Assembly: GCA_030057555.1 (NCBI GenBank) | Contig: JASGUU010000069.1 | Location: 49,921-113,920 of the forward strand | DNA from: Bacillota bacterium | Lineage (GTDB): Bacteria > Bacillota > Clostridia > Saccharofermentanales > Fastidiosipilaceae | Length of the DNA stretch: 64,000 nt | Reading direction: 5' to 3' | Part shown: piece after piece, positions 1-64,000 of the stretch | Layout: each line of letters begins with the position of its first letter | Position numbering within the stretch: the first letter of the stretch is position 1 | Notes under the pieces: generated by a model | What the model was told of the DNA's origin: nothing | Database searches by the model: none | What the model saw: the letters and a program-made list of their open reading frames with translations, nothing else | Position numbers and translations under genes: made by a program

Positions 1-50
1 GAATGAGTAGGGCCAATGGCGTCTTAGCCTGGTCTACGGGAGTTGTTGCC

Positions 51-3000
51 ATGTCGTGGATGAAATCCCCAAAGAACACGAAGCAGATCCTCAACAAAGC
101 GCTGAGCCTGCTCCTGCTCGCTGCCTTCCTGCTGGCGCTTTTTACACCGAATCTGGTTGACGCCGGAGACGAAGGCGAAGCAGTGAATCCATCTCTCTCT
201 CCCGAGACCATCGTGACGGAGATGGGAGCGGATGAGGTGCCTCCCGCGTCAACGGAGCAGGGCACAGACGAGGAGCTTCCTCAGGCAGACGAGGAAACCA
301 CAGCGTCCGTCCCCGCTGAAGAGAGCGCGACGCTGGAGGAACAGCCGCCTGTTGAAGGTCAGGAGTCAGAGCCCGCAGACACGGAGCTGCCGTTGGATAC
401 GAGTGTGCCTGTCGAGGAGTCCGAGTCTGCGGACACGACCCCTGCCACAGAGGACCTGCAGCGTTCCAGAGGGGCAACGGAAACGACGCCCGTGACCAGA
501 GGAGGCGGGGATCCCGGCGCTGTTTTCCTGTACGAAATCATCGCTGAGGGCACGGCGGTACGCGTGACCGGCTGGACGGGCACGGAGACGACCGTGACCA
601 TCCCCGAGACGATCGAAGGCCTGCCCGTGACGGAGATCACCAGAGGCGATGTCTCATCTTTTCAGGCGCGTGGACTGACGGCTGTCAGCATCCCAAAGAC
701 CGTTACGAAGATCGGCGACTACGCATTCGCCGAAAATGACATCGCGACACTCGACATTCCCGCCGACAGCAGCCTGGTGGAAATCGGCGCCTACGCTTTT
801 GCCGACAACCTCCTCACCGGCTTCACCGCACCCTCGACCCTGCGGATCATCGGCGGACAGGCTTTCGCACAGAACAGACTCACCGCCATCAGTCTGAATG
901 TCGGCCTGGAGTCGATTGGCAATGAAGCCTTCGCGATGAACTGTCTGACGGAGGCGACCGTGCCGGACTCGGTGACGAGTTTTGGCAGCAGCGTCTTTGA
1001 CGGCAACGGTGGCCGCTTCGTCAAGGTCTATACGGACAGCTCCGCCGTTCCCCCATACGAGAACAACGGTCCCGTGTCCTTTGGCTATGTTGTCAATCCG
1101 ATTACCGTGACGATCAAATATATCGATCAGAAAACGCGCGCTGAAGTCATGTCGAGTGTCACGCTGGGCGACGACATGACAGATGCCAACGGCGTCTTTG
1201 TCAAGGACGTGGAAATGACCTATGAGCCGCCGACCCTGTCGGGCTACTATGTCGAGCCTTCCATTACCTTTACGCCGGATCGGGACGGCTATGTCCTGAC
1301 CATTGAATACATCCCCGAGGGACCGCCGACACTGACCTGTCCCGCCACCATCCGGCTGCCGGAGGGTCTCACGCCTGAGGAAGCCGAGGCACGGATTCTC
1401 GATGCCATATCAGCTGTGGACTATACAGGGAAGGACATCTCGGACAGGGTGACGGTCGACCTCAGCGGGCTCGATGTGGGGACGAACGGCTTCTACTCCA
1501 TCACGATCAGTCTGACGGATGACTACGGCTACGAGATCAGTGAAACCGTGCAGGTGCAGGTGGGTGCCTACGACTGGTTCAACCATGAAATCGGCGGTGG
1601 CTGGGTACTGGGCGACTTCACCTTCTCCGCCGATGGAAAAACCCTCAACGGTCTCAGTTCGCAGGGCATCACGAAGCTGCGCAACCTGCCTGCCGGCGCC
1701 AGAAATCTCGTCCTGCCGGCGCACAGCTACAACAACCCCGAAGTACCGATCATGGCGATTGCGAGCCAGGCTTTTTACAGCAACATCTACAACGTTCCAC
1801 TTGAGACAGTGGATTTCTCGGCGTTGAAGGAGCTGCGGACGATCGGCAGCTACGCGTTCTACTCCTACAGCCGGCCGCGGGCGAGTGCGATCAGCACGGT
1901 TATCGGCTTTAACGAACTGACGAAGCTGGAATCGATTGGCGACTATGCCTTCAGGGGGACGACCGCTGCGTTCGATCTCGACGGCTTTAACAACCTGCAA
2001 ACGATCGGATATTCCGCCTTCGCAAGCTACAGCACGAGCTATCAGGGACCCACGATCACGCTTGGCTCCCTGCCCGCTCTGACAAGGATCGGCGCCTCCG
2101 CCTTCAGCGGTGCAACGGTGCCGGTGGCGGATCTGCGCGGCATGCCCAATCTGACCGGCATTGAAAGCTCCACCTTTTATTATGCCAAAGTGAAGGAGAT
2201 TTACTTCCCCGAGGTCGATCACAACTTTTCGATCGGCTATCAGGCATTTTACGGAGAAAGCAGCGAGCTCACGATGATTGACTTTACGCCGATCGCGGAG
2301 CATCTCACCTCGATCGGCTCAGAGGCGTTCAGACATGTCTACAGTCCCTCCAATCTCGCAACCGTGGTGGTCTGGCCCGACATGCCGAAGCTCTCCTCCG
2401 TCGGAAGCCGGATCTTCTGCAGCCGCAATCTGGACACGAGCCTCGATCTCTCGGGCAGTCCGCTGCTCGTGACGATTGGCTCCAATGCCTTTGAGCAGGC
2501 GGGCCTGACCGGGGTCGTGCTGCCTGAGACGGTGGAGAATATCGGTTCCTCTGCCTTCTACAACAACAGGATCACGGAGCTCGATTTCAGTCTGCTGCCC
2601 GCCCTGAAGACGATTGGGAATTCCGCCTTCCAGACGAACCGCTTCACTGCCGTTGATCTCAGCAACCTGGCCAGTCTGACCAGCATCGGCGATTCTGCAT
2701 TCAGATACAATCAGATTGAGTCGGTGAATCTGGATGAGCTGCCGCAGCTGAAAACGATCGGCAACTATGCCTTTGCCAACAACAGAATCACGGACCTCAC
2801 GTTCGGCGCTTTGCCGGAACTCGAGGTCATCAAAACATATGCGTTCTACAGCAACCAGCTGGCCAGCCTGACGATTGCCAATCTGGAGAAGCTGAAGCGC
2901 ATTGAGAATTACGCCTTTTACGCGAACAGACTGACGGATCTGACCATCAGCGACAATCCCGAGCTGAGTTCGCTCGGGAACTACACGTTCTACAGCAACC

Positions 3001-6000
3001 AGCTGGCCGAAGTGACCTTGAACAACCTGCCCGGGCTCCTGGAGCTCGAGCCCTACGTTTTTACCAGCAATCCCGGCCACGATGCCTATTACAACAACGT
3101 CGTCGTCTGGGATCTGCCGGCCGAAGCCTCTGTCATTCCCTCAAAGGCGAACTACCTCGTCAATCCTGATACCGAAGAGCCCCTGACAGGTCCCTGGGTC
3201 GCCGATGACTTCACCTACACGGTCACGAACGGCGAGGCCACGATTACGGGCTTTTCCGAGCAGGGAGCCAAGCGCTTCGGCTCGGGTGTGAGACCGGTTG
3301 TCTTCCCGGCAGGTGATCCGGACGGGCTTCCCGTCGTCGGCATCGCGGATTATTCCTTCGCCAACAAAAACATCGGTTCCATCGATCTCACGGGCATGAC
3401 GAAGCTGCGCACGATCGGGGTGAATGCGTTCTATAACAACGCGCTGAGCGAGGTCAGCTTCAACGGCCTCGACAGTCTCACAGAAATTGGCAACAATGCC
3501 TTCGGCAACAACAAACTGACCGAGCTGGACCTCGGCATTCTGCCGAAACTGACCAGAATCGGCGGCTCCGCCTTCTCCGGCAATACGATTTCGAAGCTCA
3601 AGCTTGACGGCGCTGTTTCTCTCGAGTCCATCGATTCATCCGCCTTTCAGGGCAACCGCATTTCGGAGCTCAACTTCGGCTACCTGCCGAAACTGCGGCT
3701 GATTGGCAGCTCCGCCTTCTACAGTCAGGGCGGCGATCCTCTCAGTCTCGATCTGTCGGGTCTTCCCGCCCTGGAAAGCATCGGATCCAGAGCGTTCGAG
3801 AGCACGAACCTGGTCTCTCTCAACTTTGGCGATCTGAAGAATCTCACGATCATCAATTCTGATGCCTTTGCGAGTCACAGGCTGACAGGCGAGCTGGATC
3901 TGTCAGGTCTGGATGCCCTGACCACAATCGGTTCCGATGCCTTTGAGTGCTATTCGTCCAGTGCCTACGGCATCACAAACGTCTTATTCCCCGCGAGCGG
4001 CAACCTGCTCCACATCAACAACTATGCCTTCCGCTACAACCGGCTGACGGAACTGGATCTGAGTCCGCTGAACAGACTCAGCACGATCGGCAGCTATGCC
4101 TTTGCCTACAACTACATCGAAAACATCATATTCCCTCAGGATCCACCTCTGACATCCATCGGCAGCTACGCCTTCCAGTCCAACAGGTTGACGGAGCTGG
4201 ATCTGAGGCCGCTCAGCAGGCTGAAGTATCTCTACTATTCGACCTTCGGCTACAACGCAATCGGCGATGTCTGGGCCCCGGACAGCCTCACCTCGCTCAA
4301 CAATTATACTTTCATGTATAACAAGTTGAATGTGGGATCCTCTGTTTACTCGGAAGCGATTATTCACATTGGTGATCCGACAGGACTCAGCAACTACCTG
4401 TCCGGTGGCTGGGGACATCTGATTAACCCCAAAAAACTCTACTTCACCTACAAGGATCGCGAAGGCAACGAAATCCTGCCGAGCCGGACCGAGTACTACA
4501 AAGGCAGCAATGCCAGTGAAACCTATTATGCGCCTGACATGGCCGAGTATCTGGCCAATCCGGCTTCGAAGACGGTCACGTTCGAGGAGCATCAGAACGA
4601 GTACTTCATTAACTTCGTCTATGACAAGCTCGAGTTCTTCGAGACAGACGCGTTTACACTCGGACATACCAATGTCGGCACGAACCGGGCCTATGTCGGA
4701 AATCACCTGTATACGAATCTGACGCTCGCACTTTCGTCCGGGCAGGAGACTTACGAGAACGTCGAGCTGCGCGTCTATTACAATCCGGAATATATCAACA
4801 GCGCGGAGGTCACGGCACCGTTGATGGGCGATGCCTATACGATCACGAAGCCGACCGACGGCAAACCTTACATTTCCTTCCATTTCCCAAAGCTCGTCGG
4901 TGGCCAGTCCTTTGTAATTCCCGTAACCTGGGCCTTCAAGACGGATTACACGCCGCAGGATCAGGCCGAAATCCTCTACACGCAGCTGAGAAGTGCTGAC
5001 AATCAGGTGCTGGCCTTTGCCACCGATGGGGCAGGGCATCCCGCGAACCCGACGATTGAGGCCTACTACCATGAGCCCTACATAGAAAAGGGTGCCGTGG
5101 GAACGAACCAGTACAACGGTGGCCCCCGCGTGGCCGGCAGCTTCACGACGACGGAAATCGAGGGTGAGGACATCGTTCACGTAGACGTGCCCGTTGATGT
5201 GGCGTACAGCTTCCGCATCATGCAGACGGCCAACACGTCCAACTTCGACCGCAATATCGAGACGATCACCTACATCGACACGCTCCCGACCTATCAGGCG
5301 GTGGAGGACGGACAGATTGTCACCAGGACGGCCGTCATCAATTTGTCGACGAGCCCCGGCTGGTCCTACTATGATCCCGTCAGCGAAATGCCCGTCGAAG
5401 GCCCGACGGCCTACGGCATTGTGACCGTGCCCAACTACGACAAGGACTTTGCCTACTCGTATCCGACGCTGAATCTGCAGTTCCCCGGCGGCATCAAGGA
5501 TCAGACGGTCAAGAATCAGGTGGAGGCCAGGCTCACACCGGCGAACAGGCCGGACGGGGAGCCGATCATCGTGACCTCGGACGATGTCAACATCTCCCTG
5601 ATCGCGGGTACGGTGCCGAATCCGCCCGTATATGTCACGGTGACAACGCTGACCAAGACAGTCGCGCCCCGGACGGTGCTCGACTATCAGCCGACGAAGG
5701 AGGCCGCGGGCTTTACCTGGCCGGTGCGCTTTACCGTCGGCACCGATGATCTCGCCCTGGCCAAGGTCTTCACCAATGTGGTCTTCGAGGACTTCGCCCT
5801 GGACGACCGTCTGGTCTACACGAAGGTCCAACTGCCCAGCACGGGCCATGTGGCGGTCGTGAAGGCCTGGCGGGCCGACGGTACGGAGATAGAGGATTAC
5901 GGCGGGGAGACCAGCGGTGGTGTCTTCGAGTTCCCGCCCTACAGTCCGGGCATGGAACGCATCGACAGGATCACGGTCGATCTCGGCGACAGGGAGGTCA

Positions 6001-9000
6001 TGACCGGCTACAGCATCAACGTGATGACGACCTTTGCAAATCCCTCGGATGAGACCGCGGACGACTACGCGTACTACGATACGGAGAATCATGCCAACAA
6101 CTACATGCCCAACTCGGCCAGAGTCACGGCGAGCTATACGGCGGAAGGCGAGTCCGGCGACTACAGCTCCGGGACGGTGAGCGACCGCGTCCAGATCCTG
6201 CCCTTCACCCTGAAGGCAATTCCGGACAAGACCCAGACCTTCCGTTCATCCGAGCCCGGCCAGGATCCGACCAGCCAGCTCCCGCACTATCCCGGCGACG
6301 AGGGGACATACACGATCAGTATCAAGAGGAGCCTCAACGGCCGTCCCTTCACCATGACGGACGCCGACCTGCCGATCGAAAACTTCCGCATGGTCGACCT
6401 GCTGCCGCTCGACATCGTTGTCAAACCGGAAGACATCCGGCTGTCGGCGGAGTTTGCCGCCCAGCCCGGAGCCGGCTTCGAAATGCTGGCCGACTACGGC
6501 TCGACGGGCCGTGTCGCGATCATCTTCACGGCTGATTCCGTGGCCGCCAACGTCACGACGGTCGCCAGCATTGATGCCAAGATCGATCTGGCGATGAGCG
6601 CCGGCTACCATAAGAATGATCTCTACATGTCCTTCAACACAGGGCCGGGGCATGACTGGGAATACGGACAACCGGTGACCGCCGATGATCTGGGCGACAG
6701 TCCTGAAAATCCCTACATGTACGACTATGTCTCGCTCTTACTGGTGAAGGCGCAGGCGATGAATGCCATCAAGTATGTGCGCAATGCCAGACTCGACACG
6801 GCTACGGGCCGGCTCGTCGGCACCGGCACCTGGACCGAGGGCATCTATACCGGGGATGAGGAGTATTTCCAGTATCGGCTTTTCGTCAAGAATGACACCG
6901 TCGAAGATCGCGACAAAAACGAGATCTATGATGTCTTCCCCCGCTACCTCGATCGCATGATTCAGATGAACACGCAGGGCCAGCGCGCCAACCGCGGTTC
7001 GGCCTTCAGCAACAGGATTCTCGCTGCGCGACTCGAAGGGACGACGGCGGACGAGTTCCGGATTGAGTACACGACCGATACCACGGTCGCCAACATTCCG
7101 AATGGCACCGAGGCGGGCGTCTACCTCAGGGCCCGTAGCTGGGTTCCCGCCGGTCCCGACGGGTCGGCCCCGGAGGGTGCGACGGCCATGCGTATCATCC
7201 CGAAGGACGGCTCCACCGGCATGATCAAAAAGGACGATACCCTCATCGTCATCGTCGATGCCCAGGCTCCGCCGTACAACGCCGATACCTCGGGCAGACG
7301 GGGTTATAACAGTTTCGTTCGCATCGACGATTCGCTCGAGACATTTATCGAGGTCCCGTCTGTCTGGAACGAAGTGCCGACGCCGCTGGGCACGCTGCGG
7401 GTAGGCAAACGCTCACGCACCTTCGACCCCGCGAAACCCGGAGTCGTCGCCTATGATGTGCCGCTGGCCGGCGCGGAGTTTACCCTCTATTCCGAAAGTG
7501 GCATTCCACTCAGAACCGCTGTCAGCAATGACGATGGCTTCGCCGTCTTTGAGGATCTGCGGGTAGGCACATATCTGCTCGCCGAGACGGCTGTCCCAGC
7601 GGGCCATTATGAGCCGGAGGAGAGTACGCAGATCAAGGTGGAGAGGTCGGTCTGGGAGAAACAGGCCAATCTCGTCTACACGGTCGGTCCGTTCTACAAC
7701 GAGCCGGTCGTCAGCGGAACGGTTGTGATCGAGAAGCGCAACGCAGCCGGCGAGATCATGCCGGGCATCTCCTTTGCCCTGACGGACACGGCGAGCGGCG
7801 ACAAGTACATGGCCACGACCGGAAGCGACGGCCGGGCGACATTTGCCAATGTTCCCTACGGTGCCTATACGCTCACCGAGACCAACGCCCCCAGGCTGCT
7901 GGCGCCGATTGCTCCGATCATGGTCAAGATCGATGTGCCGAACAAGGTGGTGGACTACACCGGTACGGCGGCGCTGCGCAACGACAGGGCCAATGTGGCT
8001 CTGTTCAAGCTCGGCATACGCGGCGCACTCGACAGCAGCAAAGACCTGTCGCAGTACACGAAGTCGGACGGCACCGTTGTCGCCGAATCGTGGCGCTTCG
8101 AGATCCGGAACCTGACAACTGTCAGCGAGTCGCCGCGACAGGTGAACTACACCAGCAGCCATGTGAGAAACGGCTTCAGGATCGAGGAACTCAGGGTCGG
8201 CGATCTCTACGAGATCGAGGAGCTTTCGGGCCCGGCGCAGACCCAGACCGTGTACATTCACAACAAGACTGTCTACCAGTTCAGGATCAACAAGGCCGGT
8301 GTGCTGGTTGACGCCGATGGCGAGCCCTTCAGGGCGCAGAGCATCTACTTCCCCAACGCACGGAAGACGGTCGACGGCGCCGTTGTCGTCACCAAGGTAG
8401 ATACCGAAGGAGCGCCGCTGCAGGATGCCGTGTTCAGTCTGGCCATGCTGAACAAGGCCACCTCGACCTTCGAGGTGCTGTACGAGGCAAATTCAGATGC
8501 CGACGGCCGGGTGACATGGGACGAGCTCGAACCCGGCAGCTACGAAATCCGGGAAGTCGCGGCGCCGGTGGGCTATATCAGAACCAGTGATGTCTACCGC
8601 TTCGTCGTCGAAGATTTCGCTACGACAAGCATGCTGACCAATTCCAGCTACGCGCATCGAGAGGGAGGTCTGACCCATAACTTCAGCTTCACGGCCGTCA
8701 ACCGGGAGATCAATCTCAGCCTCGTCAAGCGGCATCTGGTGGCCACCAATGTGCCCGAGGCAGAGAAGGATGCCCTGCTCGCGCAGAATCCCGCCTACAG
8801 GGCGGTCGCGAAACCGGTGGGCTATGACGTCTATGAAGTTCTGGCCGGCGCCACGTTCACGCTCTACAGGGAAGTCGACGTGAATGGTGTCAAAGTCAGG
8901 GAGGTCATCGCCGAGAATCTCGTTTCCGATGCGGAGGGCCTGATTTCCGTGGACGGAATCTCCGGGTTCAGCTGGGACGAGACGGCCATCTACTATCTCG

Positions 9001-12000
9001 AAGAGACGGCGACAGTGGACGATACCTGGCTGCTGCCGGAAAAAATGCTGAAGATCGACCTGCCGGCCGTGATCCGGAGCAATCCCACCGGCGTGGCCAC
9101 TGTCTTCATGGAGAACCAGAAGAAGGTCGGCGAGATCCTGGTCTCCAAGTACGACCGCTATACAGGTACCAAGCTCACGGGCATCACATACACGCTCTAC
9201 AGAGGGACGAAGGACAACTACCTGAGCGATCCCAATCCGGTCGTGAAGAAAACGGGTTCCTCCGGCTATCTGAAGTTTGACGGTCTGCTGCCGGGAAACT
9301 ATATCCTGGAAGAGACGGCGACCCTGGAAGGCTACATCCGGGATGAGACGCTGTATGAGATCGAGGTGACGCCCGACAATCGCTACTTCTACTACTACCT
9401 CTACAACATGAGGGCTGGTGAGCTGCTCGACATCCCGGTCAAAAAGGTCTGGCTCGGCGAAGTGCCGGATTATGCCGAGGGCGAGGGCCTCGTCGTCGAG
9501 CTCTACGAAGGGACCAGTACCACGCCCATGGAGTCTGCGCTGCTGACGGCGGAGGGCGGCTGGTCGCATACCTTTGCGGGCCTGCTCAAGCGCGACAACC
9601 AGGGCAGGGTCTACACCTATGTCATCCGCGAAGGGGCCATCCCTGCGGGCTACGAGATCGCGGTCGGCGAGGGCACGGTCAAGGGTTCCTCCTACGGCCT
9701 CGACGTGACAGTGGCGGATGAAGTGGTTCTGAAGAACCACGCTCTGGGCGACCTGACGGTGACAAAGACCTGGCAGGAGCGCTATGACGAACTCCGGCCG
9801 GCTGCCGTCGTGGTGACCCTGATGCGGGCGGCATACAACGCCGATACGGGCGCCTATGGTGAATTCACCAGCCAGGGCGATCCTGTCAACATTTCCGCTG
9901 CGACGGGTTGGGCCCATACCTGGACCGGGCTCAAGACGCATGATGTGGATGGCAGGCCCTATCGCTACAAAGTCGTCGAGGCCGCTGTCACAGGCTATCA
10001 GCTGGTGGCCCACACACCGGCCCAGGTTGAACTGACAGGCGGAGCCGAGGCCGATATCGAACTCGTCAACCGCCAGTATCTGACGCAGAAGGCAAGAAAA
10101 GCCTGGTCCGACAATGCGCCTGCGGTCAAGCCGGAGATTGTATTCCAGCTGGTGAGAAAAACGGACGACATGACCGACTTTGAGCTTGTCGACGGGGCGG
10201 CTCTCAAGACCATTCCTGACGGCTCCGCGGAGGTCGAGTGGAACGGCCTGCCGGCCACGGACGAAGAGGGGAACGTCTATACCTACTCCGTTTATGAGGG
10301 CTGCATCAACGACGACGATGAATTTGTCCAGCTGATACCGGAGAACTACCGCGCCGAAACCACCTTTGCACCGATCCTGAATGAGGACAACGTCGAGATC
10401 GGCACGGAGATCATCGTAACCAACACCTGGCAGGAGACCAGTCTCACGGCAACGAAGACCTGGTCGGGCAATGCGCCGACGGTCAAGCCGGAGGTCGAAC
10501 TGGTGCTGCGCCAGAACGGCGAGCTCTACAACGGCACGGGTGTGCCGGTCACCCTCCAGAATGGAGATACCGAGGCCAGCTGGAAGAAGCTGCCGCGCTA
10601 CTATTACACAGTGGATGCGGACGGGACGGTGACCGAGCATGAGTATCGCTACTCGGTCGATGAGATCAATGTCCCGGAGAGCTATGACAAAGTCCTCGAC
10701 AGCGATACCGGGGTCCGGAACGAATATCATTCCGTCGTTCTGGAGGCGAGGAAGATCTTTGACCTCGACCTCGTCGAGGAAGACTTTGCCGGAACGGACA
10801 TGAGGCCGGCGGAAATCCGCTTCAGCCTCTACAAGTCGACGTACGATGCCAATACGGGCACGACCTCCATGCAGAAGTATGATGAAGTCGTTCTCGACGG
10901 TGTGGTCGACGCGGACATCACGGATGCCGGCGAGATTGAAGAGTGGCACTACATCTGGAACCGTCTGCCGAAGTACTATGAGGTCGTGGATGCGGATGGT
11001 TCGATTACGCGCCATGAGAACGAGTACAGGGTCATTGAAGAGATCATCCCGAGGTACTACGAGCTGCTGGGCTCGGAGGACGTATCTGAGGGAGAGCTCT
11101 TCAGCTGGCAGGTTACAAACCGCTACCGCAACGCCTTTAATGCCCACAAGACCTGGGATATCGGCGCCAAAACTGTGGCCGGGCTCGGTGGTCTGCCGTC
11201 CGTTCAGCTGCAGCTGTACCGCGGCATCGTTCTGGACGACGGGACGCGGGTAGCTACTTCCGACTGGACGGAGACGGTCGGCGAGCCCGTCACACTGGAC
11301 GGCCAGGCGGACGATCCCCTGCCGGGCGTCAGCCGCGAGACGACACAGGCCGACAGCCTCACCTGGACCTATGCCTGGTTCGATCTGCCGATTTACGGTG
11401 AGTGCACGGTTGACAGTCTGGCGGACTATGGCATCGCAAACGGGGATCGCGTGCGCTACTTCTACTACGTCGAGGAGGACAGCACGGCGCCGGCTCTGGA
11501 AGACTACTCGCTCGATGCCATCAGTTCGGCCTCGACACTGCTCGTCAACCGTCTCGACAAAACAGACTTCACGGCGAAGAAGGAATGGGTCGACGGACCT
11601 GTGGACGACAGACCCGCGGTCGAATTCGTCCTCTACGCCGACTACCTCGACCCGGCTACGAATGAGAGGAGCACGGCCGAGGAGGTCAGACGTGTCACAC
11701 TGGACGGTGTGGCTGACGATACCGGTGAAACCGGGTCCTGGACCTGCCATTTCGAGAATCTCAGGCATTATGTCAAGAACGCGGATGGCAGCTACCTGAA
11801 GGATGCTGACGGACAGCCGGTTCTCTACCGCTACTTCGTAAAGGAAGAGAACGTACCGACCGACTACCGGATTTCGAGCGAGACGGACAGCACGATTACA
11901 AACAGCTATGTCATTCCGAAATTTGACATCGAAGTCAAAAAGACCTGGAACGGCGGCTATCCTGCCGACTACGAGCGGATCGAGTTCGAGCTCTACCGCA

Positions 12001-13937
12001 CGTCGGCCGTGATGACGGAGCCTGAACTCGCGAGCTCGAGCTACGAGCGTGTGGCCCTGTCCGAGACGGAATTTGCCTATACCTTCAAGGACATGGACAA
12101 AACCGACATCAACGGCAACGTCTACAGCTACTTCGTCAGGGAGCTGGGTGTGGTCGACGGCATCCAGAGCATCGACCAGAACCAGTACAGCGTCGAGATC
12201 GACGGTCTGGATGTCAGCAACAGCTACATCCTCAAGCTGACCGGCGTTACGGCGGAGAAGGTCTGGGTCTACGGTTCGGATGAGAACAGGCCGGACGTCT
12301 GCTTCCAGCTCTGGCGTTCGCTGGAGGGCGGAGAAGCGGAGCCGGTGCCGGAAGCCGAAGTGAAGCGGCTGCCGGAGGACGGCACGACGGTCGTCTGGGA
12401 GGACATCGAGGCGGAGGCCGCGTACGGCAGGCCGTATACCTTCAGTGTCAGGGAGGGTGTTCTGGACAGCGCCACCGGCGTATTCACGGAGGGCCTGCCG
12501 GAGAACTATAACTACACTGTCGAATATGACGGCCTCCAGGTGACCAACACCTATGTGTCGCCCCCGATCGACATCGAGGCGACGAAGACCTGGGTCGGCG
12601 GCGAGAACGTCGAGAGGCCGGAACTCTACTTCCGGTTGATGCGCGAAAGCGCCGCTGAGATCGCCCACCCGGTACCGGGTGCCGAGCTGCTCGGACCCTT
12701 CAACGCTGATGCCAGCCTGGCCTGGACGGGAGTCGACGAGACCGACCCGCAGGAGAACCGCTACCGCTACTTTGTCGAGGAGGGTGTGATTGACGCCGAA
12801 AGCGGCGACTTCCTTCCCGGCACACCGGAGCACTACGAGCTCGGCGGCACCGCTCTCGCGCTGGTCAACACCTATGTGCCCGAGATCGACAGGGTGGAGG
12901 CAGAGAAGGTCTGGGTCGGCGGCGAAGCGACCATCCGCCCGACGATCTACTTCGAACTGCAGCGCAAAACCGAGGCGATGGACGACTATGAAGCCGTGCC
13001 CGACGCCGCCGTGCAGGAACTGGCGTCCGGTGTCGTAACGGTCGGCTGGGATGTGGAAATCGAGGATGCCTCGGGGCTGCCCTATACATTCCGGGTTGTG
13101 GAGGGCGATCTTGTGGGCGATGTCTTCGTCGCCACCGCACCCGAAAAATACGAGGCGGCCGCCGACGGCCTCACGATCACGAATACCTATGTCATCAGCC
13201 GCGGCCATGTGACGGCCACAAAGACCTGGCAGGGCGGCTCTGCGCTCGAACGGCCGGAGGTATTCTTCCGCCTGCGCCGGAGTGTGGACGGACAGAGCGA
13301 GGATGTCCCGGACGCCGAGCTGCTGAAGCTGGAGGGTGATTCAGTCACCTGGACGGATGTAGAGCTCGAGACCTTCGCGGGTGTTTCCTATGAGTTCGCC
13401 GTCGTTGAGTACAGTTTTGACGAGACAACGGGCGAGTACGTGGAACGGGTGCCCAACTACGAGTCGGAGGTATCCGGTCTCGAGGTTACGAACATCTTTG
13501 TCTCTCCTGTCGGAGACGTCAGAGCGACGAAGACCTGGATCGACGGGCCCGGACGTGAGCATCCTGTGATCTGGTTCAAGCTCTTCCGTGAGTCCGAACT
13601 CGTGGAACGCGAGGCCGTGCCGGATGTCGAGCTCTTTGAGCTCGCGGACGGCGTGACGGAAGCTCTGTGGACCGACCTCGAACTTACGGACATCGAAGGC
13701 CATGACTATGTCTTTACGGTCATGGAGGTGAACGCAGCGGGCGAGGACAGCACACCCGAGCATTACAGCAAGCTCGAAGAGGGTCTGCATGTGGTCAACA
13801 GCTTTGTGCCGTACAGCGAGGATCCGGAGCCCATCCACAGGACCGGCAGAACCCGGGGCCTCGAGGCGCTCCCGGGCCTGACCCTCATACTGGCGGCCGT
13901 GCTGATCCTGCTCAGGCGGAGGAGACAGGCAGGCTAG
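51..13937 (+). CDS. Giant secreted adhesin: BspA-type LRRs plus SpaA/Cna-B stalk
   Basis: A 4628-residue cell-surface protein, probably an adhesin or stalk. The ATG at 51 is chosen because GGGAG lies 8 nt upstream; an ATG at 3 lacks a visible site and would put about 16 residues before the signal peptide. A basic, hydrophobic signal sequence covers residues 1-38, followed by an acidic Pro/Glu/Thr-rich linker to about 155. BspA-type leucine-rich repeats (repeated IG-x-x-AFxxN units) fill about 157-344, 507-1024 and 1047-1457. MucBP-like segments sit at about 350-420 and 1462-1527. A long beta-rich region (1530-2440) precedes about six SpaA-like prealbumin domains (2447-3120) and 13 Cna-B domains, each opening with a xxKxW motif (3124-4594). 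The C-terminus is a hydrophobic helix with an RRRRQ tail. No LPxTG precedes it, only EALPG, so sortase anchoring is uncertain. Isopeptide stabilisation of the stalk is inferred from the family. Confidence 0.9.
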   Translation: MSWMKSPKNTKQILNKALSLLLLAAFLLALFTPNLVDAGDEGEAVNPSLSPETIVTEMGADEVPPASTEQGTDEELPQADEETTASVPAEESATLEEQPPVEGQESEPADTELPLDTSVPVEESESADTTPATEDLQRSRGATETTPVTRGGGDPGAVFLYEIIAEGTAVRVTGWTGTETTVTIPETIEGLPVTEITRGDVSSFQARGLTAVSIPKTVTKIGDYAFAENDIATLDIPADSSLVEIGAYAFADNLLTGFTAPSTLRIIGGQAFAQNRLTAISLNVGLESIGNEAFAMNCLTEATVPDSVTSFGSSVFDGNGGRFVKVYTDSSAVPPYENNGPVSFGYVVNPITVTIKYIDQKTRAEVMSSVTLGDDMTDANGVFVKDVEMTYEPPTLSGYYVEPSITFTPDRDGYVLTIEYIPEGPPTLTCPATIRLPEGLTPEEAEARILDAISAVDYTGKDISDRVTVDLSGLDVGTNGFYSITISLTDDYGYEISETVQVQVGAYDWFNHEIGGGWVLGDFTFSADGKTLNGLSSQGITKLRNLPAGARNLVLPAHSYNNPEVPIMAIASQAFYSNIYNVPLETVDFSALKELRTIGSYAFYSYSRPRASAISTVIGFNELTKLESIGDYAFRGTTAAFDLDGFNNLQTIGYSAFASYSTSYQGPTITLGSLPALTRIGASAFSGATVPVADLRGMPNLTGIESSTFYYAKVKEIYFPEVDHNFSIGYQAFYGESSELTMIDFTPIAEHLTSIGSEAFRHVYSPSNLATVVVWPDMPKLSSVGSRIFCSRNLDTSLDLSGSPLLVTIGSNAFEQAGLTGVVLPETVENIGSSAFYNNRITELDFSLLPALKTIGNSAFQTNRFTAVDLSNLASLTSIGDSAFRYNQIESVNLDELPQLKTIGNYAFANNRITDLTFGALPELEVIKTYAFYSNQLASLTIANLEKLKRIENYAFYANRLTDLTISDNPELSSLGNYTFYSNQLAEVTLNNLPGLLELEPYVFTSNPGHDAYYNNVVVWDLPAEASVIPSKANYLVNPDTEEPLTGPWVADDFTYTVTNGEATITGFSEQGAKRFGSGVRPVVFPAGDPDGLPVVGIADYSFANKNIGSIDLTGMTKLRTIGVNAFYNNALSEVSFNGLDSLTEIGNNAFGNNKLTELDLGILPKLTRIGGSAFSGNTISKLKLDGAVSLESIDSSAFQGNRISELNFGYLPKLRLIGSSAFYSQGGDPLSLDLSGLPALESIGSRAFESTNLVSLNFGDLKNLTIINSDAFASHRLTGELDLSGLDALTTIGSDAFECYSSSAYGITNVLFPASGNLLHINNYAFRYNRLTELDLSPLNRLSTIGSYAFAYNYIENIIFPQDPPLTSIGSYAFQSNRLTELDLRPLSRLKYLYYSTFGYNAIGDVWAPDSLTSLNNYTFMYNKLNVGSSVYSEAIIHIGDPTGLSNYLSGGWGHLINPKKLYFTYKDREGNEILPSRTEYYKGSNASETYYAPDMAEYLANPASKTVTFEEHQNEYFINFVYDKLEFFETDAFTLGHTNVGTNRAYVGNHLYTNLTLALSSGQETYENVELRVYYNPEYINSAEVTAPLMGDAYTITKPTDGKPYISFHFPKLVGGQSFVIPVTWAFKTDYTPQDQAEILYTQLRSADNQVLAFATDGAGHPANPTIEAYYHEPYIEKGAVGTNQYNGGPRVAGSFTTTEIEGEDIVHVDVPVDVAYSFRIMQTANTSNFDRNIETITYIDTLPTYQAVEDGQIVTRTAVINLSTSPGWSYYDPVSEMPVEGPTAYGIVTVPNYDKDFAYSYPTLNLQFPGGIKDQTVKNQVEARLTPANRPDGEPIIVTSDDVNISLIAGTVPNPPVYVTVTTLTKTVAPRTVLDYQPTKEAAGFTWPVRFTVGTDDLALAKVFTNVVFEDFALDDRLVYTKVQLPSTGHVAVVKAWRADGTEIEDYGGETSGGVFEFPPYSPGMERIDRITVDLGDREVMTGYSINVMTTFANPSDETADDYAYYDTENHANNYMPNSARVTASYTAEGESGDYSSGTVSDRVQILPFTLKAIPDKTQTFRSSEPGQDPTSQLPHYPGDEGTYTISIKRSLNGRPFTMTDADLPIENFRMVDLLPLDIVVKPEDIRLSAEFAAQPGAGFEMLADYGSTGRVAIIFTADSVAANVTTVASIDAKIDLAMSAGYHKNDLYMSFNTGPGHDWEYGQPVTADDLGDSPENPYMYDYVSLLLVKAQAMNAIKYVRNARLDTATGRLVGTGTWTEGIYTGDEEYFQYRLFVKNDTVEDRDKNEIYDVFPRYLDRMIQMNTQGQRANRGSAFSNRILAARLEGTTADEFRIEYTTDTTVANIPNGTEAGVYLRARSWVPAGPDGSAPEGATAMRIIPKDGSTGMIKKDDTLIVIVDAQAPPYNADTSGRRGYNSFVRIDDSLETFIEVPSVWNEVPTPLGTLRVGKRSRTFDPAKPGVVAYDVPLAGAEFTLYSESGIPLRTAVSNDDGFAVFEDLRVGTYLLAETAVPAGHYEPEESTQIKVERSVWEKQANLVYTVGPFYNEPVVSGTVVIEKRNAAGEIMPGISFALTDTASGDKYMATTGSDGRATFANVPYGAYTLTETNAPRLLAPIAPIMVKIDVPNKVVDYTGTAALRNDRANVALFKLGIRGALDSSKDLSQYTKSDGTVVAESWRFEIRNLTTVSESPRQVNYTSSHVRNGFRIEELRVGDLYEIEELSGPAQTQTVYIHNKTVYQFRINKAGVLVDADGEPFRAQSIYFPNARKTVDGAVVVTKVDTEGAPLQDAVFSLAMLNKATSTFEVLYEANSDADGRVTWDELEPGSYEIREVAAPVGYIRTSDVYRFVVEDFATTSMLTNSSYAHREGGLTHNFSFTAVNREINLSLVKRHLVATNVPEAEKDALLAQNPAYRAVAKPVGYDVYEVLAGATFTLYREVDVNGVKVREVIAENLVSDAEGLISVDGISGFSWDETAIYYLEETATVDDTWLLPEKMLKIDLPAVIRSNPTGVATVFMENQKKVGEILVSKYDRYTGTKLTGITYTLYRGTKDNYLSDPNPVVKKTGSSGYLKFDGLLPGNYILEETATLEGYIRDETLYEIEVTPDNRYFYYYLYNMRAGELLDIPVKKVWLGEVPDYAEGEGLVVELYEGTSTTPMESALLTAEGGWSHTFAGLLKRDNQGRVYTYVIREGAIPAGYEIAVGEGTVKGSSYGLDVTVADEVVLKNHALGDLTVTKTWQERYDELRPAAVVVTLMRAAYNADTGAYGEFTSQGDPVNISAATGWAHTWTGLKTHDVDGRPYRYKVVEAAVTGYQLVAHTPAQVELTGGAEADIELVNRQYLTQKARKAWSDNAPAVKPEIVFQLVRKTDDMTDFELVDGAALKTIPDGSAEVEWNGLPATDEEGNVYTYSVYEGCINDDDEFVQLIPENYRAETTFAPILNEDNVEIGTEIIVTNTWQETSLTATKTWSGNAPTVKPEVELVLRQNGELYNGTGVPVTLQNGDTEASWKKLPRYYYTVDADGTVTEHEYRYSVDEINVPESYDKVLDSDTGVRNEYHSVVLEARKIFDLDLVEEDFAGTDMRPAEIRFSLYKSTYDANTGTTSMQKYDEVVLDGVVDADITDAGEIEEWHYIWNRLPKYYEVVDADGSITRHENEYRVIEEIIPRYYELLGSEDVSEGELFSWQVTNRYRNAFNAHKTWDIGAKTVAGLGGLPSVQLQLYRGIVLDDGTRVATSDWTETVGEPVTLDGQADDPLPGVSRETTQADSLTWTYAWFDLPIYGECTVDSLADYGIANGDRVRYFYYVEEDSTAPALEDYSLDAISSASTLLVNRLDKTDFTAKKEWVDGPVDDRPAVEFVLYADYLDPATNERSTAEEVRRVTLDGVADDTGETGSWTCHFENLRHYVKNADGSYLKDADGQPVLYRYFVKEENVPTDYRISSETDSTITNSYVIPKFDIEVKKTWNGGYPADYERIEFELYRTSAVMTEPELASSSYERVALSETEFAYTFKDMDKTDINGNVYSYFVRELGVVDGIQSIDQNQYSVEIDGLDVSNSYILKLTGVTAEKVWVYGSDENRPDVCFQLWRSLEGGEAEPVPEAEVKRLPEDGTTVVWEDIEAEAAYGRPYTFSVREGVLDSATGVFTEGLPENYNYTVEYDGLQVTNTYVSPPIDIEATKTWVGGENVERPELYFRLMRESAAEIAHPVPGAELLGPFNADASLAWTGVDETDPQENRYRYFVEEGVIDAESGDFLPGTPEHYELGGTALALVNTYVPEIDRVEAEKVWVGGEATIRPTIYFELQRKTEAMDDYEAVPDAAVQELASGVVTVGWDVEIEDASGLPYTFRVVEGDLVGDVFVATAPEKYEAAADGLTITNTYVISRGHVTATKTWQGGSALERPEVFFRLRRSVDGQSEDVPDAELLKLEGDSVTWTDVELETFAGVSYEFAVVEYSFDETTGEYVERVPNYESEVSGLEVTNIFVSPVGDVRATKTWIDGPGREHPVIWFKLFRESELVEREAVPDVELFELADGVTEALWTDLELTDIEGHDYVFTVMEVNAAGEDSTPEHYSKLEEGLHVVNSFVPYSEDPEPIHRTGRTRGLEALPGLTLILAAVLILLRRRRQAG

Positions 13938-13955
13938 TCAGCAGCTGACTGACGG

Positions 13956-14007
13956 GAAAAGGGGGCCTGCTCCGCTGGCGAAAGCCGGGCTGGGGCAGGC
14001 CCCTTTC
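13956..14007 (+). terminator. Hairpin after the giant adhesin gene
   Basis: The arms AAAGGGGGCCTGC (about 13958-13970) and GCAGGCCCCTTT (13995-14006) pair with one bulged G. The hairpin lies 20 nt after the stop codon. There is no clear T-run, so its strength as an intrinsic terminator is uncertain. Confidence 0.45.
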
Positions 14008-14509
14008 GGGTGCGCCGGGTTGGCCCGGCGCAGGACTCAACAAAGGAGCGCTTCATCATCCGACGGGTGGCTGTCTGTGCCGGCCACCGAAGACGCGCTC
14101 GACATGGTGATTCCATCTGCTGGAAAATGGTATCCCGAAGCCGTGTATTACATGTCCGGCACCCTGCAGTTCATATACGTTCCATTTTGAGGGGGGGCAT
14201 GTCATATTTGTCGGACGAGTAAAACCTTTTTGAGCCTTCCTCAAACACCGGGAACACCGGAGTTTCAGCGCAGCCTGCATGCAGGCATGGGGAAGATCCC
14301 TTTTCCAATTGCCTGTGTAGCGGCCAGCCTCGCCAAAGGCCGGAATGTGAATGGGATGGGAATAGGAAGGCGGGCAGTGAGGCTGACAGGTACGGTCTGA
14401 CACTTTAAAGGAGATTGTGAAGCGATCCCGGTTCTGTTTCCCTGATGCCGAGTGATAAAGGCGATCCCGACAGGCAGCGCGCCGCGTAGCGGCTTGCTGG
14501 CCCTTCTTC
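14008..14509. other. Gene-poor spacer
   Basis: I find no convincing gene here. A plus-strand frame ending at the TGA near 14190 reads like coding sequence for about 45 codons (it includes GKWYPEAVYYMSG), but it has no start codon with a ribosome site and I do not recognise it. It may be a gene relic. Confidence 0.3.
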
Positions 14510-14708
14510 GTGGTCAGGATAGCGGGTAATCCAAATCATTTTTTGGATTACTCCTCGTTTTGACCAGAATCGGCCCCTTTGTGGTCAAGATGGGGACTTT
14601 TCCAAATCTTTTTTTGGAAAACTCTTGGTTTTGACCAGAATCGGCCCCTTTGTGGTCAGGATGGCGAGTAATCCAAATCTTTTTTTGGATTACTCTTCGT
14701 TTTGACCA
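14510..14708. repeat. 2.8-copy tandem 71-bp hairpin repeat (family B)
   Basis: Copies begin at 14510, 14581 and 14652; the last is truncated at 14708. Each unit has an outer inverted pair (TGGTCA near the start, TGACCA near 14562, 14633 and 14703). An inner perfect stem lies around a T-rich loop, followed by the linker GAATCGGCCCCTTTG. The inner stem is GTAATCCAAA/TTTGGATTAC in copies 1 and 3 but TTTTCCAAA/TTTGGAAAA in copy 2, so both arms changed together. It lies between convergent genes. Confidence 0.85.
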
Positions 14709-14978
14709 CCAGGAGTCCGCAGGCTGCCTTTTCCCCCTGCCAGCCGTCCTCCTGGAAAGCTCACCCTCTTCCTGACGCGCTTGACGTGCACCCCCATTTT
14801 GTCGAAGGAACATGCATCCGCTGGGGTTGGCGGCGAACTTTTGTTTTTCCTGTCCGTGAATGGCTGCATGAGCTTGTTTGCCTGCGGATGCAGTCAGACA
14901 CGCGCGCTTTTGGGCGCGGCTTTGCTCCGATTCATCGCAGTCGTCTAAAAAAGGGCAGTCGGCTCCCTGGTGGCAACA

Positions 14979-15152
14979 CTATGCGTGCGCCCACAGACGC
15001 TCCGTGAGCTTGACATGGTCGAGTTTGAGGAGATCCAGAGAGATCAGAGCCTTCCTGTAATCAGGATCGTCCAGACCATGGATGCCATGGCTCTCGTATC
15101 CTGTCTTCTCCCGATAGATGCCTTTGTTTTTGTCGCAGAACTGGTGACAGGC
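14979..15152 (-). pseudogene. Unrecognised C-terminal coding remnant
   Basis: About 57 codons on the minus strand, ending at a TAG, read like genuine protein (it contains YRKALISLDLLKLDH and ESHGIHGLDDP) with codon use like the neighbouring genes. Upstream, toward the peptidase gene, the frame degrades into low-quality sequence. No start codon with a ribosome site is present. It is probably the tail of a decayed gene; I do not recognise the family. Confidence 0.35.
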
Positions 15153-15220
15153 AGGATTTGTCACAGCCTGGCTGCCCCGGCCGGCTATCAACTTTCTGCC
15201 CGGGTGCACTTCCTGCCCGC

Positions 15221-16585
15221 TCAGCGGACCAGGGCCAGGGCACCCATCGGATCCCAGGGTTCGAGTTCGACGAGCGGCTGCTCCAGGGCGGCGAGCCATT
15301 CGGCATCGATGTAGCGGCGGTCCACCATGATCTGGTAGTTGTACTCGTCGAACCAGCCGTCGCTCATGGAGTAGAAACCCTTCGTGCCGGACTTCTCGCC
15401 CCAGGAGTTCTCGACGCGCCAGGTCAGGGGACGGCCGGCGTCGTCGAGATCGACACCGGTAAAGACCATGGCATGCGTCAGCAGGCTCTCACCGTAGTCG
15501 AGCCGCTGGGCCTTGGTCATGAGGAAAGACTCGCCGAGGGTCTCCCCGTAGCGGAAAGCCTGCTCGTCCATGATGCCGGAATCGCGCAGGAGGTATTTCC
15601 CGACATCGCAGCCGAACCAGACCGGATGGCCGTCCCGCAGCTGGCGCAGGGCGGACTCCTTCAGCACCTCGATGGGGACATTGATGTAGCGGATCGGCCG
15701 CCCCTCGTGGACGGAGCCCAGGTATTTCACGGTATAGCAGCGGCCGTAGGGCTTGTCAGCGGTCGGGGCGTGGATCAGGCTGATACAGTCGTCGAGCTTC
15801 CAGCCGACATAGCGCTGGAAGAAGTCCTGCGGGCTCACACCGCTGATGCGGTGGTGCTGCTTCTCACGGTCGCGCCAGGCAAAGTCCACGACAGACGGCG
15901 GCTCGCCGAGTGTCAGGACGAGCAGCTGGTAGACGTAGTAGAGCATGTCGTCCTTCCGGGCCGCGAGGTCTTCACGGGACTGTCCGGCGGCATGGCCCTC
16001 GCGCAGGCGACAGGCGAACTCGCGCAGTTTCGCGGTCAGGACCCGGACCAGCTGGCCGGTATTCGCCGAATCGAAGGTCTCGGGCATCAGGGACTTGGGG
16101 ACGGCGCCGTACTTGGCGAGAAGACCTGCGAACATGTCCCACTGCCCGCCGTCCTGGACCGGCGCCTGCAGGAGGTGGGCGACGAGGCGGCCGTCCAGCG
16201 GCTCGTCGAGGGTGGCGAGGATGCTCTCGAGAAAGTAGTTGGCTTTCTCGAGTTTGTCCCAGAAGAGCGTATAGTTCTGGCTGAATTCGAAGGTCTCGAC
16301 ATTGAGACGGCGCATGGTCTCGACGCGGGCGGTGTTCAGGGCGGCGAACATCCAGCAGCGGCCCGAGCGCTCCTGGTCGGTGATCTCACCGGTTTCGGTC
16401 TCGATGGAGAAGACGAAGGGGTGGCGGCGGAAGACCTGATTGTCGAGCGAGGCCTCGGCGATGCCGCAGCGGGCGAGGGCGCCGGCGACGGCACGGGCGC
16501 GGGGATCGGAGGCGAGGCGTGCCTGCCAGGCGGCGAGCCGGTCGGGGCCGATGGCGGTGGGCGGACTGGGTTTCCTGTGTGTCAT
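15221..16585 (-). CDS. pepC: C1-family aminopeptidase (PepC / bleomycin hydrolase type)
   Basis: Cytoplasmic cysteine aminopeptidase that trims N-terminal residues from peptides. The catalytic region is DQERSGRCWMFAALN, with the oxyanion Gln at about 71 and nucleophile Cys77. The catalytic His is in LTHAMVFTG and the Asn in VENSWGEKSG near the C-terminus. The length of 454 residues matches the family (about 440-460), which forms hexamers. The start at 16585 is chosen because AGGAGG lies 7 nt upstream; an ATG 30 nt earlier would swallow that site. It follows the GH43-like gene by 36 nt on the same strand, so the two are probably co-transcribed. The gene symbol follows the lactic-acid-bacterial homologue. 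Confidence 0.88.
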   Translation of the reverse strand: MTHRKPSPPTAIGPDRLAAWQARLASDPRARAVAGALARCGIAEASLDNQVFRRHPFVFSIETETGEITDQERSGRCWMFAALNTARVETMRRLNVETFEFSQNYTLFWDKLEKANYFLESILATLDEPLDGRLVAHLLQAPVQDGGQWDMFAGLLAKYGAVPKSLMPETFDSANTGQLVRVLTAKLREFACRLREGHAAGQSREDLAARKDDMLYYVYQLLVLTLGEPPSVVDFAWRDREKQHHRISGVSPQDFFQRYVGWKLDDCISLIHAPTADKPYGRCYTVKYLGSVHEGRPIRYINVPIEVLKESALRQLRDGHPVWFGCDVGKYLLRDSGIMDEQAFRYGETLGESFLMTKAQRLDYGESLLTHAMVFTGVDLDDAGRPLTWRVENSWGEKSGTKGFYSMSDGWFDEYNYQIMVDRRYIDAEWLAALEQPLVELEPWDPMGALALVR

Positions 16586-16621
16586 GGCTGAGCCTCCTGT
16601 CATAATTACTGACATTCTACG

Positions 16622-17602
16622 TCAGGACAGAATCCAGGGGCTGAGGTCTGCTGTGATGCCGGGTTCGCCGGCTTCCGAGAAGCTGATGGGGAGAAAGACG
16701 GTCTCCGAGGCCGGATAGCCGCGTCCCACGCCGCCCCAGCGGTCGCCGATATAGAGGAAGCGATCGTCCGGGAGAGGGAGGACCCAGGTGGGCTGTGAGG
16801 CAAAGGTCGTCTGGTCCCCGAAGTCGCGGCGCTCCGACCACCCGCCGTCCATGCTGCGGGCCGTGGCCCAGGAGCTCTGGTTGGGCCTCCAGCCTGTGCA
16901 GCCGCTGGTCAGCATGTAGAGACGGTCACCGCGGCGAAAGACCGTCGGTGCTTCCCGCAGCCCGCCCGGCCAGAGGACGCGTTCGAGACGCTCGATGTCC
17001 AGGTAGTCCGGGCTGAGACGGTAGATGTGGAGATCCCGGTTGTCGCGGGCGGCGCTGATGAACCAGGCGCTGCCGTCCGTGTCGTGAAAGACGGTGCAGT
17101 CGCGCGACATGTGGCCGAGGGGCCTGAACGAGCCGAGATAGGTGTAGTCGCCGTCGATGCGGTCGCAGACGGCGACGGCGGCGCGGGCCTCGTGATAGTT
17201 GTCAGGCAGCTCCCAGTGCATCCACATCACCCACTGGCGCCGGGCGGCGTGGTAGAGGAGCTTGGGGCGTTCAATGTTGCAGCCCTGGCCAATCATGGCC
17301 CGGCGGCCGGGAATGTCCAGGCGGAGATCGCTGGAGCTGCGATGGGGATGGGGCGCGGTCGGGCTGTCCAGAGTCAGCAGATGGCCGCGGAAGTCCCAGG
17401 TTCGGAGGTCTTCTGAGCGATAGCAGCTGACCTTGACCCGGCCGCGGCGGTCCTCGCCAATCCACCACCATGCATCGTCATGGTGCAGAATCTGTCCGCC
17501 ATGTGCGTGGACGGTCTCGCCGCGGTCATCTATGAAGCTGAGCGATACCTGTCCGGCGTCGGTGAAGCCGGGCAGCAGGCGGGATGTCGGTGTCTGGTCC
17601 AT
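16622..17602 (-). CDS. Glycoside hydrolase family 43-like (galactosidase subgroup)
   Basis: A 326-residue protein with the five-bladed propeller pattern of GH43. Recognisable blocks are HAHGGQILHHDDAWWWIGED, CYRSEDLRTWDFRGHLL, ERPKLLYHAARRQWVMWMH and MSRDCTVFHDTDGSAWFISA. These resemble the exo-beta-1,3-galactanase (GH43_24) branch, in which the usual catalytic base Asp is replaced. There is no signal peptide, so an intracellular role on imported oligosaccharides is likely. The start at 17602 has AAGGAG about 9 nt upstream; an earlier in-frame ATG at 17683 has none. It is first of a two-gene operon with the C1 peptidase and divergent from the ABC-F gene. The substrate is inferred, not shown. 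Confidence 0.7.
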   Translation of the reverse strand: MDQTPTSRLLPGFTDAGQVSLSFIDDRGETVHAHGGQILHHDDAWWWIGEDRRGRVKVSCYRSEDLRTWDFRGHLLTLDSPTAPHPHRSSSDLRLDIPGRRAMIGQGCNIERPKLLYHAARRQWVMWMHWELPDNYHEARAAVAVCDRIDGDYTYLGSFRPLGHMSRDCTVFHDTDGSAWFISAARDNRDLHIYRLSPDYLDIERLERVLWPGGLREAPTVFRRGDRLYMLTSGCTGWRPNQSSWATARSMDGGWSERRDFGDQTTFASQPTWVLPLPDDRFLYIGDRWGGVGRGYPASETVFLPISFSEAGEPGITADLSPWILS

Positions 17603-17681
17603 GGCACTGGCTCCTTTTCGGGTGTCCCCTTTATCCGGATGACATGCTAGACTGGGGGCGGTTTGTGACGGAGGAAACGGC

Positions 17682-17699
17682 ATGCAGATCTACTTCTGA
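17682..17699 (+). CDS. Putative 5-codon leader peptide MQIYF upstream of ABC-F
   Basis: ATG-CAG-ATC-TAC-TTC-TGA preceded by GGAGG at 17670-17674 with 7-nt spacing, a better ribosome site than that of the ABC-F gene itself. It lies 87 nt before the ABC-F start. Known antibiotic-resistance ABC-F genes (for example msrD, leader MYLIFM) are controlled by ribosome stalling on very short leaders of similar composition. The role here is inferred from that precedent. Confidence 0.5.
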   Translation: MQIYF

Positions 17700-17726
17700 T
17701 TTTCTCACTGCTTTGAACTGTTGGTC

Positions 17727-17751
17727 CGGGCGCTGCTCTGGTCTGCGCCCG
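17727..17751 (+). promoter_or_regulatory. Hairpin between leader peptide and ABC-F start
   Basis: CGGGCGC (17727-17733) pairs perfectly with GCGCCCG (17745-17751) around an 11-nt loop, between the leader ORF and the ABC-F start. It could be part of an attenuator. No T-run follows, so intrinsic termination is not evident. Confidence 0.35.
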
Positions 17752-17786
17752 AGGCCTGTGTCTGCTTTGTGAATCAGAGGTTTCCC

Positions 17787-19271
17787 ATGCAGTTGTTACG
17801 TATCCGCGATCTGCGCGTCGGCTTTTCCGACCGTGATCTGTTTACCATATCAGAACTGGATTTGTATGCCGGTGAGCGTGTCGGGCTGATCGGCGCCAAC
17901 GGCGCCGGTAAATCGACGCTGTTTGCCGTGCTGATGGGCGGGCTGGAGCCGCTGTCGGGCTATATGGAACGCCGCGGGAACTGGACGCATTTCGAACCGT
18001 TTGAGACGGCGCCGGATGTGGCGGCCATGGAGCCCTCGGACGCCGCCCTCTGGGGGCTCGGCGCGCTGTACGGCCGCGCCTCGGAGAGCTATTCGGGCGG
18101 CGAAAAGACCAGAGCCCGGCTGGCAGATCTGCTGGCGCGGCCCGGGGACCTGCTGCTGCTGGACGAACCGACCGCGAATCTCGACGCGCAGGGGGTCCGG
18201 CAGCTGGCGGCGGCGCTGCGGGCGGTACCGTCTGCCATCCTGATCTCGCACGACCGCGCCCTGCTGGACGAGTGGACGACGCGCACCTGGGAGATCCGCG
18301 AGGGGCAGCTCTTTGACTATCCCGGCAGCTACTCGGCCTGTGCGGCGTGGCGGGAGCAGGAATTCGCACGGCGCCGCGCCGCCCATGAGCAGTATGAGGC
18401 GGAGAAGGCGCGGCTTGAGGCGCTGGCCCAGGATCAGCGGCAGCGTGCACTCCGGACCAGGCGGCGGCCGCGGGGCATGTCGTCGAGCGAGGCGAAGATG
18501 CGCGCCTTCACTTCGTCCAGTCGCTCCTACGAGGGGCGCGGGAAGCGCCTGGATGCCGCGGCCCGGCATACGGAAAAGCGTCTCGAGCGCCTGGAGGCGG
18601 TCGAGAGGCCTCCGGCGCCGCAGCGGATCCGGCCGGATTTCACGCTGACCGATCCGCCGCGCAATCCGGTCGTGGCCGAGAGCTTCGGGCTGAACTTTGC
18701 CTGGCCCGGTGGGGAGCAGCTCTTTCGCGACGCCCGTTTTCAGCTGCGGCGCGGCGTCCATGCCGCACTCGAGGGGCCCAACGGCTGCGGCAAGTCAACG
18801 CTGCTGCAGCTGATCGCGGGGGGACATCCGGACATCCGTTCGGTGCCGAAGGCGCGCTACGGCTATTTCCGTCAGGAGCTGGACGGAATTGTGCCCGCCG
18901 AGACGGTGCTGGAGAACGTCGAGCGGGTGTCGGTGCAGCGCGGGAACGTGAATCGTGGGGTGCTGGCGCGCATGGGCTTTACGCAGCGGCGTGTCGAGCT
19001 CGGAGCGGGGCTGCTGTCGGGGGGCGAACGCGTCAGGCTGGCCTTTGCGATGCTCTTCGTGTCGAACGCCAACGTCCTGCTGATTGATGAGCCGACGAAC
19101 TTCCTCGATATTGACTCGCTCGAGGCGGTCGAGGATCTGCTCTGCGACTTCGAGGGTACACTGCTGCTGGTCTCGCATGAGCGGCGCCTGCTGGACAGGG
19201 TGGCCCGGGAGCGCTGGACGATCGTCGACAGACAGATCGAAGTTGTCCCGCTGGGGGCCATCTCGCGCTAA
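17787..19271 (+). CDS. ABC-F ATPase, ribosome-protection type
   Basis: A 494-residue soluble tandem ABC protein without membrane segments. Domain 1 has Walker A GANGAGKST (residues 36-44), signature YSGGEKTRARL and Walker B LLLLDEPTANLD. Domain 2 has GPNGCGKST, LLSGGERVRLAF and VLLIDEPTNFLD. The linker is a long, arginine-rich coiled coil (about 200-290, with RRRPRGMSSSEAKMRAF), as in tRNA-interacting linkers of antibiotic-resistance ABC-F proteins (Lsa/Vga/Msr type). Such proteins bind the ribosomal E site and displace drugs. The start at 17787 begins the first domain with only a weak AGAGG upstream; an earlier in-frame start at 17721 would add an atypical extension. The leader peptide supports a resistance role, but housekeeping EttA-like function cannot be excluded. 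Confidence 0.85.
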   Translation: MQLLRIRDLRVGFSDRDLFTISELDLYAGERVGLIGANGAGKSTLFAVLMGGLEPLSGYMERRGNWTHFEPFETAPDVAAMEPSDAALWGLGALYGRASESYSGGEKTRARLADLLARPGDLLLLDEPTANLDAQGVRQLAAALRAVPSAILISHDRALLDEWTTRTWEIREGQLFDYPGSYSACAAWREQEFARRRAAHEQYEAEKARLEALAQDQRQRALRTRRRPRGMSSSEAKMRAFTSSSRSYEGRGKRLDAAARHTEKRLERLEAVERPPAPQRIRPDFTLTDPPRNPVVAESFGLNFAWPGGEQLFRDARFQLRRGVHAALEGPNGCGKSTLLQLIAGGHPDIRSVPKARYGYFRQELDGIVPAETVLENVERVSVQRGNVNRGVLARMGFTQRRVELGAGLLSGGERVRLAFAMLFVSNANVLLIDEPTNFLDIDSLEAVEDLLCDFEGTLLLVSHERRLLDRVARERWTIVDRQIEVVPLGAISR

Positions 19272-19342
19272 AATGCAGATGATGCTTACGCCCGTCGTGC
19301 GCAGCGGCGGCTGCGCCGGCCTTTGATGTGAAGGAGAAAAAC

Positions 19343-20368
19343 ATGCGTGTCCCATATGAAACGATGTGCGCCCAACTCGAGAGTGTCCTGCGGAAAATCG
19401 GCTTCACGCCGGAGCGGGCAGCCGAGGCAGCCCGCCTCTTCGTCAACGCGAGCCGCGACGGGGTCTACAGTCACGGACTGAACCGCTTTCCGCGCTTCGT
19501 GCGGAACGTCGGCGAGGGGATGATCGCCATCGACGCCGAGCCCGAACTGGTCGCGGCGCTGGGCGCCGTCGAGCGCTGGGACGGCCGGCGGGGGCCGGGT
19601 ATGCTGAATGCGGCGGCGATGACCAGGCGGGCGATCGAGCTCGCGCGGGAACACACGGTCGGTGTGGTCGGGCTCAGGAACACAAATCACTGGATGCGGC
19701 CAGGCAACTACGGCCTGCAGGCGATCGAGGCCGGCATGATCGGCATCTTCTGGACCAACACCATACCGAACCTGCCGCCCTGGGGCGGAACCGAGCCGCG
19801 GCTGGGCAACAACCCCCTCGTGATTGCGATTCCGGGCCCCGAGCCGGTGCTGCTTGACATCGCGATGTCGATGTATTCCTTCGGCAAGCTCGAGGGCGCG
19901 GCGCGGGCCGGCCGGCAGCTGGACGTCGCGGGCGGCTATACGGCGGAGGGAGAGCTGACGTGCGATCCCGATGCGATCCTGGCGTCGGGGCGGTCGCTGC
20001 CGATCGGCTTCTGGAAGGGCAGCGGACTCTCGCTCGCACTGGACCTCGTCGCCGCGGCGCTCTCGGGCGGCCTGACCTCGCGCGAAGTCGGTGTTGTCGG
20101 CCAGGAGACCCTGCTCTCACAGGTCTTCATCCTCTTCGATCTGGCGGCACTGCCCGAGCCCGAGATCTTCCGCGAGCGCATGACAGCGTCGCTGGCCGAC
20201 CTCAGGACATCGCCGCCCGCCGGGGGCAGCAGGGGGGCGCGCCATCCCGGCGCCGGCATGCTCGAGACCAGGGCGCGCAACATGGCCGAGGGCATCCCGG
20301 TCGAGGAGGCCATCTGGACCGGCATCGCCGGCGGCGACCCCGAAGTCATCGCCGGACTGGTGAACTGA
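19343..20368 (+). CDS. Malate/L-lactate dehydrogenase family oxidoreductase (YiaK-like)
   Basis: A 341-residue NAD(P)H-dependent 2-oxoacid reductase of the LDH2/MDH2 family, nearest in pattern to 2,3-diketo-L-gulonate reductase YiaK. Typical blocks are SRDGVYSHGLNRFPRF near residue 40, GLRNTNHWMRPGNYG with the conserved His, PRLGNNPLVIAIPG, and GFWKGSGLSLALDL near the C-terminus. The start at 19343 has AAGGAG 6 nt upstream; an in-frame GTG at 19328 would overlap that site. It is the first gene of a run with a DnaQ-like exonuclease, TraX-like protein and AroD. The substrate (diketogulonate, malate, lactate or ureidoglycolate) is not determined by sequence alone. Confidence 0.85.
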   Translation: MRVPYETMCAQLESVLRKIGFTPERAAEAARLFVNASRDGVYSHGLNRFPRFVRNVGEGMIAIDAEPELVAALGAVERWDGRRGPGMLNAAAMTRRAIELAREHTVGVVGLRNTNHWMRPGNYGLQAIEAGMIGIFWTNTIPNLPPWGGTEPRLGNNPLVIAIPGPEPVLLDIAMSMYSFGKLEGAARAGRQLDVAGGYTAEGELTCDPDAILASGRSLPIGFWKGSGLSLALDLVAAALSGGLTSREVGVVGQETLLSQVFILFDLAALPEPEIFRERMTASLADLRTSPPAGGSRGARHPGAGMLETRARNMAEGIPVEEAIWTGIAGGDPEVIAGLVN

Positions 20369-20412
20369 GGCGCGCCGGCGGGGCGTGACCGGAGCGGAGA
20401 GCGGGGAAGCAG

Positions 20413-21012
20413 GTGAAGCGACTGGTGCCGCCGGGCGATTACGCGGTCATCGATCTCGAGACCACCGGCTTTAGTGCGCAGTACCACGAGATCATCGAGG
20501 TGGCGGCGGTCCGTGTCGAAGCGGGCCGGGTGACGGGCGTGTTCAGCGAGCTGGTGCGCCCGCGGCGCTACATCAGCCGGCAGATCACCCGGCTGACGGG
20601 CATTACGGCGGAGATGACAGCCGGGGCACGGCCGCTGGCGGAGGTGCTGCCGGACTATCTCGCCTTCCTCGCGGGCTCGGACCTGCTCGGCCACAACATC
20701 GCCTTTGACCTCGAGTTCCTGCGTGCCGGCTGCCGCGGGCTGCAGCTCGCCGCCCCCGACGCCGACAGCTACTGTACCATGCGGCTCGCGCGGCGCCTGC
20801 ATCCGGAGTGGTCTCACCACCGTCTCGACGACCTCGTCCGCCACTACGACATTCCCCGCAGCCGGGCCCACCGCGCCCTCGACGACTGCCTCGCGACCCA
20901 GCGGGCCTTCACCTGCCTGCTGGCGGATGACCGGCGCCAGAGCGCCGGCACGCCCGAGGAGATGGCCGCCCGCGAGGAAGTCGGCTCCCACCCCCGCTAC
21001 GGCGCATGGTGA
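20413..21012 (+). CDS. DnaQ-like DEDDh 3'-5' exonuclease
   Basis: A 199-residue exonuclease of the DNA polymerase III epsilon superfamily. ExoI is VIDLETTGF (Asp and Glu), ExoII is LLGHNIAFDLEFL, and ExoIII is HRALDDCLAT with the His and Asp of DEDDh enzymes. It carries only the nuclease domain, so it may be a stand-alone proofreading, repair or RNA-trimming enzyme. The start is GTG at 20413; no in-frame ATG precedes ExoI. Its stop overlaps the next start by 7 nt, indicating translational coupling. Confidence 0.85.
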   Translation: MKRLVPPGDYAVIDLETTGFSAQYHEIIEVAAVRVEAGRVTGVFSELVRPRRYISRQITRLTGITAEMTAGARPLAEVLPDYLAFLAGSDLLGHNIAFDLEFLRAGCRGLQLAAPDADSYCTMRLARRLHPEWSHHRLDDLVRHYDIPRSRAHRALDDCLATQRAFTCLLADDRRQSAGTPEEMAAREEVGSHPRYGAW

Positions 21013-21806
21013 GCCCGCAGCGCAATCCCTTTGCCAGGCAGCTGCCGGCCGAGCTCGCGGAGCGCGGCATCAGCGGCCAGGGCCTGAAATGGATCGCCAT
21101 CGGCGCCATGTTCATCGACCATATCGGCGCGATGATCCTCGAGCCCTGGCTGCGGCGGCAGGGCGTCCGCTTCTACGGCGGCTTTCAGCTGAACGAGGCC
21201 GCCCGCGCGGCCATGGGCCCCTTCCTCAACGCCTACTATCTCGACCTCGTCCTGCGCCTGATCGGACGCCTCGCCTTCCCGATCTTCTGCTTTCTCATCA
21301 TCGAGGGCTTCCGGCACACGTCGAACGCCAGGCGCTATGCCCTCCGCCTCGCCGTCTTCGCCCTCATCTCGGAGCTGCCCTTTAACCTTGCCCTCAGGGG
21401 CCGGCTCTGGGCACCACGCTATCAGAATGTCTTTTTCACGCTGCTGCTGGGCCTGCTCCTCATCATGGCTCTCGACCGCTTCGGCCTCAACTGGCGCAGC
21501 CTCGTCGCCGCCATCCTCTGCCTCGGGGCCGCCCGCCACGGACGCACGGACTACGGCGCCTTCGGCGTCGCCCTCATCGCCGTCCTCTATCTGCTGCGGC
21601 GGCGGCGTGTCCTGCGCAGCCTGGGACTCGCGGCCATGGTCGCCTGGGAGATCACGGCGCCTCTCGCCGCCGTCCCGGTTTTCTGGTATGACGGCCGCCG
21701 TGACAGCGGCCGGCAGGCGGCGCCGCGCTGGTTCTTCTATGTCTTTTATCCCGCCCACCTGCTGCTGTTCGCCCTGCTCGCCCGCCTGCTGGGCGCCTGG
21801 GGCTGA
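21006..21806 (+). CDS. TraX family membrane protein
   Basis: A 266-residue integral membrane protein. The N-terminal block LKWIAIGAMFIDHIGAMIL matches the TraX family signature, and IGRLAFPIFCFLIIEGFRHT is another conserved segment; about seven hydrophobic helices are visible. TraX acetylates pilin in F plasmids, but chromosomal Bacillota homologues are of unknown role and may be acyltransferases of envelope components. It overlaps the exonuclease gene by 7 nt and is followed by aroD after 14 nt. No conjugation genes are nearby. Confidence 0.8.
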   Translation: MVSPQRNPFARQLPAELAERGISGQGLKWIAIGAMFIDHIGAMILEPWLRRQGVRFYGGFQLNEAARAAMGPFLNAYYLDLVLRLIGRLAFPIFCFLIIEGFRHTSNARRYALRLAVFALISELPFNLALRGRLWAPRYQNVFFTLLLGLLLIMALDRFGLNWRSLVAAILCLGAARHGRTDYGAFGVALIAVLYLLRRRRVLRSLGLAAMVAWEITAPLAAVPVFWYDGRRDSGRQAAPRWFFYVFYPAHLLLFALLARLLGAWG

Positions 21807-21820
21807 GGAAGGATGACAAC

Positions 21821-22603
21821 ATGAGAGAAAATGCGGGTGGCTGGCAGCTCGGCAGCTTCTGTGTCCGTCCCGGCCGGCTGGCCCTCGCCGTCAGCCTGCC
21901 GCCGGCCGCGACGGCGGAGGAACTGCTGGCCGCCGCCGCCGCACTGCCCCCGGAGGCCGATATCGTTGAGTGGCGCATTGATCTGTTCCGGCAAAGTCCG
22001 GCCCCGCAGCGGCTGGTTGCGCTGGCCCGGAGTCTGCAGCGGGTGTCGGGACGCCCGCTGCTCGTGACCGTGCGCAGCCGGGCCGAGGGCGGCCTGTGGC
22101 CCGATGACGGGCAGGAAGCGCAGGCCGCGGTCCTCGCCGCGCTGATCGCGGGGCGGGCCGCCGAGCTCATCGACATCGAGGCTGCCCTGCCGGCGGCGGA
22201 GCGGCTCGCCGCGGCGGCGCACGAGGCCGGGCTGGAAGTCGTGCTCTCGCGCCATATTCTCGGGGCGATGCCGTCCTTTGCCGAACTGCGGGCGCTCTTT
22301 GTGGAGCTGCGGCAGCAGGGTGCCGATCTGCCCAAGGTGGCGGCCCGTGCCGCCACGGCCGCGGAGACGCATCGTCTCCTGGCGGCGGCCGCCGCGTCCG
22401 GGGCCGCTCCCCTGATCGCGATCGCGATGGGCCGGGCGGGGCGCCTGTCACGGGTGGCGGCGGCGGGTGCCGGGGCAGCGCTCGGCTTCGCCGCGCACGG
22501 TGTGAAAAGCGCACCGGGACAGCTGGATGCCGGCCTCACGGCCCGGCTCACAGCGGCTCTGGCGCCGCTGTTTCAGGACTCCTGCGACGGGGGAGAGAAT
22601 TGA
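21821..22603 (+). CDS. aroD: 3-dehydroquinate dehydratase, type I
   Basis: A 260-residue enzyme of the shikimate pathway, converting 3-dehydroquinate to 3-dehydroshikimate through a Schiff base. Active-site elements are visible: Glu50/Arg52 in VEWRID, His145 in LSRHIL, Schiff-base Lys172 in DLPKVA, Arg211 at the end of MGRAGRLSR and Gln234 in APGQLD. It is somewhat diverged (SRHIL where SYHDF is usual) and very Ala-rich, but every key residue is kept. The stop codon overlaps the -35 of the next promoter, marking an operon boundary. Confidence 0.88.
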   Translation: MRENAGGWQLGSFCVRPGRLALAVSLPPAATAEELLAAAAALPPEADIVEWRIDLFRQSPAPQRLVALARSLQRVSGRPLLVTVRSRAEGGLWPDDGQEAQAAVLAALIAGRAAELIDIEAALPAAERLAAAAHEAGLEVVLSRHILGAMPSFAELRALFVELRQQGADLPKVAARAATAAETHRLLAAAAASGAAPLIAIAMGRAGRLSRVAAAGAGAALGFAAHGVKSAPGQLDAGLTARLTAALAPLFQDSCDGGEN

Positions 22604-22627
22604 CAGCGTCTCCCGCTATAGTATGAT
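22600..22627 (+). promoter_or_regulatory. Sigma-A type promoter for the crp-cdaAR operon
   Basis: A perfect TTGACA (22600-22605), a 16-bp spacer and TATGAT (22622-22627, 5/6 match). The -35 overlaps the aroD stop codon. A 10-bp palindrome, AACATATGTT at 22634-22643, lies at the expected transcription start and could be an operator. Confidence 0.75.
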
Positions 22628-22678
22628 TCTCGTAACATATGTTTCAGTGAGCTGATAATGGGAATGGAGGCGACTGCG

Positions 22679-23413
22679 TTGAAAAAGCTCTGTGTAGCGC
22701 TCGCTCAGAACGAACTGTTCGCCGGCCTCGATCACGATACGTTCAGCCAGTTTTGTTCCCGCGTCAACATGCGTCTGGCGTGGAAGGGCGAGGTTGTCGC
22801 CAACGAGGGTGATGAGAGTAACGGCATCGGTCTGGTGGTAACGGGCCAGCTCGCGATGCAGAAGTACGCCAGCAACGGCGACTATGTCACTCTGGCACTG
22901 CTGGGACCGGGCGATGTCTTCGGTGAGGACCTGCTTTTTGCGCCCAGCCGCAGCTGGCCGCTGACGATTGAGGCCATCTCAAATGCCCGCATCATCATGC
23001 TGACGCGGGACATCCTGCTGCCCCTGATCCGCGGGAATCAGGAGCTGATGGAAAACTTTGCAGCTTTTCTCTCGCAGCGCGTCCATGAGCAGAACCGGCG
23101 CATTACAATCCTCTCGCAGCGCAATCTGCGCCAGAAGATTACCGTTTACCTCCTCGATCTGCTCGACAAGCAGACGGAAGAAGAGGAGCGCGAGGCCGGT
23201 CCCGGTCGGCGCAAATCCTATGTCTCGACGCCCGCGGTCGAACTGCCGGTGTCGAAGGAGGTGGCGGCCCGCCTGCTCGCGATGCCGCGGCCCTCGTTTT
23301 CGCGCGAACTCGTGCGCATGGAGAAGGACGGCCTGATCCGGGTCAGCGGCCGCGTCATCTGGTTGACCGACCTCGAGCGTCTGGAGCAGGGTGACGCGGA
23401 CGAGGACATCTGA
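22679..23413 (+). CDS. Crp/Fnr family transcriptional regulator
   Basis: Regulator of about 244 residues. An N-terminal cyclic-nucleotide-binding fold (about 10-125) includes LALLGPGDVFGEDLLF, followed by the dimerisation helix and a C-terminal winged helix (about 165-235, with VSKEVAARLLAMPRPSFSREL as recognition region). No Cys cluster of the Fnr type is seen. I prefer the TTG at 22679, because GGAGG lies 8 nt upstream of it; ATGs at 22658 and 22664 lack a good site. Its stop overlaps the start of the diadenylate cyclase gene by 1 nt (TGATG), so the two are translated together. The effector is unknown; c-di-AMP is an attractive but unproven candidate. Confidence 0.85.
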   Translation: MKKLCVALAQNELFAGLDHDTFSQFCSRVNMRLAWKGEVVANEGDESNGIGLVVTGQLAMQKYASNGDYVTLALLGPGDVFGEDLLFAPSRSWPLTIEAISNARIIMLTRDILLPLIRGNQELMENFAAFLSQRVHEQNRRITILSQRNLRQKITVYLLDLLDKQTEEEEREAGPGRRKSYVSTPAVELPVSKEVAARLLAMPRPSFSRELVRMEKDGLIRVSGRVIWLTDLERLEQGDADEDI

Positions 23414-24894
23414 TGACAGTGGGACTGCTGCTTCTCCAGCGGGCGCTGCCTTTTGCCTCGAGCTCCCTGCTGGAGGCTCTGCGTTCGCTCATTGCCGACT
23501 TCGAGCAGAATCTCCGGCTCGGCTGGCTGCTGTTCGGCTCGCCGCTCGACATCGTGCGCATGGTTGTCGACATTCTGGTGACGAGCTTCGTCATCTATTT
23601 CATCCTGAAGGTGATGGCGGACACGCGCGCCTGGCAGCTGTTCAAGGGCATACTCTTCATCCTCTTTTTCGCCGCCGCCTCCGACCTCATCGGCCTGCAG
23701 ACCATCAACTACCTGCTGGTCAATTCGATCTCCGTGCTGGCCATCGGCTTCGTCGTCATCTTCCAGCCGGAGCTGCGCCGCGCTCTCGAGACGGTCGGGC
23801 GCAATTCCCTGCGCCTGCTGTTTACGAGCTCGCCGGAGTCCGATACGAGGTCGCGCTCTTTGCATAACATCATCGAATCGATCGTCATCGCCTGCGAGCA
23901 CATGGCGCTCACCTATACCGGCGCCCTGATTCTCATCGAGCGCGAGACGAAGCTCGGCGAGCTGGTGCAGGGGACGGCGGTGGTGCTCGACTCGGAACTC
24001 TCATCGACGCTGCTCGAGCAGATTTTCTACAAAGGCGCCCCGCTGCACGACGGTGCCGTGCTGATACGCGGCGACCGCGTCCATGCCGCCCGTGTCCACG
24101 TGCCGCTGTCGGACAACTACCACCTGCGCCGCGACTACGGCACCCGCCATCGCGCCGCGGTCGGGGCCAGTGAAATCGGCGACACCATTTCCGTCGTGGT
24201 TTCGGAGGAGCGCGGCACGATTTCTCTCGCGATGGGCGGTCGTCTCTACCCGATGCGTGACGGTGACGTCCTGCGCTCGCTGCTGCACCGTCTGCTGACG
24301 CCCTCGGAGTCGGCGAACGGCAGGCGGCGCGGCACTGGTCTGCGCGGCATGTTTTCGAGCGTTCACAGCGCCGTCAGCCTCGAGAACGAGGATCTGTCCG
24401 AGGGCGCCACACCCGCCGCGATCCGGGAACGCCGCAGCGAACGCCGCAGCCGGCTGCTGCTGCGGCTCGGTTCCGTGGGCCTGGCCATCGCGCTCTGGAT
24501 CATCGTGCAGGTGAACGTCAATCCGATCGAGGAACTGTCGCTGCAGCAGGTGCCGATACAGGTCCTGCATTCGCAGAGCCTGATGGATGAGCTCAACGTC
24601 AACTACAGCCGCGATGTCAATGTGGCGAACCTGCGCATCCGCGTGCGCCAGCACTACAGCGGGAAAGTCACGCGAGACAATGTCGTCGCCAGCATCGACT
24701 TTAACGATCTCGACCGCGAGAGCATCCGTGCCGGGCTCGAGGAGAGCTCCACGGAAATCCGCACCCTGCCGGTGAAGATTGAGATCAACGACCTGAGCGA
24801 GTATGCCTATCAGGTCATTCTGCGCTATCCGACCGAGCAGCTGATTACCTTCTACGAGGTGAATCAGGAGCCGACGGCCGGAGGCGGAGGTTAG
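23413..24894 (+). CDS. cdaA: Fused diadenylate cyclase CdaA and YbbR-domain regulator CdaR
   Basis: A 493-residue membrane protein that makes c-di-AMP from two ATP. Transmembrane helices at about 42-105 lead to a DisA_N cyclase domain with the LHDGA motif (Asp213-Gly-Ala) and RHR (residues 245-247), so it should be active. After a short linker rich in Arg/Glu (about 300-345) comes a second hydrophobic helix (about 352-372) and one YbbR domain. Separate cdaA and cdaR genes are the rule in Bacillota, with CdaR carrying several YbbR domains that modulate CdaA; here they form one chain with a single YbbR domain. It overlaps the Crp-type gene by 1 nt and is 5 nt before glmM, matching the conserved cdaA-cdaR-glmM order. 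Confidence 0.9.
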   Translation: MTVGLLLLQRALPFASSSLLEALRSLIADFEQNLRLGWLLFGSPLDIVRMVVDILVTSFVIYFILKVMADTRAWQLFKGILFILFFAAASDLIGLQTINYLLVNSISVLAIGFVVIFQPELRRALETVGRNSLRLLFTSSPESDTRSRSLHNIIESIVIACEHMALTYTGALILIERETKLGELVQGTAVVLDSELSSTLLEQIFYKGAPLHDGAVLIRGDRVHAARVHVPLSDNYHLRRDYGTRHRAAVGASEIGDTISVVVSEERGTISLAMGGRLYPMRDGDVLRSLLHRLLTPSESANGRRRGTGLRGMFSSVHSAVSLENEDLSEGATPAAIRERRSERRSRLLLRLGSVGLAIALWIIVQVNVNPIEELSLQQVPIQVLHSQSLMDELNVNYSRDVNVANLRIRVRQHYSGKVTRDNVVASIDFNDLDRESIRAGLEESSTEIRTLPVKIEINDLSEYAYQVILRYPTEQLITFYEVNQEPTAGGGG

Positions 24895-24899
24895 TCCGG

Positions 24900-26288
24900 A
24901 TGGCGAGGCAGTTTGGTACCGACGGGGTCCGCGGCATCGCGAACCTCGGGCTCAGCGCGGAGCTGGCGCTGGGACTCGGGCGTGCCGGGGCGCGGGTGCT
25001 GGCCGGAGCCGGACGCGGGCGGCCGCGGGTTCTGCTGGGCCGCGATACCCGCCATTCGGGCGACATGCTCGAGGCCGCGCTGACGGCCGGGCTGGCGAGC
25101 GCCGGGGCCGATGTCGTTACGGCCGGTGTCCTGCCGACGCCGGCGGTGGCCGTCCTGACGGCCCGGGGCGGCTATGACGCCGGGGTCATGATTTCGGCCT
25201 CGCACAATCCTTTTGCCTATAACGGGATCAAATTCTTCTCCGCCAGCGGCGCGAAGCTCCCCGACGCTGTCGAGGACCGGATCGAACATGAACTGCTGGG
25301 TCTCGATGCCCCGGCGCCGCCGACGGGTCTCGAGCTGGGGCGCCACCGGCACTGGCCGGAGGCGGCCGCGGCCTACCGCGACTGGCTGCTCGGGCAGCTG
25401 GCACCGGAGCTCACGGGCCTTCGCATCGGCCTCGACATGGCCCACGGCGCCGCGGCCGGGATCGCCCAGCCCGTGTTTCGTGCACTGGGAGCCGAGCTCG
25501 TCTGCATCGGGGACGCGCCCGACGGCGCCAATATCAACGCCGGCTGCGGCTCGACCGCGCCGGGACCGCTGCGGGCGCTGGTGCAGGAGCGGGGGCTCGA
25601 TATCGGCTTCGCCTACGACGGCGATGCCGACCGCTGTCTGGCGGTCGACCGCACAGGCCGTGTCGCGGACGGCGACCATATCCTCGCCGTTCTCGCCCGC
25701 TGGCTGCAGAGACGGAACAGCCTGCCCGGAGCAACGGTGGTCGCCACCGTGATGAGCAACCTCGGCCTCGAGCATGCCCTCGCAGCCGGCGGCATCCGCC
25801 TCCTGCGCAGCCGGGTCGGCGACCGCTACGTCCTCGAGGAGATGCGCCGGTCGGGCGCCGTGCTCGGCGGCGAGCAGTCGGGCCATGTCATCCTGCATGA
25901 CCGGGCGCCGGGTGGCGACGGGATTTTGACCTCGCTGGCGCTGCTCACAGCCCTCCTGGAGCTCGGCGAGACGCTCGAGACGGCTCTCCGCGACTTCGTG
26001 TCCTACCCCCAGGTGCAGCGCCAGGCCGCCGTGACGGCAGGCCTGCGCGAGCGTGTCCTGCGTGCGCCCGAGCTGCTCGCCCTCGAAGAGCGCCACCGCC
26101 TGGAGCTCGGCGACACGGGCCGCCTCCTGCTGCGCCCCTCGGGCACCGAGCCGCTGCTGCGCATCATGTACGAGGGCCGGGATCCGGAGCAGATCACGGC
26201 CATGGCCGACGAGATGCTCGCTCTGGTTGAAGCGCTCGCCGCCCGGGACAGCCGCGCTGCCTCCGAACGCGGGCAGGAACCGCATTGA
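24900..26288 (+). CDS. glmM: Phosphoglucosamine mutase
   Basis: A 462-residue cytoplasmic enzyme converting glucosamine-6-phosphate to glucosamine-1-phosphate for UDP-GlcNAc and peptidoglycan. The four signature loops are present: phosphoserine loop SASHNPFAYNGIK (Ser101), metal loop YDGDADRCLAVD, sugar loop GGEQSGHVI and phosphate loop RPSGTEPLLRIMYEG. The N-terminus FGTDGVRG is typical. It starts 5 nt after the cyclase gene. GlmM is known to bind and inhibit CdaA, so co-expression with the fused cyclase fits. Confidence 0.95.
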   Translation: MARQFGTDGVRGIANLGLSAELALGLGRAGARVLAGAGRGRPRVLLGRDTRHSGDMLEAALTAGLASAGADVVTAGVLPTPAVAVLTARGGYDAGVMISASHNPFAYNGIKFFSASGAKLPDAVEDRIEHELLGLDAPAPPTGLELGRHRHWPEAAAAYRDWLLGQLAPELTGLRIGLDMAHGAAAGIAQPVFRALGAELVCIGDAPDGANINAGCGSTAPGPLRALVQERGLDIGFAYDGDADRCLAVDRTGRVADGDHILAVLARWLQRRNSLPGATVVATVMSNLGLEHALAAGGIRLLRSRVGDRYVLEEMRRSGAVLGGEQSGHVILHDRAPGGDGILTSLALLTALLELGETLETALRDFVSYPQVQRQAAVTAGLRERVLRAPELLALEERHRLELGDTGRLLLRPSGTEPLLRIMYEGRDPEQITAMADEMLALVEALAARDSRAASERGQEPH

Positions 26289-26321
26289 ACCTTAAGAAAG
26301 TCCTGTTGAGGGAGAAGAAGC

Positions 26322-27566
26322 ATGTCGAGACTCTATGACTACAAACCCTACGGGGACGAGCCGCAGAAGGGCGGCGGCAGCGGCATGCTTCTGCCCGTCC
26401 TCCTGCTTGTCATTGTCCTGCTGCTGGCCCTGATTCTCTACAAGGTCGCAACGCGTTCTCCCGACGAGACGCCGGCCACGCTGCGCCGCACCACCACGGA
26501 GCGGACGACTGCCGGCGACGGCACGGGTGCCGACGGCTCCGGCGGCCTCACCAGCGGGGAACCCACGACCACCGAGGATCCGAACCGCATAGAGATTCTG
26601 GACGATGAGCCCGAGCCGACGCGTCTGGGCGAGTTTCTCCAGCGCTGGCCCGCGGATCCGGCCATCGAGACCCTGCATGACTCCCGGGCCCTGATCGACT
26701 CGCTCGCCGGCCGTCCCGACGGTTCGACGTCCCTGCAGGGCGTTACCGTCATTCTCGACCCCGGCCACGGCGGCATCGACGGCGGCACGGTCTATCCCTC
26801 GAGCCCGCCGCACACGCACGTGGAAAAGGACATCGTACTCGACCTCGCCCGCCGCACCCGGGCGTACCTCGAGGCCCGCGGAGCCGAGGTCGTCATGACG
26901 CGCGACAGCGACGAGTGGTTCTCGATCTATCACCGCGCCGCCCAGGCCGGCCAGCTGATCCTCGACCGCACCCGCGCCGCCCTCGCCGGCACCCCGAAGA
27001 CCACCACCTGGCTCGACGACATGGACCGCTACATGGCGCATATCCGCAGCCTGAACCAGGACCGCGGCGGCGGCGCCATCATCGGCGGAGCCGGCACCCA
27101 GCGCCAGGCCCGCGAGCTCTACGACCTGCAGCGCCAGTACCCAGAGGTGATCTTCATCTCCCTGCATATCAACTCCTATACCGACCCGGCCGTCGGCGGC
27201 CTGCAGGTCTACTACCTGACGAACGAGACCTATTTCAACTACGAGGCCGTGACAGTCGGCGGCCCGGATCCCAACATGAAGCCCGTCTATCAGAACTATG
27301 ACGGCGACGCCCGCTACAACCTCGCCATGGCTGTTGTCAACACCCTCTCGATCGATGTCCCCGAGACGAAGACAGTCGGGGGCCCGGAGCCCCTCATCAA
27401 CGACCGCGGCTTCGTCGTCCTCAAGTGCATGGGCCTCAATACGGTTCTGGTCGAGGTCGGATACATGACGAACCCCGACGACCGTGCCCGTCTCGCGGAT
27501 CCTGCCTATCTCGACCGCCTTGCCGCCGCCCTCGGGCGCTCGGTCTACCAGTACTACTGCCAGTGA
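26322..27566 (+). CDS. N-acetylmuramoyl-L-alanine amidase, membrane anchored
   Basis: A 414-residue wall hydrolase. A hydrophobic helix at about 25-45 anchors it, followed by a Thr/Gly-rich linker (to about 90). The Amidase_3 domain (about 140-412) has the zinc ligands in DPGHGGIDGG, a Glu in HVEKDIVLDLARR, His in SLHINSY, and the catalytic Glu in VLVEVGYMTNPDD. An insertion between the strands (about 205-285) is longer than in minimal amidases. GGGAGAAG just upstream of 26322 supports the start. It lies 33 nt after glmM. The linkage of wall synthesis (glmM) and wall cleavage in a c-di-AMP operon is consistent with turgor control. Confidence 0.9.
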   Translation: MSRLYDYKPYGDEPQKGGGSGMLLPVLLLVIVLLLALILYKVATRSPDETPATLRRTTTERTTAGDGTGADGSGGLTSGEPTTTEDPNRIEILDDEPEPTRLGEFLQRWPADPAIETLHDSRALIDSLAGRPDGSTSLQGVTVILDPGHGGIDGGTVYPSSPPHTHVEKDIVLDLARRTRAYLEARGAEVVMTRDSDEWFSIYHRAAQAGQLILDRTRAALAGTPKTTTWLDDMDRYMAHIRSLNQDRGGGAIIGGAGTQRQARELYDLQRQYPEVIFISLHINSYTDPAVGGLQVYYLTNETYFNYEAVTVGGPDPNMKPVYQNYDGDARYNLAMAVVNTLSIDVPETKTVGGPEPLINDRGFVVLKCMGLNTVLVEVGYMTNPDDRARLADPAYLDRLAAALGRSVYQYYCQ

Positions 27567-27580
27567 GAGTGGGCTTTGCC

Positions 27581-28681
27581 ATGCAAAACCTGCCCACCGT
27601 CCCCCGCGCCCTCATCATCGGCCTCTCGCTCGCGATTGACCGCCTGCTGGACCTCGCGGCGCTGGAGCCCGGCCGCAGCAACCGCTACCACAGCCGCAGC
27701 GTCAGCTGGGGCGGGAAGGGACTCAACGTCGCCCGGGGCTTCACTGCCCGCGGCGGCCGCTGCACCCTGCTGACGCTCGACCCCGGTGGCTGCCTCAGCC
27801 GGCCCCCGTCCGACCTGCCGCAGCTCGACTGGCCGCCTGCCGCTTCGGGCTCGCGCCTGGAGGCCCTCGAGGCAGACTTCCCCCTGCGCCAGAACCTCAA
27901 GCTCCATGTCCCGCAGGCCGACGGCCGCCTCGAGCTGACCGAGCTCAATGACGCCGGCCGCGCCCCTGCGGATGCCGGCCGCCTCGTGGAGGAACTGTCG
28001 AATTACGTCGCCCTGCTGACCCGGAGCCCGGAGGAGCGTCCCCGCGTCGTTGTCTGCTCCGGCTCGCTGCCCGCCGGCCTCCCCGACAGGCTCTATGCCG
28101 AGCTGCTCGCGTCTGCCGCCGGCAGCGGCGCCCTGACCATCCTCGATGCCCGCAGCCGCCCGGCCGCCCTCGCCCTCGAGCGGGGCCGGGTCCACATTGT
28201 CAAGCCCAATCGCGAGGAACTCGCCCAGTTCACGGAGCGTGACTGTTCCGATACAGGCAAAGCCCTCCAGGCCGCCCGCCTTCTCGCCGACCGCTCCGGC
28301 GCCTGGGTGCTCGCCTCGCTCGATGTCGCCGGCGCCGCCCTCGTCCTGCCGGGTGCTGCCGAGGCCTTCTATGCCTCCGCCCCCGGACCCGGCGCGATGC
28401 CCGGCCTCGGTGCCCCCCGGCGCCTCATCGGGGCCGGCGACGCCATGACGGCGGGCCTCGCCCTCCAGGCGCAGCTGGCCTCGGCTGCCGGTGGCGCTGT
28501 TGACGGTGCGGCCCTGCGCGAGCGGCTGGATCCGGCGCAGCTGCTCGCCGATGCACTCGCTGCGGCGGCCGTCACGATCGCTCTGCCGCCCGAGCGCGAC
28601 CCCGATCCCGGACAGATCGCCGCCCTCCGAGCCGTGATCCCGGTCGAGCGTCGCCGGATCCAGCGGGACTGTCCGAGTTAG
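27581..28681 (+). CDS. PfkB family hexose-phosphate kinase (1-phosphofructokinase/LacC type)
   Basis: A 366-residue sugar kinase. The N-terminal substrate block is WGGKGLNVARGF, the C-terminal anion-hole block is GAGDAMTAG, and VKPNREEL is the internal motif typical of FruK/LacC. The specific substrate (fructose-1-phosphate, tagatose-6-phosphate or other) is not resolvable. The sequence is longer and more Ala-rich than usual (families are near 310). The start at 27581 is chosen as the first ATG after the amidase stop; a GTG at 27569 is possible. It is the last gene of the crp-cdaAR-glmM-amidase run, 14 nt after the amidase. Confidence 0.8.
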   Translation: MQNLPTVPRALIIGLSLAIDRLLDLAALEPGRSNRYHSRSVSWGGKGLNVARGFTARGGRCTLLTLDPGGCLSRPPSDLPQLDWPPAASGSRLEALEADFPLRQNLKLHVPQADGRLELTELNDAGRAPADAGRLVEELSNYVALLTRSPEERPRVVVCSGSLPAGLPDRLYAELLASAAGSGALTILDARSRPAALALERGRVHIVKPNREELAQFTERDCSDTGKALQAARLLADRSGAWVLASLDVAGAALVLPGAAEAFYASAPGPGAMPGLGAPRRLIGAGDAMTAGLALQAQLASAAGGAVDGAALRERLDPAQLLADALAAAAVTIALPPERDPDPGQIAALRAVIPVERRRIQRDCPS

Positions 28682-28740
28682 CGGGTGGCGAACGGCCGGT
28701 ACATCTTGATTTCCGGGTCGTTGGCGATCTGGTGCAGCGA
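28678..28740 (-). pseudogene. C-terminal gene remnant abutting repeat array
   Basis: About 20 minus-strand codons (ANDPEIKMYRPFATR then TAA) read with strong codon bias like the neighbours. They stop abruptly where the 71-bp-type repeat begins at 28740. The TAA overlaps the PfkB-gene stop. It looks like the end of a gene whose body was lost at the repeat boundary. The family is not recognised. Confidence 0.35.
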
Positions 28741-28922
28741 AAAACTGCGGAAACCTGAAAAACTGCACACGAGCGTTCATCGCATGTGCAAATATGCAGG
28801 TTTCCGCAGAGTCAAGTGCATAAATATTCATTTCGTTGCATAAATCAACTCTTCTATGCAGATGTGTGAATAAATATGCACGAAGCAGCCTCAAAAACTG
28901 CGGAAACCTGAAAAACTGCACA
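28740..28922. repeat. Family A palindromic repeat, two partial units and inverted arms
   Basis: AAAACTGCGGAAACCTGAAA occurs at 28741 and again near 28894, each followed by AACTGCACA. An inverted arm, GTGCAAATATGCAGGTTTCC, starts at 28785. Arm-spacer-arm geometry (22 nt, about 17 nt, 22 nt) matches the junction between two units of the array at 53150. The middle is AT-rich and diverged. Confidence 0.75.
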
Positions 28923-29100
28923 TCGAAGTCCGCGCGTACGGGTTCTGATCATCTACATCGAAGAATGATTGAAATACCCGATGCCAGAGTGTTTGCGGCT
29001 GCTGCCCTCCGGCTGAACAGAAAACGTCTGCCTTCTCTCTGCAACCTGCCGGCCTCCTGTGGCGTCTTATGTATAAGCGCGACGAAAGGAGGCGTTATCC
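28923..29100. other. Upstream region of the duplicated secreted protein gene
   Basis: No gene is seen. AAAGGAGG at about 29085 is the ribosome site of the gene starting at 29101. No clear sigma-A promoter is recognised. Confidence 0.4.
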
Positions 29101-31044
29101 ATGTTCATATCCCGCATACTCGCACTCTTCACAGCCTTCACCCTGCTGGCCGGACAGCCTGCGACCGCTGCATCCGGCGCCGCAACCGTGCCACTTGGTA
29201 CCGAGGCTCTGGCTGACTTTCCGCTCGAGGACTGGCCTGAGGAACCGGCGCCGGATCTGGCCCCCGAACCCCTCGCCTCACGTGACGATCAGGATGAGGC
29301 GGGCGAGGCCGCAACCGCCCTCAACGCCTGGCTGGCGGAGGGGGACAACGCCGACTCGTATGCCGGCTGCTACATCACGGAGCGCAACACGCTGCGCATC
29401 CTGCTGACCGACGAGGCTGTCCAGGTCGAGCTCGCCGGGCTTCTCGCCGGATGGGAGGATATCATCGAATACAACTTCGTCACGTACAGCGCTGCAGAGC
29501 TCGAGAGCTGGGCCGAGCTGCTGCGGACCAAAGTGGAAAGCGAGGCGCCCGGCGCACTCTATACCATGAGTGTGGACCAGATACGAAACCGCATACTGGT
29601 CTATATCCATGCCGACCATGCCGAAGAGGTGGCGGAGCTCGCGGGCAGTCTCGATCTCGGACGTGAGACGGAGGCGGACGAGGAGCCGCCCTTTGCCATC
29701 ATTCCTGTTGGCGAAGAGGATCTGCCGACCTACAGGCCCGAGGGTCGTGTGCTGACCGCTGAGGAGGCCGTGCTCGAAGTTGTGCCCGGCCGCGACGGTC
29801 ACCACATGGTCGTGCTCCGTGCGACGGGTTCTGAGAATCTCAGCTACGGTGCCGCCTTCCATGTCAGCCGTCTGCCGGCCGGCGCCGACCCGGAGGACGA
29901 GACGGCCTGGCTGCCGGTGCCGACGCGCATGCCTTATGTCGTGATCGACATCCTGTACTACACGGCGGCGGGGAAGGCCGCGCGCTTTGACGTTGACAGC
30001 GGCTTATGGCTGCTCGTGCCGGGTGAACGCTACCGCCTGACGAAGGAGGTCATGCTCGGCGACGATTCCGAGCCCTGCCTCGTCCATGCCGAGCTGCCCG
30101 GGCCCTGGCGCGACCCGGCGGAGGCGCGCTGGAACCGGCAGCAGCTGCTGGCCGCGCTGGCGCCGGGTGCTTACGTGGAGCCGGAAGAGACTCCCTATTT
30201 CCAGGAACAGGTAGAATGCGTGGAATGCGACCAGAGTCGGGCTCTGTCAGCCTGGCAGGTCATCGCCGAGGAGGAAGCGGTACTTGATGCCTTTCTGGAG
30301 GGGGAGCGGCTTGTGCTCCTCTATGCGGATGAGGCAGCCCGCGAGGAACTCGTTCCACAGCTTGAAGACTGGGCGGACATCATCGACTGGCAGCTGGCCT
30401 GCTACCAGGCGGATGATCTGGTGGCGCTCGCCGAGGCAACCCGGGTGCGGCTCGAGGAAGCCGGTCCCGGTATCCTCTGGTGCGTCGACTACGATACCCG
30501 GGGCAACCGCGTCCTCTGTTATGTCCATGCCGATCATCTGGAGGAGGCGGTGACGGCCTTTCAGGAGATCGAGCCGGACTTTGCCGTGCCTGAAGATGCT
30601 GCGCCGCCCATGGTGCTGGTGCCCCTGAGCCGCGCAGATCTCTTCTGGCAGGATGCGCCGGAGGGGGAAGACGGGGCCGAAATCGGGGTTACGCTGGACG
30701 TCGCCGCCGAGACGGAGGAAGGCCTGACGCTGCGGCTGCTGAATGCCGGTGAACAGACGATCACGTTCGGTGCAGCCTACCGCGTCGAGCGGCGGGTGCA
30801 GGCGGCGGGCGAAGAGCGCTGGGAGGTCGTGCCGAACAGCAGCGGCGCCTACGCCTGGCACGATCTGCTCTATGAACTGGAACCGGGCGGTGAGAGGGAG
30901 TTCCTGGTCAGGCCGGGCGACTGGCTGCTCGATCCGGGACAGGTCTATCGTGTGGGCTATACGATCATGCTGCCCGATGAGGATGACAGGAATCTCGAGC
31001 TTCATATTGAGCTGCCGCAGCTGACCCCGGAGGACTGGGACTGA
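29101..31044 (+). CDS. Secreted protein with an internal two-fold duplication, function unknown
   Basis: A 647-residue acidic, exported protein. A signal peptide (residues 1-24, ending ATAAS, no lipobox Cys) is followed by two homologous halves, about 70-335 and 382-642. Each half begins with an alpha/beta module (RNRILVYIHADHAEE in half 1, GNRVLCYVHADHLEE in half 2). Each ends in an Ig-like beta module (LSYGAAFHVSRL and ITFGAAYRVERR; then LWLLVPGERYRLTKEVML and DWLLDPGQVYRVGYTIML). The connecting segment has a CVEC motif. I do not recognise the family; the second module resembles Bacillota Ig-like domains on lipoproteins. The start is supported by AAAGGAGG 8 nt upstream. Confidence 0.8.
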   Translation: MFISRILALFTAFTLLAGQPATAASGAATVPLGTEALADFPLEDWPEEPAPDLAPEPLASRDDQDEAGEAATALNAWLAEGDNADSYAGCYITERNTLRILLTDEAVQVELAGLLAGWEDIIEYNFVTYSAAELESWAELLRTKVESEAPGALYTMSVDQIRNRILVYIHADHAEEVAELAGSLDLGRETEADEEPPFAIIPVGEEDLPTYRPEGRVLTAEEAVLEVVPGRDGHHMVVLRATGSENLSYGAAFHVSRLPAGADPEDETAWLPVPTRMPYVVIDILYYTAAGKAARFDVDSGLWLLVPGERYRLTKEVMLGDDSEPCLVHAELPGPWRDPAEARWNRQQLLAALAPGAYVEPEETPYFQEQVECVECDQSRALSAWQVIAEEEAVLDAFLEGERLVLLYADEAAREELVPQLEDWADIIDWQLACYQADDLVALAEATRVRLEEAGPGILWCVDYDTRGNRVLCYVHADHLEEAVTAFQEIEPDFAVPEDAAPPMVLVPLSRADLFWQDAPEGEDGAEIGVTLDVAAETEEGLTLRLLNAGEQTITFGAAYRVERRVQAAGEERWEVVPNSSGAYAWHDLLYELEPGGEREFLVRPGDWLLDPGQVYRVGYTIMLPDEDDRNLELHIELPQLTPEDWD

Positions 31045-31107
31045 GAAACGCTTGCTGGAGGCGGCTGCGGGCATCAGAGCTGCTGTCCCGATGCCGGGTG
31101 ACGCAGC

Positions 31108-31215
31108 TTATGCAGACGGGGGCTGGCAGGACCAGCCCTCGTCGTCGTAATAGATCATGAGCTTTCCCATGCCGTCGTCGACGATCAGGGTACGGCCGCT
31201 GAAGCTGTCACTCAC
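31108..31215 (-). CDS. Small ORF of 35 codons coupled to the ArsC-like gene
   Basis: A GTG start at 31215 overlaps the TGA of the ArsC-like gene (GTGA). The product VSDSFSGRTLIVDDGMGKLM, continuing through IYYDDEGWSCQPPSA, is compact and uses the same codon preferences as the neighbours. The function is unknown. It may be a small conserved protein or a chance extension. Confidence 0.4.
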   Translation of the reverse strand: MSDSFSGRTLIVDDGMGKLMIYYDDEGWSCQPPSA

Positions 31216-31562
31216 AGCAGCAGTGCCTCCCACTCCTTTTCACGAAAACCAAAGAGCACGCCGGCTTCCGTGACCAGAATGGGGCGGCGGACGAGCATGC
31301 CCTCGCCGTCGAGGAGGTCGACGACTTCGTCATCGCTGAGCCCGGCCTGGCGCCGGGCGAGACCGAGTTCACGGTAGAGCTGGCCGCTCGTGTTGAAGAG
31401 ACGGCGCCGTTCGACTCCCGAGCGCTGCCACCAGTCGATGAGTTCAGCGGCTGTCGGCGCCTCGGCGCGGATGTCGCGGATCTCGGGCTCGAAGCCGTGT
31501 TCACGGAGCCAGTTCAGGGCACGTTTACAGGTGCTGCAGGTCGGCAGGCAAATGAAGAGCAT
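31212..31562 (-). CDS. ArsC/Spx-like thioredoxin-fold protein
   Basis: A 116-residue thioredoxin-fold protein. The N-terminal PTCSTCKRALNWL holds a CxxC where arsenate reductases have CxxxxxR and Spx has CxxC. The RRPILVTEAGVLFGF segment is the conserved cis-Pro and strand region. Length and pattern fit the Spx/MgsR/YffB group. It could be a redox-responsive RNA polymerase-binding regulator or a reductase; the sequence does not decide. AAGAGG precedes the ATG by 8 nt. It lies 30 nt after a small membrane protein gene on the same strand. Confidence 0.8.
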   Translation of the reverse strand: MLFICLPTCSTCKRALNWLREHGFEPEIRDIRAEAPTAAELIDWWQRSGVERRRLFNTSGQLYRELGLARRQAGLSDDEVVDLLDGEGMLVRRPILVTEAGVLFGFREKEWEALLL

Positions 31563-31592
31563 GGTGTTACCTCTTTCTCTGTTTGTTGCAGG

Positions 31593-32153
31593 TCAGTCCA
31601 GCTGCATGCTGTCGAGTGATTTGGCGTTGGTGTTGATAATGACATGGGCGTCAGCGATTTCGCTGTGGCTGCCGACGAGCTGCAGCCACTGCAGGGCTCC
31701 GCTGCGGATCAGGATGGCGCGGCTGGGGCCCGGACGCCGGAAGCTGTGGATGGACGGCCAGCGCAGGAAGACCTCCTGACGGGGGCGGGCAAAGAGCCCC
31801 GGACCGGCGACGGTGGGGCGGGAGGCGAAGGGGCGGGCGAGCTTTGCGCAGAAGCGTGTGACTTTCGACCGGCGCGGCATGAGCTGACTGCGGCAGAGGA
31901 TGCCACGTTCGTCGACGCGGCAGTGCAGCTGATAGCGGGAGCCGTAGCCGAGGTGGATGAGCAGCTGCAGCAGCAGGGCGAGCGCGATGCCGAGACCGAG
32001 ACAGAGGAGGAAGGGCCAGAGGCGAAACAGGGCCAGTGCGAGAATGAGGCCGATGAGTGCGAGCGGCAGCACCAGCAGGATCAGGCTGTAGAGCAGGAGG
32101 AGGGGATCGCGCCAGAAGTGGACTTCGGTCTGCCATTCCATTCTTTGAGGCAT
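31593..32153 (-). CDS. Small membrane protein with PH-like C-terminal domain
   Basis: A 186-residue protein with two adjacent transmembrane helices (about residues 17-68), then a basic, soluble beta-rich domain (about 70-180). The layout of two helices followed by a PH-like domain is seen in YdbT/YcxB-type envelope proteins of unknown role, and I place it there tentatively. AAGGAG 6 nt before the ATG supports the start. It is first of a short operon with the ArsC/Spx-like gene. Confidence 0.65.
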   Translation of the reverse strand: MPQRMEWQTEVHFWRDPLLLLYSLILLVLPLALIGLILALALFRLWPFLLCLGLGIALALLLQLLIHLGYGSRYQLHCRVDERGILCRSQLMPRRSKVTRFCAKLARPFASRPTVAGPGLFARPRQEVFLRWPSIHSFRRPGPSRAILIRSGALQWLQLVGSHSEIADAHVIINTNAKSLDSMQLD

Positions 32154-32345
32154 TACTGTCTCCTTGTTTCACTGTTCGCCGCGTCTGGGCAGCGATCTGT
32201 GCTTCGGATTGTTTCAGGATAACAGACGGTGCGCCTCAGGACACGATTTGTCTACGTGGGGCAGGGTGGCGACATTTTTTCCTGAAGCCACCGGGAATCG
32301 TGCGGAACGCGAGCATGGTCAGGCAGAGGGACACGTGGGAGAAGA
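32154..32345. other. Divergent promoter spacer, part 1
   Basis: Spacer between the membrane protein gene (minus) and the aldo-keto reductase gene (plus). I see no gene and no convincing promoter. Confidence 0.4.
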
Positions 32346-32404
32346 ATTTCAAGGTTCGGGCCTCAGGACGAGCAACGCTGTCCAGAGCGTAATTTTTGCA
32401 CAGC
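32346..32404. repeat. Decayed copy of the family A palindromic repeat
   Basis: AATTTCAAGGTTCGGGCCTC at 32347, then AGGACGAG and TAATTTTTGCAC at the far end, aligns with the reverse complement of the repeat unit at 55810. The stem is no longer intact. Confidence 0.45.
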
Positions 32405-32601
32405 AAAGTTGTCCCAGCTGAAAAATCACCGCTGCAGGGGGTCGAAGGCATGCGGCGCGCAGCAAAAGCACCGCAACACCTGTGATCTGCAGACGCCGCA
32501 GGTGGTAAGGATTTCGAAACGAACAGGAATGAGACAAAAGGGTAGGATAGGTTCAGCACATATCGGCTGTGGACAGAGCATGGCAGTGAAGGAGGAGAGA
32601 T

Positions 32602-33573
32602 ATGAAGCGAAAACTCCTGCCCGGCACGGAGCTGGAAGTGCCACTTTTGAGCCTGGGGACGATGACCTTTGGCGGCCAGACGGACGAGGATGAAGCCGGT
32701 CGCATCATGGCGGCGGCACTTGAGCGGGGAGTCTGTCTCTTTGATACCGCCAATGTCTATACCGGAGGCGAGAGCGAGGCGATTGTCGGACGCTTTCTCA
32801 AGGGGCGGCGCGAAGGAGTCATTCTGGCGACAAAAGTCGGCAATCCCGTGCCCGGCAGTCCGGGCGGCGGGGGCCTCGGCGCCGCACATGTACGCTGGTC
32901 GGCGGAGGCGTCGCTCCGGCGCCTGCAGACGGATGTCATCGATATCTTCTATCTGCATAGACCGGACCATAAAACACCAATTGACGAGACCCTCGCAGCC
33001 ATGGACCGGCTCGTGCGGGACGGCCTCGTCCGCCACTGGGGGATATCCAACTACGCCGCCTGGCAGGTCGCCGGCATCGTGGAGCGCTGCCGGGCTCAGG
33101 GCTTCGCAACCCCGGTGATCTCACAGAACGTCTACAACCTGCTGACGCGCGGCATCGAAGCGGAGCTGGTGCCCTGCCTCGCGGCCTATGACATCGGGCT
33201 GACGGTCTACAATCCGCTGGTGGCCGGGCTCCTGACGGGGAAGCACAGGGGTGAGGAGCCGGAGAGCGGAACACGGTTCACCCATACCCGCTTTTACTAC
33301 GACCGCTACTGGAACAGCCGCAATCGCGAGGCTGTGGAGCAGCTGCGGGGGGTGGCGGAGATGGCCTCCCTCACGCTGCTCGAGCTCGCCCTCAGCTGGG
33401 TGATGGGGCAGCCGGGAGTGCTGACGACCCTGATCGGGGCGAGCCGCCTCGCCCAGATAGAAGAAAACCTGGCGGTGGCGGAGAGGGTCAGGCCGCTCTC
33501 GGAAATCACGCTCGCAGCCTGCGACGAGGTCTGGACGCAGCTCGCCGGCCGACCCTTCTCGTATATCCGCTGA
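32602..33573 (+). CDS. Aldo/keto reductase
   Basis: A 323-residue NADPH-dependent carbonyl reductase with a TIM-barrel fold. The catalytic tetrad is visible: Asp in LFDTANVYTGG, Tyr in the same block, Lys in ILATKVGNP and His in FYLHRPDHKTP. SLTLLELALSWVMGQPGV and TTLIGASRLAQIEENL near the C-terminus bind the cofactor phosphate. AAGGAGGAGAG precedes the ATG. It resembles the YajO/Tas branch (AKR11-13). The physiological substrate is unknown. Confidence 0.9.
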   Translation: MKRKLLPGTELEVPLLSLGTMTFGGQTDEDEAGRIMAAALERGVCLFDTANVYTGGESEAIVGRFLKGRREGVILATKVGNPVPGSPGGGGLGAAHVRWSAEASLRRLQTDVIDIFYLHRPDHKTPIDETLAAMDRLVRDGLVRHWGISNYAAWQVAGIVERCRAQGFATPVISQNVYNLLTRGIEAELVPCLAAYDIGLTVYNPLVAGLLTGKHRGEEPESGTRFTHTRFYYDRYWNSRNREAVEQLRGVAEMASLTLLELALSWVMGQPGVLTTLIGASRLAQIEENLAVAERVRPLSEITLAACDEVWTQLAGRPFSYIR

Positions 33574-33657
33574 GGCCCACCCGGCCTGCTCAGGCCGCTG
33601 CCAGCGCTTCGGATCTGAGCGACGACGCCGGGGTCGCCGCCTTTCCGGCGGCTGACG

Positions 33658-34563
33658 TCAGCGCGGCCGGAGATCCAGAGTCGCGCGCAGCTCGCGGATG
33701 AGATGGCGTTCGCAGTCCCGCGCGAGGGCCGCCTGCTCCGCTGAGATCCTGGGGTCGTCCTGCGGATAGTCGGGGCGGTTCACTTCGAGAAAACCGTGCT
33801 CCGCATCCCTGTACTCGCGCACCTTGACCTCGACGCCGAGATCCAGCAGGCGCCTGGCATAGGCGAGACCTTCGCTGCGCAGCTCGTCTCTGCCGCAGAT
33901 GACGAAGATGGCGGGGCTGACCCTCTCCAGCATCGCAGCCGGCGCGTGGAGGGGTGAGACATGCGGCAGGTCCCAGCCGCCCTCGGGGAACCAGAGCGTG
34001 CGATACCGCCGAAAACCTTCGTTGTCGGAGGTCATGTCAGCTACTGGATAGACCAGCATCTGGGCCCGCAGCCGGAAGCCCTGCTGCGCCAGCACAAAGT
34101 CGGCGCAGCAGGCCAGATGGGCCCCGGCGCTGTGGCCGCCGACGGCCATCTTTTCCGGGTCGATGCCATGAGCTTCGGCGTGGGCGGCAAAGTAGCGAAT
34201 CACATCCACGATCTCGTCGATCGCGTAGGGGATGGATGCCTCATCGGCCTTGGAGTAGTTCACATTGACGACGAGCGCGGGGAGTTCATCGGCGAGCAGG
34301 CGGCAGAAGCTCTCCATCAGTATCGCGTCGCCGCCCATCCAGGCGCCTCCGTGCATGTTGAAGATGACTGGCAGTCTGGCCCCCGGTTCAGGCGCGGCGT
34401 TCGGGCGGTGGAGAATGGTCTTCACCCCCGCCTTTCCACTTCGTGGAACCATAAAGCGCTCGCCCATGGTTTCTCCGGCCGCCCAGACGGCTCTCTGTCG
34501 AGCCAGCGACTGACGCAGTTCGGCGAACGGATCGCTCCCGGTCTGTTGATTCTTCTCCGGCAT
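33658..34563 (-). CDS. Alpha/beta hydrolase (HSL/esterase family)
   Basis: A 301-residue esterase-like protein. The oxyanion-hole motif MHGGAW, nucleophile elbow GGHSAGAHL, an Asp in ICGRDELRSEG and a His in DAEHGFLEV form the expected catalytic set. There is no signal peptide, so it is cytoplasmic. The start at 34563 is supported by AGGAGG 5 nt upstream; an earlier ATG at 34641 would add an unlikely extension. It lies 87 nt after the AI-2E family transporter gene on the same strand and convergent with the aldo-keto reductase. The substrate is unknown. Confidence 0.85.
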   Translation of the reverse strand: MPEKNQQTGSDPFAELRQSLARQRAVWAAGETMGERFMVPRSGKAGVKTILHRPNAAPEPGARLPVIFNMHGGAWMGGDAILMESFCRLLADELPALVVNVNYSKADEASIPYAIDEIVDVIRYFAAHAEAHGIDPEKMAVGGHSAGAHLACCADFVLAQQGFRLRAQMLVYPVADMTSDNEGFRRYRTLWFPEGGWDLPHVSPLHAPAAMLERVSPAIFVICGRDELRSEGLAYARRLLDLGVEVKVREYRDAEHGFLEVNRPDYPQDDPRISAEQAALARDCERHLIRELRATLDLRPR

Positions 34564-34650
34564 TCCCGCCTCCTGTCCGCCGGCCGCCGCCTGACCCAGA
34601 TGGAGATCGCTGTCGTGTGGCGTCTGGAAAACAGCCGGCACAACCGGCCG

Positions 34651-35958
34651 CTACGGCGCCTCGGCCGGCCCGTCCGCGTCCGCCTCCGCCGCCTCCACCG
34701 CCTCCGCCCCGGCCAGCGAATCCGCCGCCTCGGCCCACTCCCGCTGCCGCACGGCGTAGCGCGCCGCCTGCCGCGCCCGCCAGCGCCGCCGGAACTCCTC
34801 GTGTGTCAGGTCCGGGTTCGCGCGCAGCCAGTCGCCGAGCAGGCGATAGGCGGTCGCAAAGACCGGCACTGCGAGCAGAATGCCGACAATGCCGAAGAGC
34901 CCGCCGCCAAAGAGCACGGCGATCAGCACCCAGAAGCCCGGCAGCCCGACGCGCGGTCCCACGACGCGGGGATAGATCACATCGCCCGTGATCTGCTGCA
35001 GGATGACGATGAACAGCAGATAGATCAGTGACTGTATGGGATTGACGGTCGCGATCATGAACATGCCCAGCCCGCCGCCGATATAGGTACCGAAGAGCGG
35101 GATCAGCGAGCTGACACCGAGCACCGTGCCGCTCATGCCGGCATAGGGGATGCGCAGGACGAGCATCCCGAGCGTGGTGACGATGCCCAGCACGGCCGCG
35201 GTCACGAGCTGCCCGATGGTATAGGCTGAGAAGACCTGGTCGGCGGTGTCGATGGCCCGCCGCCAGAAGGCCCGCCAGCTCTGCGGCAGCAGAATCGCGC
35301 CCAGACGTCCGAACTTCCGTGCCAGATCTTCCTTTGTGGCAACGATGTAGAGCGCCAGCATGATGCCGAGGAAGACCTCAACCAGCACACGGAATGTCCC
35401 CGCCACGATCATGCCGGCGGCGCCGAGCACATTGCCGGTGCCCTCGATGATGCGGCTGAGCAGCGTGCGCACGATGCCGCCCCAGTCGATGTTGATCTGT
35501 CCGATCCACTTCTCGAGCCAGGGCATCAGATGCAGGCGCTCCTCGAACCAGAGCTGCAGCGACTCCGCCACCTCGGGCGCCCTGGCTGCGATCAGGTTGA
35601 TGCCGTTGATGATGTTCGGAATGATGAGCTGCACGATCAGCACGGCACAGCCCAGCGAGAGCAGCAGGCTCAGCACCATGGACAGGGCGCGGCGCAGGGT
35701 CCGGGCGCGTTTACCCTCTGCCCGCGGCAGCAGGTGGCGCTCGAAGAAGCGCACCGGCAGATTGAAGACATAGGCGAGGATGAGGCCGATGGCCAGCGGA
35801 CGCAAAATCCGCAGCAGCCCCCCGAGCCAGTGTGCAATCCCGCTGGCGAAGCGGACGATCAGGGCACCGGCGAGCAGGCCGAGGGCTACGAGCAGCAGGC
35901 GGCGCAGTCGCCGCCAGTCGGCGCGGGGGTCGGGATTGGGCCTGGTGGAAAAGCTCAT
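34651..35958 (-). CDS. AI-2E family transporter (YtvI-like)
   Basis: A 435-residue membrane protein with about eight transmembrane helices. Typical family features are the N-terminal pair of helices, a soluble helical insert (about 125-190) and the conserved C-terminal helices with IPLFGTYIGGGLGMF, DVIYPRVVGPRVGLPGFWVL and GILLAVPVFATAYRL. A charged tail (about 385-435) is Ala/Glu-rich. Members export small molecules (AI-2 in TqsA) or act as Na+/H+ antiporters; the substrate here is open. Its ATG overlaps the stop of the URO-D-like gene (ATGA). Confidence 0.85.
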   Translation of the reverse strand: MSFSTRPNPDPRADWRRLRRLLLVALGLLAGALIVRFASGIAHWLGGLLRILRPLAIGLILAYVFNLPVRFFERHLLPRAEGKRARTLRRALSMVLSLLLSLGCAVLIVQLIIPNIINGINLIAARAPEVAESLQLWFEERLHLMPWLEKWIGQINIDWGGIVRTLLSRIIEGTGNVLGAAGMIVAGTFRVLVEVFLGIMLALYIVATKEDLARKFGRLGAILLPQSWRAFWRRAIDTADQVFSAYTIGQLVTAAVLGIVTTLGMLVLRIPYAGMSGTVLGVSSLIPLFGTYIGGGLGMFMIATVNPIQSLIYLLFIVILQQITGDVIYPRVVGPRVGLPGFWVLIAVLFGGGLFGIVGILLAVPVFATAYRLLGDWLRANPDLTHEEFRRRWRARQAARYAVRQREWAEAADSLAGAEAVEAAEADADGPAEAP

Positions 35959-36929
35959 CCGATGTCACCTCGATAGCTGCGGGCCCGCTGCACGGCGGCG
36001 ACCGCCTCGTGCATGATCTCCGGCCGGATGCCGGGACCGAGCTCAAGCGAGAGACCGAGACCGCCCTCGGGCAGGTAGAGGGCAGCCGTGGCTTCCTCGA
36101 CATGGCGCGCCACCTCGCCCGGACGGGCAACGGGGAGCAGCTGACGGTCGAGGTCGAGGTGGAGCGGGATGCGGCCGCGGCAGACGCGGACGAGATCGGC
36201 GAGTCCGTTGGCGCGAAACTGCGGGTTGACCATGTCGGCGCCGGCGGCTTTCAGATCGTCGAGGATGTCAATGATGCGGCCGTCGCTGTGGAAGTAGACG
36301 AGACGTCCATGTGCATGGACGCGGGCAAAGATGCGGGCATAGGCAGCGGCGAAGAACTGCCGCCAGCGGACGGCGCCGAGGGCGAGGCCGTGCTGCATGC
36401 CGAGGTCGTCGCCGAGATAGAAGATGGGGCCGCTCTGCGCCGCGGCGACATCGATCTGCAGCAGGGTGTGCTCGACAATTGTCTCGATCAGGGCGGCGAT
36501 GGCGTCGGGCTCCTCGATAAAGAGCTCCATCGCCGTCTCAAAGCCCAGCAGGTCGAGCACGCGCAGATAGAGGAAGCCGTGCGGGATACGGCCGTCACGG
36601 TTGGCGGGCATCTCCACGCGGCGGCAGTCATCAGCTGTGTGCAGCGGATGGCCGGTTACATAGCCCTCGAGGCCGCCGGCAACATTGGTCCAGACGCAGC
36701 CCCACTCGTCCGTCCAGCTGCCGGCGCGGTAGCTGGCCTGCAGCGGGTGTTCCTCGAAGCGGGTGATGCCGCGGTACTGTCCCAGCAGGTCGGGGAATTC
36801 GTCGACGAGAGCCATGACCGTGTCGGCGTGCTCGAGCCAGACGCGCGGCAGGATGGACACGGAGACCGGCAGTTCGGCCGGCGACTGCCAGCGGATGGCG
36901 GCTTCGAGCAGCTGTTGATAGGGGTACAT
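35955..36929 (-). CDS. Uroporphyrinogen decarboxylase superfamily protein
   Basis: A 324-residue protein with the URO-D/methyltransferase MtaA barrel pattern: GIPHGFLYLRVLD-like core, FYLGDDLGMQHGLAL, HAHGRLVYFHSDGRIIDIL and GADMVNPQFRANG. It lacks the classic HemE N-terminal motif for coproporphyrin, so it is probably not a haem enzyme but one of the many URO-D-like proteins that act on methyl groups or unknown substrates. It overlaps the transporter gene by 4 nt and follows the MBL gene by 3 nt. Confidence 0.75.
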   Translation of the reverse strand: MYPYQQLLEAAIRWQSPAELPVSVSILPRVWLEHADTVMALVDEFPDLLGQYRGITRFEEHPLQASYRAGSWTDEWGCVWTNVAGGLEGYVTGHPLHTADDCRRVEMPANRDGRIPHGFLYLRVLDLLGFETAMELFIEEPDAIAALIETIVEHTLLQIDVAAAQSGPIFYLGDDLGMQHGLALGAVRWRQFFAAAYARIFARVHAHGRLVYFHSDGRIIDILDDLKAAGADMVNPQFRANGLADLVRVCRGRIPLHLDLDRQLLPVARPGEVARHVEEATAALYLPEGGLGLSLELGPGIRPEIMHEAVAAVQRARSYRGDIG

Positions 36930-36932
36930 GGA

Positions 36933-37814
36933 CTAGTCCTCCGTGGGCAGCTCGATGACGAGCCCGTCCCAGGCGGCCTCCAGGCCGCGTGCGGCGAAAA
37001 GCGGTCCGATGCGGTCGGGATGCGGATCGAACATATGGGCAAAATGCGTACTCACAAAACGCGTCTCGGCGTCCGCCAGTCCGCGTGCCAGCAGGCTGTC
37101 GCGGATGGCTTCGTTGTCGTCGATGCTCATGTGTCCCCCGAACACCACCCGCTCGAGCCCCTCGGGCCAGTTATCCAGCCCGTCAACCATGGTGCAGTCG
37201 AGGATGACGAGAGCGAGGCGACCGCCCCAGCCTTCGAGCCCGGTCCAGATAGCGTCGTCGAAAAGCTGGCTGTCATAGCCAACCAGGATGGCGTTCCCGC
37301 GGTCCTCGATGATGTGGAGAAGGGCCGTTTCACTCCGGGTATGGCGGGCGGGGAGGGCGGTCACGCGATAGGGGCCGATGTCGGTGCGGTCGCCGGGCGC
37401 CAGGAGGTGCAGCAGCAGGCGGTCATCGGGACCGGCTTCGGAGGCCGGGATGCCGTCGACGGCCTTTGCCTGCTCGATGACAGCCGCATTGCCATAGAGA
37501 TGCAGCCTGCGGCCCGACGGCATGATGGCCTTCGGGTGGAGGATGTTGCGGATCTCGTCGGGGCAGTAGTGGTCGCGGTGCGCGTGCGTCTGCAGGATGT
37601 AGCGGACGGGCAGGAGGTTGAGTCCGCGCCAGATCTGCTGCCCGTAGCTGTCGGGACCGAAGTCGACGATGAGATCGTCATTGATCAAAAGTGACTGGCG
37701 GCTGCGGGCGGCGCGGGGTCCGTCCGCACGTGCCCGGCTGCAGGGCGGGCAGGGGCAGAACGGAGCGGGAAAGCCCTCCGCCGCCGAAGTTCCCAGAAAG
37801 TGGACACGCGTCAT
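36933..37814 (-). CDS. Metallo-beta-lactamase fold hydrolase (PhnP-like)
   Basis: A 293-residue MBL-fold protein. The metal motif is THAHRDHYCPDEI, with further His/Asp ligands in PARHTRSET and the final VSTHFAHMF. The N-terminus VHFLGTSAAEG and the Cys-rich PFCPCPPCSRAR are as in PhnP cyclic phosphodiesterases, in which such Cys bind an extra zinc. It is first gene of a tight operon with URO-D-like and AI-2E family genes. A phosphodiesterase role is inferred; no phn genes are nearby. Confidence 0.8.
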   Translation of the reverse strand: MTRVHFLGTSAAEGFPAPFCPCPPCSRARADGPRAARSRQSLLINDDLIVDFGPDSYGQQIWRGLNLLPVRYILQTHAHRDHYCPDEIRNILHPKAIMPSGRRLHLYGNAAVIEQAKAVDGIPASEAGPDDRLLLHLLAPGDRTDIGPYRVTALPARHTRSETALLHIIEDRGNAILVGYDSQLFDDAIWTGLEGWGGRLALVILDCTMVDGLDNWPEGLERVVFGGHMSIDDNEAIRDSLLARGLADAETRFVSTHFAHMFDPHPDRIGPLFAARGLEAAWDGLVIELPTED

Positions 37815-37876
37815 GTCTTCTTCCTCTCAGAATGGCCGTTATTCGCAGCGGCCGCTTGCCGGGCAGATTCAGGCTA

Positions 37877-37905
37877 AGAATAGGAGAGGAGAGGAACCAA
37901 TTCAA
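37877..37905 (-). promoter_or_regulatory. Possible promoter of the MBL/URO-D/AI-2E operon
   Basis: On the minus strand, TTGAAT (complement of 37900-37905), a 17-bp spacer and TATTCT (complement of 37877-37882). Each box matches the consensus at 4 of 6 positions. It lies about 65 bp before the ATG. Confidence 0.35.
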
Positions 37906-37989
37906 GTCATGAATACGGGTGATACAGGTGAGAACGGCGCCGGCCCCTCCGTCCGTCACCCGCCAGCCGGCCCCCTCCGTCCGTCGCTG

Positions 37990-38856
37990 TCAGCGGTCCA
38001 GCGTCTCGTGGAAGAAATGCTTGATATGTTCCCACAGCGCCGGCTGGTAGAAAGGCGTGTCGGCGTGGTCGGAGCCCTCGATGGCGAGCAGCGTCGCCGG
38101 AACGCCGGCGGCCGACAGCGCCGCGAGCATCGTCTCGCTCTGCTCAATCGGCACAACCTGATCGGCGGTGCCGTGAATCAGCAGGAAAGGCGGCGTGTCC
38201 GGCCCGACATAGGCCTGCGGCGTCACCCGCCGGGCCACCTCCGGCCCGTCGGCCGGATGCTGTCCGCCGAACAGCCGCCGCGTCACCGTATCACCGGCCG
38301 CCGCGTCACTGACCCAGCCGTTGACGAAGTCCGACGGCATGTACCAGGGCACCGCCGCCTGAACTGCGCTCGACTCGTCGAGGTACTCGCCGACGTCAAA
38401 CTCGCGCACCGCCCCCGTCACCGCCAGCATGCCGCTGAGGTAGCCGCCCGCCGATTCGCCCATGACGCCGAAACGTTCTGGATCGATCGCATAGCGCCCG
38501 GCGTGAGCCCGCAGCCAGCGCACGGCGGCCTTGATGTCCTCGAGCGGGGCGGGGAAGGGCGCCTCGTGCGTCAGGCGGTAATCGACCGAGGCGACCACGA
38601 AGCCATCGCAGGCGAGTCCGGCGAGATAGGCGGCATGGGCGCTGCGGTCCATCTGCGTCCAGCCGCCGCCGCAGATCCAGACGATGCAGGGGTAGCGCCC
38701 CGTGCTGGTTTCGGGATAGAAAATGTCGAGCTTCAGGTCGCGCGTAACATGACCGAACCAGGCCGGCACGGTGGCATAGCGGACCCCGGCGTCGAAGAAC
38801 CAGGTCGGCCTGTCGCCCTCGATGCGCAGATTGATACGCTGATTGGATGTAGACAT
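37990..38856 (-). CDS. Alpha/beta hydrolase (BD-FAE-like esterase)
   Basis: A 288-residue esterase of the dienelactone/feruloyl-esterase-like group. The oxyanion segment is WICGGGWTQMDR, the nucleophile elbow is VMGESAGGYLSGM, with Asp/His in LIHGTADQVVPIEQS and SDHADTPFY. There is no signal peptide. AAAGGAG 8 nt before the ATG supports the start. It lies 93 nt downstream of the TetR gene on the same strand. It is likely to de-esterify sugars or xenobiotics; the substrate is not predictable. Confidence 0.85.
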   Translation of the reverse strand: MSTSNQRINLRIEGDRPTWFFDAGVRYATVPAWFGHVTRDLKLDIFYPETSTGRYPCIVWICGGGWTQMDRSAHAAYLAGLACDGFVVASVDYRLTHEAPFPAPLEDIKAAVRWLRAHAGRYAIDPERFGVMGESAGGYLSGMLAVTGAVREFDVGEYLDESSAVQAAVPWYMPSDFVNGWVSDAAAGDTVTRRLFGGQHPADGPEVARRVTPQAYVGPDTPPFLLIHGTADQVVPIEQSETMLAALSAAGVPATLLAIEGSDHADTPFYQPALWEHIKHFFHETLDR

Positions 38857-38949
38857 GAACCAGACTCCTTTCTTTCAAATGCCACTATCATGAATGTCAC
38901 TGTCATGTTTTATGCGAATGTCACGGTCTGCGCGCTTCGGCAGCCGCCG

Positions 38950-39558
38950 TCAGCGGCTGTTACGCCCGGGCTTCATGCCCTGGTATATGAAGCGCAGGCA
39001 GAGCTCCGCGAGATCCTGGGGCGGCATCCGCATGCCCTCTTCGATCCAGTTCAGGATGGTGCCGATGAAGCCGCCCGCAACAAAGGAGTAGTAGTAATCC
39101 AGAAAAGCCTGTGACTCCGTCTCGAGCAGAGGACGCCAGAGCCGCATGGTCGTCTCGCGCCCCTCCTCGAGAACACGCAGCAGCAGGCGGTTTTCGGTCG
39201 GATTGGCGAGCATCATGGCGGCATAGCCGGCGTTGTTGCGGATGATCGTGAACAGCTCCGACAGTGTCGCGATGGAGGCACGGTCATAGGGGTCGAAAAG
39301 GGCTACGGTCTCGCCGCCCGAACGCTCCATGAAGCGGTCAAGCATGTCCTGAAACTCCGCCAGCATGTCGTTTTCAATCTCATCGAGAAGCTCACGGACG
39401 TTGGCATAGTGGAGGTAGAAGGTCGAACGGTTTAAACTCGCCTCCTTGCTGAGCTCGCTGACGCTGATCTGGTCGAGAGGTTTGCGCTGCAAAAGTCGCG
39501 TCAGTGCCTCGCGGTAGGCCAGCCGGCTGCGCTCCGTGCGTGGATCTGTTCGTTTCAT
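38950..39558 (-). CDS. TetR family transcriptional regulator
   Basis: A 202-residue repressor. The N-terminal helix-turn-helix is at about 22-60 (ISVSELSKEASLNRSTFYLH), followed by an all-helical ligand domain of the TetR_C type found in Bacillota. The start at 39558 has GGGAGAG about 9 nt upstream; an upstream ATG at 39621 lies beyond the -10 promoter element and is rejected. It is divergent from the MMPL transporter gene and preceded by a perfect inverted repeat, so it likely represses both itself and the MMPL operon. Confidence 0.85.
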   Translation of the reverse strand: MKRTDPRTERSRLAYREALTRLLQRKPLDQISVSELSKEASLNRSTFYLHYANVRELLDEIENDMLAEFQDMLDRFMERSGGETVALFDPYDRASIATLSELFTIIRNNAGYAAMMLANPTENRLLLRVLEEGRETTMRLWRPLLETESQAFLDYYYSFVAGGFIGTILNWIEEGMRMPPQDLAELCLRFIYQGMKPGRNSR

Positions 39559-39610
39559 GTGTGATCTCTCCCGTGTCTCTCCGGACGGTTCGGCGGTTTC
39601 CTGAACTACA

Positions 39611-39640
39611 ATTATAGCCAATATGTCGACTAATCGACAA
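39611..39640 (-). promoter_or_regulatory. Promoter of the TetR gene
   Basis: On the minus strand, TTGTCG (complement of 39635-39640), an 18-bp spacer and a perfect TATAAT (complement of 39611-39616). It lies 53 bp before the TetR start. Confidence 0.55.
39624..39639. promoter_or_regulatory. Probable TetR operator
   Basis: TGTCGA-CTAA-TCGACA, a perfect 6-4-6 inverted repeat, overlaps the -35 and spacer of the TetR promoter in the divergent TetR/MMPL region. Size and placement are typical of autoregulated TetR family operators. Confidence 0.6.
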
Positions 39641-39759
39641 AGTGCCGGATGCTGTCTCGCATCGCTTTTTCAATAACGCTAAAGTGTGGTTCAGCATTCC
39701 AGATCCACGGCTGTTCAGCATGAGAGAGTCCGCCTGCAGGGTGGCAGATGAGAGGTGAC

Positions 39760-41868
39760 ATGAGAGCTTTGATCCGCGGCATAATCAGGCACAGGGGCGC
39801 CATCCTCATCATATCGCTCCTGTTGACTGTGTTTTCCGTCCTGGCGATGGGACAGGTAGGAGTCAACTACAACATGCGCGAGTACCTGCCCGGCGATGCA
39901 CCCTCCACGGTGGCGGCGGATGAGCTGGAGAAGTCCTTTGCCATGACCATTCCCAACGTGCGGCTCTCGGCGCCGGTGCCGGATATCGCCTCCGCCCTCG
40001 CCCTGAAAGCGGAGATTGCCGCCCTCGAGGGTGTCAGCAACGTCCTCTGGCTCGACGATGCGGCGGATGTTACCGTCCCGCTGGATCTCATCGATCCGGA
40101 GATGGTCGAGAGCTACTACCGCGACGGCCGCGCCCTCTACCAGATCGCTGCCGCCTCGGACGAAGCCGCCGCCATCACGGTCCGCCTGCGCGAGCTGGGT
40201 CCCGACATCCACATCGCCGGCGCCCTGGTCGATCTCGCGAGCGCCCAGAACTCCGTCACCTCCGAGATGGTCACCATCACCATCATTATCGTGCCGCTGG
40301 TCCTGGTCATCCTGCTGCTGACGACACACTCCTGGTTCGAGCCGCTGATCTTCATGGTGGCGATCGGCTTCGGCATCCTGCTCAACATGGGCACGAACAT
40401 TTTTCTGGGCGAAGTCTCCTTCATTACCCAGGCGATCGCGGCCGTGCTGCAGCTCGCCGTCTCGATGGACTACGCGATCTTCCTGCTCAATCGTTTCAAC
40501 ATGGAACGCAAAGACGGCCACGACCCGACCGAGGCCATGGCCCGTGCCATGCGCCGCGCGCTGACCTCCGTCGCCTCCTCGGCGCTGACGACGGTGCTCG
40601 GCTTCCTCGCTCTGGTCTTCATGCGCTTCCGCATCGGCGGCGATCTCGGCATTGTCATGGCAAAGGGGATTGTCTTTTCCTTCCTCTCCGTCATGGTCTT
40701 CATGCCCGCGCTGCTGCTTCTGGTCTATCCCCTGGTCGACCGCACAACGCACCGCAGCCTGCTGCCGGACTTCCGCTTCATGGGCCGCTTCGCATTGAAG
40801 GCGCGCATCCCCATCCTCCTGCTCGTGATCGTACTCGCCGTGCCGGCCTTCCTGGCCAGCCGCGCCAACACCTTTTTCTACGGCACCGGCTTCTACCCCG
40901 AGGGATCAATAGAGGGGAAGGACCGTGAGGCGATTGAGGCCGCTTTCGGCCGGCAGGTGCAGATGGCGCTGATGGTGCCGCGCGGCGATGTGCCCACCGA
41001 GCTGCGCCTGCAGGAGGATCTCGAAGCGATTCCCGGCGTCACCTCGGTCATCTCCTATGTCTCCATGGTCGATCCGGGCATCCCGCCCGACCTGCTCGAC
41101 CCCGGCCAGATATCGCAGCTGCTCTCGGAGGATCATGCCCTCTTTATCGTGATGGCCGAGGCCGGCAGCGAGGGCGAGGTGGCCTTTGGCATTGCCCGGC
41201 AGACGCGGGAGACGGCTGCCCGTCACTACGGCGACAGCTATCAGCTCGCCGGCGAGAACGTCACCATGCTCGACATGAAGCACACGGTCGAGGCCGACGA
41301 GATTATTGTCAACGGCCTCGCGATCCTCGCCATCGCGCTGACGATCCTCTTTGCCTACCGTTCGCTCTCCCTGCCTCTGATTCTCGTCACGGTGATTGAG
41401 GTGGCGATCTGGATCAACCTCTCGGTTCCCTATTTCACCGGCAATATCCTGAGCTACATCGGCTACCTGATTATCAGCACGGTGCAGCTCGGAGCGACGG
41501 TGGACTACGCGATCCTCTATACCCAGCACTATCTCGACAACCGCCGTCAGCTTGGCGTGCGCGAGGCCGTGGTGCAGTCAGCAGGCGAGGCCATCCCCTC
41601 GCTGCTGCCGCCGGCCGCCATCCTGACCTGCACGGGATTCGTGCTCGGGGAAATCTCGTCTCTGGCCATCGTCGCTGAACTCGGCGTCATTCTGGGCCGC
41701 GGCGCGGCTCTGTCGTTCCTGCTCGTTGTTCTCCTGCTGCCGGGTCTGCTCTCGCTGCTCGACCCCATCCTGCCGTTTACCACTCTCGGCCTGCAATTCA
41801 CGGATCGCGGCCGCCATCTGCGGCGCCGGCCGCTGCAGTCCGAATCGAACGAAGGAGTCACCTCATGA
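39760..41868 (+). CDS. MMPL/RND family transporter
   Basis: About 702 residues with two repeated halves, each one helix, a large extracytoplasmic loop and five further helices (12 total). Family blocks are VSMDYAIFLLNRFNMERKDG with the conserved Asp-Tyr pair in half 1 and VDYAILYTQHYLDNRRQLG in half 2. It is probably a proton-driven exporter of lipids or amphiphiles. I take the ATG at 39760 with AGAGGTGA upstream; the in-frame ATG at 39748 is also possible. It overlaps the next gene by 4 nt (ATGA), so transporter and secreted heptad-repeat protein are coupled. The divergent TetR gene suggests inducible export. Confidence 0.9.
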   Translation: MRALIRGIIRHRGAILIISLLLTVFSVLAMGQVGVNYNMREYLPGDAPSTVAADELEKSFAMTIPNVRLSAPVPDIASALALKAEIAALEGVSNVLWLDDAADVTVPLDLIDPEMVESYYRDGRALYQIAAASDEAAAITVRLRELGPDIHIAGALVDLASAQNSVTSEMVTITIIIVPLVLVILLLTTHSWFEPLIFMVAIGFGILLNMGTNIFLGEVSFITQAIAAVLQLAVSMDYAIFLLNRFNMERKDGHDPTEAMARAMRRALTSVASSALTTVLGFLALVFMRFRIGGDLGIVMAKGIVFSFLSVMVFMPALLLLVYPLVDRTTHRSLLPDFRFMGRFALKARIPILLLVIVLAVPAFLASRANTFFYGTGFYPEGSIEGKDREAIEAAFGRQVQMALMVPRGDVPTELRLQEDLEAIPGVTSVISYVSMVDPGIPPDLLDPGQISQLLSEDHALFIVMAEAGSEGEVAFGIARQTRETAARHYGDSYQLAGENVTMLDMKHTVEADEIIVNGLAILAIALTILFAYRSLSLPLILVTVIEVAIWINLSVPYFTGNILSYIGYLIISTVQLGATVDYAILYTQHYLDNRRQLGVREAVVQSAGEAIPSLLPPAAILTCTGFVLGEISSLAIVAELGVILGRGAALSFLLVVLLLPGLLSLLDPILPFTTLGLQFTDRGRHLRRRPLQSESNEGVTS

Positions 41869-44741
41869 CTGGTTTCACACGTCTGCGCCACAGCTGCCTC
41901 GCCCTGATGCTTGGCACCCTGCTCCTGCTGTCGCCGGCGGCGACGCTGGCCCGGCCCGGCTGTGCGGCTGCCGCCGCCTCAGCCGCGGCCCCGGCTGCGG
42001 CTGTGGAGGATCCGGAGGCCCTGGACCGGGGCAAATCCGAGGTCGTCTATGCCCGTCTCGCAGCCGACGGCAGTCCAGCGGTTGTCCATGTCGTGAACCG
42101 CGTTCCCGCCGGTGTGTCCGATGTGGTCGACCACGCCGACTACAGCCAGGTCCATGCCCTGTCGCTTGACGGGTCGGTCGCGGCGGTCGATGGTGCCTGG
42201 CATGCTGAGGCGGGACAGGCTCCCTTCTTCTATCAGGGAACGCTGGATACGGCCGAGCTGCCCTGGACCATCGACATCCGCTACCGCCTGGACGGCACGG
42301 AGGAAGCACCTGCGGACCTCGCCGGCCGCAGCGGAGCGCTGGAGCTCGAGATCCGCGCCGCGGCGAATCCGGAGACCCGCGGAGCCACCGCCGATGGCAA
42401 CCCCTGGGCGGACAATCAGATGCTGCAGATCAGCGTGACGCTCGACGGCAGCCGTTTCCGCAACCTCTCGGCGCCGGACGGCAACGTAGCCCTGCAGGGC
42501 AGCCAGCAGCTGGTGAACTACACCCTGCTGCCGGGAGCCGAGGCGACCACCTGGGTGCTGACGGCCGATGTGACAGATTTCAGTCTCGCTCCGATTCAGA
42601 TCGCCGGCGTGCCCTTCAGCATGACCTTCACGGTCCCCGATCTCGAGGACATCGAGGGTATCCGCGAACTGCAGGACGGCACCGGCGAGCTCGCCGATGG
42701 CGCGGCGGAGCTGGCCGACGGGATCGCCGAACTCGACGACAGCTCGGCCGACCTGCTGGATGCGGTCAGGACGCTGGAGGATGCCCTCGCCGAACTTCGT
42801 GACGGCGGCAGCGAGCTGGCCGACGGGATGGACGAGTACGCCGATGGCGTTGAGGACTTCGCCGCCGGCGGCGAGGAGCTCGCCGACGCACCGGGAACGA
42901 TGCGCGAGGGCCTCGGCGAAATCGAGAACGGTGTCCGGGCTCTCGGCGATGGCCTGGAACAGTATCGCGGCGGTGTCGCCCAGTACACGGATGGCGTGAG
43001 CGCGATCGCCAACGGCATCGGCAGCAGTGCCCGGGGCGCGGCCGAACTGCGTCAGGGTGCGGCACTGCTCGGCGACGGCTTCAGCAGCCTCGGCGAAAAC
43101 GGTGCCCTCCTGACGGCCGGCAGCCGCGAAATTCTGGGAGGCCTGCAGCTGCTCAGCGCACAGCTCGCCGTGGTGCGCGAGAACCCGGAATTCGCCGGCC
43201 TGATCCAGCTCAGCCAGACCCCCGGCACCGATTACGGCGCAGCCGGGCGCCAGCTCGGCGAAGCTTCCACCAGCATCCGCAATACGCTCGACCAGCTGGC
43301 GGGCGGGCTGACGCAGCTCTCGGCTGCGGCCACCGGCCTGCATGAGGCCCTCGGAGCTGTGATCGCGGGACTTGATCAGGCGCGTGCCATGACACGCGAA
43401 CAGATTCTGATGGCTGCCGGAATTCAGGTGACCGAGCCCACTGAACCGACCCCGTCTACCGAGCCGACGCAGTCCACCGAGCCGACGCAGTCCACCGAGC
43501 CGACGTCGACGGAGACGACCGCAGGCACGACGACGGAGCCGACGTCGACGGAGACGACCGCAGGCACAACGACGGAGCCGACAGCGACGGAGACGACCGC
43601 AGGCACAACGACGGAGCCGGTCTCCACGACGGAAACAGAATCCGAGACAGGCATAACCTCGGAGCCTGACAGCATCCTGGTAGCGCCGCTCAGACCCGAT
43701 CTGGCGCGGCTGGCCGCTCTCCTGCCGCAGGCTGGTGCCGCCGCCGGCGACGATGACATCGCCCGCCTGATCGCCTTCTTCCAGGGACAGCAGACCGCTC
43801 TTTCGCAGGCTCTGCACGCCCTTTACGACACGCCCACCGGCGAGCAGCCGCCGCCCTCGGCCGTGCTCAGCCAGGGGCTGCCCGAACTGGCCGGCGGACT
43901 CAGCCAGCTGGCAGCCTCCTACCATGACTTTGATGACCAGGTACAGCAGCTGGCCGCCCTGCTGCCCGCTCTGGGCGGCGCCACCGAGCTGCTGGGACAG
44001 CTCGGTGAGCTGGAGAACTTTGCGACGCAGTATATGACCTTCGACGCCGGCCTCGCAGCCTATGTCGGCGGTGTCGGACAGCTGGCGGCGGGCTATAACG
44101 GTACCGCCGGGCGTCCCGGCATCCTTCAGGGGATCGGTGGCCTGGCGGACGGCCTGGCCCGGCTCGACAGCGGAGCGGCCGAACTCGCAGCGGGCGGTCC
44201 AGCACTCGCCCAGGGCATTACACCCCTCGCGGATGGTGCAACGAGCCTCGCCGACGGCATCGCGCAGCTCGGCAACGGGCTCGGCACCCTCAGCGACGGC
44301 CTCCGCCAGTATGTCGACGGTGCGACGGAACTCGCCAATGGCGGCGCCACCCTGCGCGACGGATTGCGCGAATTCACGGACGGTGTCGCTGAACTGGCCG
44401 ACGGCTTCCCCGAGTTCCGTGACGGCCTCGAGCAGTACACCGACGGCGTGAGCCAGATCAGCGAGGGGTCGGCGGAGCTCGCCGACGGTACCACGGAACT
44501 CCACGAGGGCACGCTCGACATGGACAGCCAGATCCAGGAGATGGTTGACGACTTCATAGCCGACTTCACCGGCTCGGGGGAGGAGAGCCCATCCTTTGCC
44601 TCTGCCAAGAACGCCCCCGTCTCCCGTGTCCAGTTCGTCCTGATGACCACCGCCATTGAGGTGGAGGAGGTCTCCGACACGCCCGAGCCCGAGCCTGAAC
44701 CGGAGGGCTTCTGGAACCGCCTGCTGAATCTTTTCAACTAG
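41865..44741 (+). CDS. Secreted heptad-repeat (xxxLxxG) protein partnered with MMPL
   Basis: A 958-residue exported protein. The signal peptide is residues 1-29 (ending TLARPG). An N-terminal beta domain (about 40-260) is followed by long xxxLxxG-type heptad repeats (LADGxxEL units, about 265-400 and 740-890) that should form extended coiled coils. They are interrupted by a Thr/Pro/Glu linker (about 524-600) of three 13-residue TSTETTAGTTTEP repeats preceded by STEPTQ repeats. There is no C-terminal membrane helix or sorting signal; the end is the amphipathic FWNRLLNLFN. Such repeats occur in YhgE/Pip and in MMPL-associated proteins. It overlaps the MMPL gene by 4 nt. It is probably a periplasmic or wall-spanning adaptor of the exporter. 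Confidence 0.85.
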   Translation: MTGFTRLRHSCLALMLGTLLLLSPAATLARPGCAAAAASAAAPAAAVEDPEALDRGKSEVVYARLAADGSPAVVHVVNRVPAGVSDVVDHADYSQVHALSLDGSVAAVDGAWHAEAGQAPFFYQGTLDTAELPWTIDIRYRLDGTEEAPADLAGRSGALELEIRAAANPETRGATADGNPWADNQMLQISVTLDGSRFRNLSAPDGNVALQGSQQLVNYTLLPGAEATTWVLTADVTDFSLAPIQIAGVPFSMTFTVPDLEDIEGIRELQDGTGELADGAAELADGIAELDDSSADLLDAVRTLEDALAELRDGGSELADGMDEYADGVEDFAAGGEELADAPGTMREGLGEIENGVRALGDGLEQYRGGVAQYTDGVSAIANGIGSSARGAAELRQGAALLGDGFSSLGENGALLTAGSREILGGLQLLSAQLAVVRENPEFAGLIQLSQTPGTDYGAAGRQLGEASTSIRNTLDQLAGGLTQLSAAATGLHEALGAVIAGLDQARAMTREQILMAAGIQVTEPTEPTPSTEPTQSTEPTQSTEPTSTETTAGTTTEPTSTETTAGTTTEPTATETTAGTTTEPVSTTETESETGITSEPDSILVAPLRPDLARLAALLPQAGAAAGDDDIARLIAFFQGQQTALSQALHALYDTPTGEQPPPSAVLSQGLPELAGGLSQLAASYHDFDDQVQQLAALLPALGGATELLGQLGELENFATQYMTFDAGLAAYVGGVGQLAAGYNGTAGRPGILQGIGGLADGLARLDSGAAELAAGGPALAQGITPLADGATSLADGIAQLGNGLGTLSDGLRQYVDGATELANGGATLRDGLREFTDGVAELADGFPEFRDGLEQYTDGVSQISEGSAELADGTTELHEGTLDMDSQIQEMVDDFIADFTGSGEESPSFASAKNAPVSRVQFVLMTTAIEVEEVSDTPEPEPEPEGFWNRLLNLFN
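43436..43640 (+). repeat. In-frame tandem repeats encoding a Thr/Pro/Glu linker
   Basis: Three near-identical 39-bp units (ACGTCGACGGAGACGACCGC and following) encode TSTETTAGTTTEP. They are preceded by 18-bp STEPTQ units. Such repeats can change copy number by slippage while keeping the frame. Confidence 0.8.
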
Positions 44742-44769
44742 CAGGACTTTTCGAGCTGAAATCAAAGAG

Positions 44770-44806
44770 ATGGCCGAAACGCCTGAGACATGTACGTTTC
44801 GGCCAT
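44770..44806 (+). terminator. Hairpin after the heptad-repeat gene
   Basis: The perfect 12-bp stem ATGGCCGAAACG / CGTTTCGGCCAT (44770-44781, 44795-44806) lies 28 nt after the stop. There is no T-run, so it may work as a 3'-end protecting hairpin or a weak terminator. Confidence 0.5.
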
Positions 44807-45017
44807 TATCCATGTGTTCTCCAGCGTAATTCCACAGGATTTGTCGGCGACAACTTGTTAAGCAGTTCTTTATACCACCTGCTTCTTTCTCCGCTCCGTC
44901 TGTCCCTTTTTCCGGCTGCGCACCCAGAGTGCCTGCCGCGGGGCCTGCGGCTGCCCTCTGGGACCTCGTTGGAGCAGAAGAACGGCGCTCTTCGGACTGG
45001 GTACATTAAGCAGTAGG
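44807..45017. other. Spacer without recognised genes
   Basis: I find no supported gene or RNA here. Confidence 0.4.
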
Positions 45018-45069
45018 GAGTTTTTCAATTTAGGCGTCTTTCCGGCGCGCAGAACTTGATTATTTGCAC
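45018..45069. repeat. Family A palindromic repeat, single diverged copy
   Basis: Read on the minus strand from 45069: GTGCAAATAATCAAGTTCTG, then CGCGCCGGAAAGACGCCTAA and ATTGAAAAAC. It aligns with the unit at 53150 and is close to the copy at 46975. Confidence 0.6.
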
Positions 45070-45264
45070 AAGCTGCGGGCAGAAACGCAGCGCCCTCAAC
45101 TGCCGCCTGGGAACTGGTTAGTGAGCATCTCCGCTGTCGCTTCAGAACCTGCAGCTGTCAATCGGCCCAGATGGATGCGCTGCCTCGCTGCCATCATCCC
45201 TGCACTCCTGTGCAACCGGGAGGCGGGGATCCGCGTGTTCAGAGACAGATGGGAGGATTGGCCT
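45070..45264. other. Upstream region of serpin 1
   Basis: No gene is seen. The last 70 bp (ATCCGCGTGTTC, then AGATGGGAGGA before the ATG) are closely matched upstream of serpin 2 at 49140-49178, so the duplication included the 5' region. Confidence 0.5.
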
Positions 45265-46653
45265 ATGAAGATGAAACATATCCTGATCGTCTTTGCCCTC
45301 TGCAGCGCGGTTCTGCTGGGTTCCTGCGGGACGACGGCTGCTCCTGCGACGACCGCGGCACCCGAAACGACAACGGCGCCCGGGACGGAGACGACGACGG
45401 AGACCGGCGAGAACCCGGTGAAGCTCGAGTCTGTCTATGCTGCTGCATCTTTCGATCCTGCGGACCGCGACGAGATCCGCTGGCGCCTCGCCTTTGGCCA
45501 GACCGCAGAGGAAGCGGCGATCGTCGAGGGGATCGCCCGGCTGGCGGGGCGGGCTTTGCCTGAACTGGCAGCTGCCAGACCGGATGAGAATGTGGTCTTC
45601 TCGACGCCCTCGCTCGCCCTCGCGCTGGGCATGCTGGCGCAGGGGGCCGAGGGTGCGACGCGCGAGGAGCTGCTCACGGCGCTCGGCCAGTCGGAGGACG
45701 GAGCCTGGATGGCAGAGCTCATAACGGCGCTCAACCTGGAGCTCGAGGAAGAGGACATGCCGAAGGTGACAATTGAATCGAGCGGGGCGCTCTGGCTGCA
45801 GGATGGCTGCAGGCTGCGGGCGGAGTACGGCGAGACGGCGAGCCGGATCTGGCACGCAGACATCAATGTCTGGGCGCTCGAGGAACGCGAGGCGGCGCAC
45901 GAGGCGATCGGTCAGTGGTACGAGGCCAGGAGCCACGGCCTGCTGCCGGCATCGACCGTGCCGGATGACCTGCCGAACGAGTACACGAGCCTTATCCTGC
46001 TGGATGCCCTCTATTACAAGGCCAACTGGCAGGAGTCCTTTAGCGCCGCAGCGACGGTGGATGATGTGTTTCATGCGGCCGACGGCGGGGAGATTCCCGT
46101 GCGCATGATGCAGCAGAGTCTCTCCGGCCAGACGGCCATCAGGCGGGACGACTACCAGATTGCCCGGCTGGCGCTGGCGGGCGGCTACGAGTTCGTCGTG
46201 GCACTGCCGACGGGCGACAGGGGAGCCGACGAGCTGCTCGTGGATGAGGATTTCCGGCGCGATTTTGTGGCGCCGCGTGTGGACGAATTTGACATCGAAT
46301 GGCAGCTGCCGCAGCTCGATCTCCAGCTCGGCGCGGACCTGATGCCGCTGCTGGAGAAGCTTGGCGTGAAGACAGTGACGGGTGCAGAGGCGGATTTCGG
46401 CGCGCTCTTTGAGGATGCCGAGCCGGGCGACTATGTCCTCGGCGCCCTGCGGCAGGACGCGCGTCTGCTGCTGGATGAGGAGGGCGTTGAGGCGGCGGCC
46501 GTGACGCTGGCGGCTGTCGAGGGCTCTGCCATGCCGGTGGAACTGGAGACGCTGGTCATGCGCCTTGATCGGCCCTTCATCGCGGAAATTCGCTCGCGGG
46601 CCGGGCTGCCGCTGTTCAGCATGGTCGTCCGCGATCCCGGCGTCAGGCCGTAA
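45265..46653 (+). CDS. Lipoprotein serpin 1
   Basis: A 462-residue serine-protease inhibitor of the serpin fold, exported and lipid-anchored: signal peptide with lipobox LLGSC (Cys21), then a Thr/Ala-rich linker (to about 50). The serpin core covers about 85-460. Signatures include NVVFSTPSLALALGMLAQGA, a strand region LPNEYTSLILLDALYYKANW, hinge GVEAAAVTLAAVE and the C-terminal LPLFSMVVRDP. The reactive loop after the hinge reads VEGSAMPVELETLVMRLDRP. The start at 45265 has GGGAGG 8 nt upstream; an upstream ATG-less extension is rejected because it would mask the lipoprotein signal. It probably protects the cell or its surface enzymes from host or community proteases. It is paralogous to the gene at 49179. 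Confidence 0.9.
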   Translation: MKMKHILIVFALCSAVLLGSCGTTAAPATTAAPETTTAPGTETTTETGENPVKLESVYAAASFDPADRDEIRWRLAFGQTAEEAAIVEGIARLAGRALPELAAARPDENVVFSTPSLALALGMLAQGAEGATREELLTALGQSEDGAWMAELITALNLELEEEDMPKVTIESSGALWLQDGCRLRAEYGETASRIWHADINVWALEEREAAHEAIGQWYEARSHGLLPASTVPDDLPNEYTSLILLDALYYKANWQESFSAAATVDDVFHAADGGEIPVRMMQQSLSGQTAIRRDDYQIARLALAGGYEFVVALPTGDRGADELLVDEDFRRDFVAPRVDEFDIEWQLPQLDLQLGADLMPLLEKLGVKTVTGAEADFGALFEDAEPGDYVLGALRQDARLLLDEEGVEAAAVTLAAVEGSAMPVELETLVMRLDRPFIAEIRSRAGLPLFSMVVRDPGVRP

Positions 46654-46696
46654 AGCGGCTGGCCGGCGGACAGGCCGGCCGGGAGAGATTGAGGAA

Positions 46697-46727
46697 GCAG
46701 CCGATCGTCCGGGCGGTCGGCTGTTTT
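46697..46727 (+). terminator. Intrinsic terminator of serpin 1
   Basis: CAGCCGATCG (46698-46707) pairs with CGGTCGGCTG (46714-46723), one G-T pair, followed by TTTT. Nearly the same hairpin follows serpin 2. Confidence 0.75.
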
Positions 46728-46891
46728 CGTGCGCCGGGCAGGACTTTTCTGGTCAACGCCTGAGGTGGGACTGCCGTTTCTGCGCCCGTGCTGCTTCTGG
46801 GTCGCCAGGGCATCAACAGGACAGGAAAACGGGCCACCTGCGGGCCGGGCGTTCTGTGCAGGCGCTGCCGGCCCTGTTGCATAAAAGGGTC
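46728..46891. other. Spacer without recognised genes
   Basis: No supported feature is seen between the serpin terminator and the repeat copies. Confidence 0.4.
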
Positions 46892-47030
46892 GTGAGCAGG
46901 ATTTCAACGTATCCACGCGAGAACGTGTATAAGTTGATTTTTAGAGCAGAAAACCACCACTCGCACTGGATTTTGTGCAAAATTCGAGTTCTGCGCAGCG
47001 GAAATGCGCCTGAATCGAAAAACCGTGCAC
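46892..47030. repeat. Family A palindromic repeat, two diverged copies
   Basis: Copy 1 (about 46892-46955) has GTGAGCAGGATTTCAACG and GTTGATTTTTAGAGCAG arms. Copy 2 (46975-47030) begins GTGCAAAATTCGAGTTCTGC and ends AATCGAAAAACCGTGCAC. The spacer lies between convergent genes. Confidence 0.6.
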
Positions 47031-47267
47031 GGCATAATGTACCCGGCCCAAAGAGCATCATTTTGCCTGTTCCAACGAGTTCCCTGAAGACAGCCGTAGA
47101 GCAGGTTCCACACGCGGCCCGTCGAATTATGAGCCAATACCCCCGAAACCTCAGTCATCTCATGATACTGACCGCGGGCAGGAGGAAAGATCTGGACGGC
47201 AAAGGGGCCAATATACCAGGCTCTATTGTGTTCCGCCGTTTCCTGCTTCATGACCTGTAAAGTCCTG
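47031..47267. other. Spacer 3' of the flavodoxin/ferredoxin gene
   Basis: A minus-strand frame here reads like protein in places (YIGPFAVQIFPPARGQYHEM) but has no start with a ribosome site that separates it from the next gene. I do not call a gene; a relic is possible. Confidence 0.3.
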
Positions 47268-47999
47268 TCAGGGTCCGGGATGGTGGTAACGTCTTTTGCC
47301 AATCGTCCTGCGACCGTAGTTGATAGCCATGACGGGACAGCTGTGCAGGCAGCTCAGGCAATGGTCACAGGTCTTTTTGCGCCATTTGACCTTTCCCTGA
47401 AACAGCTCAATGGCCTGGACGGGGCAGTTCCGTGCACAGGCTCCACAGCCAACGCAGGCCTCACTCACCGTAAACGCCCTGGTACGGCGAAACAGTGCAT
47501 AGAGGCCGTGCACGAGCAAGCCCAGCAGCCGCGTGAGGGGCGGGCTGCGGTAGGGCTTTGCCTGTCCATCCAGGATTTGACGAAGCCGCCTGTCAGCCGC
47601 TGCCAGAGCCTGCCTCTGTACGGCAGGTTCAGGGACCTCATGCAGAACCACGTAGTTGGTCACCATGACCAGGTCGTAGACCTCGGCTTCCGGCAGCTGG
47701 TTGGCGCGTAAAATGCGGTTGAGGGCATGGTCGCCCGCGCCCGGAAAGCCGCCGCAGGTGATGACGGCAACGACGTTCCCGACGTTCGCGAAGCGGTGCC
47801 GTCTGAAGAAATCCTGAACCAGACGGGAAACGCCCCAGAAACAGTTGAAAGTGACTATGAACAGGGTCTCGCCGTCGGCCAGTATATGACAGGTATTTCG
47901 GCCCGCCTCGGCCATGTCGATGATCTCGCCCGGATGCCGCCTGCCGATTTCCCGGGCGACATGACGGGAATTGCCGGTCGAGCTGTAATAAAGAATCAT
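47268..47999 (-). CDS. EFR1-type flavodoxin/ferredoxin fusion protein
   Basis: A 243-residue electron carrier. An N-terminal flavodoxin fold (1-150) has the FMN phosphate loop YSSTGNSRHVA and FNCFWGVSRLVQDFF. A C-terminal 2[4Fe-4S] ferredoxin (about 190-235) has CVGCGACARNCP and CDHCLSCLHSCP, giving eight Cys ligands. The start at 47999 has GGGGAG 6 nt upstream. EFR1-family proteins are common in anaerobic Bacillota and probably donate electrons to unidentified reductases. It is divergent from the PfkB gene at 48151. Confidence 0.88.
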   Translation of the reverse strand: MILYYSSTGNSRHVAREIGRRHPGEIIDMAEAGRNTCHILADGETLFIVTFNCFWGVSRLVQDFFRRHRFANVGNVVAVITCGGFPGAGDHALNRILRANQLPEAEVYDLVMVTNYVVLHEVPEPAVQRQALAAADRRLRQILDGQAKPYRSPPLTRLLGLLVHGLYALFRRTRAFTVSEACVGCGACARNCPVQAIELFQGKVKWRKKTCDHCLSCLHSCPVMAINYGRRTIGKRRYHHPGP

Positions 48000-48150
48000 G
48001 TAGAACTCCCCGGACGTGTTTCGCCTCGTCCGCTCACTTTTCCGGAAACACACATACCGTATGGCCGCCGGGGCCTGATGGGGGCCGCCCGGGCTCCCCA
48101 GGTTTTATACACCTCCAGACAGCCGCCTGTCAGTCATTTAAAATGATGCC

Positions 48151-49110
48151 ATGATACTGCTTGGAATTGATCTGCCGAATATTGACCTTCTCGTCGGCCT
48201 CGAGGCTCTGCCGCCGCCTGACTCGGGCTGCCATGTCCGCCGCATGGGCTGGCAGAGCGGGGGGAAGGTGGCGACGGGGCTCTGTGCTGCCAGTGCCCTC
48301 GGTGTGCCGACGGCCCTGCTCGGTGCGCTCGGCGACGACCTCTACGGGCGCGGGGTGCGGCGCAATCTCGCCCGTTTCGGCGTCGACGACAGCGGGCTCA
48401 TCACGCAGGCGGGCTGCCGCACCGGCATGTCGGTCATCCTCAGCGACCGTGAATCCGGCGGGCGACGCATCCTGCATCAGCCGGGGACGGCGAGACTCGA
48501 GCTTTCTTCTGCAGGCCAGGCCCGCATCCCGCACGCCGCGGCCCTCTACATCCGCCGCCTCGGCGGGGTGGAGCTCGCCGCCGCCCGCATCGCCCGGGAG
48601 GCCGGTGTCCCGGTCGTTATTGACATGGAGCGCGGCGATCCGGTTGTGCTCGAACACCTCGACCTCATCACCAGCCTGATCGGGTCGGAGACCTGCTACC
48701 ACGATACCTTTCCCGGTGCCGGCCGCGCTGACGTTGAGTGCCATGCCCGCGCCCTCGCCGCCCGGGGTCCGCGTGATGTGCTCTTTACCTTTGGCGCCGG
48801 GGGTGTGGCCGGCGTCGCCGACGGGCGCTACCATGAGCAGGCGGCTTTCCCCGTCACGGTGGAGGACACCGTCGGGGCCGGCGATGTCTTCCACGGCGTC
48901 TGGTTTGGCCTGCGTCTCGAGGGCGCCGACCCCGAGACCTGCTCGCGCTATGCGGCGGCCGCCGCCGCGATCAAGTGCACGCGCCCGGGCGGCACGGGCG
49001 GCATCCCGGACCGGGCGACGCTGGAGCGCTTCCTGCGAACCGGCGAGATCGACTACGACCGGATTGATGCGCGCTGCGCCTGGTATGCGGCGAACGCGCT
49101 GCTGGATTGA
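48151..49110 (+). CDS. PfkB family carbohydrate kinase (ribokinase-like)
   Basis: A 319-residue sugar or nucleoside kinase. The N-terminal block is MGWQSGGKVATGLCAASALG, LGALGDDLYGRGV follows, and the C-terminal catalytic DTVGAGDVFHGVWFG holds the base Asp and anion hole. It is more like ribokinase/KDG kinase than the FruK/LacC-type protein at 27581. The ribosome site is weak. Its end is 69 nt before the serpin 2 start, and it may be transcribed into that gene. No sugar transporter is nearby. Confidence 0.85.
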   Translation: MILLGIDLPNIDLLVGLEALPPPDSGCHVRRMGWQSGGKVATGLCAASALGVPTALLGALGDDLYGRGVRRNLARFGVDDSGLITQAGCRTGMSVILSDRESGGRRILHQPGTARLELSSAGQARIPHAAALYIRRLGGVELAAARIAREAGVPVVIDMERGDPVVLEHLDLITSLIGSETCYHDTFPGAGRADVECHARALAARGPRDVLFTFGAGGVAGVADGRYHEQAAFPVTVEDTVGAGDVFHGVWFGLRLEGADPETCSRYAAAAAAIKCTRPGGTGGIPDRATLERFLRTGEIDYDRIDARCAWYAANALLD

Positions 49111-49178
49111 CAGCCGCCCGCCCCGTGCAACCGGACGACGGGTATCCGCGTGTTCTGGATAGATGGGAGGAGTGCCCT

Positions 49179-50660
49179 ATGAAGATGAAGCAAATGATGA
49201 TCATATCTGCCCTCTGTGGTGCGATTCTGCTGACTTCCTGCGGGACGGCGGCGACGACCGGGGATACGACGGTAGAACCGACGACAGCAGCGACGACGAC
49301 CGAGGACGGCACGACGGCGGCCGAGACAACGGCAGCCGGGACGACAGAGACGACGGCAGCCGGGACGACGGCGGTGCCTGAGACGGAGACGACGGCGGTG
49401 GAGAGCGGCGCGAACCTGAAGCGGCTCGAGCCGGTCTATGCAGCGGAAGCCTTCGACACGTCCGACAGTGCAGAAGTCACCCGGTGCCTCGCCTTTGGCA
49501 TGACCGCTGCCGAGGTGGCGATTGTCAGGGGGCTGGCGCGGCTGGCGGAGCGGGCTTTGCCTGAGCTGGCGGCGGCCAGCCCGGATGAGAACGTGGTCTT
49601 CTCGACGCCCTCACTCGCCCTCGCACTGGGCATGCTGGCTCAGGGAGCCGAGGGCGCGACGCGTGAGGAACTGCTCACGGCGCTCGACCAGCCGGAGGAC
49701 GGGGACTGGATGGCGTCGCTCATCGCCGCGCTCAACGTGAGCTGGGAGGAGGAAGATCTGCCGGAGCTGACGATCGAGTCGAGCCGGGCGCTCTGGCTGC
49801 AGGATGGCTACCGGCTGCGGGCGGAGTACGGCGAGATGGCGAGCCGGGTCTGGCACGCGGACATCAATGTCTGGGCGCCCGGGGAGCGTGACGCGGCACA
49901 CGAGACGATCGGTCAGTGGTACGAGGAGAAGAGCCACGGCCTGCTGCCGGCATCGACCGTGCCCGATGATCTGCCGAACGAAGGCACGAGCCTCATTCTG
50001 CTGGATGCCCTCTACTACAAGGCTCAGTGGCTGGAGTCCTTTGACGCCCGGGGAACGGAGGCTGACATCTTTCGTCTGGCCGACGGCGAGGTCGTCCCCG
50101 TGCTCATGATGCTGAAGCAGCTCCAGGCTCAGAGGGCGCTGGTGCGGGACGACTACCAGATTGCCCAGCTGCCGATGGCGGGTGGCTACCAGTTTGTCGT
50201 GGCGCTGCCGACGGGCGAGAGAGGTGCCGACGAGCTGCTCGCGGACAAGGATTTCCGGCGTGATTTCATGGCGTCGAGCATGAGCACGAAGGAGTATGAC
50301 ATCATGTGGCAGCTGCCGAAGCTCGATCTCGCACTCGGTGCGGACCTGCTGCCGCTGCTGCCGAAGCTCGGCGTGACGACGGCGATGAGTGCGGAGGCGG
50401 ATTTCGGCGCCCTCTTCGAGGATGCCAGGCCGGGCGACTTCGTGCTTGACGTGCTGCGCCAGGATGCGCGCCTGCTGCTGGACGAGGACGGCGTCGAGGC
50501 GGCGGCCGTGACGCTGGCGGCGGTCAAGGCGACTGCCATGCCGTCGGTGTGCGAGACGCTGGAGATGCGTCTTGACCGGCCATTTATCGCGGAGATCCGC
50601 TCGGAAGGCGGGCTGCCGCTGTTCAGCATGGTCGTGCGCGATCCCGGCGTCAGGCCGTAG
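49179..50660 (+). CDS. Lipoprotein serpin 2
   Basis: A 493-residue paralogue of the serpin at 45265. The lipobox is LLTSC (Cys21) and the Thr/Glu-rich linker (about 24-80) is longer than in serpin 1. The core is very similar (NVVFSTPSLALALGMLAQGA, hinge GVEAAAVTLAAVK, end LPLFSMVVRDPGVRP). The reactive loop differs: VKATAMPSVCETLEMRLDRP, including a Cys. The loop difference suggests a different target protease. The start at 49179 has GGGAGG upstream. The near-identical 5' flanks and terminators show that the whole unit was duplicated, with an EFR1/PfkB pair now lying between. Confidence 0.9.
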   Translation: MKMKQMMIISALCGAILLTSCGTAATTGDTTVEPTTAATTTEDGTTAAETTAAGTTETTAAGTTAVPETETTAVESGANLKRLEPVYAAEAFDTSDSAEVTRCLAFGMTAAEVAIVRGLARLAERALPELAAASPDENVVFSTPSLALALGMLAQGAEGATREELLTALDQPEDGDWMASLIAALNVSWEEEDLPELTIESSRALWLQDGYRLRAEYGEMASRVWHADINVWAPGERDAAHETIGQWYEEKSHGLLPASTVPDDLPNEGTSLILLDALYYKAQWLESFDARGTEADIFRLADGEVVPVLMMLKQLQAQRALVRDDYQIAQLPMAGGYQFVVALPTGERGADELLADKDFRRDFMASSMSTKEYDIMWQLPKLDLALGADLLPLLPKLGVTTAMSAEADFGALFEDARPGDFVLDVLRQDARLLLDEDGVEAAAVTLAAVKATAMPSVCETLEMRLDRPFIAEIRSEGGLPLFSMVVRDPGVRP

Positions 50661-50696
50661 GGCAGGCGGGAGGCCGGCGGGCCGGCCCGGTTGAGA

Positions 50697-50735
50697 CAAA
50701 AAAGCAGCCGATCGCCCCTGGCGGTCGGCTGTTTT
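50697..50735. terminator. Bidirectional terminator between serpin 2 and sialidase genes
   Basis: GCAGCCGATCGCC (50704-50716) pairs with GGCGGTCGGCTG (50720-50731). It is flanked by an A-run (50697-50703) and TTTT (50732-50735), so both convergent transcripts can end here. Confidence 0.8.
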
Positions 50736-50751
50736 CCATGTGCTGCCGGAT

Positions 50752-51885
50752 TCAGTCTGTCTCCAGTGGGAAATCGTCCGCGTTGAAGCTGCGCAGCCAG
50801 ATACCGCTGAGGCGCTCGGAGCCTTCCTCCTGTGCTTCGTAGAGCAGCCAGCCGCGGCTGCTGTCGTTGTCCGCCAGAGCGAGATCGGCATAGCCGGCAC
50901 GGGCGACGAGTGTGCGGCTTGAGGTCCAGCTTTTGCCCGCATCATCCGAACGCTGCAGGCGCAGGTTGACGCGGGCATGGGGTGCGAGGTCGCTGCCGGG
51001 CGTCGGGTGCTGGCAGTTGACGAAGTAGAGGCGCGGTGAGGCGTCATTCGAGGCGACGAGGCTGCCGAAGCAGGCGGGATCCGGCAGGTCCGGGCGCAGT
51101 TCGCCCGTGATGCTGTCGTAAGGATGGCGGCTTTCGCCCTGCCAGCGCATCAGCCGGCTGCCGCGGTGGCGTACGTTCAGCAGCACCCGATCGGGGGCGA
51201 GGCGGGCGACCGTGGCTTCGTTCGGCGAGAGCCAGCCGGCGGCCTGTTCGTGGGCCGGGCGGCCGTCAGGGGTGACGTTGTCGCCCAGGATCGGCCGGCT
51301 CGTGTGCCAGATCCAGCGGGTGTCGCCGCCGCTGTTTGCCTGGTGCCCGCTGACGAGTGCGGTGGCCGAGGGGAAATGCTCCTGCGGGCCGCCACAGGCG
51401 AACCAGACGGTGAGGAGCAGTGTCCCGTCCGGCATTTCGATCCCGTGGCCGGGTCCGGGGGCGACTAGATCATAGGGCAGCGGCTGCCCTGTGCTGCCCA
51501 GCAGGCGGAAACCATCGCGGATTTCCTCCGCCGCTTCGAAACTGCGGCCGTCATCGTGGCTGACGCGCAGCCAGACGCGGCGGTAGTCGCTGCCGTGCAC
51601 GAGCAGGACGCGGCCGTCACGGCAGGCGATGAGGACGGGGTTGTTGACGGTGCGTACGGTGGGCAGCGGTGCGTCGATCTGCAGGGAATCGGACCAGCTG
51701 CGGCCGCCGTCAGCGCTGCGGCGCAGGGCGAGTGCATAGGCCGACCAGTCGCCGCTGTCCGTGCGCAGCTCGCAGGCGGCGAGCAGGCTGCCCGCCGCCG
51801 TGCGTATGAGGGCCGGAATGCGGTGGTAGGGCCGCCCGGTTTCCTGCTGGTTGGAGAAAAGACAGACCGGTTCTGGGTGCGGCAT
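50752..51885 (-). CDS. Exo-alpha-sialidase (BNR/Asp-box), no signal peptide
   Basis: A 377-residue six-bladed propeller of the sialidase family. The arginine-triad opener HRIPAL is near residue 22. Asp-boxes are SADGGRSW, SHDDGRSF and SDDAGKSW, with the Glu/Tyr region in the middle. It removes sialic acids from glycoconjugates. No signal peptide or anchor is visible, so it should act on imported sialosides. The start at 51885 is 1 nt after the stop of the nanA-type gene, giving tight coupling. Some propellers of this type act on other sugars, but the pairing with NanA supports sialic acid. Confidence 0.82.
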   Translation of the reverse strand: MPHPEPVCLFSNQQETGRPYHRIPALIRTAAGSLLAACELRTDSGDWSAYALALRRSADGGRSWSDSLQIDAPLPTVRTVNNPVLIACRDGRVLLVHGSDYRRVWLRVSHDDGRSFEAAEEIRDGFRLLGSTGQPLPYDLVAPGPGHGIEMPDGTLLLTVWFACGGPQEHFPSATALVSGHQANSGGDTRWIWHTSRPILGDNVTPDGRPAHEQAAGWLSPNEATVARLAPDRVLLNVRHRGSRLMRWQGESRHPYDSITGELRPDLPDPACFGSLVASNDASPRLYFVNCQHPTPGSDLAPHARVNLRLQRSDDAGKSWTSSRTLVARAGYADLALADNDSSRGWLLYEAQEEGSERLSGIWLRSFNADDFPLETD

Positions 51886-51886
51886 C

Positions 51887-52768
51887 TCAGCCGCGGTCCA
51901 TCGCTGCCTCGTAAACGCTGTTGATTCCGCGTACAGTCTCAGCGTCCGGCATCGAGAAGGGCGCTCTGGCATCGCCGACGGCGACGCCGCGGTGGTTGAG
52001 TACGCCCTTCAGCGCCGGGATGACGCCGGGCGGCAGCAGGGCATCGATCACGCTGTTGATCCGGGCCTGACGTTCGCGTGCCAGAGCGATGTCGCCCGCC
52101 TCCACGGCGTCATAGACCTCGCGGAATAGCGGCGCCATCAGGTTGACGGTCGAGCCGATCGCGCCGTCCGCCCCGCTGGCGAAGCCGGCCAGACTCATCT
52201 CGTCGTAGCCGTTCATGATCACAGCGTCGGGGGCGCCCTGACGGATGCGCTCGAGGACATAGAAGTCCGTTGCCGTGTATTTCAGTCCGATGATGTTCGG
52301 ATGCTCGAGCAGTGCCAGCAGTTCAGGGAGTCCGAGACTCTGCCCCGCGGCACCCGGATAGAAGTAGAGCAGCAGCGGTGTAGTGACGGCATCGGCGAGG
52401 CGTCGATAGTAGTTCTGGACTTCGGCACTTGAGAAGCGATAGTAGTAGGGCATGACGGCCGAGATCGCGGCGACGCCGAGTCCGTCGGCATGGCGGGCGA
52501 GATCGATGGTGGTGGCGAGGTCGGGGCAGCCAACCTGGGCGACGACCGGCACACGGCCGGCGGCGGCGGTGACGGCGGCTTCGAGGATGGCTTTGCGTAC
52601 GCTGGAATCAAGCATCATCGCTTCACCCGTGCTGCCGCAGACATACAGGCCTTCCGTGCCCAGCTCGACGTTCCAGTCGACCAGCCGGGCGATGCCAGCC
52701 GCATCGGGCTGACCCTCGGCATCAAAGACCGACAGCAGCGCCGCATAGATTCCCGAAATGGCTTTCAT
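51887..52768 (-). CDS. nanA: N-acetylneuraminate lyase-type DHDPS family aldolase
   Basis: A 293-residue TIM-barrel aldolase. GSTGEAMML is the carboxylate-binding loop, YFYPGA carries the Tyr, and IIGLKYTATDFYVL holds the Schiff-base Lys, with Thr/Asp features of NanA rather than DapA. It splits N-acetylneuraminate to ManNAc and pyruvate. The start at 52768 has GGGGAGG upstream. It heads an operon with the sialidase. No nanE, nanK or transporter gene is in the window, so the rest of the pathway lies elsewhere or the substrate differs. Confidence 0.82.
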   Translation of the reverse strand: MKAISGIYAALLSVFDAEGQPDAAGIARLVDWNVELGTEGLYVCGSTGEAMMLDSSVRKAILEAAVTAAAGRVPVVAQVGCPDLATTIDLARHADGLGVAAISAVMPYYYRFSSAEVQNYYRRLADAVTTPLLLYFYPGAAGQSLGLPELLALLEHPNIIGLKYTATDFYVLERIRQGAPDAVIMNGYDEMSLAGFASGADGAIGSTVNLMAPLFREVYDAVEAGDIALARERQARINSVIDALLPPGVIPALKGVLNHRGVAVGDARAPFSMPDAETVRGINSVYEAAMDRG

Positions 52769-52802
52769 TCTCATAAACCTCCCCGCTTCAGCGGTTTTCA
52801 TA

Positions 52803-52817
52803 ACTGGCGCCAGTATA
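52803..52817 (-). promoter_or_regulatory. Palindrome overlapping -10 of the nanA-sialidase operon
   Basis: The perfect 12-bp palindrome ACTGGCGCCAGT (52803-52814) overlaps a minus-strand TATACT (complement of 52812-52817) in the 81-bp divergent spacer. It is a candidate operator for a sugar-responsive repressor. No good -35 is seen. Confidence 0.4.
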
Positions 52818-52849
52818 AACGATAGACTGGAGGAGAGGGGGTGTGGAGG

Positions 52850-53137
52850 ATGCGTGTCTTGATTCTCGAGCTGACGCTGGATCTGCTCGGTGCGCCGTCG
52901 CTGAAGGACAAGCGGCAGCTGCGTCTGCGCCTTTGTGAGCGGCTGCGGCGGCGCTACGGTCTGTCGATCGCCGAAGTCGACTGCCAGGATGTGAGTCAGG
53001 TGCTCTGCCTCGGCATCGCCCATGTCTGCCTCGGTGAGCAGGTGGCCCGCGACCTCGAAGCCAGGATCACCGACTCTGTGCTCTCACTTTCGGCCGGACT
53101 CGCCACCCTGCGTGAAGTGGTGGCGGAAATCGTGTAG
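52850..53137 (+). CDS. DUF503 (YlxP-like) protein
   Basis: A 95-residue small alpha/beta protein of the DUF503 family. The N-terminus MRVLILELTLDLLGAPSLKD followed by KRQLRLRL matches the family signature (SLKdKR). YlxP in Bacillus lies with rbfA and is linked to ribosome assembly; here it stands alone, divergent from nanA. The start at 52850 is the first ATG of the conserved domain with GGGGG upstream; a GTG 9 nt earlier is possible. Confidence 0.85.
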   Translation: MRVLILELTLDLLGAPSLKDKRQLRLRLCERLRRRYGLSIAEVDCQDVSQVLCLGIAHVCLGEQVARDLEARITDSVLSLSAGLATLREVVAEIV

Positions 53138-53149
53138 CGCAGGAGCGCG

Positions 53150-53419
53150 GTGCAATATTTCAAGTTTCCGCGCGGTTTCACTGCGGAAGGTTGAAATTTT
53201 GAGCAGGAAGGCTCTGAAATGTGCAATATTTCAAGTTTCCGCACGGTTTCACTGTGGAAGGTTGAAATTCTGCACAGAAGGGCTCTGAAATGTGCAATAT
53301 TTCAAGTTTCTGCGCGGTTTCACTGCGGAAGGTTGAAATTTTGAGCAGGAAGGCTCTGAAATGTGCAATATTTCAAGTTTCCGCACACTTTCACTGTGGA
53401 AGGTTGTAATTCTGCACAC
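53150..53419. repeat. Family A 71-bp palindromic repeat array, four units
   Basis: Units start at 53150, 53221, 53292 and 53363, exactly 71 bp apart. Each has a left arm GTGCAATATTTCAAGTTTCC, then GC, an 11-nt loop and a right arm opening GCGGAAGGTTGAAATT. The spacer of about 16 nt contains GGCTCTGAAAT. Units 1 and 3 differ by one base; units 2 and 4 share TGTGGAAGG and TTCTGCACA variants, so the array grew as a 142-bp dimer. The arms of units 2 and 4 keep pairing with a G-T wobble. It lies between convergent genes. Confidence 0.92.
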
Positions 53420-53421
53420 CC

Positions 53422-53467
53422 CGATCGTGACCCGCTCCTTCGCCCGATCGTGACCCGCACCTTCGCC
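53422..53467. repeat. Two 23-bp direct repeats
   Basis: CGATCGTGACCCGC followed by TCCTTCGCC (53422-53444) or ACCTTCGCC (53445-53467), head to tail, between the 71-bp array and the oxidoreductase stop codon. Confidence 0.7.
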
Positions 53468-53475
53468 CGGGCACG

Positions 53476-54789
53476 TCAGCACCCGAAGGCCCGTAGCGCC
53501 CCGTCCATGTCGACGACAGTCCCCTCGTCCATCGCCTCCACCGCCTTCATTGCGACCAGATGACCCGTGATCGAGTCATCGAGCGTCGTCGCCGAGAAGG
53601 AGAGCTCCTCACCGCGCATCATACGCACGAAGTCCTGCATCATGCGCATGTTGGCTCCACCATGGCGGCCCGTGAAGCCGTTTGTCTCCCGCCCGCGCGT
53701 GTCGATCTCGACCTCCGTCCAGCCCGACGCCTCCTGCGGCCGGCTGCGGCGCAGCGTAAAGCACTCGGAGAGATAATCTCCCTCAATCTGCCCGTGGCTG
53801 CCCACAATTGAGATGGTCCGCTCCGGCTTTGCAGCGCCGGAACTCATCGTGAAGACCCCCGCCGAACGGTCGGCGAAGCGCACGATCAGGCTCTGCCAGT
53901 CAACGTTGTCACGATTGCACACCCAGACGCAGCGATCCCAATCGGTCTCCTCGTGCAGATAGCGTCGCTTCTGGGTCTCTGTCAGTGCTGCCAGATCCGG
54001 GATCTCCGTCCAGAGGTAGCCCTCATAGCGCTCGGTGTGCTCGAGATAGTCCGTCTTCGCCGACCAGGGGCAGCTGTCGATATGCGGACAGGGATCGAAG
54101 CAGCGCCCGGTCGCCCCGGCCGGCCGCATCGATGGATGGAAGAGCCGCTCCGCCCCCAGACTCACGAGCCGCTCCGGCCGCGCCCTGTTGAACCAGGTCA
54201 GCAGATCCAGATCGTGACAGGCCTTCGCCAGCAGCATCGGCGCCCCGCAGATGTGACGGTCGGCCCACTTGCCACGCACGTAGGATACTGCCGCCGGCCC
54301 GTAGCCGATGCGTTCTTCCATCGTGATACAGACAATGTCGCCTATCGCCCCAGCCGCGATCTGCTCATAGATCGCCCGGTAAAACGGTGCATAGCGCAGA
54401 ACATGACAGATCATGACCCGGCTGTCACGCCGCCCGGCCACCTCGGTCAGCTGGCTGAGCTCCACCTCGTTCAGGGCGAAGGGCTTCTCCAGCAGCAGGC
54501 CATAGCCCAGCTCGAGCAGAGGCAGAGATGTCGGCACATGCAGCTGATCCATGGTCCCGTTAATCGCCGCATCCGCGAGCCTGCCCGCCGCGGCGAGCTC
54601 CTCCGCACTTTCATAACAGCGCTCCGCCGCAATACCAAACCGCTCTGCGAACCAGCGCCGTCTTTCCGGCTCCGGCTCGGCCACTGCAACAATTCGCAGC
54701 TCCTGGGGCCGCAGCAAAGCATACTCTGCGTAAATCTGAGAACGGTGCCCGCCGCCGACAACAACTGCTGTAACCGGATCCTGATGCAT
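53476..54789 (-). CDS. Gfo/Idh/MocA family oxidoreductase
   Basis: A 437-residue NAD(P)-dependent sugar or inositol dehydrogenase. The Rossmann motif is AVVVGGGHRSQIY at the N-terminus, LLLEKPFALNE holds the catalytic Lys-Pro pair and CHDLDLLTWF the conserved Asp/His. A Cys-rich segment (RCFDPCPHIDSCPW) in the C-terminal domain is unusual and may bind metal. The start at 54789 has GGAGG 8 nt upstream; an ATG at 54834 is less supported. The substrate is unknown. Confidence 0.85.
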   Translation of the reverse strand: MHQDPVTAVVVGGGHRSQIYAEYALLRPQELRIVAVAEPEPERRRWFAERFGIAAERCYESAEELAAAGRLADAAINGTMDQLHVPTSLPLLELGYGLLLEKPFALNEVELSQLTEVAGRRDSRVMICHVLRYAPFYRAIYEQIAAGAIGDIVCITMEERIGYGPAAVSYVRGKWADRHICGAPMLLAKACHDLDLLTWFNRARPERLVSLGAERLFHPSMRPAGATGRCFDPCPHIDSCPWSAKTDYLEHTERYEGYLWTEIPDLAALTETQKRRYLHEETDWDRCVWVCNRDNVDWQSLIVRFADRSAGVFTMSSGAAKPERTISIVGSHGQIEGDYLSECFTLRRSRPQEASGWTEVEIDTRGRETNGFTGRHGGANMRMMQDFVRMMRGEELSFSATTLDDSITGHLVAMKAVEAMDEGTVVDMDGALRAFGC

Positions 54790-54888
54790 TGAGTCGTCCT
54801 CCATGATATTGGCATACGGCGAACACTTTAGCACTTCTTGACGCCCGCGTCCCGACTTCGGTATTGTTCTTTCTGAATTGGATCAGCC

Positions 54889-55194
54889 ATGAAGGTTGAT
54901 GCCGGCAGCGGCCTCACCAGAGGCTGGAAACAGTATGTCGCCTGCGATCGCGCCCTCGCCACGCGTCCGCGCCTGCTGATCGCCGACGAACATATGTCGA
55001 TGCCTGATCTCCGGACTCGAGCCAGCGTGCTCCGCCTGCTCAATGGCATGTAAAACGTATTCGACTGCGCTCTGCTGCTCGTCACCCATGATCAGGTGAG
55101 TGCTGCGAAAATTGCAGACCGCTTCTGGCGGCTGCCTGACGGCGAACATGAGCCCGTCGGGCCCGCCCCACTGTTGGAGGTAAAAAATGACTGA
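54889..55194 (+). pseudogene. Broken C-terminal part of an ABC transporter ATPase
   Basis: One frame of 101 codons, interrupted once by TAA at 55051, encodes the end of an ABC ATPase. A degraded signature (SGLTRGWKQYVACDRAL) is followed by the Walker B-like RPRLLIADEHMSMPDL and the H-loop LLLVTHDQVSAAKIADRF. No Walker A or N-terminal half exists upstream. The pattern is nearest to oligopeptide/nickel importers. The frame runs into the start of the FmdE gene, which suggests the two were once an operon. DEH instead of DEP and the stop codon argue that it is dead. Confidence 0.7.
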
Positions 55195-55714
55195 ACGAAC
55201 CTGGGAAGATGTGGTAGCGTTTCACGGCCACATCTGTCCCGGCCTCATGATTGGCTATCAGGCGGCGCGGCTGGCCCGGCGTCTGCTCGATCTCAAATAT
55301 TCGGAGGACGAGGAGGTCGTCTGCATCGCCGAGAACGACGCCTGCGGTATCGACGCGATCCAGGTCCTGCTCGGCTGCAGTGTCGGGCGTGGAAACCTGC
55401 TCTTTCGCATGCGCGGCAAGTCCGCCTATTCCTTCTACCGCCGCCGGGACGGCCGTTCTCTGCGCCTGCTGCTGCGCCCCTATCCCCACGAGATGAGCCG
55501 CGAAGAAAGCTTTACCTACCTGCGCGACGCCGACCCTGCCACACTCTTCGATGTGCAGGAAACACGGCTGCCGCTGCCCGAGCGCGCCCGCCTCTTCGGC
55601 TCGTATCCCTGCGACAGCTGCGGCGAGCGTACCGCCGAAGCCTATCTCCGTCTCTCCGGCGGCAAAAAGCTTTGTCTCGACTGCTACACCGAATACCGCC
55701 GCTTCGATGTATAG
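55187..55714 (+). CDS. FmdE family protein with zinc finger
   Basis: A 175-residue protein related to formylmethanofuran dehydrogenase subunit E. The N-terminal domain has FHGHICPGLMIGYQAA and AENDACGIDAIQVLLGCSVG, with conserved His/Cys likely to bind metal. The C-terminus has the zinc ribbon CDSCGERTAEAYLRLSGG...CLDC. In Bacillota such genes sit beside ABC importers of metals or peptides, and a broken ABC ATPase lies just upstream here. The function is not known. GGAGG precedes the ATG by 7-8 nt. Confidence 0.85.
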   Translation: MTERTWEDVVAFHGHICPGLMIGYQAARLARRLLDLKYSEDEEVVCIAENDACGIDAIQVLLGCSVGRGNLLFRMRGKSAYSFYRRRDGRSLRLLLRPYPHEMSREESFTYLRDADPATLFDVQETRLPLPERARLFGSYPCDSCGERTAEAYLRLSGGKKLCLDCYTEYRRFDV

Positions 55715-55738
55715 GTTTTGGAGTAGCTGTGTGTTGGT

Positions 55739-55920
55739 GTGCAAAATTTCAATCTTCCATGCTCAGAAGCTGCGGAACCTTGAAAAACTGAGCAAATCGA
55801 GGCTGAGATGTGCAACATTTCAACCTTCCGCGTCCAGAAGCCGCGGAACCTTGAAATTACGTTCATCTACCTGCATGAAGTGAGCGATTTCTCAATTTAC
55901 CGCATTCAGACAGCGGCGAG
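55739..55920. repeat. Family A 71-bp palindromic repeat array, about three units
   Basis: Units start at 55739 (GTGCAAAATTTCAATCTTCC), 55810 (GTGCAACATTTCAACCTTCC) and about 55880 (GTGAGCGATTTCTCAATTTA), 71 and 70 bp apart. Right arms are TGCGGAACCTTGAAAAACTG and CGCGGAACCTTGAAAT. The stems in units 1 and 2 are intact. It is between convergent genes. Confidence 0.85.
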
Positions 55921-55992
55921 CAACGAGGAACACAACCAGCCACAACCAGGAGTAAGTCGACAGCGATGTCAGAAATATGAACAACGGCTTTC

Positions 55993-56874
55993 TTAACGCC
56001 GTGGAAGAAGCTCATGAATCCGCTGCAGACTACGTTCGTACTGATCGGAGCGGATCTGAAGACGGGTTTTATGAGTGTTCGCGACGTGTTGCAGGAACAG
56101 GTCGAGTTGTTCAGGAAAGTAGAGAATGGAGCGCGTGACAGGTATAAGGTGATATCCCAGACGTGAAAGCGCCAGATTGCGCCTGGTGTCGCGATCTGTA
56201 GTGTTGTCGTGATGCCTGTCCTGATATTCATAGGCAATCCTGGCATTCTGAAAACAATAGTCGATAAAGAAGCGATCTGTTTTCATGGCGGAGGCCTCTG
56301 GATCTGTGAGAACCACTTCGCAATTGAAGCAGCCGCCTTTGACACCCAGACCACCGAGCACATGGGGCAAGCCAATAAACAGATCAACAAAGACTTCCTG
56401 ACAGGAATTGGCATTCGGCTTTACATATTGCAGAGCTCTCAGGGCCTGCCTGCGACCGTACATGCCTTTTGCCTGCTGGGTATATTTGAGTAGTCGTTCC
56501 GGCGTCACCCACGGCTGGGAATGGACACCCTCAGGATAGGCGCAGATCAGGTCACCCAAAATGATGGTCTGCCAGATATCGAGCGAAGCGGCGAGCTGGA
56601 GGAATACCAGCTCGATCGAGGCGTAAATCCCATCTGCGGTCTTGATGAGGCTGTTCTGAGGCAGAGCTTGAGAGCACTGTCTGACAGGACTTCGCACTCG
56701 CCGCATTTCTTCCGGAGACCCGTAGGCGGTCAGCTGTTTCACTCCAGCCCGCTCTATCTCTTCGGCAAAGTAGCGGTGAGCCAGAGGAACGTTCCAGTAG
56801 CGCAGAGCGCTGTAGTGTGTTGTTGCGGTAATCATAAGGGGAGGGTAGACGAAAGGGCGCAGATCTGGATGCAC
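55993..56874 (-). CDS. DUF559/Vsr-like nuclease-fold protein
   Basis: A 293-residue protein with lower GC than its neighbours. The C-terminal part FFIDYCFQNARIAYEYQDRH, then RRNLALSRLGYHLIPVT, resembles the Asp...Glu/Tyr...His-Asp-Arg pattern of DUF559/very-short-patch-repair nuclease folds. The N-terminal part resembles AbiEi-like antitoxin associated proteins (SIELVFLQLAASLD). The start is uncertain: a GTG at 56874 or the ATG at 56835, neither with a clear ribosome site. It is probably horizontally acquired and may be a defence or mobile-element nuclease. It stands alone, with no partner methylase. Confidence 0.6.
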   Translation of the reverse strand: MHPDLRPFVYPPLMITATTHYSALRYWNVPLAHRYFAEEIERAGVKQLTAYGSPEEMRRVRSPVRQCSQALPQNSLIKTADGIYASIELVFLQLAASLDIWQTIILGDLICAYPEGVHSQPWVTPERLLKYTQQAKGMYGRRQALRALQYVKPNANSCQEVFVDLFIGLPHVLGGLGVKGGCFNCEVVLTDPEASAMKTDRFFIDYCFQNARIAYEYQDRHHDNTTDRDTRRNLALSRLGYHLIPVTRSILYFPEQLDLFLQHVANTHKTRLQIRSDQYERSLQRIHELLPRR

Positions 56875-57018
56875 CCTTATATGCCCTGATACGCAAAATC
56901 TCTCGCGATCCGCCCGCCCCGCACCCCGCCCCGCACCCCGTCGTCTCCCGCCAGATCGCGGTTTAGCTACGAATCAGCCATGAATGCATCCGAAACTTGC
57001 CCGAAATCCCTCCCAAAG

Positions 57019-57047
57019 CTGTCAGAATCTTAAATATAAGGTATACA
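57019..57047 (+). promoter_or_regulatory. Possible promoter of the PutP-like gene
   Basis: CTGTCA (57019-57024), 17-bp spacer, TATACA (57042-57047). Each box matches at 4 of 6 positions, 34 bp before the ATG, in an AT-rich stretch. Confidence 0.35.
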
Positions 57048-57080
57048 GATGGGAACCAATTCCGAAATGGAGACGTTGCC

Positions 57081-58661
57081 ATGGATGCCAGTCAAGTTGA
57101 AATTCTGATCGCCATGATCGCCTACATGCTTCTCATAATCGGCATAGGCGTCTACTTCTTCCGCCGCGCCAACCGCAGCCCCGCCGACTACTTCCTCGGC
57201 GGCCGCAGCCTCGGCCCCTGGATCACGGCGATGAGCGCCGAAGCCTCCGACATGAGTGGCTGGCTCCTCATGGGCCTGCCGGGCGTAGCCTACTGGTTCG
57301 GCCTCTCCGACGCCTTCTGGACCGCCATCGGCCTCGCGATCGGCACCTACCTCAACTGGCTCCTTGTCAGCCGCCGCCTGCGCGGCTACTCCGAGATCGC
57401 CGGCGACTCCTTCACCCTCCCGGAATTCTTCTCGAAGCGCTTCCACGAGAAACGCCCGATTCTCCTCAGCCTCTCCGCCCTCTTCATCCTCGTCTTCTTT
57501 GTCGTCTATGCCGCCAGCTGCTTCGTCACCGTCGGCCGCCTCTTCAGCACCCTCTTCGGCATCTCCTATGTCAGCGCGATGATCATCGGAGCGATCTTCG
57601 TCGTCCTCTACACCCTCATCGGCGGCTTCCTCGCCGAATCCGTCTCCGACTTCGTCCAGTCCATCGTCATGATCCTGGCTCTCGTCGTTGTCCTCGGCAC
57701 TGGCCTCCACTTCTCGGGCGGCATCAACAACATCATCCAGAACCTGCGCCAGTTCCCCGGCTTCCTTGACTTCATGGGCATCGCCCAGCCCGTCCTTGAA
57801 GACAACGTCCAGACCGCCACCAACGGCGTCCCGAACTTCGCCCCCCAGGCCGGTGACTACGGCTTTCTGACCATCCTCTCGACCCTCTCCTGGGGCCTCG
57901 GCTACTTCGGCATGCCGCAGGTGCTGCTGCGCTTCATGGCCATCCGCCGCCCCCACGAGCTGGTGCGCTCACGCCGCATCGCCATGATCTGGGTCACCAT
58001 CTCCCTCTTCGCCGCCGTCGCCATCGGCCTCATCGGCCGCTCGATCTTCCCGACCGCCCTCAACACCGCCGCCGCCGCTGAGACCATCTTCATCCACATG
58101 GCGACGAGCTTCATGCCCGCCTTCCTGGCCGGCATCGTCATGGCCGGCATCCTCGCCGCCACCATCTCGTCCTCGGACTCCTACCTGCTCATCGCCTCCT
58201 CCGCCGTCGCCAAGAACATCTACCACGACATCTTCCGGCGCGACGCCTCCGACCGCCAGGTTCTATGGGTCAGCCGCATCGCCCTCCTCATCATCAGCCT
58301 GCTCGGCATGTTCATCGCCCTCGATGAGAACTCGATCATCTTCCAGGTCGTCTCCTTCGCCTGGGCCGGCTTCGGCGCCACCTTCGGCCCCCTCGTGCTC
58401 TTCTCGCTCTTCTGGAAGCGCACGACCCACGCCGGCGCCGTCGCGGGCATGCTGACCGGCGGCATCATGGTCTTTGTCTGGAAGCTCGCCATCCGCCCCA
58501 TGGGCGGCGTCTTCGGCATCTACGAGCTGCTGCCGGCCTTCATCCTCTCCTCGATCGTCATCGCCGTCGTCTCGCTCATCACCCCCGAACCCTCGGCCGC
58601 CATTGCCGCCGAATTCGACACCGCCCTCGAGCACAGCCGTCACGACCCCAGCGCGATGTAG
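57081..58661 (+). CDS. putP: Sodium/proline symporter (SSS family)
   Basis: A 526-residue transporter with about 13 helices. The motif SAEASDMSGWLLMGLPGVAY and ITLPEFF-like region SFTLPEFFSKRFHEKRPIL match PutP, and a Na+-site Ser/Thr-rich segment (AATISSSDSYLLIASSAV) is present. It imports proline with Na+, for nutrition or osmoprotection. The start at 57081 has a GGAG about 9 nt upstream; an in-frame ATG 84 nt earlier lies before the promoter candidate. Its 3' end overlaps the convergent acetyltransferase gene by 22 nt. Confidence 0.88.
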   Translation: MDASQVEILIAMIAYMLLIIGIGVYFFRRANRSPADYFLGGRSLGPWITAMSAEASDMSGWLLMGLPGVAYWFGLSDAFWTAIGLAIGTYLNWLLVSRRLRGYSEIAGDSFTLPEFFSKRFHEKRPILLSLSALFILVFFVVYAASCFVTVGRLFSTLFGISYVSAMIIGAIFVVLYTLIGGFLAESVSDFVQSIVMILALVVVLGTGLHFSGGINNIIQNLRQFPGFLDFMGIAQPVLEDNVQTATNGVPNFAPQAGDYGFLTILSTLSWGLGYFGMPQVLLRFMAIRRPHELVRSRRIAMIWVTISLFAAVAIGLIGRSIFPTALNTAAAAETIFIHMATSFMPAFLAGIVMAGILAATISSSDSYLLIASSAVAKNIYHDIFRRDASDRQVLWVSRIALLIISLLGMFIALDENSIIFQVVSFAWAGFGATFGPLVLFSLFWKRTTHAGAVAGMLTGGIMVFVWKLAIRPMGGVFGIYELLPAFILSSIVIAVVSLITPEPSAAIAAEFDTALEHSRHDPSAM

Positions 58662-59131
58662 TAGGGACAGATCGTCTCGTAGCGCCCGTCCGGGAGGCGG
58701 AAACCGCCCGGTATCTCGCCCAGCTGCCGGAAGCCCAGCGACTCATAGAGTGCCCGCGCGGCCAGGTTCGATGCCACCACGGCATTGAACTGCAAAATTC
58801 GAAAGCCCATCCGCCCGGCCACCGCCAGCGAATCCAGCACCAGACGGCGCCCAATCCCGCGCCCCCGCCACCCGGCCGCCACGGCATAGCTCGCATTCGC
58901 GATATGCCCGCAGCGGCCGACATTGTTCGGGTGCAGAATATAGAACCCCACGGGCCCGCCCTCCGCTTCCGCCACGCCGCAGTGTGACTGCTCGCCAAAA
59001 AAGACAGCCGCCCCCTCCATGTCCAGCGCCTCCTCCTGCGGGAAGGCCAGTCCCTCCGCCACCACCTCATTCCAGATGACCTGCATGGCGGGCAGATCCT
59101 GCGCCTGCCAGGCCCGGACTGAAACCGTCAT
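58640..59131 (-). CDS. GNAT family N-acetyltransferase
   Basis: A 163-residue acetyltransferase. The acetyl-CoA motif A is AAGWRGRGIGRRLVLDSL (Q/RxxGxG/A), with NASYAV before it and LYESLGFRQLGEI after it. The start at 59131 has GGAGGGG 7 nt upstream. It is convergent with and overlaps the putP end. The substrate is unknown; a phosphinothricin-acetyltransferase-like role is possible. Confidence 0.85.
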   Translation of the reverse strand: MTVSVRAWQAQDLPAMQVIWNEVVAEGLAFPQEEALDMEGAAVFFGEQSHCGVAEAEGGPVGFYILHPNNVGRCGHIANASYAVAAGWRGRGIGRRLVLDSLAVAGRMGFRILQFNAVVASNLAARALYESLGFRQLGEIPGGFRLPDGRYETICPYYIALGS

Positions 59132-59174
59132 ACCAGAACCCCTCCATTCTGCTGAGATTCTAACGCAGCGGCAC

Positions 59175-59206
59175 TTGTAAACCGCATTCGACAAGCTGGT
59201 TTACAA
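59175..59206 (+). promoter_or_regulatory. BirA operator
   Basis: TTGTAAACC (59175-59183), 14 bp, GGTTTACAA (59198-59206), a perfect inverted repeat matching the known BirA operator consensus half-sites. It lies 41 bp upstream of birA. Biotinoyl-AMP-bound BirA should repress birA-bioY here. Confidence 0.9.
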
Positions 59207-59246
59207 GCGGCAGCGCCTGTGCTTCAATAGCCCATCAGGAGGAAGA

Positions 59247-60257
59247 ATGATGCGAAGCCAACCCATCTCCCGACGCGAACAGCTGCTCTCCCATCTCGAA
59301 GCGGCGGAGGGCGCCTGGCTCAGCGGCGAACGGCTCGCCGCTGAGCTCGGCGTCAGCCGCGCCGCCGTCTGGAAGCTCATCCGCGGCCTCGAAACCGACG
59401 GCATCGCGATCGAAGCCCGCCCCTCCCTTGGCTACCGCCTCGACCCCGCGACCGACCCCCTCTGCGCAGCGGCGATCGCCCGCCGCCTGACGACCCGCGA
59501 GCCGGCCGTCACGGTCGAGCACCACCCGCTCCTCGACTCCACCAACCGCCTCGCCGCCCGCCTCGCCCGCGCAGGCGCCCCGGAGGGCCATCTGGTCACC
59601 GCCTCCGCCCAGAGCTCAGGCCGCGGCCGCTGTGGCCGCAGCTTCATCTCGCCGCCCGACACGGGCGTCTACTTCAGCCTCATCCTCCGCCCCCGCCTCG
59701 CCTACGAGGACGCCCTCCTGATCACGACGACGGCCGCCGTCGCCGTCTCCGAGGCCATCCGGCGCCTTCTGCCCGGTCTCAACCCCGAGATCAAGTGGGT
59801 GAACGACATACTTCTTGATGGACGCAAAGTCTGCGGCATCCTGACCGAGGCCAGCCTGGATATGGAATCCGGCAGCATCGCCGCCCTCATCCTCGGCATC
59901 GGCATTAACGTCTATCCGCCCGCGGAGGGCTTCCCCGCCGAACTCGCCAGCATCGCCGGCGCGCTCGTGCCCGCTGTCCGCCCCGGCCTCAGGGCCAGCC
60001 TCATTGCGGCGGTCGTGGACGCATTCTTTGCATACTACCCTGCCCTGGCTGATGAAGAGGGCCGCCTGGCCATCGTCGCGGCCTACCGCGCCCGCTGCCC
60101 CATCGCCGGCCGTGCCATCACGGTGGTCGCCGGCGACGGCACGGACCGCCCGGCCACGGCCCTGGGCATTGACGACCGCGGCCGCCTCAACGTGCGCTAC
60201 GACGATGGCGGCGAAGACTGCCTCGGCTCCGGCGAAATCCGCGTGCGCCCACGCTGA
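59247..60257 (+). CDS. birA: Bifunctional biotin-[acetyl-CoA-carboxylase] ligase / biotin repressor
   Basis: A 336-residue enzyme that makes biotinoyl-AMP, transfers biotin to carrier lysines, and acts as repressor. The N-terminal winged helix (about 8-65, with LAAELGVSRAAVWKLIRGLE) precedes the ligase domain with SSGRGRCGRSF, KWVNDILLDGRKVCGIL and GIGINVY. The C-terminal SH3-like domain closes the protein. A BirA operator lies just upstream, so autoregulation is expected. It is followed after 23 nt by bioY. Confidence 0.93.
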   Translation: MMRSQPISRREQLLSHLEAAEGAWLSGERLAAELGVSRAAVWKLIRGLETDGIAIEARPSLGYRLDPATDPLCAAAIARRLTTREPAVTVEHHPLLDSTNRLAARLARAGAPEGHLVTASAQSSGRGRCGRSFISPPDTGVYFSLILRPRLAYEDALLITTTAAVAVSEAIRRLLPGLNPEIKWVNDILLDGRKVCGILTEASLDMESGSIAALILGIGINVYPPAEGFPAELASIAGALVPAVRPGLRASLIAAVVDAFFAYYPALADEEGRLAIVAAYRARCPIAGRAITVVAGDGTDRPATALGIDDRGRLNVRYDDGGEDCLGSGEIRVRPR

Positions 60258-60280
60258 GCCCCCTGTCAGGAGAAGACGAT

Positions 60281-60886
60281 ATGCACGAACGGACGAGAAA
60301 CATGATGCGGGTGGCGCTCTTTACCGCCCTGATCACGGCGGGCGCCTTCATCCGCATACCCTTCCCGCTGGTGCCCTTCACGCTGCAGTTCATGTTTGTG
60401 CTGCTGACGGGCCTGCTGCTGGAGCGGCGCCTCGCCCTGAGTGCCGTCGCCCTCTACATCCTGATGGGCCTCATCGGCCTGCCGGTCTTCACCGGAGGCG
60501 GGGGCCCGGACTACATCCTGCGGCCGACCTTTGGCTACATTGTCGGTTTCGCCGTCGGTGTCTGGGTCTCAGGCAGCATCGTTGCGGCCCGGCCCGCCGA
60601 GCGGCCCGGCTACCGCCGCCTCCTCGTAGCCTCCCTCGCCAACTTCCTGATCGTCTATGGCCTGGGCCTGATCCACCTGATTTTCGTCACGCGCATCCTG
60701 CTGGGGCGCGACACGGCTCTCGCGGTCCTCTTGTTTCAGGGCTTCGTCGTGACGGCACCGAGCGACATCGCCGCCTGCCTCGCCCTGCCCCTGGCCGCCC
60801 GCCGCCTCTATCCCTTCTTCCGCTCGGCCCCGGCCGTGCCCAGGTCCCAGTCGAAGACATTGACTTCGCGCACCCCGTCCAGATAG
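60281..60886 (+). CDS. bioY: Biotin transporter BioY
   Basis: A 201-residue membrane S-component with six helices. The signature GLPVFTGGGGPDYILRPTFG is present, and LVPFTLQ near residue 30 is typical. It imports biotin, alone or with ECF modules. AGGAG precedes the ATG. It forms an operon with birA under a BirA operator. The C-terminal tail (PAVPRSQSKTLTSRTPSR) is atypical: it lies in the segment overlapping the convergent acetyltransferase gene by 79 nt, so the stop may have been extended by drift. Confidence 0.9.
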   Translation: MHERTRNMMRVALFTALITAGAFIRIPFPLVPFTLQFMFVLLTGLLLERRLALSAVALYILMGLIGLPVFTGGGGPDYILRPTFGYIVGFAVGVWVSGSIVAARPAERPGYRRLLVASLANFLIVYGLGLIHLIFVTRILLGRDTALAVLLFQGFVVTAPSDIAACLALPLAARRLYPFFRSAPAVPRSQSKTLTSRTPSR

Positions 60887-61869
60887 ATCTCCGTCCACTC
60901 CGGCACGCGGGCGACCGAGAGCAGGCGCAGGCCGAGCTTTTCGCAGACCCGCCTGGAGGCGCGGTTTCGGACATCATTCGTGATCAGCAGGTGCTCCATG
61001 CCGTGCGCACGGGCGAGCGGTGCCAGCAGGACGAGCGCCTGCCCGGCATAGCCGCGGCCGCGCCATTCCGGCTCGATGTCATAGCCGATCTGGCCGCCGT
61101 AGAAAAGCCCCTCGCTGTAGCCGATGCGAAGGTTCATGTGCCCGACGGTCGTGTCGCCGCGGAGAATGTCAAAGAAATAGGTCGGTACGAGGCCGCGCTC
61201 CGGCTGGGCCGGGCGCATCTCGACGCAGCTCAGCGTCAACTCGCCCGCCCGCTGGTCGGGGAAGGGGATGAAGTGGTCGAAGTGCACCGGCCAGGCGAGG
61301 CTGCGGGCCAGATGGCGGCGGCTGAGCCAGACATTGCGCTCGAGCCGGAAGCCGATTTCGTCGCCGGGCCCATTCTCGCCGGCGAGCGCCCACGGCCGCC
61401 CGCCCGAGACATAGCTCTCCTGCTCCATCCCCAGGCGTTCCATGAGCCGGAGCGAGGCGCGATTGCGCGCATCCGCATGGGCGCTGACCTGTTCCAGCCG
61501 GCTTTCCGCGAAGACCAGATCCAGCAGCGCCGCCACCGCTTCCGTCGCATAGCCCTGTCCCGTATGGGCCCGGTGCAGGATCCAGGCAAGCTCGGCCGTC
61601 CGGTATCCCGTCCCCGTGACACTGACGGCGCCAATGACCCCTGTTTGGGGCAGTACGACTGCCAGATGCAAAAGCAGCCTTCCGTCCGTCAGCACCGGCT
61701 CCATAACGTCTCGGAGATAGCGCGCTGACTGCGTTCTGGTCCGGGTCCCGCGCAGCAGGTAGCGCGTAGCCACGGGGTCGGAAAAAAGGCTGTGGACCGC
61801 CTCCAGATCCCCCGGCTGAAAGGGCCGCAGCCGCAGCCGCCCGGTCTCGATCTTGTAGATGTGCATCAT
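60808..61869 (-). CDS. Tandem GNAT acetyltransferase (RimJ/RimL type)
   Basis: A 353-residue protein with two GNAT domains. Domain 1 (about 1-180) has ETGRLRLRPFQPGDLEAV, AWILHRAHTGQGYATEAVAA and MERLGMEQES. Domain 2 (about 190-345) has QIGYDIEPEWRGRGYAGQAL and RNRASRRVCEKLGLRLL. The second acetyl-CoA motif is intact, as is the first. Such doubled RimJ/RimL-like proteins often modify antibiotics or ribosomal proteins. The start at 61869 is one of two adjacent ATGs. It overlaps the convergent bioY end by 79 nt and lies 7 nt after an HTH remnant. Confidence 0.8.
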   Translation of the reverse strand: MMHIYKIETGRLRLRPFQPGDLEAVHSLFSDPVATRYLLRGTRTRTQSARYLRDVMEPVLTDGRLLLHLAVVLPQTGVIGAVSVTGTGYRTAELAWILHRAHTGQGYATEAVAALLDLVFAESRLEQVSAHADARNRASLRLMERLGMEQESYVSGGRPWALAGENGPGDEIGFRLERNVWLSRRHLARSLAWPVHFDHFIPFPDQRAGELTLSCVEMRPAQPERGLVPTYFFDILRGDTTVGHMNLRIGYSEGLFYGGQIGYDIEPEWRGRGYAGQALVLLAPLARAHGMEHLLITNDVRNRASRRVCEKLGLRLLSVARVPEWTEIYLDGVREVNVFDWDLGTAGAERKKG

Positions 61870-61876
61870 ATTTATC

Positions 61877-62011
61877 TCAGCGCAGCCTGTACTTTGTCCC
61901 TCGCCCGCCGCCCAGGGCGGAGACATGGTATTTCTCCGTCAGTTCTTTGAGCCGTCTCAGGATGTTACTTTTACTGTAGCCCGTCCTGTCGGCTGTTTCA
62001 CTGCTGGACCA
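61877..62011 (-). pseudogene. Remnant of a winged-helix C-terminal domain
   Basis: 44 minus-strand codons and a stop encode DRTGYSKSNILRRLKELTEK and VSALGGGRGTKYRLR. This is the winged helix tail that ends many Fic-type and AlbA/RecG-like ATP-binding proteins (GRGTKY). There is no start codon. The upstream part seems to continue in another frame (DEAKIMAAQNDG), implying a frameshift. Its stop is 8 bp before the acetyltransferase ATG. Confidence 0.6.
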
Positions 62012-62317
62012 TCATTTTGTGCTGCCATGATTTTAGCCTCATCGCTGCAGCTTTCATACACCGCTGCTGTCGTCCGAAGTTCCACTGGCCTGAGCGGTCG
62101 GACATCAGATAATGGAGGCGCAGCAGACAAACGCAGCAGAGACTTGGAACACAACGGAAAAGCGAAACCATGAACTGCCCCTCTGATGTCGCCAGAGGGT
62201 TCTGTTTCCGTCATTCTCTGTCAAAGTCGAGAGAACAGCAGGTTTCACTGAGATTCACGTTTACCCGACGTTTTGATGCCTTCAATTGTATTAGTAGTGA
62301 AAGGAGGGCCGGGCGAG
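62012..62317. other. Upstream region of the ECF sigma gene
   Basis: Apart from possible further decayed sequence of the remnant above, no gene is seen. AAAGGAGG at about 62300 is the ribosome site of the sigma factor. I cannot pick a promoter with confidence. Confidence 0.4.
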
Positions 62318-62809
62318 ATGTCAAAGTCTTTGTTGCGTACGGACAAAGAAATTGCGGAACTATACACCCGCCACAGCAGGACGGTCTATCGTGTCTGCTT
62401 TGCGTACATGAAGAACCCTGCTGACACCGAGGATGCCGTTCAGGATACCTTCTTTCAGCTGATCCGGAGCGGGCCGGCTTTTAACAGCGAAGAGCACGAA
62501 AAAGCCTGGCTCATCAGGACTGCGACGAATATATGCAAAAACCTTCTGCGGCACTGGTGGCGCCGGCGGGAGAGCCTGGATAAATACCATTCGCTCTCCG
62601 GTCCGCGACAGCCTGAGATAGACGAAGTGTTTCAGGTGGTCATGGAGCTTCCCCAAAAGTATAAGACGGTGGTCTATCTGTACTACTACGAAGGCTATTC
62701 CAGTGTGGACATCGCCGGCATCCTGAAAAAACCGCAATCGACCATCCGCAATTATCTGCACGAGGCACGTGCCATCCTCAAAGAAAGGCTGGGTGATGAT
62801 GTTCAATGA
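62318..62809 (+). CDS. ECF-type RNA polymerase sigma factor
   Basis: A 163-residue sigma-70 family factor with only regions 2 and 4. Region 2 covers about 10-75 (FAYMKNPADTEDAVQDTFFQ), and region 4 about 105-158 (LPQKYKTVVYLYYYEGYSSV, then IAGILKKPQSTIRNYLHEAR as helix-turn-helix). The start at 62318 has AAAGGAGG about 10 nt upstream. It overlaps the next gene by 4 nt (ATGA). Sigma and the membrane protein behind it form a typical envelope-signal pair. Confidence 0.9.
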   Translation: MSKSLLRTDKEIAELYTRHSRTVYRVCFAYMKNPADTEDAVQDTFFQLIRSGPAFNSEEHEKAWLIRTATNICKNLLRHWWRRRESLDKYHSLSGPRQPEIDEVFQVVMELPQKYKTVVYLYYYEGYSSVDIAGILKKPQSTIRNYLHEARAILKERLGDDVQ

Positions 62810-63561
62810 GAAACGAAAGGATCTTTGCCGCATGGAAGCAAATTGAACCGGGCGCTGCGGCGGATGAGCGCATGCTCGCGGCGATACTCGAGCGGAACCG
62901 TTCCGTTCATGATGGCAAGGCCAAGGTGAACGCCATGTCAAAAACGAAGATCACGCTGCTGACGGCGGCTGCCTGCCTGGTGCTGCTTGTCGCAGCAACT
63001 GTAATCGTGGGCAACAGCCTGAACTGGTTCAGAACGGAGTACGATGCCGCGGCCGGCGCCCCTGGAGCAGTCGTCCCCGGCGGTACTTTGCCCGACGGAG
63101 TCGACCCTGTCATGGCCAGTGTGGCTGTGTTTCCTGCTGACAGAAGTCTGTCGGATGTTGCCTCTGCCACGCTGAAGCAGATAACGGAAGCGGAGGCGCA
63201 TGGCACTGTCGAACTGGGAGATCATCTCCCTACATCCATTCCTGATCCCTATCAGTTCAGTCATGCCAGTCTCTATGAGACGACCATGAAAGATGGAACG
63301 AAATACTATCTGTTGCGGGTTCACTATTCGACCGGTGACAGGAGCAATCTGGATATGGACAAGCACGCTCCTGACTTTTTCATACAGTTGCTGAACTACA
63401 GGCCGAACACGAAAAAGACCATCTACACGATCGATACAATTCCCGCTGAGCTTTCCGGGAAAGGATTCCTGCATGTAGCCTGCGGTGACTTCCATGTCGG
63501 CTTCGACTATGGCGAATTGACGCAGGATGAAATCATGCAGGTACTGAATTCGATCAGCTGA
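62806..63561 (+). CDS. Putative membrane-bound anti-sigma factor
   Basis: A 251-residue single-pass membrane protein. The cytoplasmic N-terminus (1-47) is followed by a helix at about 48-68 (ITLLTAAACLVLLVAATVIV) and an extracellular domain (about 75-251). It is coupled to the sigma gene by ATGA, as anti-sigma factors are. The N-terminal part does not show a clear zinc anti-sigma (HxxxCxxC) motif, and the outer domain is not recognised, so the role is inferred from position and topology. Confidence 0.7.
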   Translation: MRNERIFAAWKQIEPGAAADERMLAAILERNRSVHDGKAKVNAMSKTKITLLTAAACLVLLVAATVIVGNSLNWFRTEYDAAAGAPGAVVPGGTLPDGVDPVMASVAVFPADRSLSDVASATLKQITEAEAHGTVELGDHLPTSIPDPYQFSHASLYETTMKDGTKYYLLRVHYSTGDRSNLDMDKHAPDFFIQLLNYRPNTKKTIYTIDTIPAELSGKGFLHVACGDFHVGFDYGELTQDEIMQVLNSIS

Positions 63562-63584
63562 GCTTTGAAAGTGGATCCATTACG

Positions 63585-63622
63585 ACGTGCCCTGCAGGCT
63601 GGAAACTTGCGGGGCACGTTTG
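63585..63622 (+). terminator. Hairpin after the sigma/anti-sigma operon
   Basis: ACGTGCCCTGCA (63585-63596) pairs with TGCGGGGCACGT (63608-63619), with one G-T pair, followed by only two or three Ts. It lies 23 nt after the stop. Confidence 0.55.
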
Positions 63623-63805
63623 CGTGTGTGCACTAATCTCACAGGTGAGGCAGGTAGAAACTCTTTTTCACTCATAGGCAGATTACGAGCTGCGCCCCGA
63701 GCTTGTGTACCGCTTGCGCAGTTCTTTCGTGCTGTCTGCTTCCGTCGAGCACTGCCGGATCATCAATACATGAGCGGCTTTACAGGTCTGGGTAGAGTAT
63801 GCAGT
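63623..63805. other. Spacer without recognised genes
   Basis: No supported gene, RNA or regulatory site is seen between the hairpin and the repeat. Confidence 0.4.
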
Positions 63806-63935
63806 GTGCAAAAATTAAATATATGCTCCGCTTTCCGTGTATAGGTCGAAAAGTTGAGCGAAAAGCCAAAGGTATTTGCTCAATTTCTCGATTTGTACGC
63901 AGCTTCTCGTGTACTAGTCGATTTTCTGCTCGGTC
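63806..63935. repeat. Family A palindromic repeat, two diverged units
   Basis: Unit 1 begins GTGCAAAAATTAAATATATG and has TCGAAAAGTTGAGC as right arm. Unit 2 begins at about 63876 (TTGCTCAATTTCTCGATTTG) and ends TCGATTTTCTGCTC. The spacing is about 70 bp. Sequence identity is low but layout and end motifs match the family. Confidence 0.5.
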
Positions 63936-64000
63936 TCCTCTTATGCAGAATCGCACAGACATGCAACCGGGATGGCAAACGCCCTCAGACAACATGCTAT

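Follow-up and report, generated by a model that had tools for sequence, protein, structure and literature searches.

What are the palindromes that recur between the genes of this stretch of DNA, and what multiplies them? The window, 64,000 nt in length, comes from the draft genome (G000, 96% complete) of a Bacillota bacterium of the Fastidiosipilaceae (GCA_030057555.1). The initial annotation described one interspersed palindrome family at seven sites, near 28.7, 32.3, 45.0, 46.9, 53.2, 55.7 and 63.8 kb. Our analysis finds real palindromes at six of the seven and divides them between two related families, here called families 1 and 3, while the 32.3 kb site is unsupported. All seven sites are intergenic, as had been claimed, by the gene calls made in this analysis.

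Palindrome families and their geometry

Family 1 palindromes consist of two 24-base arms and a 9-base loop and recur at a step of 71 bp, each palindrome being an imperfect inverted pair of one 24-base arm. The family 1 model was built from 33 units, all from outside the window, with its noise level set at 9.7 bits, the best score among 40 shuffled windows. It recovers an array of four 57-base units at 53150..53418 (no strand assigned; 46.7-55.8 bits, plus-strand model scores), namely 53,149-53,205, 53,220-53,276, 53,291-53,347 and 53,362-53,418, spaced by a 71-bp step. Alternating spacers give this array a 142-bp higher-order repeat. Two further units 71 bp apart, the second truncated, lie at 55738..55858 (no strand assigned; 40.0-46.6 bits by strand). 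A long nested form occupies 28734..28922 (no strand assigned), where half-sites scoring up to 18.7 bits (28,734-28,769; 28,785-28,813, weak at 11.8 bits; 28,893-28,922) flank an inner GCATAAATATTCA palindrome; this site matches contigs C192 and C66 of a second genome of the genus, G001, at 70% over 177 bp. Family 1 is limited to these three sites: scores at 46.9 (8.9 bits), 32.3 (8.3 bits), 45.0 (6.9 bits) and 63.8 kb (1.5 bits) do not rise above the shuffles.

The sites at 45.0, 46.9 and 63.8 kb belong instead to family 3, an element of ~175 bp in which two palindromes are joined by a conserved linker, AAACCACCACTCGC. Its model was built without the window copy, and the best of 40 shuffles reached 8.1 bits. 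The window holds a complete element with both palindromes and the linker on the plus strand at 46873..47045 (154.8 bits; 40 matches in its own genome, itself included), a half element with the second palindrome and the end on the minus strand at 44997..45071 (34.5 bits; 75.8% to the 46.9 kb copy over 128 bp), and a diverged copy with both palindromes on the minus strand at 63788..63948 (63.1 bits). Kinship between families 1 and 3 follows from the 20.4 bits that the 53.2 kb array reaches with the family 3 model. Similarity outside the 53 and 55 kb sites thus exceeds chance at 28.7 kb for family 1 and at 45.0, 46.9 and 63.8 kb for family 3. The exception is 32343..32408 (no strand assigned), a candidate decayed fragment of a further variant, which stays below the shuffle maximum; its local matches (E 3e-5 to 0.002) are confined to a few loci retrieved for unrelated purposes.

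One array is additional to the seven sites. At 14511..14708, on the minus strand of the family 2 model, three 56-base units follow each other at a 71-bp step inside a MITE-like inverted-repeat element of 601 bp (14193..14793, no strand assigned), which is itself nested within another repeat with CCATTTTG flanks. The arms of family 2 are unrelated in sequence to those of family 1, yet the unit is nearly the same size and the step is the same. A scan of sequence from this genome gave unit lengths of 57 for family 1 (36 units) and of 56 (90 units) and 55 (2 units) for family 2, together with one unit of length 63 from a further variant.

The period of 70-71 bp first proposed holds well. All 48 pairs of neighbouring full family 1 units are 70-72 bp apart, 38 of them exactly 71, and the same 70-72 bp range covers 95/95 neighbouring family 2 pairs in this genome and 69/73 in G001. 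Other spacings occur: family 3 palindromes are ~82 apart (by eye), nested family 1 palindromes ~152, and one G001 array has a 61 bp step. The expectation of hundreds of copies is likewise borne out, with at least 104 family 1 and at least 143 family 2 matches (half-sites and partials included) in 282 kb of this genome's sequence, and at least 41 family 3 copies in the genome. The latter were counted only above 50 bits, a tally of 86 matches including reverse-strand and family 1 cross-matches. The copies are interspersed across many contigs.

Loops and spacers are alike inside one array and differ from array to array, their lengths being conserved while the letters vary; copies of family 3 keep invariant columns amid differences elsewhere, and insertion sequences are seen within arrays. 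One could read the arrays as plain decaying tandem repeats, satellite-like and functionless, lacking dedicated mobility and spread passively by, for example, the family 2 MITE. Their internal likeness, their mutual differences, the 142-bp repeat at 53.2 kb and the resident insertion sequences would suit such decay, but the retention of loop and spacer lengths through letter changes and the invariant family 3 columns argue against it, and we regard it as very improbable. CRISPR arrays were rejected, the spacers being near-identical within an array and not unique.

Gene neighbourhoods and a second species

When 94 arrays were compared with the gene calls (7 arrays below 18 bits dropped), none lay inside a called gene. 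The claim that the sites fall mostly between convergent genes is true of 46.9, 53.2 and 55.7 kb, but 28.7 and 45.0 kb lie between tandem genes and 32.3 kb between divergent ones, and 63.8 kb has no right-hand gene within the window. Across the genome, 21 of the 36 family 3 copies with both neighbours sit in convergent and 2 in divergent spacers, against a window baseline of 9 convergent and 9 divergent among 41 gene junctions. In tandem-gene spacers, family 1 is closer to the upstream gene's end in 11/13 cases; family 2 has no clear preference for gene orientation. Families 1 and 3 are probably placed as they are because copies survive more readily at gene ends than at promoters.

G001, a different species, is the sole same-genus genome for comparison, and the two draft assemblies comprise 90 and 240 contigs. 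Families 1, 2 and 3 are matched in two species of a single genus: each of three query searches against 58 genomes matched 2/58, both in that genus, and the 56 other relatives gave no match to the palindrome families with these queries. The empty-site comparison suggested by the initial annotation was informative at two spacers. The 53.2 kb array is missing from the syntenic G001 spacer, and at 46.9 kb the flanking BLAST matches are 544 bp apart here versus 15 bp in G001, where the orthologous stretch has no family 1 or 3 match. At the spacer orthologous to 55.7 kb, G001 carries family 1 in the long nested form, so that the species differ in form; the 63.8 kb family 3 copy is conserved (C41:6640-6799, 59.1 bits). 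Because the comparison involves one same-genus genome and two draft assemblies, absence at a G001 site may also represent loss.

These differences between species, together with the family 2 carrier and the independence of the arms described below, point to the explanation that we favour and to which we give an even chance: the palindromes are REPIN/MITE-like non-autonomous elements whose arms are bound as duplex by a protein encoded elsewhere, with local amplification of arrays. The families are likely to be miniature non-autonomous mobile DNA elements, although for families 1 and 3 we infer the mobility. The arms would be recognised as duplex DNA, the mobilising protein would be encoded elsewhere, and arrays with a 71-base step would lengthen locally as unequal exchange duplicates units in tandem.

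The main rival would have the arrays serve a chromosomal protein as standing binding sites at gene ends, with a part in supercoiling or chromosome organisation; they would be multiplied by selection and not be selfish. E. coli BIME-2 arrays bind gyrase, and binding of gyrase, IHF or Pol I is a mark of BIMEs. Binding sites would account for a 71-bp step held by two families of unrelated sequence and, in family 2, by two species, for arms that act like independent half-site copies and for the convergent-gene bias of family 3. However, the step is not universal (~82 in family 3, ~152 in nested family 1 and 61 bp in the G001 array), the sister species lacks both the 53.2 and the 46.9 kb element, and family 2 has no clear orientation preference and is carried in an inverted-repeat element. 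We consider such standing sites possible, though unlikely.

Carrier element, candidate transposases and arm pairing

Family 2 is carried by an element of ~600 bp with GGGTGCACGTCA inverted ends. It is present in 23 copies complete at either end (362-743 bp, terminal inverted repeats, non-coding body), and 23 of the 40 family 2 arrays found lie inside such a copy. A tandem palindrome array within a MITE is, to our knowledge, unusual. Direct repeats of 7-9 bp flank 3/17 un-nested copies, where 401 shuffles gave 0.24 on average and at most 3; this would suit mobile elements. Against that reading, repeats directly adjoining the element ends are absent in 22/23 copies, and none of 16 family 1 arrays has flanking direct repeats (6 or longer). 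Families 1 and 3 showed no outer inverted-repeat frame.

RAYT transposases, found in Proteobacteria and some other phyla, are the best-known company of high-copy intergenic palindromes. The RAYT-like transposase that the initial annotation proposed to look for did not appear: the Y1 tyrosine transposase domain PF01797 has no match in this draft genome. Since Y1 was searched for and not found here, the mover would be a protein other than Y1. In G001, PF01797 matches a single piece, interrupted by four stops and flanked by two other palindrome arrays. The piece resembles an IS200 TnpA, and neither family 1 nor family 2 units occur in its 3.2-kb locus (best 2.0 bits with those two models). The transposase searches covered PF01797 and PF00665. 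An integrase-core transposase (PF00665) was rejected as the driver at three loci, two in this genome and one in G001, which have no family 1, 2 or 3 match above 4.3 bits. That neither search yielded a transposase with such ends counts against mobile elements. The tag GTAG is found in 0/43 and CGTC in 1/43 family 1 spacers (by eye; family 1 only). A phage or plasmid origin was also set aside: the 53.2 kb array has no match in phage and plasmid collections, no viral contig has the family 1 arm pattern, and the one viral contig that contains the family 3 linker reaches no more than 7.5 bits with that family's model.

Are the arms recognised as duplex or as a folded strand? In family 3, 76.4% of cells are paired, compared with 76.2% (sd 0.6) after re-dealing partners, and family 2 arms in this genome pair at 18.04/24 positions within a unit versus 18.18 between arrays. 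Compensatory stem changes do not exceed shuffles in families 1, 3 or own-genome family 2. A maintained hairpin is unsupported in these three sets because same-copy arms pair no better than different-copy arms. Uncorrelated arms are also expected from neutral decay of old copies. In G001, 16/72 family 2 units have the same three bases swapped in one arm and in the other, which raises pairing within units (18.58 versus 17.71); in a smaller G001 subset of family 2, comprising 16 units from 4 arrays, pairing within units (18.12) is below other-array pairing (19.43).

Family 1 arms appeared to avoid pairing (79.8% versus 84.4% in shuffles). Because arrays lie in both orientations, part of this effect is artefactual; once they are oriented, the deficit is 0.76 pairs of 24, and its improbability depends on the number of arrays counted as independent. 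The deficit is largest at arm position 17, where 0/36 units are complementary versus a fraction of 0.37 expected (arrays oriented). In family 2, most mismatches are G.T when read on the strand carrying the T-rich loop. Both the position-17 mismatch and this one-strand bias would fit folded-strand better than duplex recognition and, with the G001 swap, weigh against our preferred reading. Strand preference is absent in family 3 (G.T 88, A.C 96) and in oriented family 1 (G.T 31, A.C 33), in keeping with duplex recognition.

One possible alternative is that these are genuine REPIN/RAYT-type elements, which fold into single-strand hairpins and whose mover, a Y1 tyrosine transposase, was later lost. 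The family 1 arm mismatch recalls the conserved stem bulge described as needed by E. coli TnpA_REP (PMC8266576), and the wobble bias of family 2 and the broken Y1 piece between palindrome arrays in G001 agree with it. However, this genome has no Y1_Tnp, the G001 piece resembles an IS200 TnpA and its locus is free of family 1 and 2 units, the tags are all but missing from family 1 spacers, and compensatory changes, reported as common in REPINs (PMC3116915), show no excess in families 1, 3 and own-genome 2. We judge a lost Y1 system improbable.

RNA hairpins at transcript ends, acting as terminators or stabilisers co-transcribed with the adjacent gene, could explain the gene-end location and the wobble pairs on one strand in family 2. 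The unit at 53,220-53,276 has a predicted fold of -27.2 kcal/mol (two other units, -11.0 and -13.1), and a terminator-like site lies within the 46.9 kb element. Yet such sites are no commoner than in shuffles (9 versus 12.2 in 44.6-64 kb), families 1 and 3 have no strand preference, family 3 no covariation and family 2 no clear orientation preference, and the whole window has no Rfam match at gathering. At E 0.5, 11 loci gave a single miRNA-family match (E 0.43, below the gathering score). Covariant-looking family 3 stems and a gene ending towards one side in 15/17 copies had first hinted at an RNA element; it was dropped when 41 copies showed gene ends on both sides and shuffles erased the covariation. 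Transcript-end hairpins therefore seem quite improbable to us.

More tentatively than the mobile-element reading itself, we suggest that the genus may have a new mobile or chromosome-organising palindrome system, in which several families with unrelated inner arms follow one blueprint and a non-Y1 protein, reading the arms as half-sites in duplex form, sets the array step. That blueprint, put forward just as tentatively, would combine TGNNCA-type ends, 24-base arms, a loop of ~6-9 bases and a mostly 70-71-bp step. Hundreds of units in several sequence families on one geometry, in a genus of Bacillota whose genome gives no Y1 match, would suggest that a different protein can maintain such palindrome populations. 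Whether arms pair better within a copy than between copies is a simple test of duplex versus folded-strand recognition that is applicable to other repeat families.

Relation to known repeat systems

The likeness to REP, BIME and MITE families first proposed survives in behaviour (interspersed, intergenic, hundreds of copies, presence/absence between species), but not as a single family or with a RAYT driver. Our literature search, partial in coverage, found no description of these palindrome families, so one may exist elsewhere. REPINs or REP doublets of Pseudomonas and E. coli, as described in PMC3116915, have inverted conserved ends around a variable middle and are intergenic, with hundreds of copies and some tandem clusters. 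Our palindromes share the hairpin-capable inverted conserved ends, the intergenic location and the high copy number, but differ in the absence of a detected RAYT, of the GTAG tag and of excess compensatory changes, in their Bacillota host, and in their 24-base arms and strict 71-bp arrays. The GTAG- and CGTC-tagged REP superfamilies are short palindromes at gene ends, the CGTC REPs being without a dedicated transposase (PMC3733652). Our families resemble them in both respects, whereas the tag is absent here (family 1 spacers, one CGTC in 43) and the main text of PMC3733652 does not mention Firmicutes.

BIMEs contain a repeated module in alternating orientation with linkers (PMC2817692), and enterobacterial REPs are reported to lie in convergent-gene spacers and to serve as insertion-sequence targets (PMC1525189). 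Alternating modules with linkers, convergent-gene spacers and insertion sequences in arrays all recur here; the difference is that a single E. coli REP is an imperfect palindrome by itself (PMC8266576), while here two arms make one palindrome. Compared with bacterial MITEs, families 1 and 3 show no such frame and family 1 has no flanking repeats, whereas family 2 arrays recall them, their ~600-bp carrier having GGGTGCACGTCA inverted ends and, in some copies, flanking repeats of 7-9 bp.

Supported sites and anatomy of the palindromic units

The initial annotation described one interspersed palindrome family in at least seven intergenic spacers. We scored the window, together with 40 block-wise dinucleotide shuffles, against a model of family 1 (palindromes with two 24-base arms and a 9-base loop) derived from 33 units, none of which lies in the window. 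The sites at 53.2, 55.7 and 28.7 kb scored above the best shuffle (9.7 bits), and the remaining four named sites did not. The 46.9 kb spacer, used as a query, returned 40 matches in its own genome, itself included. A model of this ~175-bp element (family 3), made without the window copy, scored 154.8 bits at 46.9 kb, 63.1 bits at 63.8 kb and 34.5 bits at 45.0 kb, with shuffles at 8.1 bits or less; it also found the 53.2 kb array (20.4 bits). The 32.3 kb site was unsupported on both models; its sole matches were local ones, with loci that had been retrieved for different purposes. Thus, the model scores against shuffles support six of the seven sites, including 28.7, 46.9, 63.8 and 45.0 kb beyond the two at 53 and 55 kb, and place them in two related families rather than one.

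The family 1 unit spans 57 bases (TGNNCA, approximately AATTTCAA, two variable bases, TTCCGCA, the loop, then the inverse) and is trailed by a spacer of ~14 bases. Scanning the fetched loci with two requirements only, TGNNCA at each end and an arm complementarity of 66% or more, yielded 205 distinct units, with own-genome lengths of 57 (36 units), 56 (90), 55 (2) and 63 bases (one unit of another variant). A comparable scan of the window found six units, three at 53.2 kb and three at 14.5 kb, while two of 30 shuffles gave one unit each and the other 28 none. The 14.5 kb units (family 2) are of nearly equal size, and their arms, TGGTCA...AGTAATCCAAA, are unrelated to those of family 1.

Counting neighbouring full units only, with at least 53 bases matched, the own-genome step is 70-72 bp in 48/48 family 1 pairs (exactly 71 in 38) and 95/95 family 2 pairs (exactly 71 in 88); in the same-genus sister species, G001, 69/73 family 2 pairs fall in this range (exactly 71 in 67). 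The proposed 70-71 bp period is therefore well founded for these pairs and is not universal, as the nested long form of family 1 (window 28.7 kb) steps by ~152 bp and one further G001 array by 61 bp. The inner part of the nested form (window 28808-28885) bears what we take to be a likeness to arginine-repressor boxes. The 61-bp array is one of two additional palindrome arrays in G001 locus L150 (contig C163; 910-1185 and 2080-2410), which have 70- and 61-bp steps, arms again of ~24 bases, and ends TGTCAA/TTGTCA and TGGACA/TGACCA.

Loops and spacers are nearly alike inside one array; across arrays the letters change and the length is kept. By eye, spacers remain similar from one array to the next, so they are probably part of the element and evolve at a faster pace. 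In the arrays at 53.2 kb and C87:102,153, two spacer types alternate, which points to duplication of dimers in tandem. Directly after the 53.2 kb array lies a 23-bp tandem repeat of 2.2 copies (window 53420-53469); the aligned spacer of G001 shows none.

Distribution, gene context and the sister species

With a cut-off of 18 bits, the own genome (2.9 Mb, 90 draft contigs) contains at least 31 arrays of family 1 and 40 of family 2, and G001 at least nine and 14, respectively; family 3 has at least 41 own-genome copies scoring over 50 bits. These totals are lower bounds, since each genome search scored a restricted set of candidates and some arrays were fetched by hand. Among 58 genomes searched with each family, matches occurred solely in these two.

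The intergenic placement was confirmed: none of 94 arrays (seven below 18 bits dropped) lies inside a gene, as called by our own codon-usage analysis without annotation. The claim that most lie between convergent genes holds for family 3 only (21 convergent, 13 tandem and 2 divergent among 36 copies with both neighbours), judged against the window background of 9 convergent, 23 tandem and 9 divergent junctions. Own-genome family 1 positions are 7 convergent, 13 tandem, 5 divergent and 6 without assignment, and 11 of the 13 tandem spacers place the array closer to the upstream gene's end than to the next gene's start. Family 2 has no clear preference (8 convergent, 14 tandem, 12 divergent, 6 without assignment). 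Tandem gene copies with 80-82% identical blocks occupy window 45175-46653 and 49194-50660, the first of them giving a Pfam serpin-family match (E 1.5e-51).

Contig C66 of G001 runs collinear with most of window 29.1-62.1 kb. Measured from one flanking BLAST match to the other, the spacer at 53.2 kb is ~340 bp long versus 107 bp in G001, where family 1 gave no match, and the 46.9 kb spacer 544 bp versus 15 bp, where neither family 1 nor 3 matched. At 55.7 kb both species carry family 1, as short units in the window and nested long units in G001, and the 63.8 kb element is found in both. The suggested empty-site comparison thus yields elements missing from G001 but no clean insertion ends, because the spacers themselves do not align, and a single comparison cannot separate gain from loss. 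Within window 56962-64000, two stretches share 89% and 92% identity with G001, versus 74-82% for the larger neighbouring blocks and 87% for one short block; the two species may have exchanged DNA recently.

Arm pairing and a proposed mechanism

If the hairpin were selected, arms of the same copy should pair better than arms from different copies. The family 3 set comprised 35 sequences, among them the 63.8 kb copy and one copy from G001. Of its cells, 76.4% were paired versus 76.2% with partners dealt anew; the covariation score was 0.181 (0.173 when shuffled), and 97/500 shuffles reached 0.181. G.T mismatches number 88 and A.C mismatches 96, nearly the same, so no strand is favoured; the corresponding family 1 counts are 31 and 33. 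Own-genome family 2 units pair equally with themselves and with other arrays (18.04 versus 18.18 of 24). Across all G001 family 2 units, same-unit pairing is higher (18.58 versus 17.71) because three adjacent pairs changed in both arms together in 16/72 units. In family 1, pairing is lower within units than between arrays, and part of this deficit comes from opposite array orientation. Uncorrelated arms would also follow from decay of most copies, and the test therefore speaks against a maintained fold without proving duplex binding.

We favour one mechanistic model, which we regard as evenly balanced between right and wrong. Non-autonomous elements would be moved by way of a protein, inferred only and encoded elsewhere, that reads the arms as duplex DNA, and arrays would then grow locally in tandem. 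Two details fit recognition of a folded strand better: family 1 arm position 17 is mismatched in 36/36 units, whatever the letters, and family 2 wobble mismatches are biased to one strand. These are the strongest evidence for folded-strand recognition and weigh against duplex reading.

Aligned flanks of family 2 arrays outline an element with ends GGGTGCACGTCA...TGACGTGCACCC, present in 23 two-ended copies of 362-743 bp. The window copy (14193-14793, 601 bp) is an inverted-repeat element with a central tandem palindrome array, nested in another repeat whose CCATTTTG flank is seen at 6/23 copies. In 22/23 copies no repeat directly abuts the ends, which slightly weakens the mobile duplex model. 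With an offset allowed, 7-9 bp direct repeats flank 3 of the 17 copies left after removing the six nested ones (shuffled flanks: mean 0.24, maximum 3, 401 shuffles); family 1 arrays had flanking direct repeats at 0/16.

The RAYT-like transposase that the initial annotation had listed for searching did not emerge: the own genome has no Y1_Tnp, and the sole G001 piece, whose residues presumably resemble IS200 TnpA, carries four stops and lies between the two L150 palindrome arrays (70- and 61-bp steps). Three integrase-core loci contained no units.

Comparison with known repeat systems

The comparison with REP, BIME or MITE families is apt for the inverted-repeat frame of family 2 and for behaviour, in which REPINs are the most alike: PMC3116915 describes inverted conserved ends, a variable middle and tandem clusters, as here. 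REPIN membership fails on three features, namely transposase, tag and compensatory changes. The 71-bp figure for GI doublets in the same paper is taken as coincidence with our 71-bp step. In E. coli REPs, a conserved stem mismatch is required by TnpA_REP, according to PMC8266576, and resembles the family 1 arm mismatch. REPs also serve as insertion-sequence targets (PMC1525189); here, the same insertion sequence cuts one family 1 and one family 2 array (right end of locus L011, left end of L038), and a second, whose ends read TGTACCCC, seems to divide a single family 1 array between two contigs (right end of L029, left end of L019).
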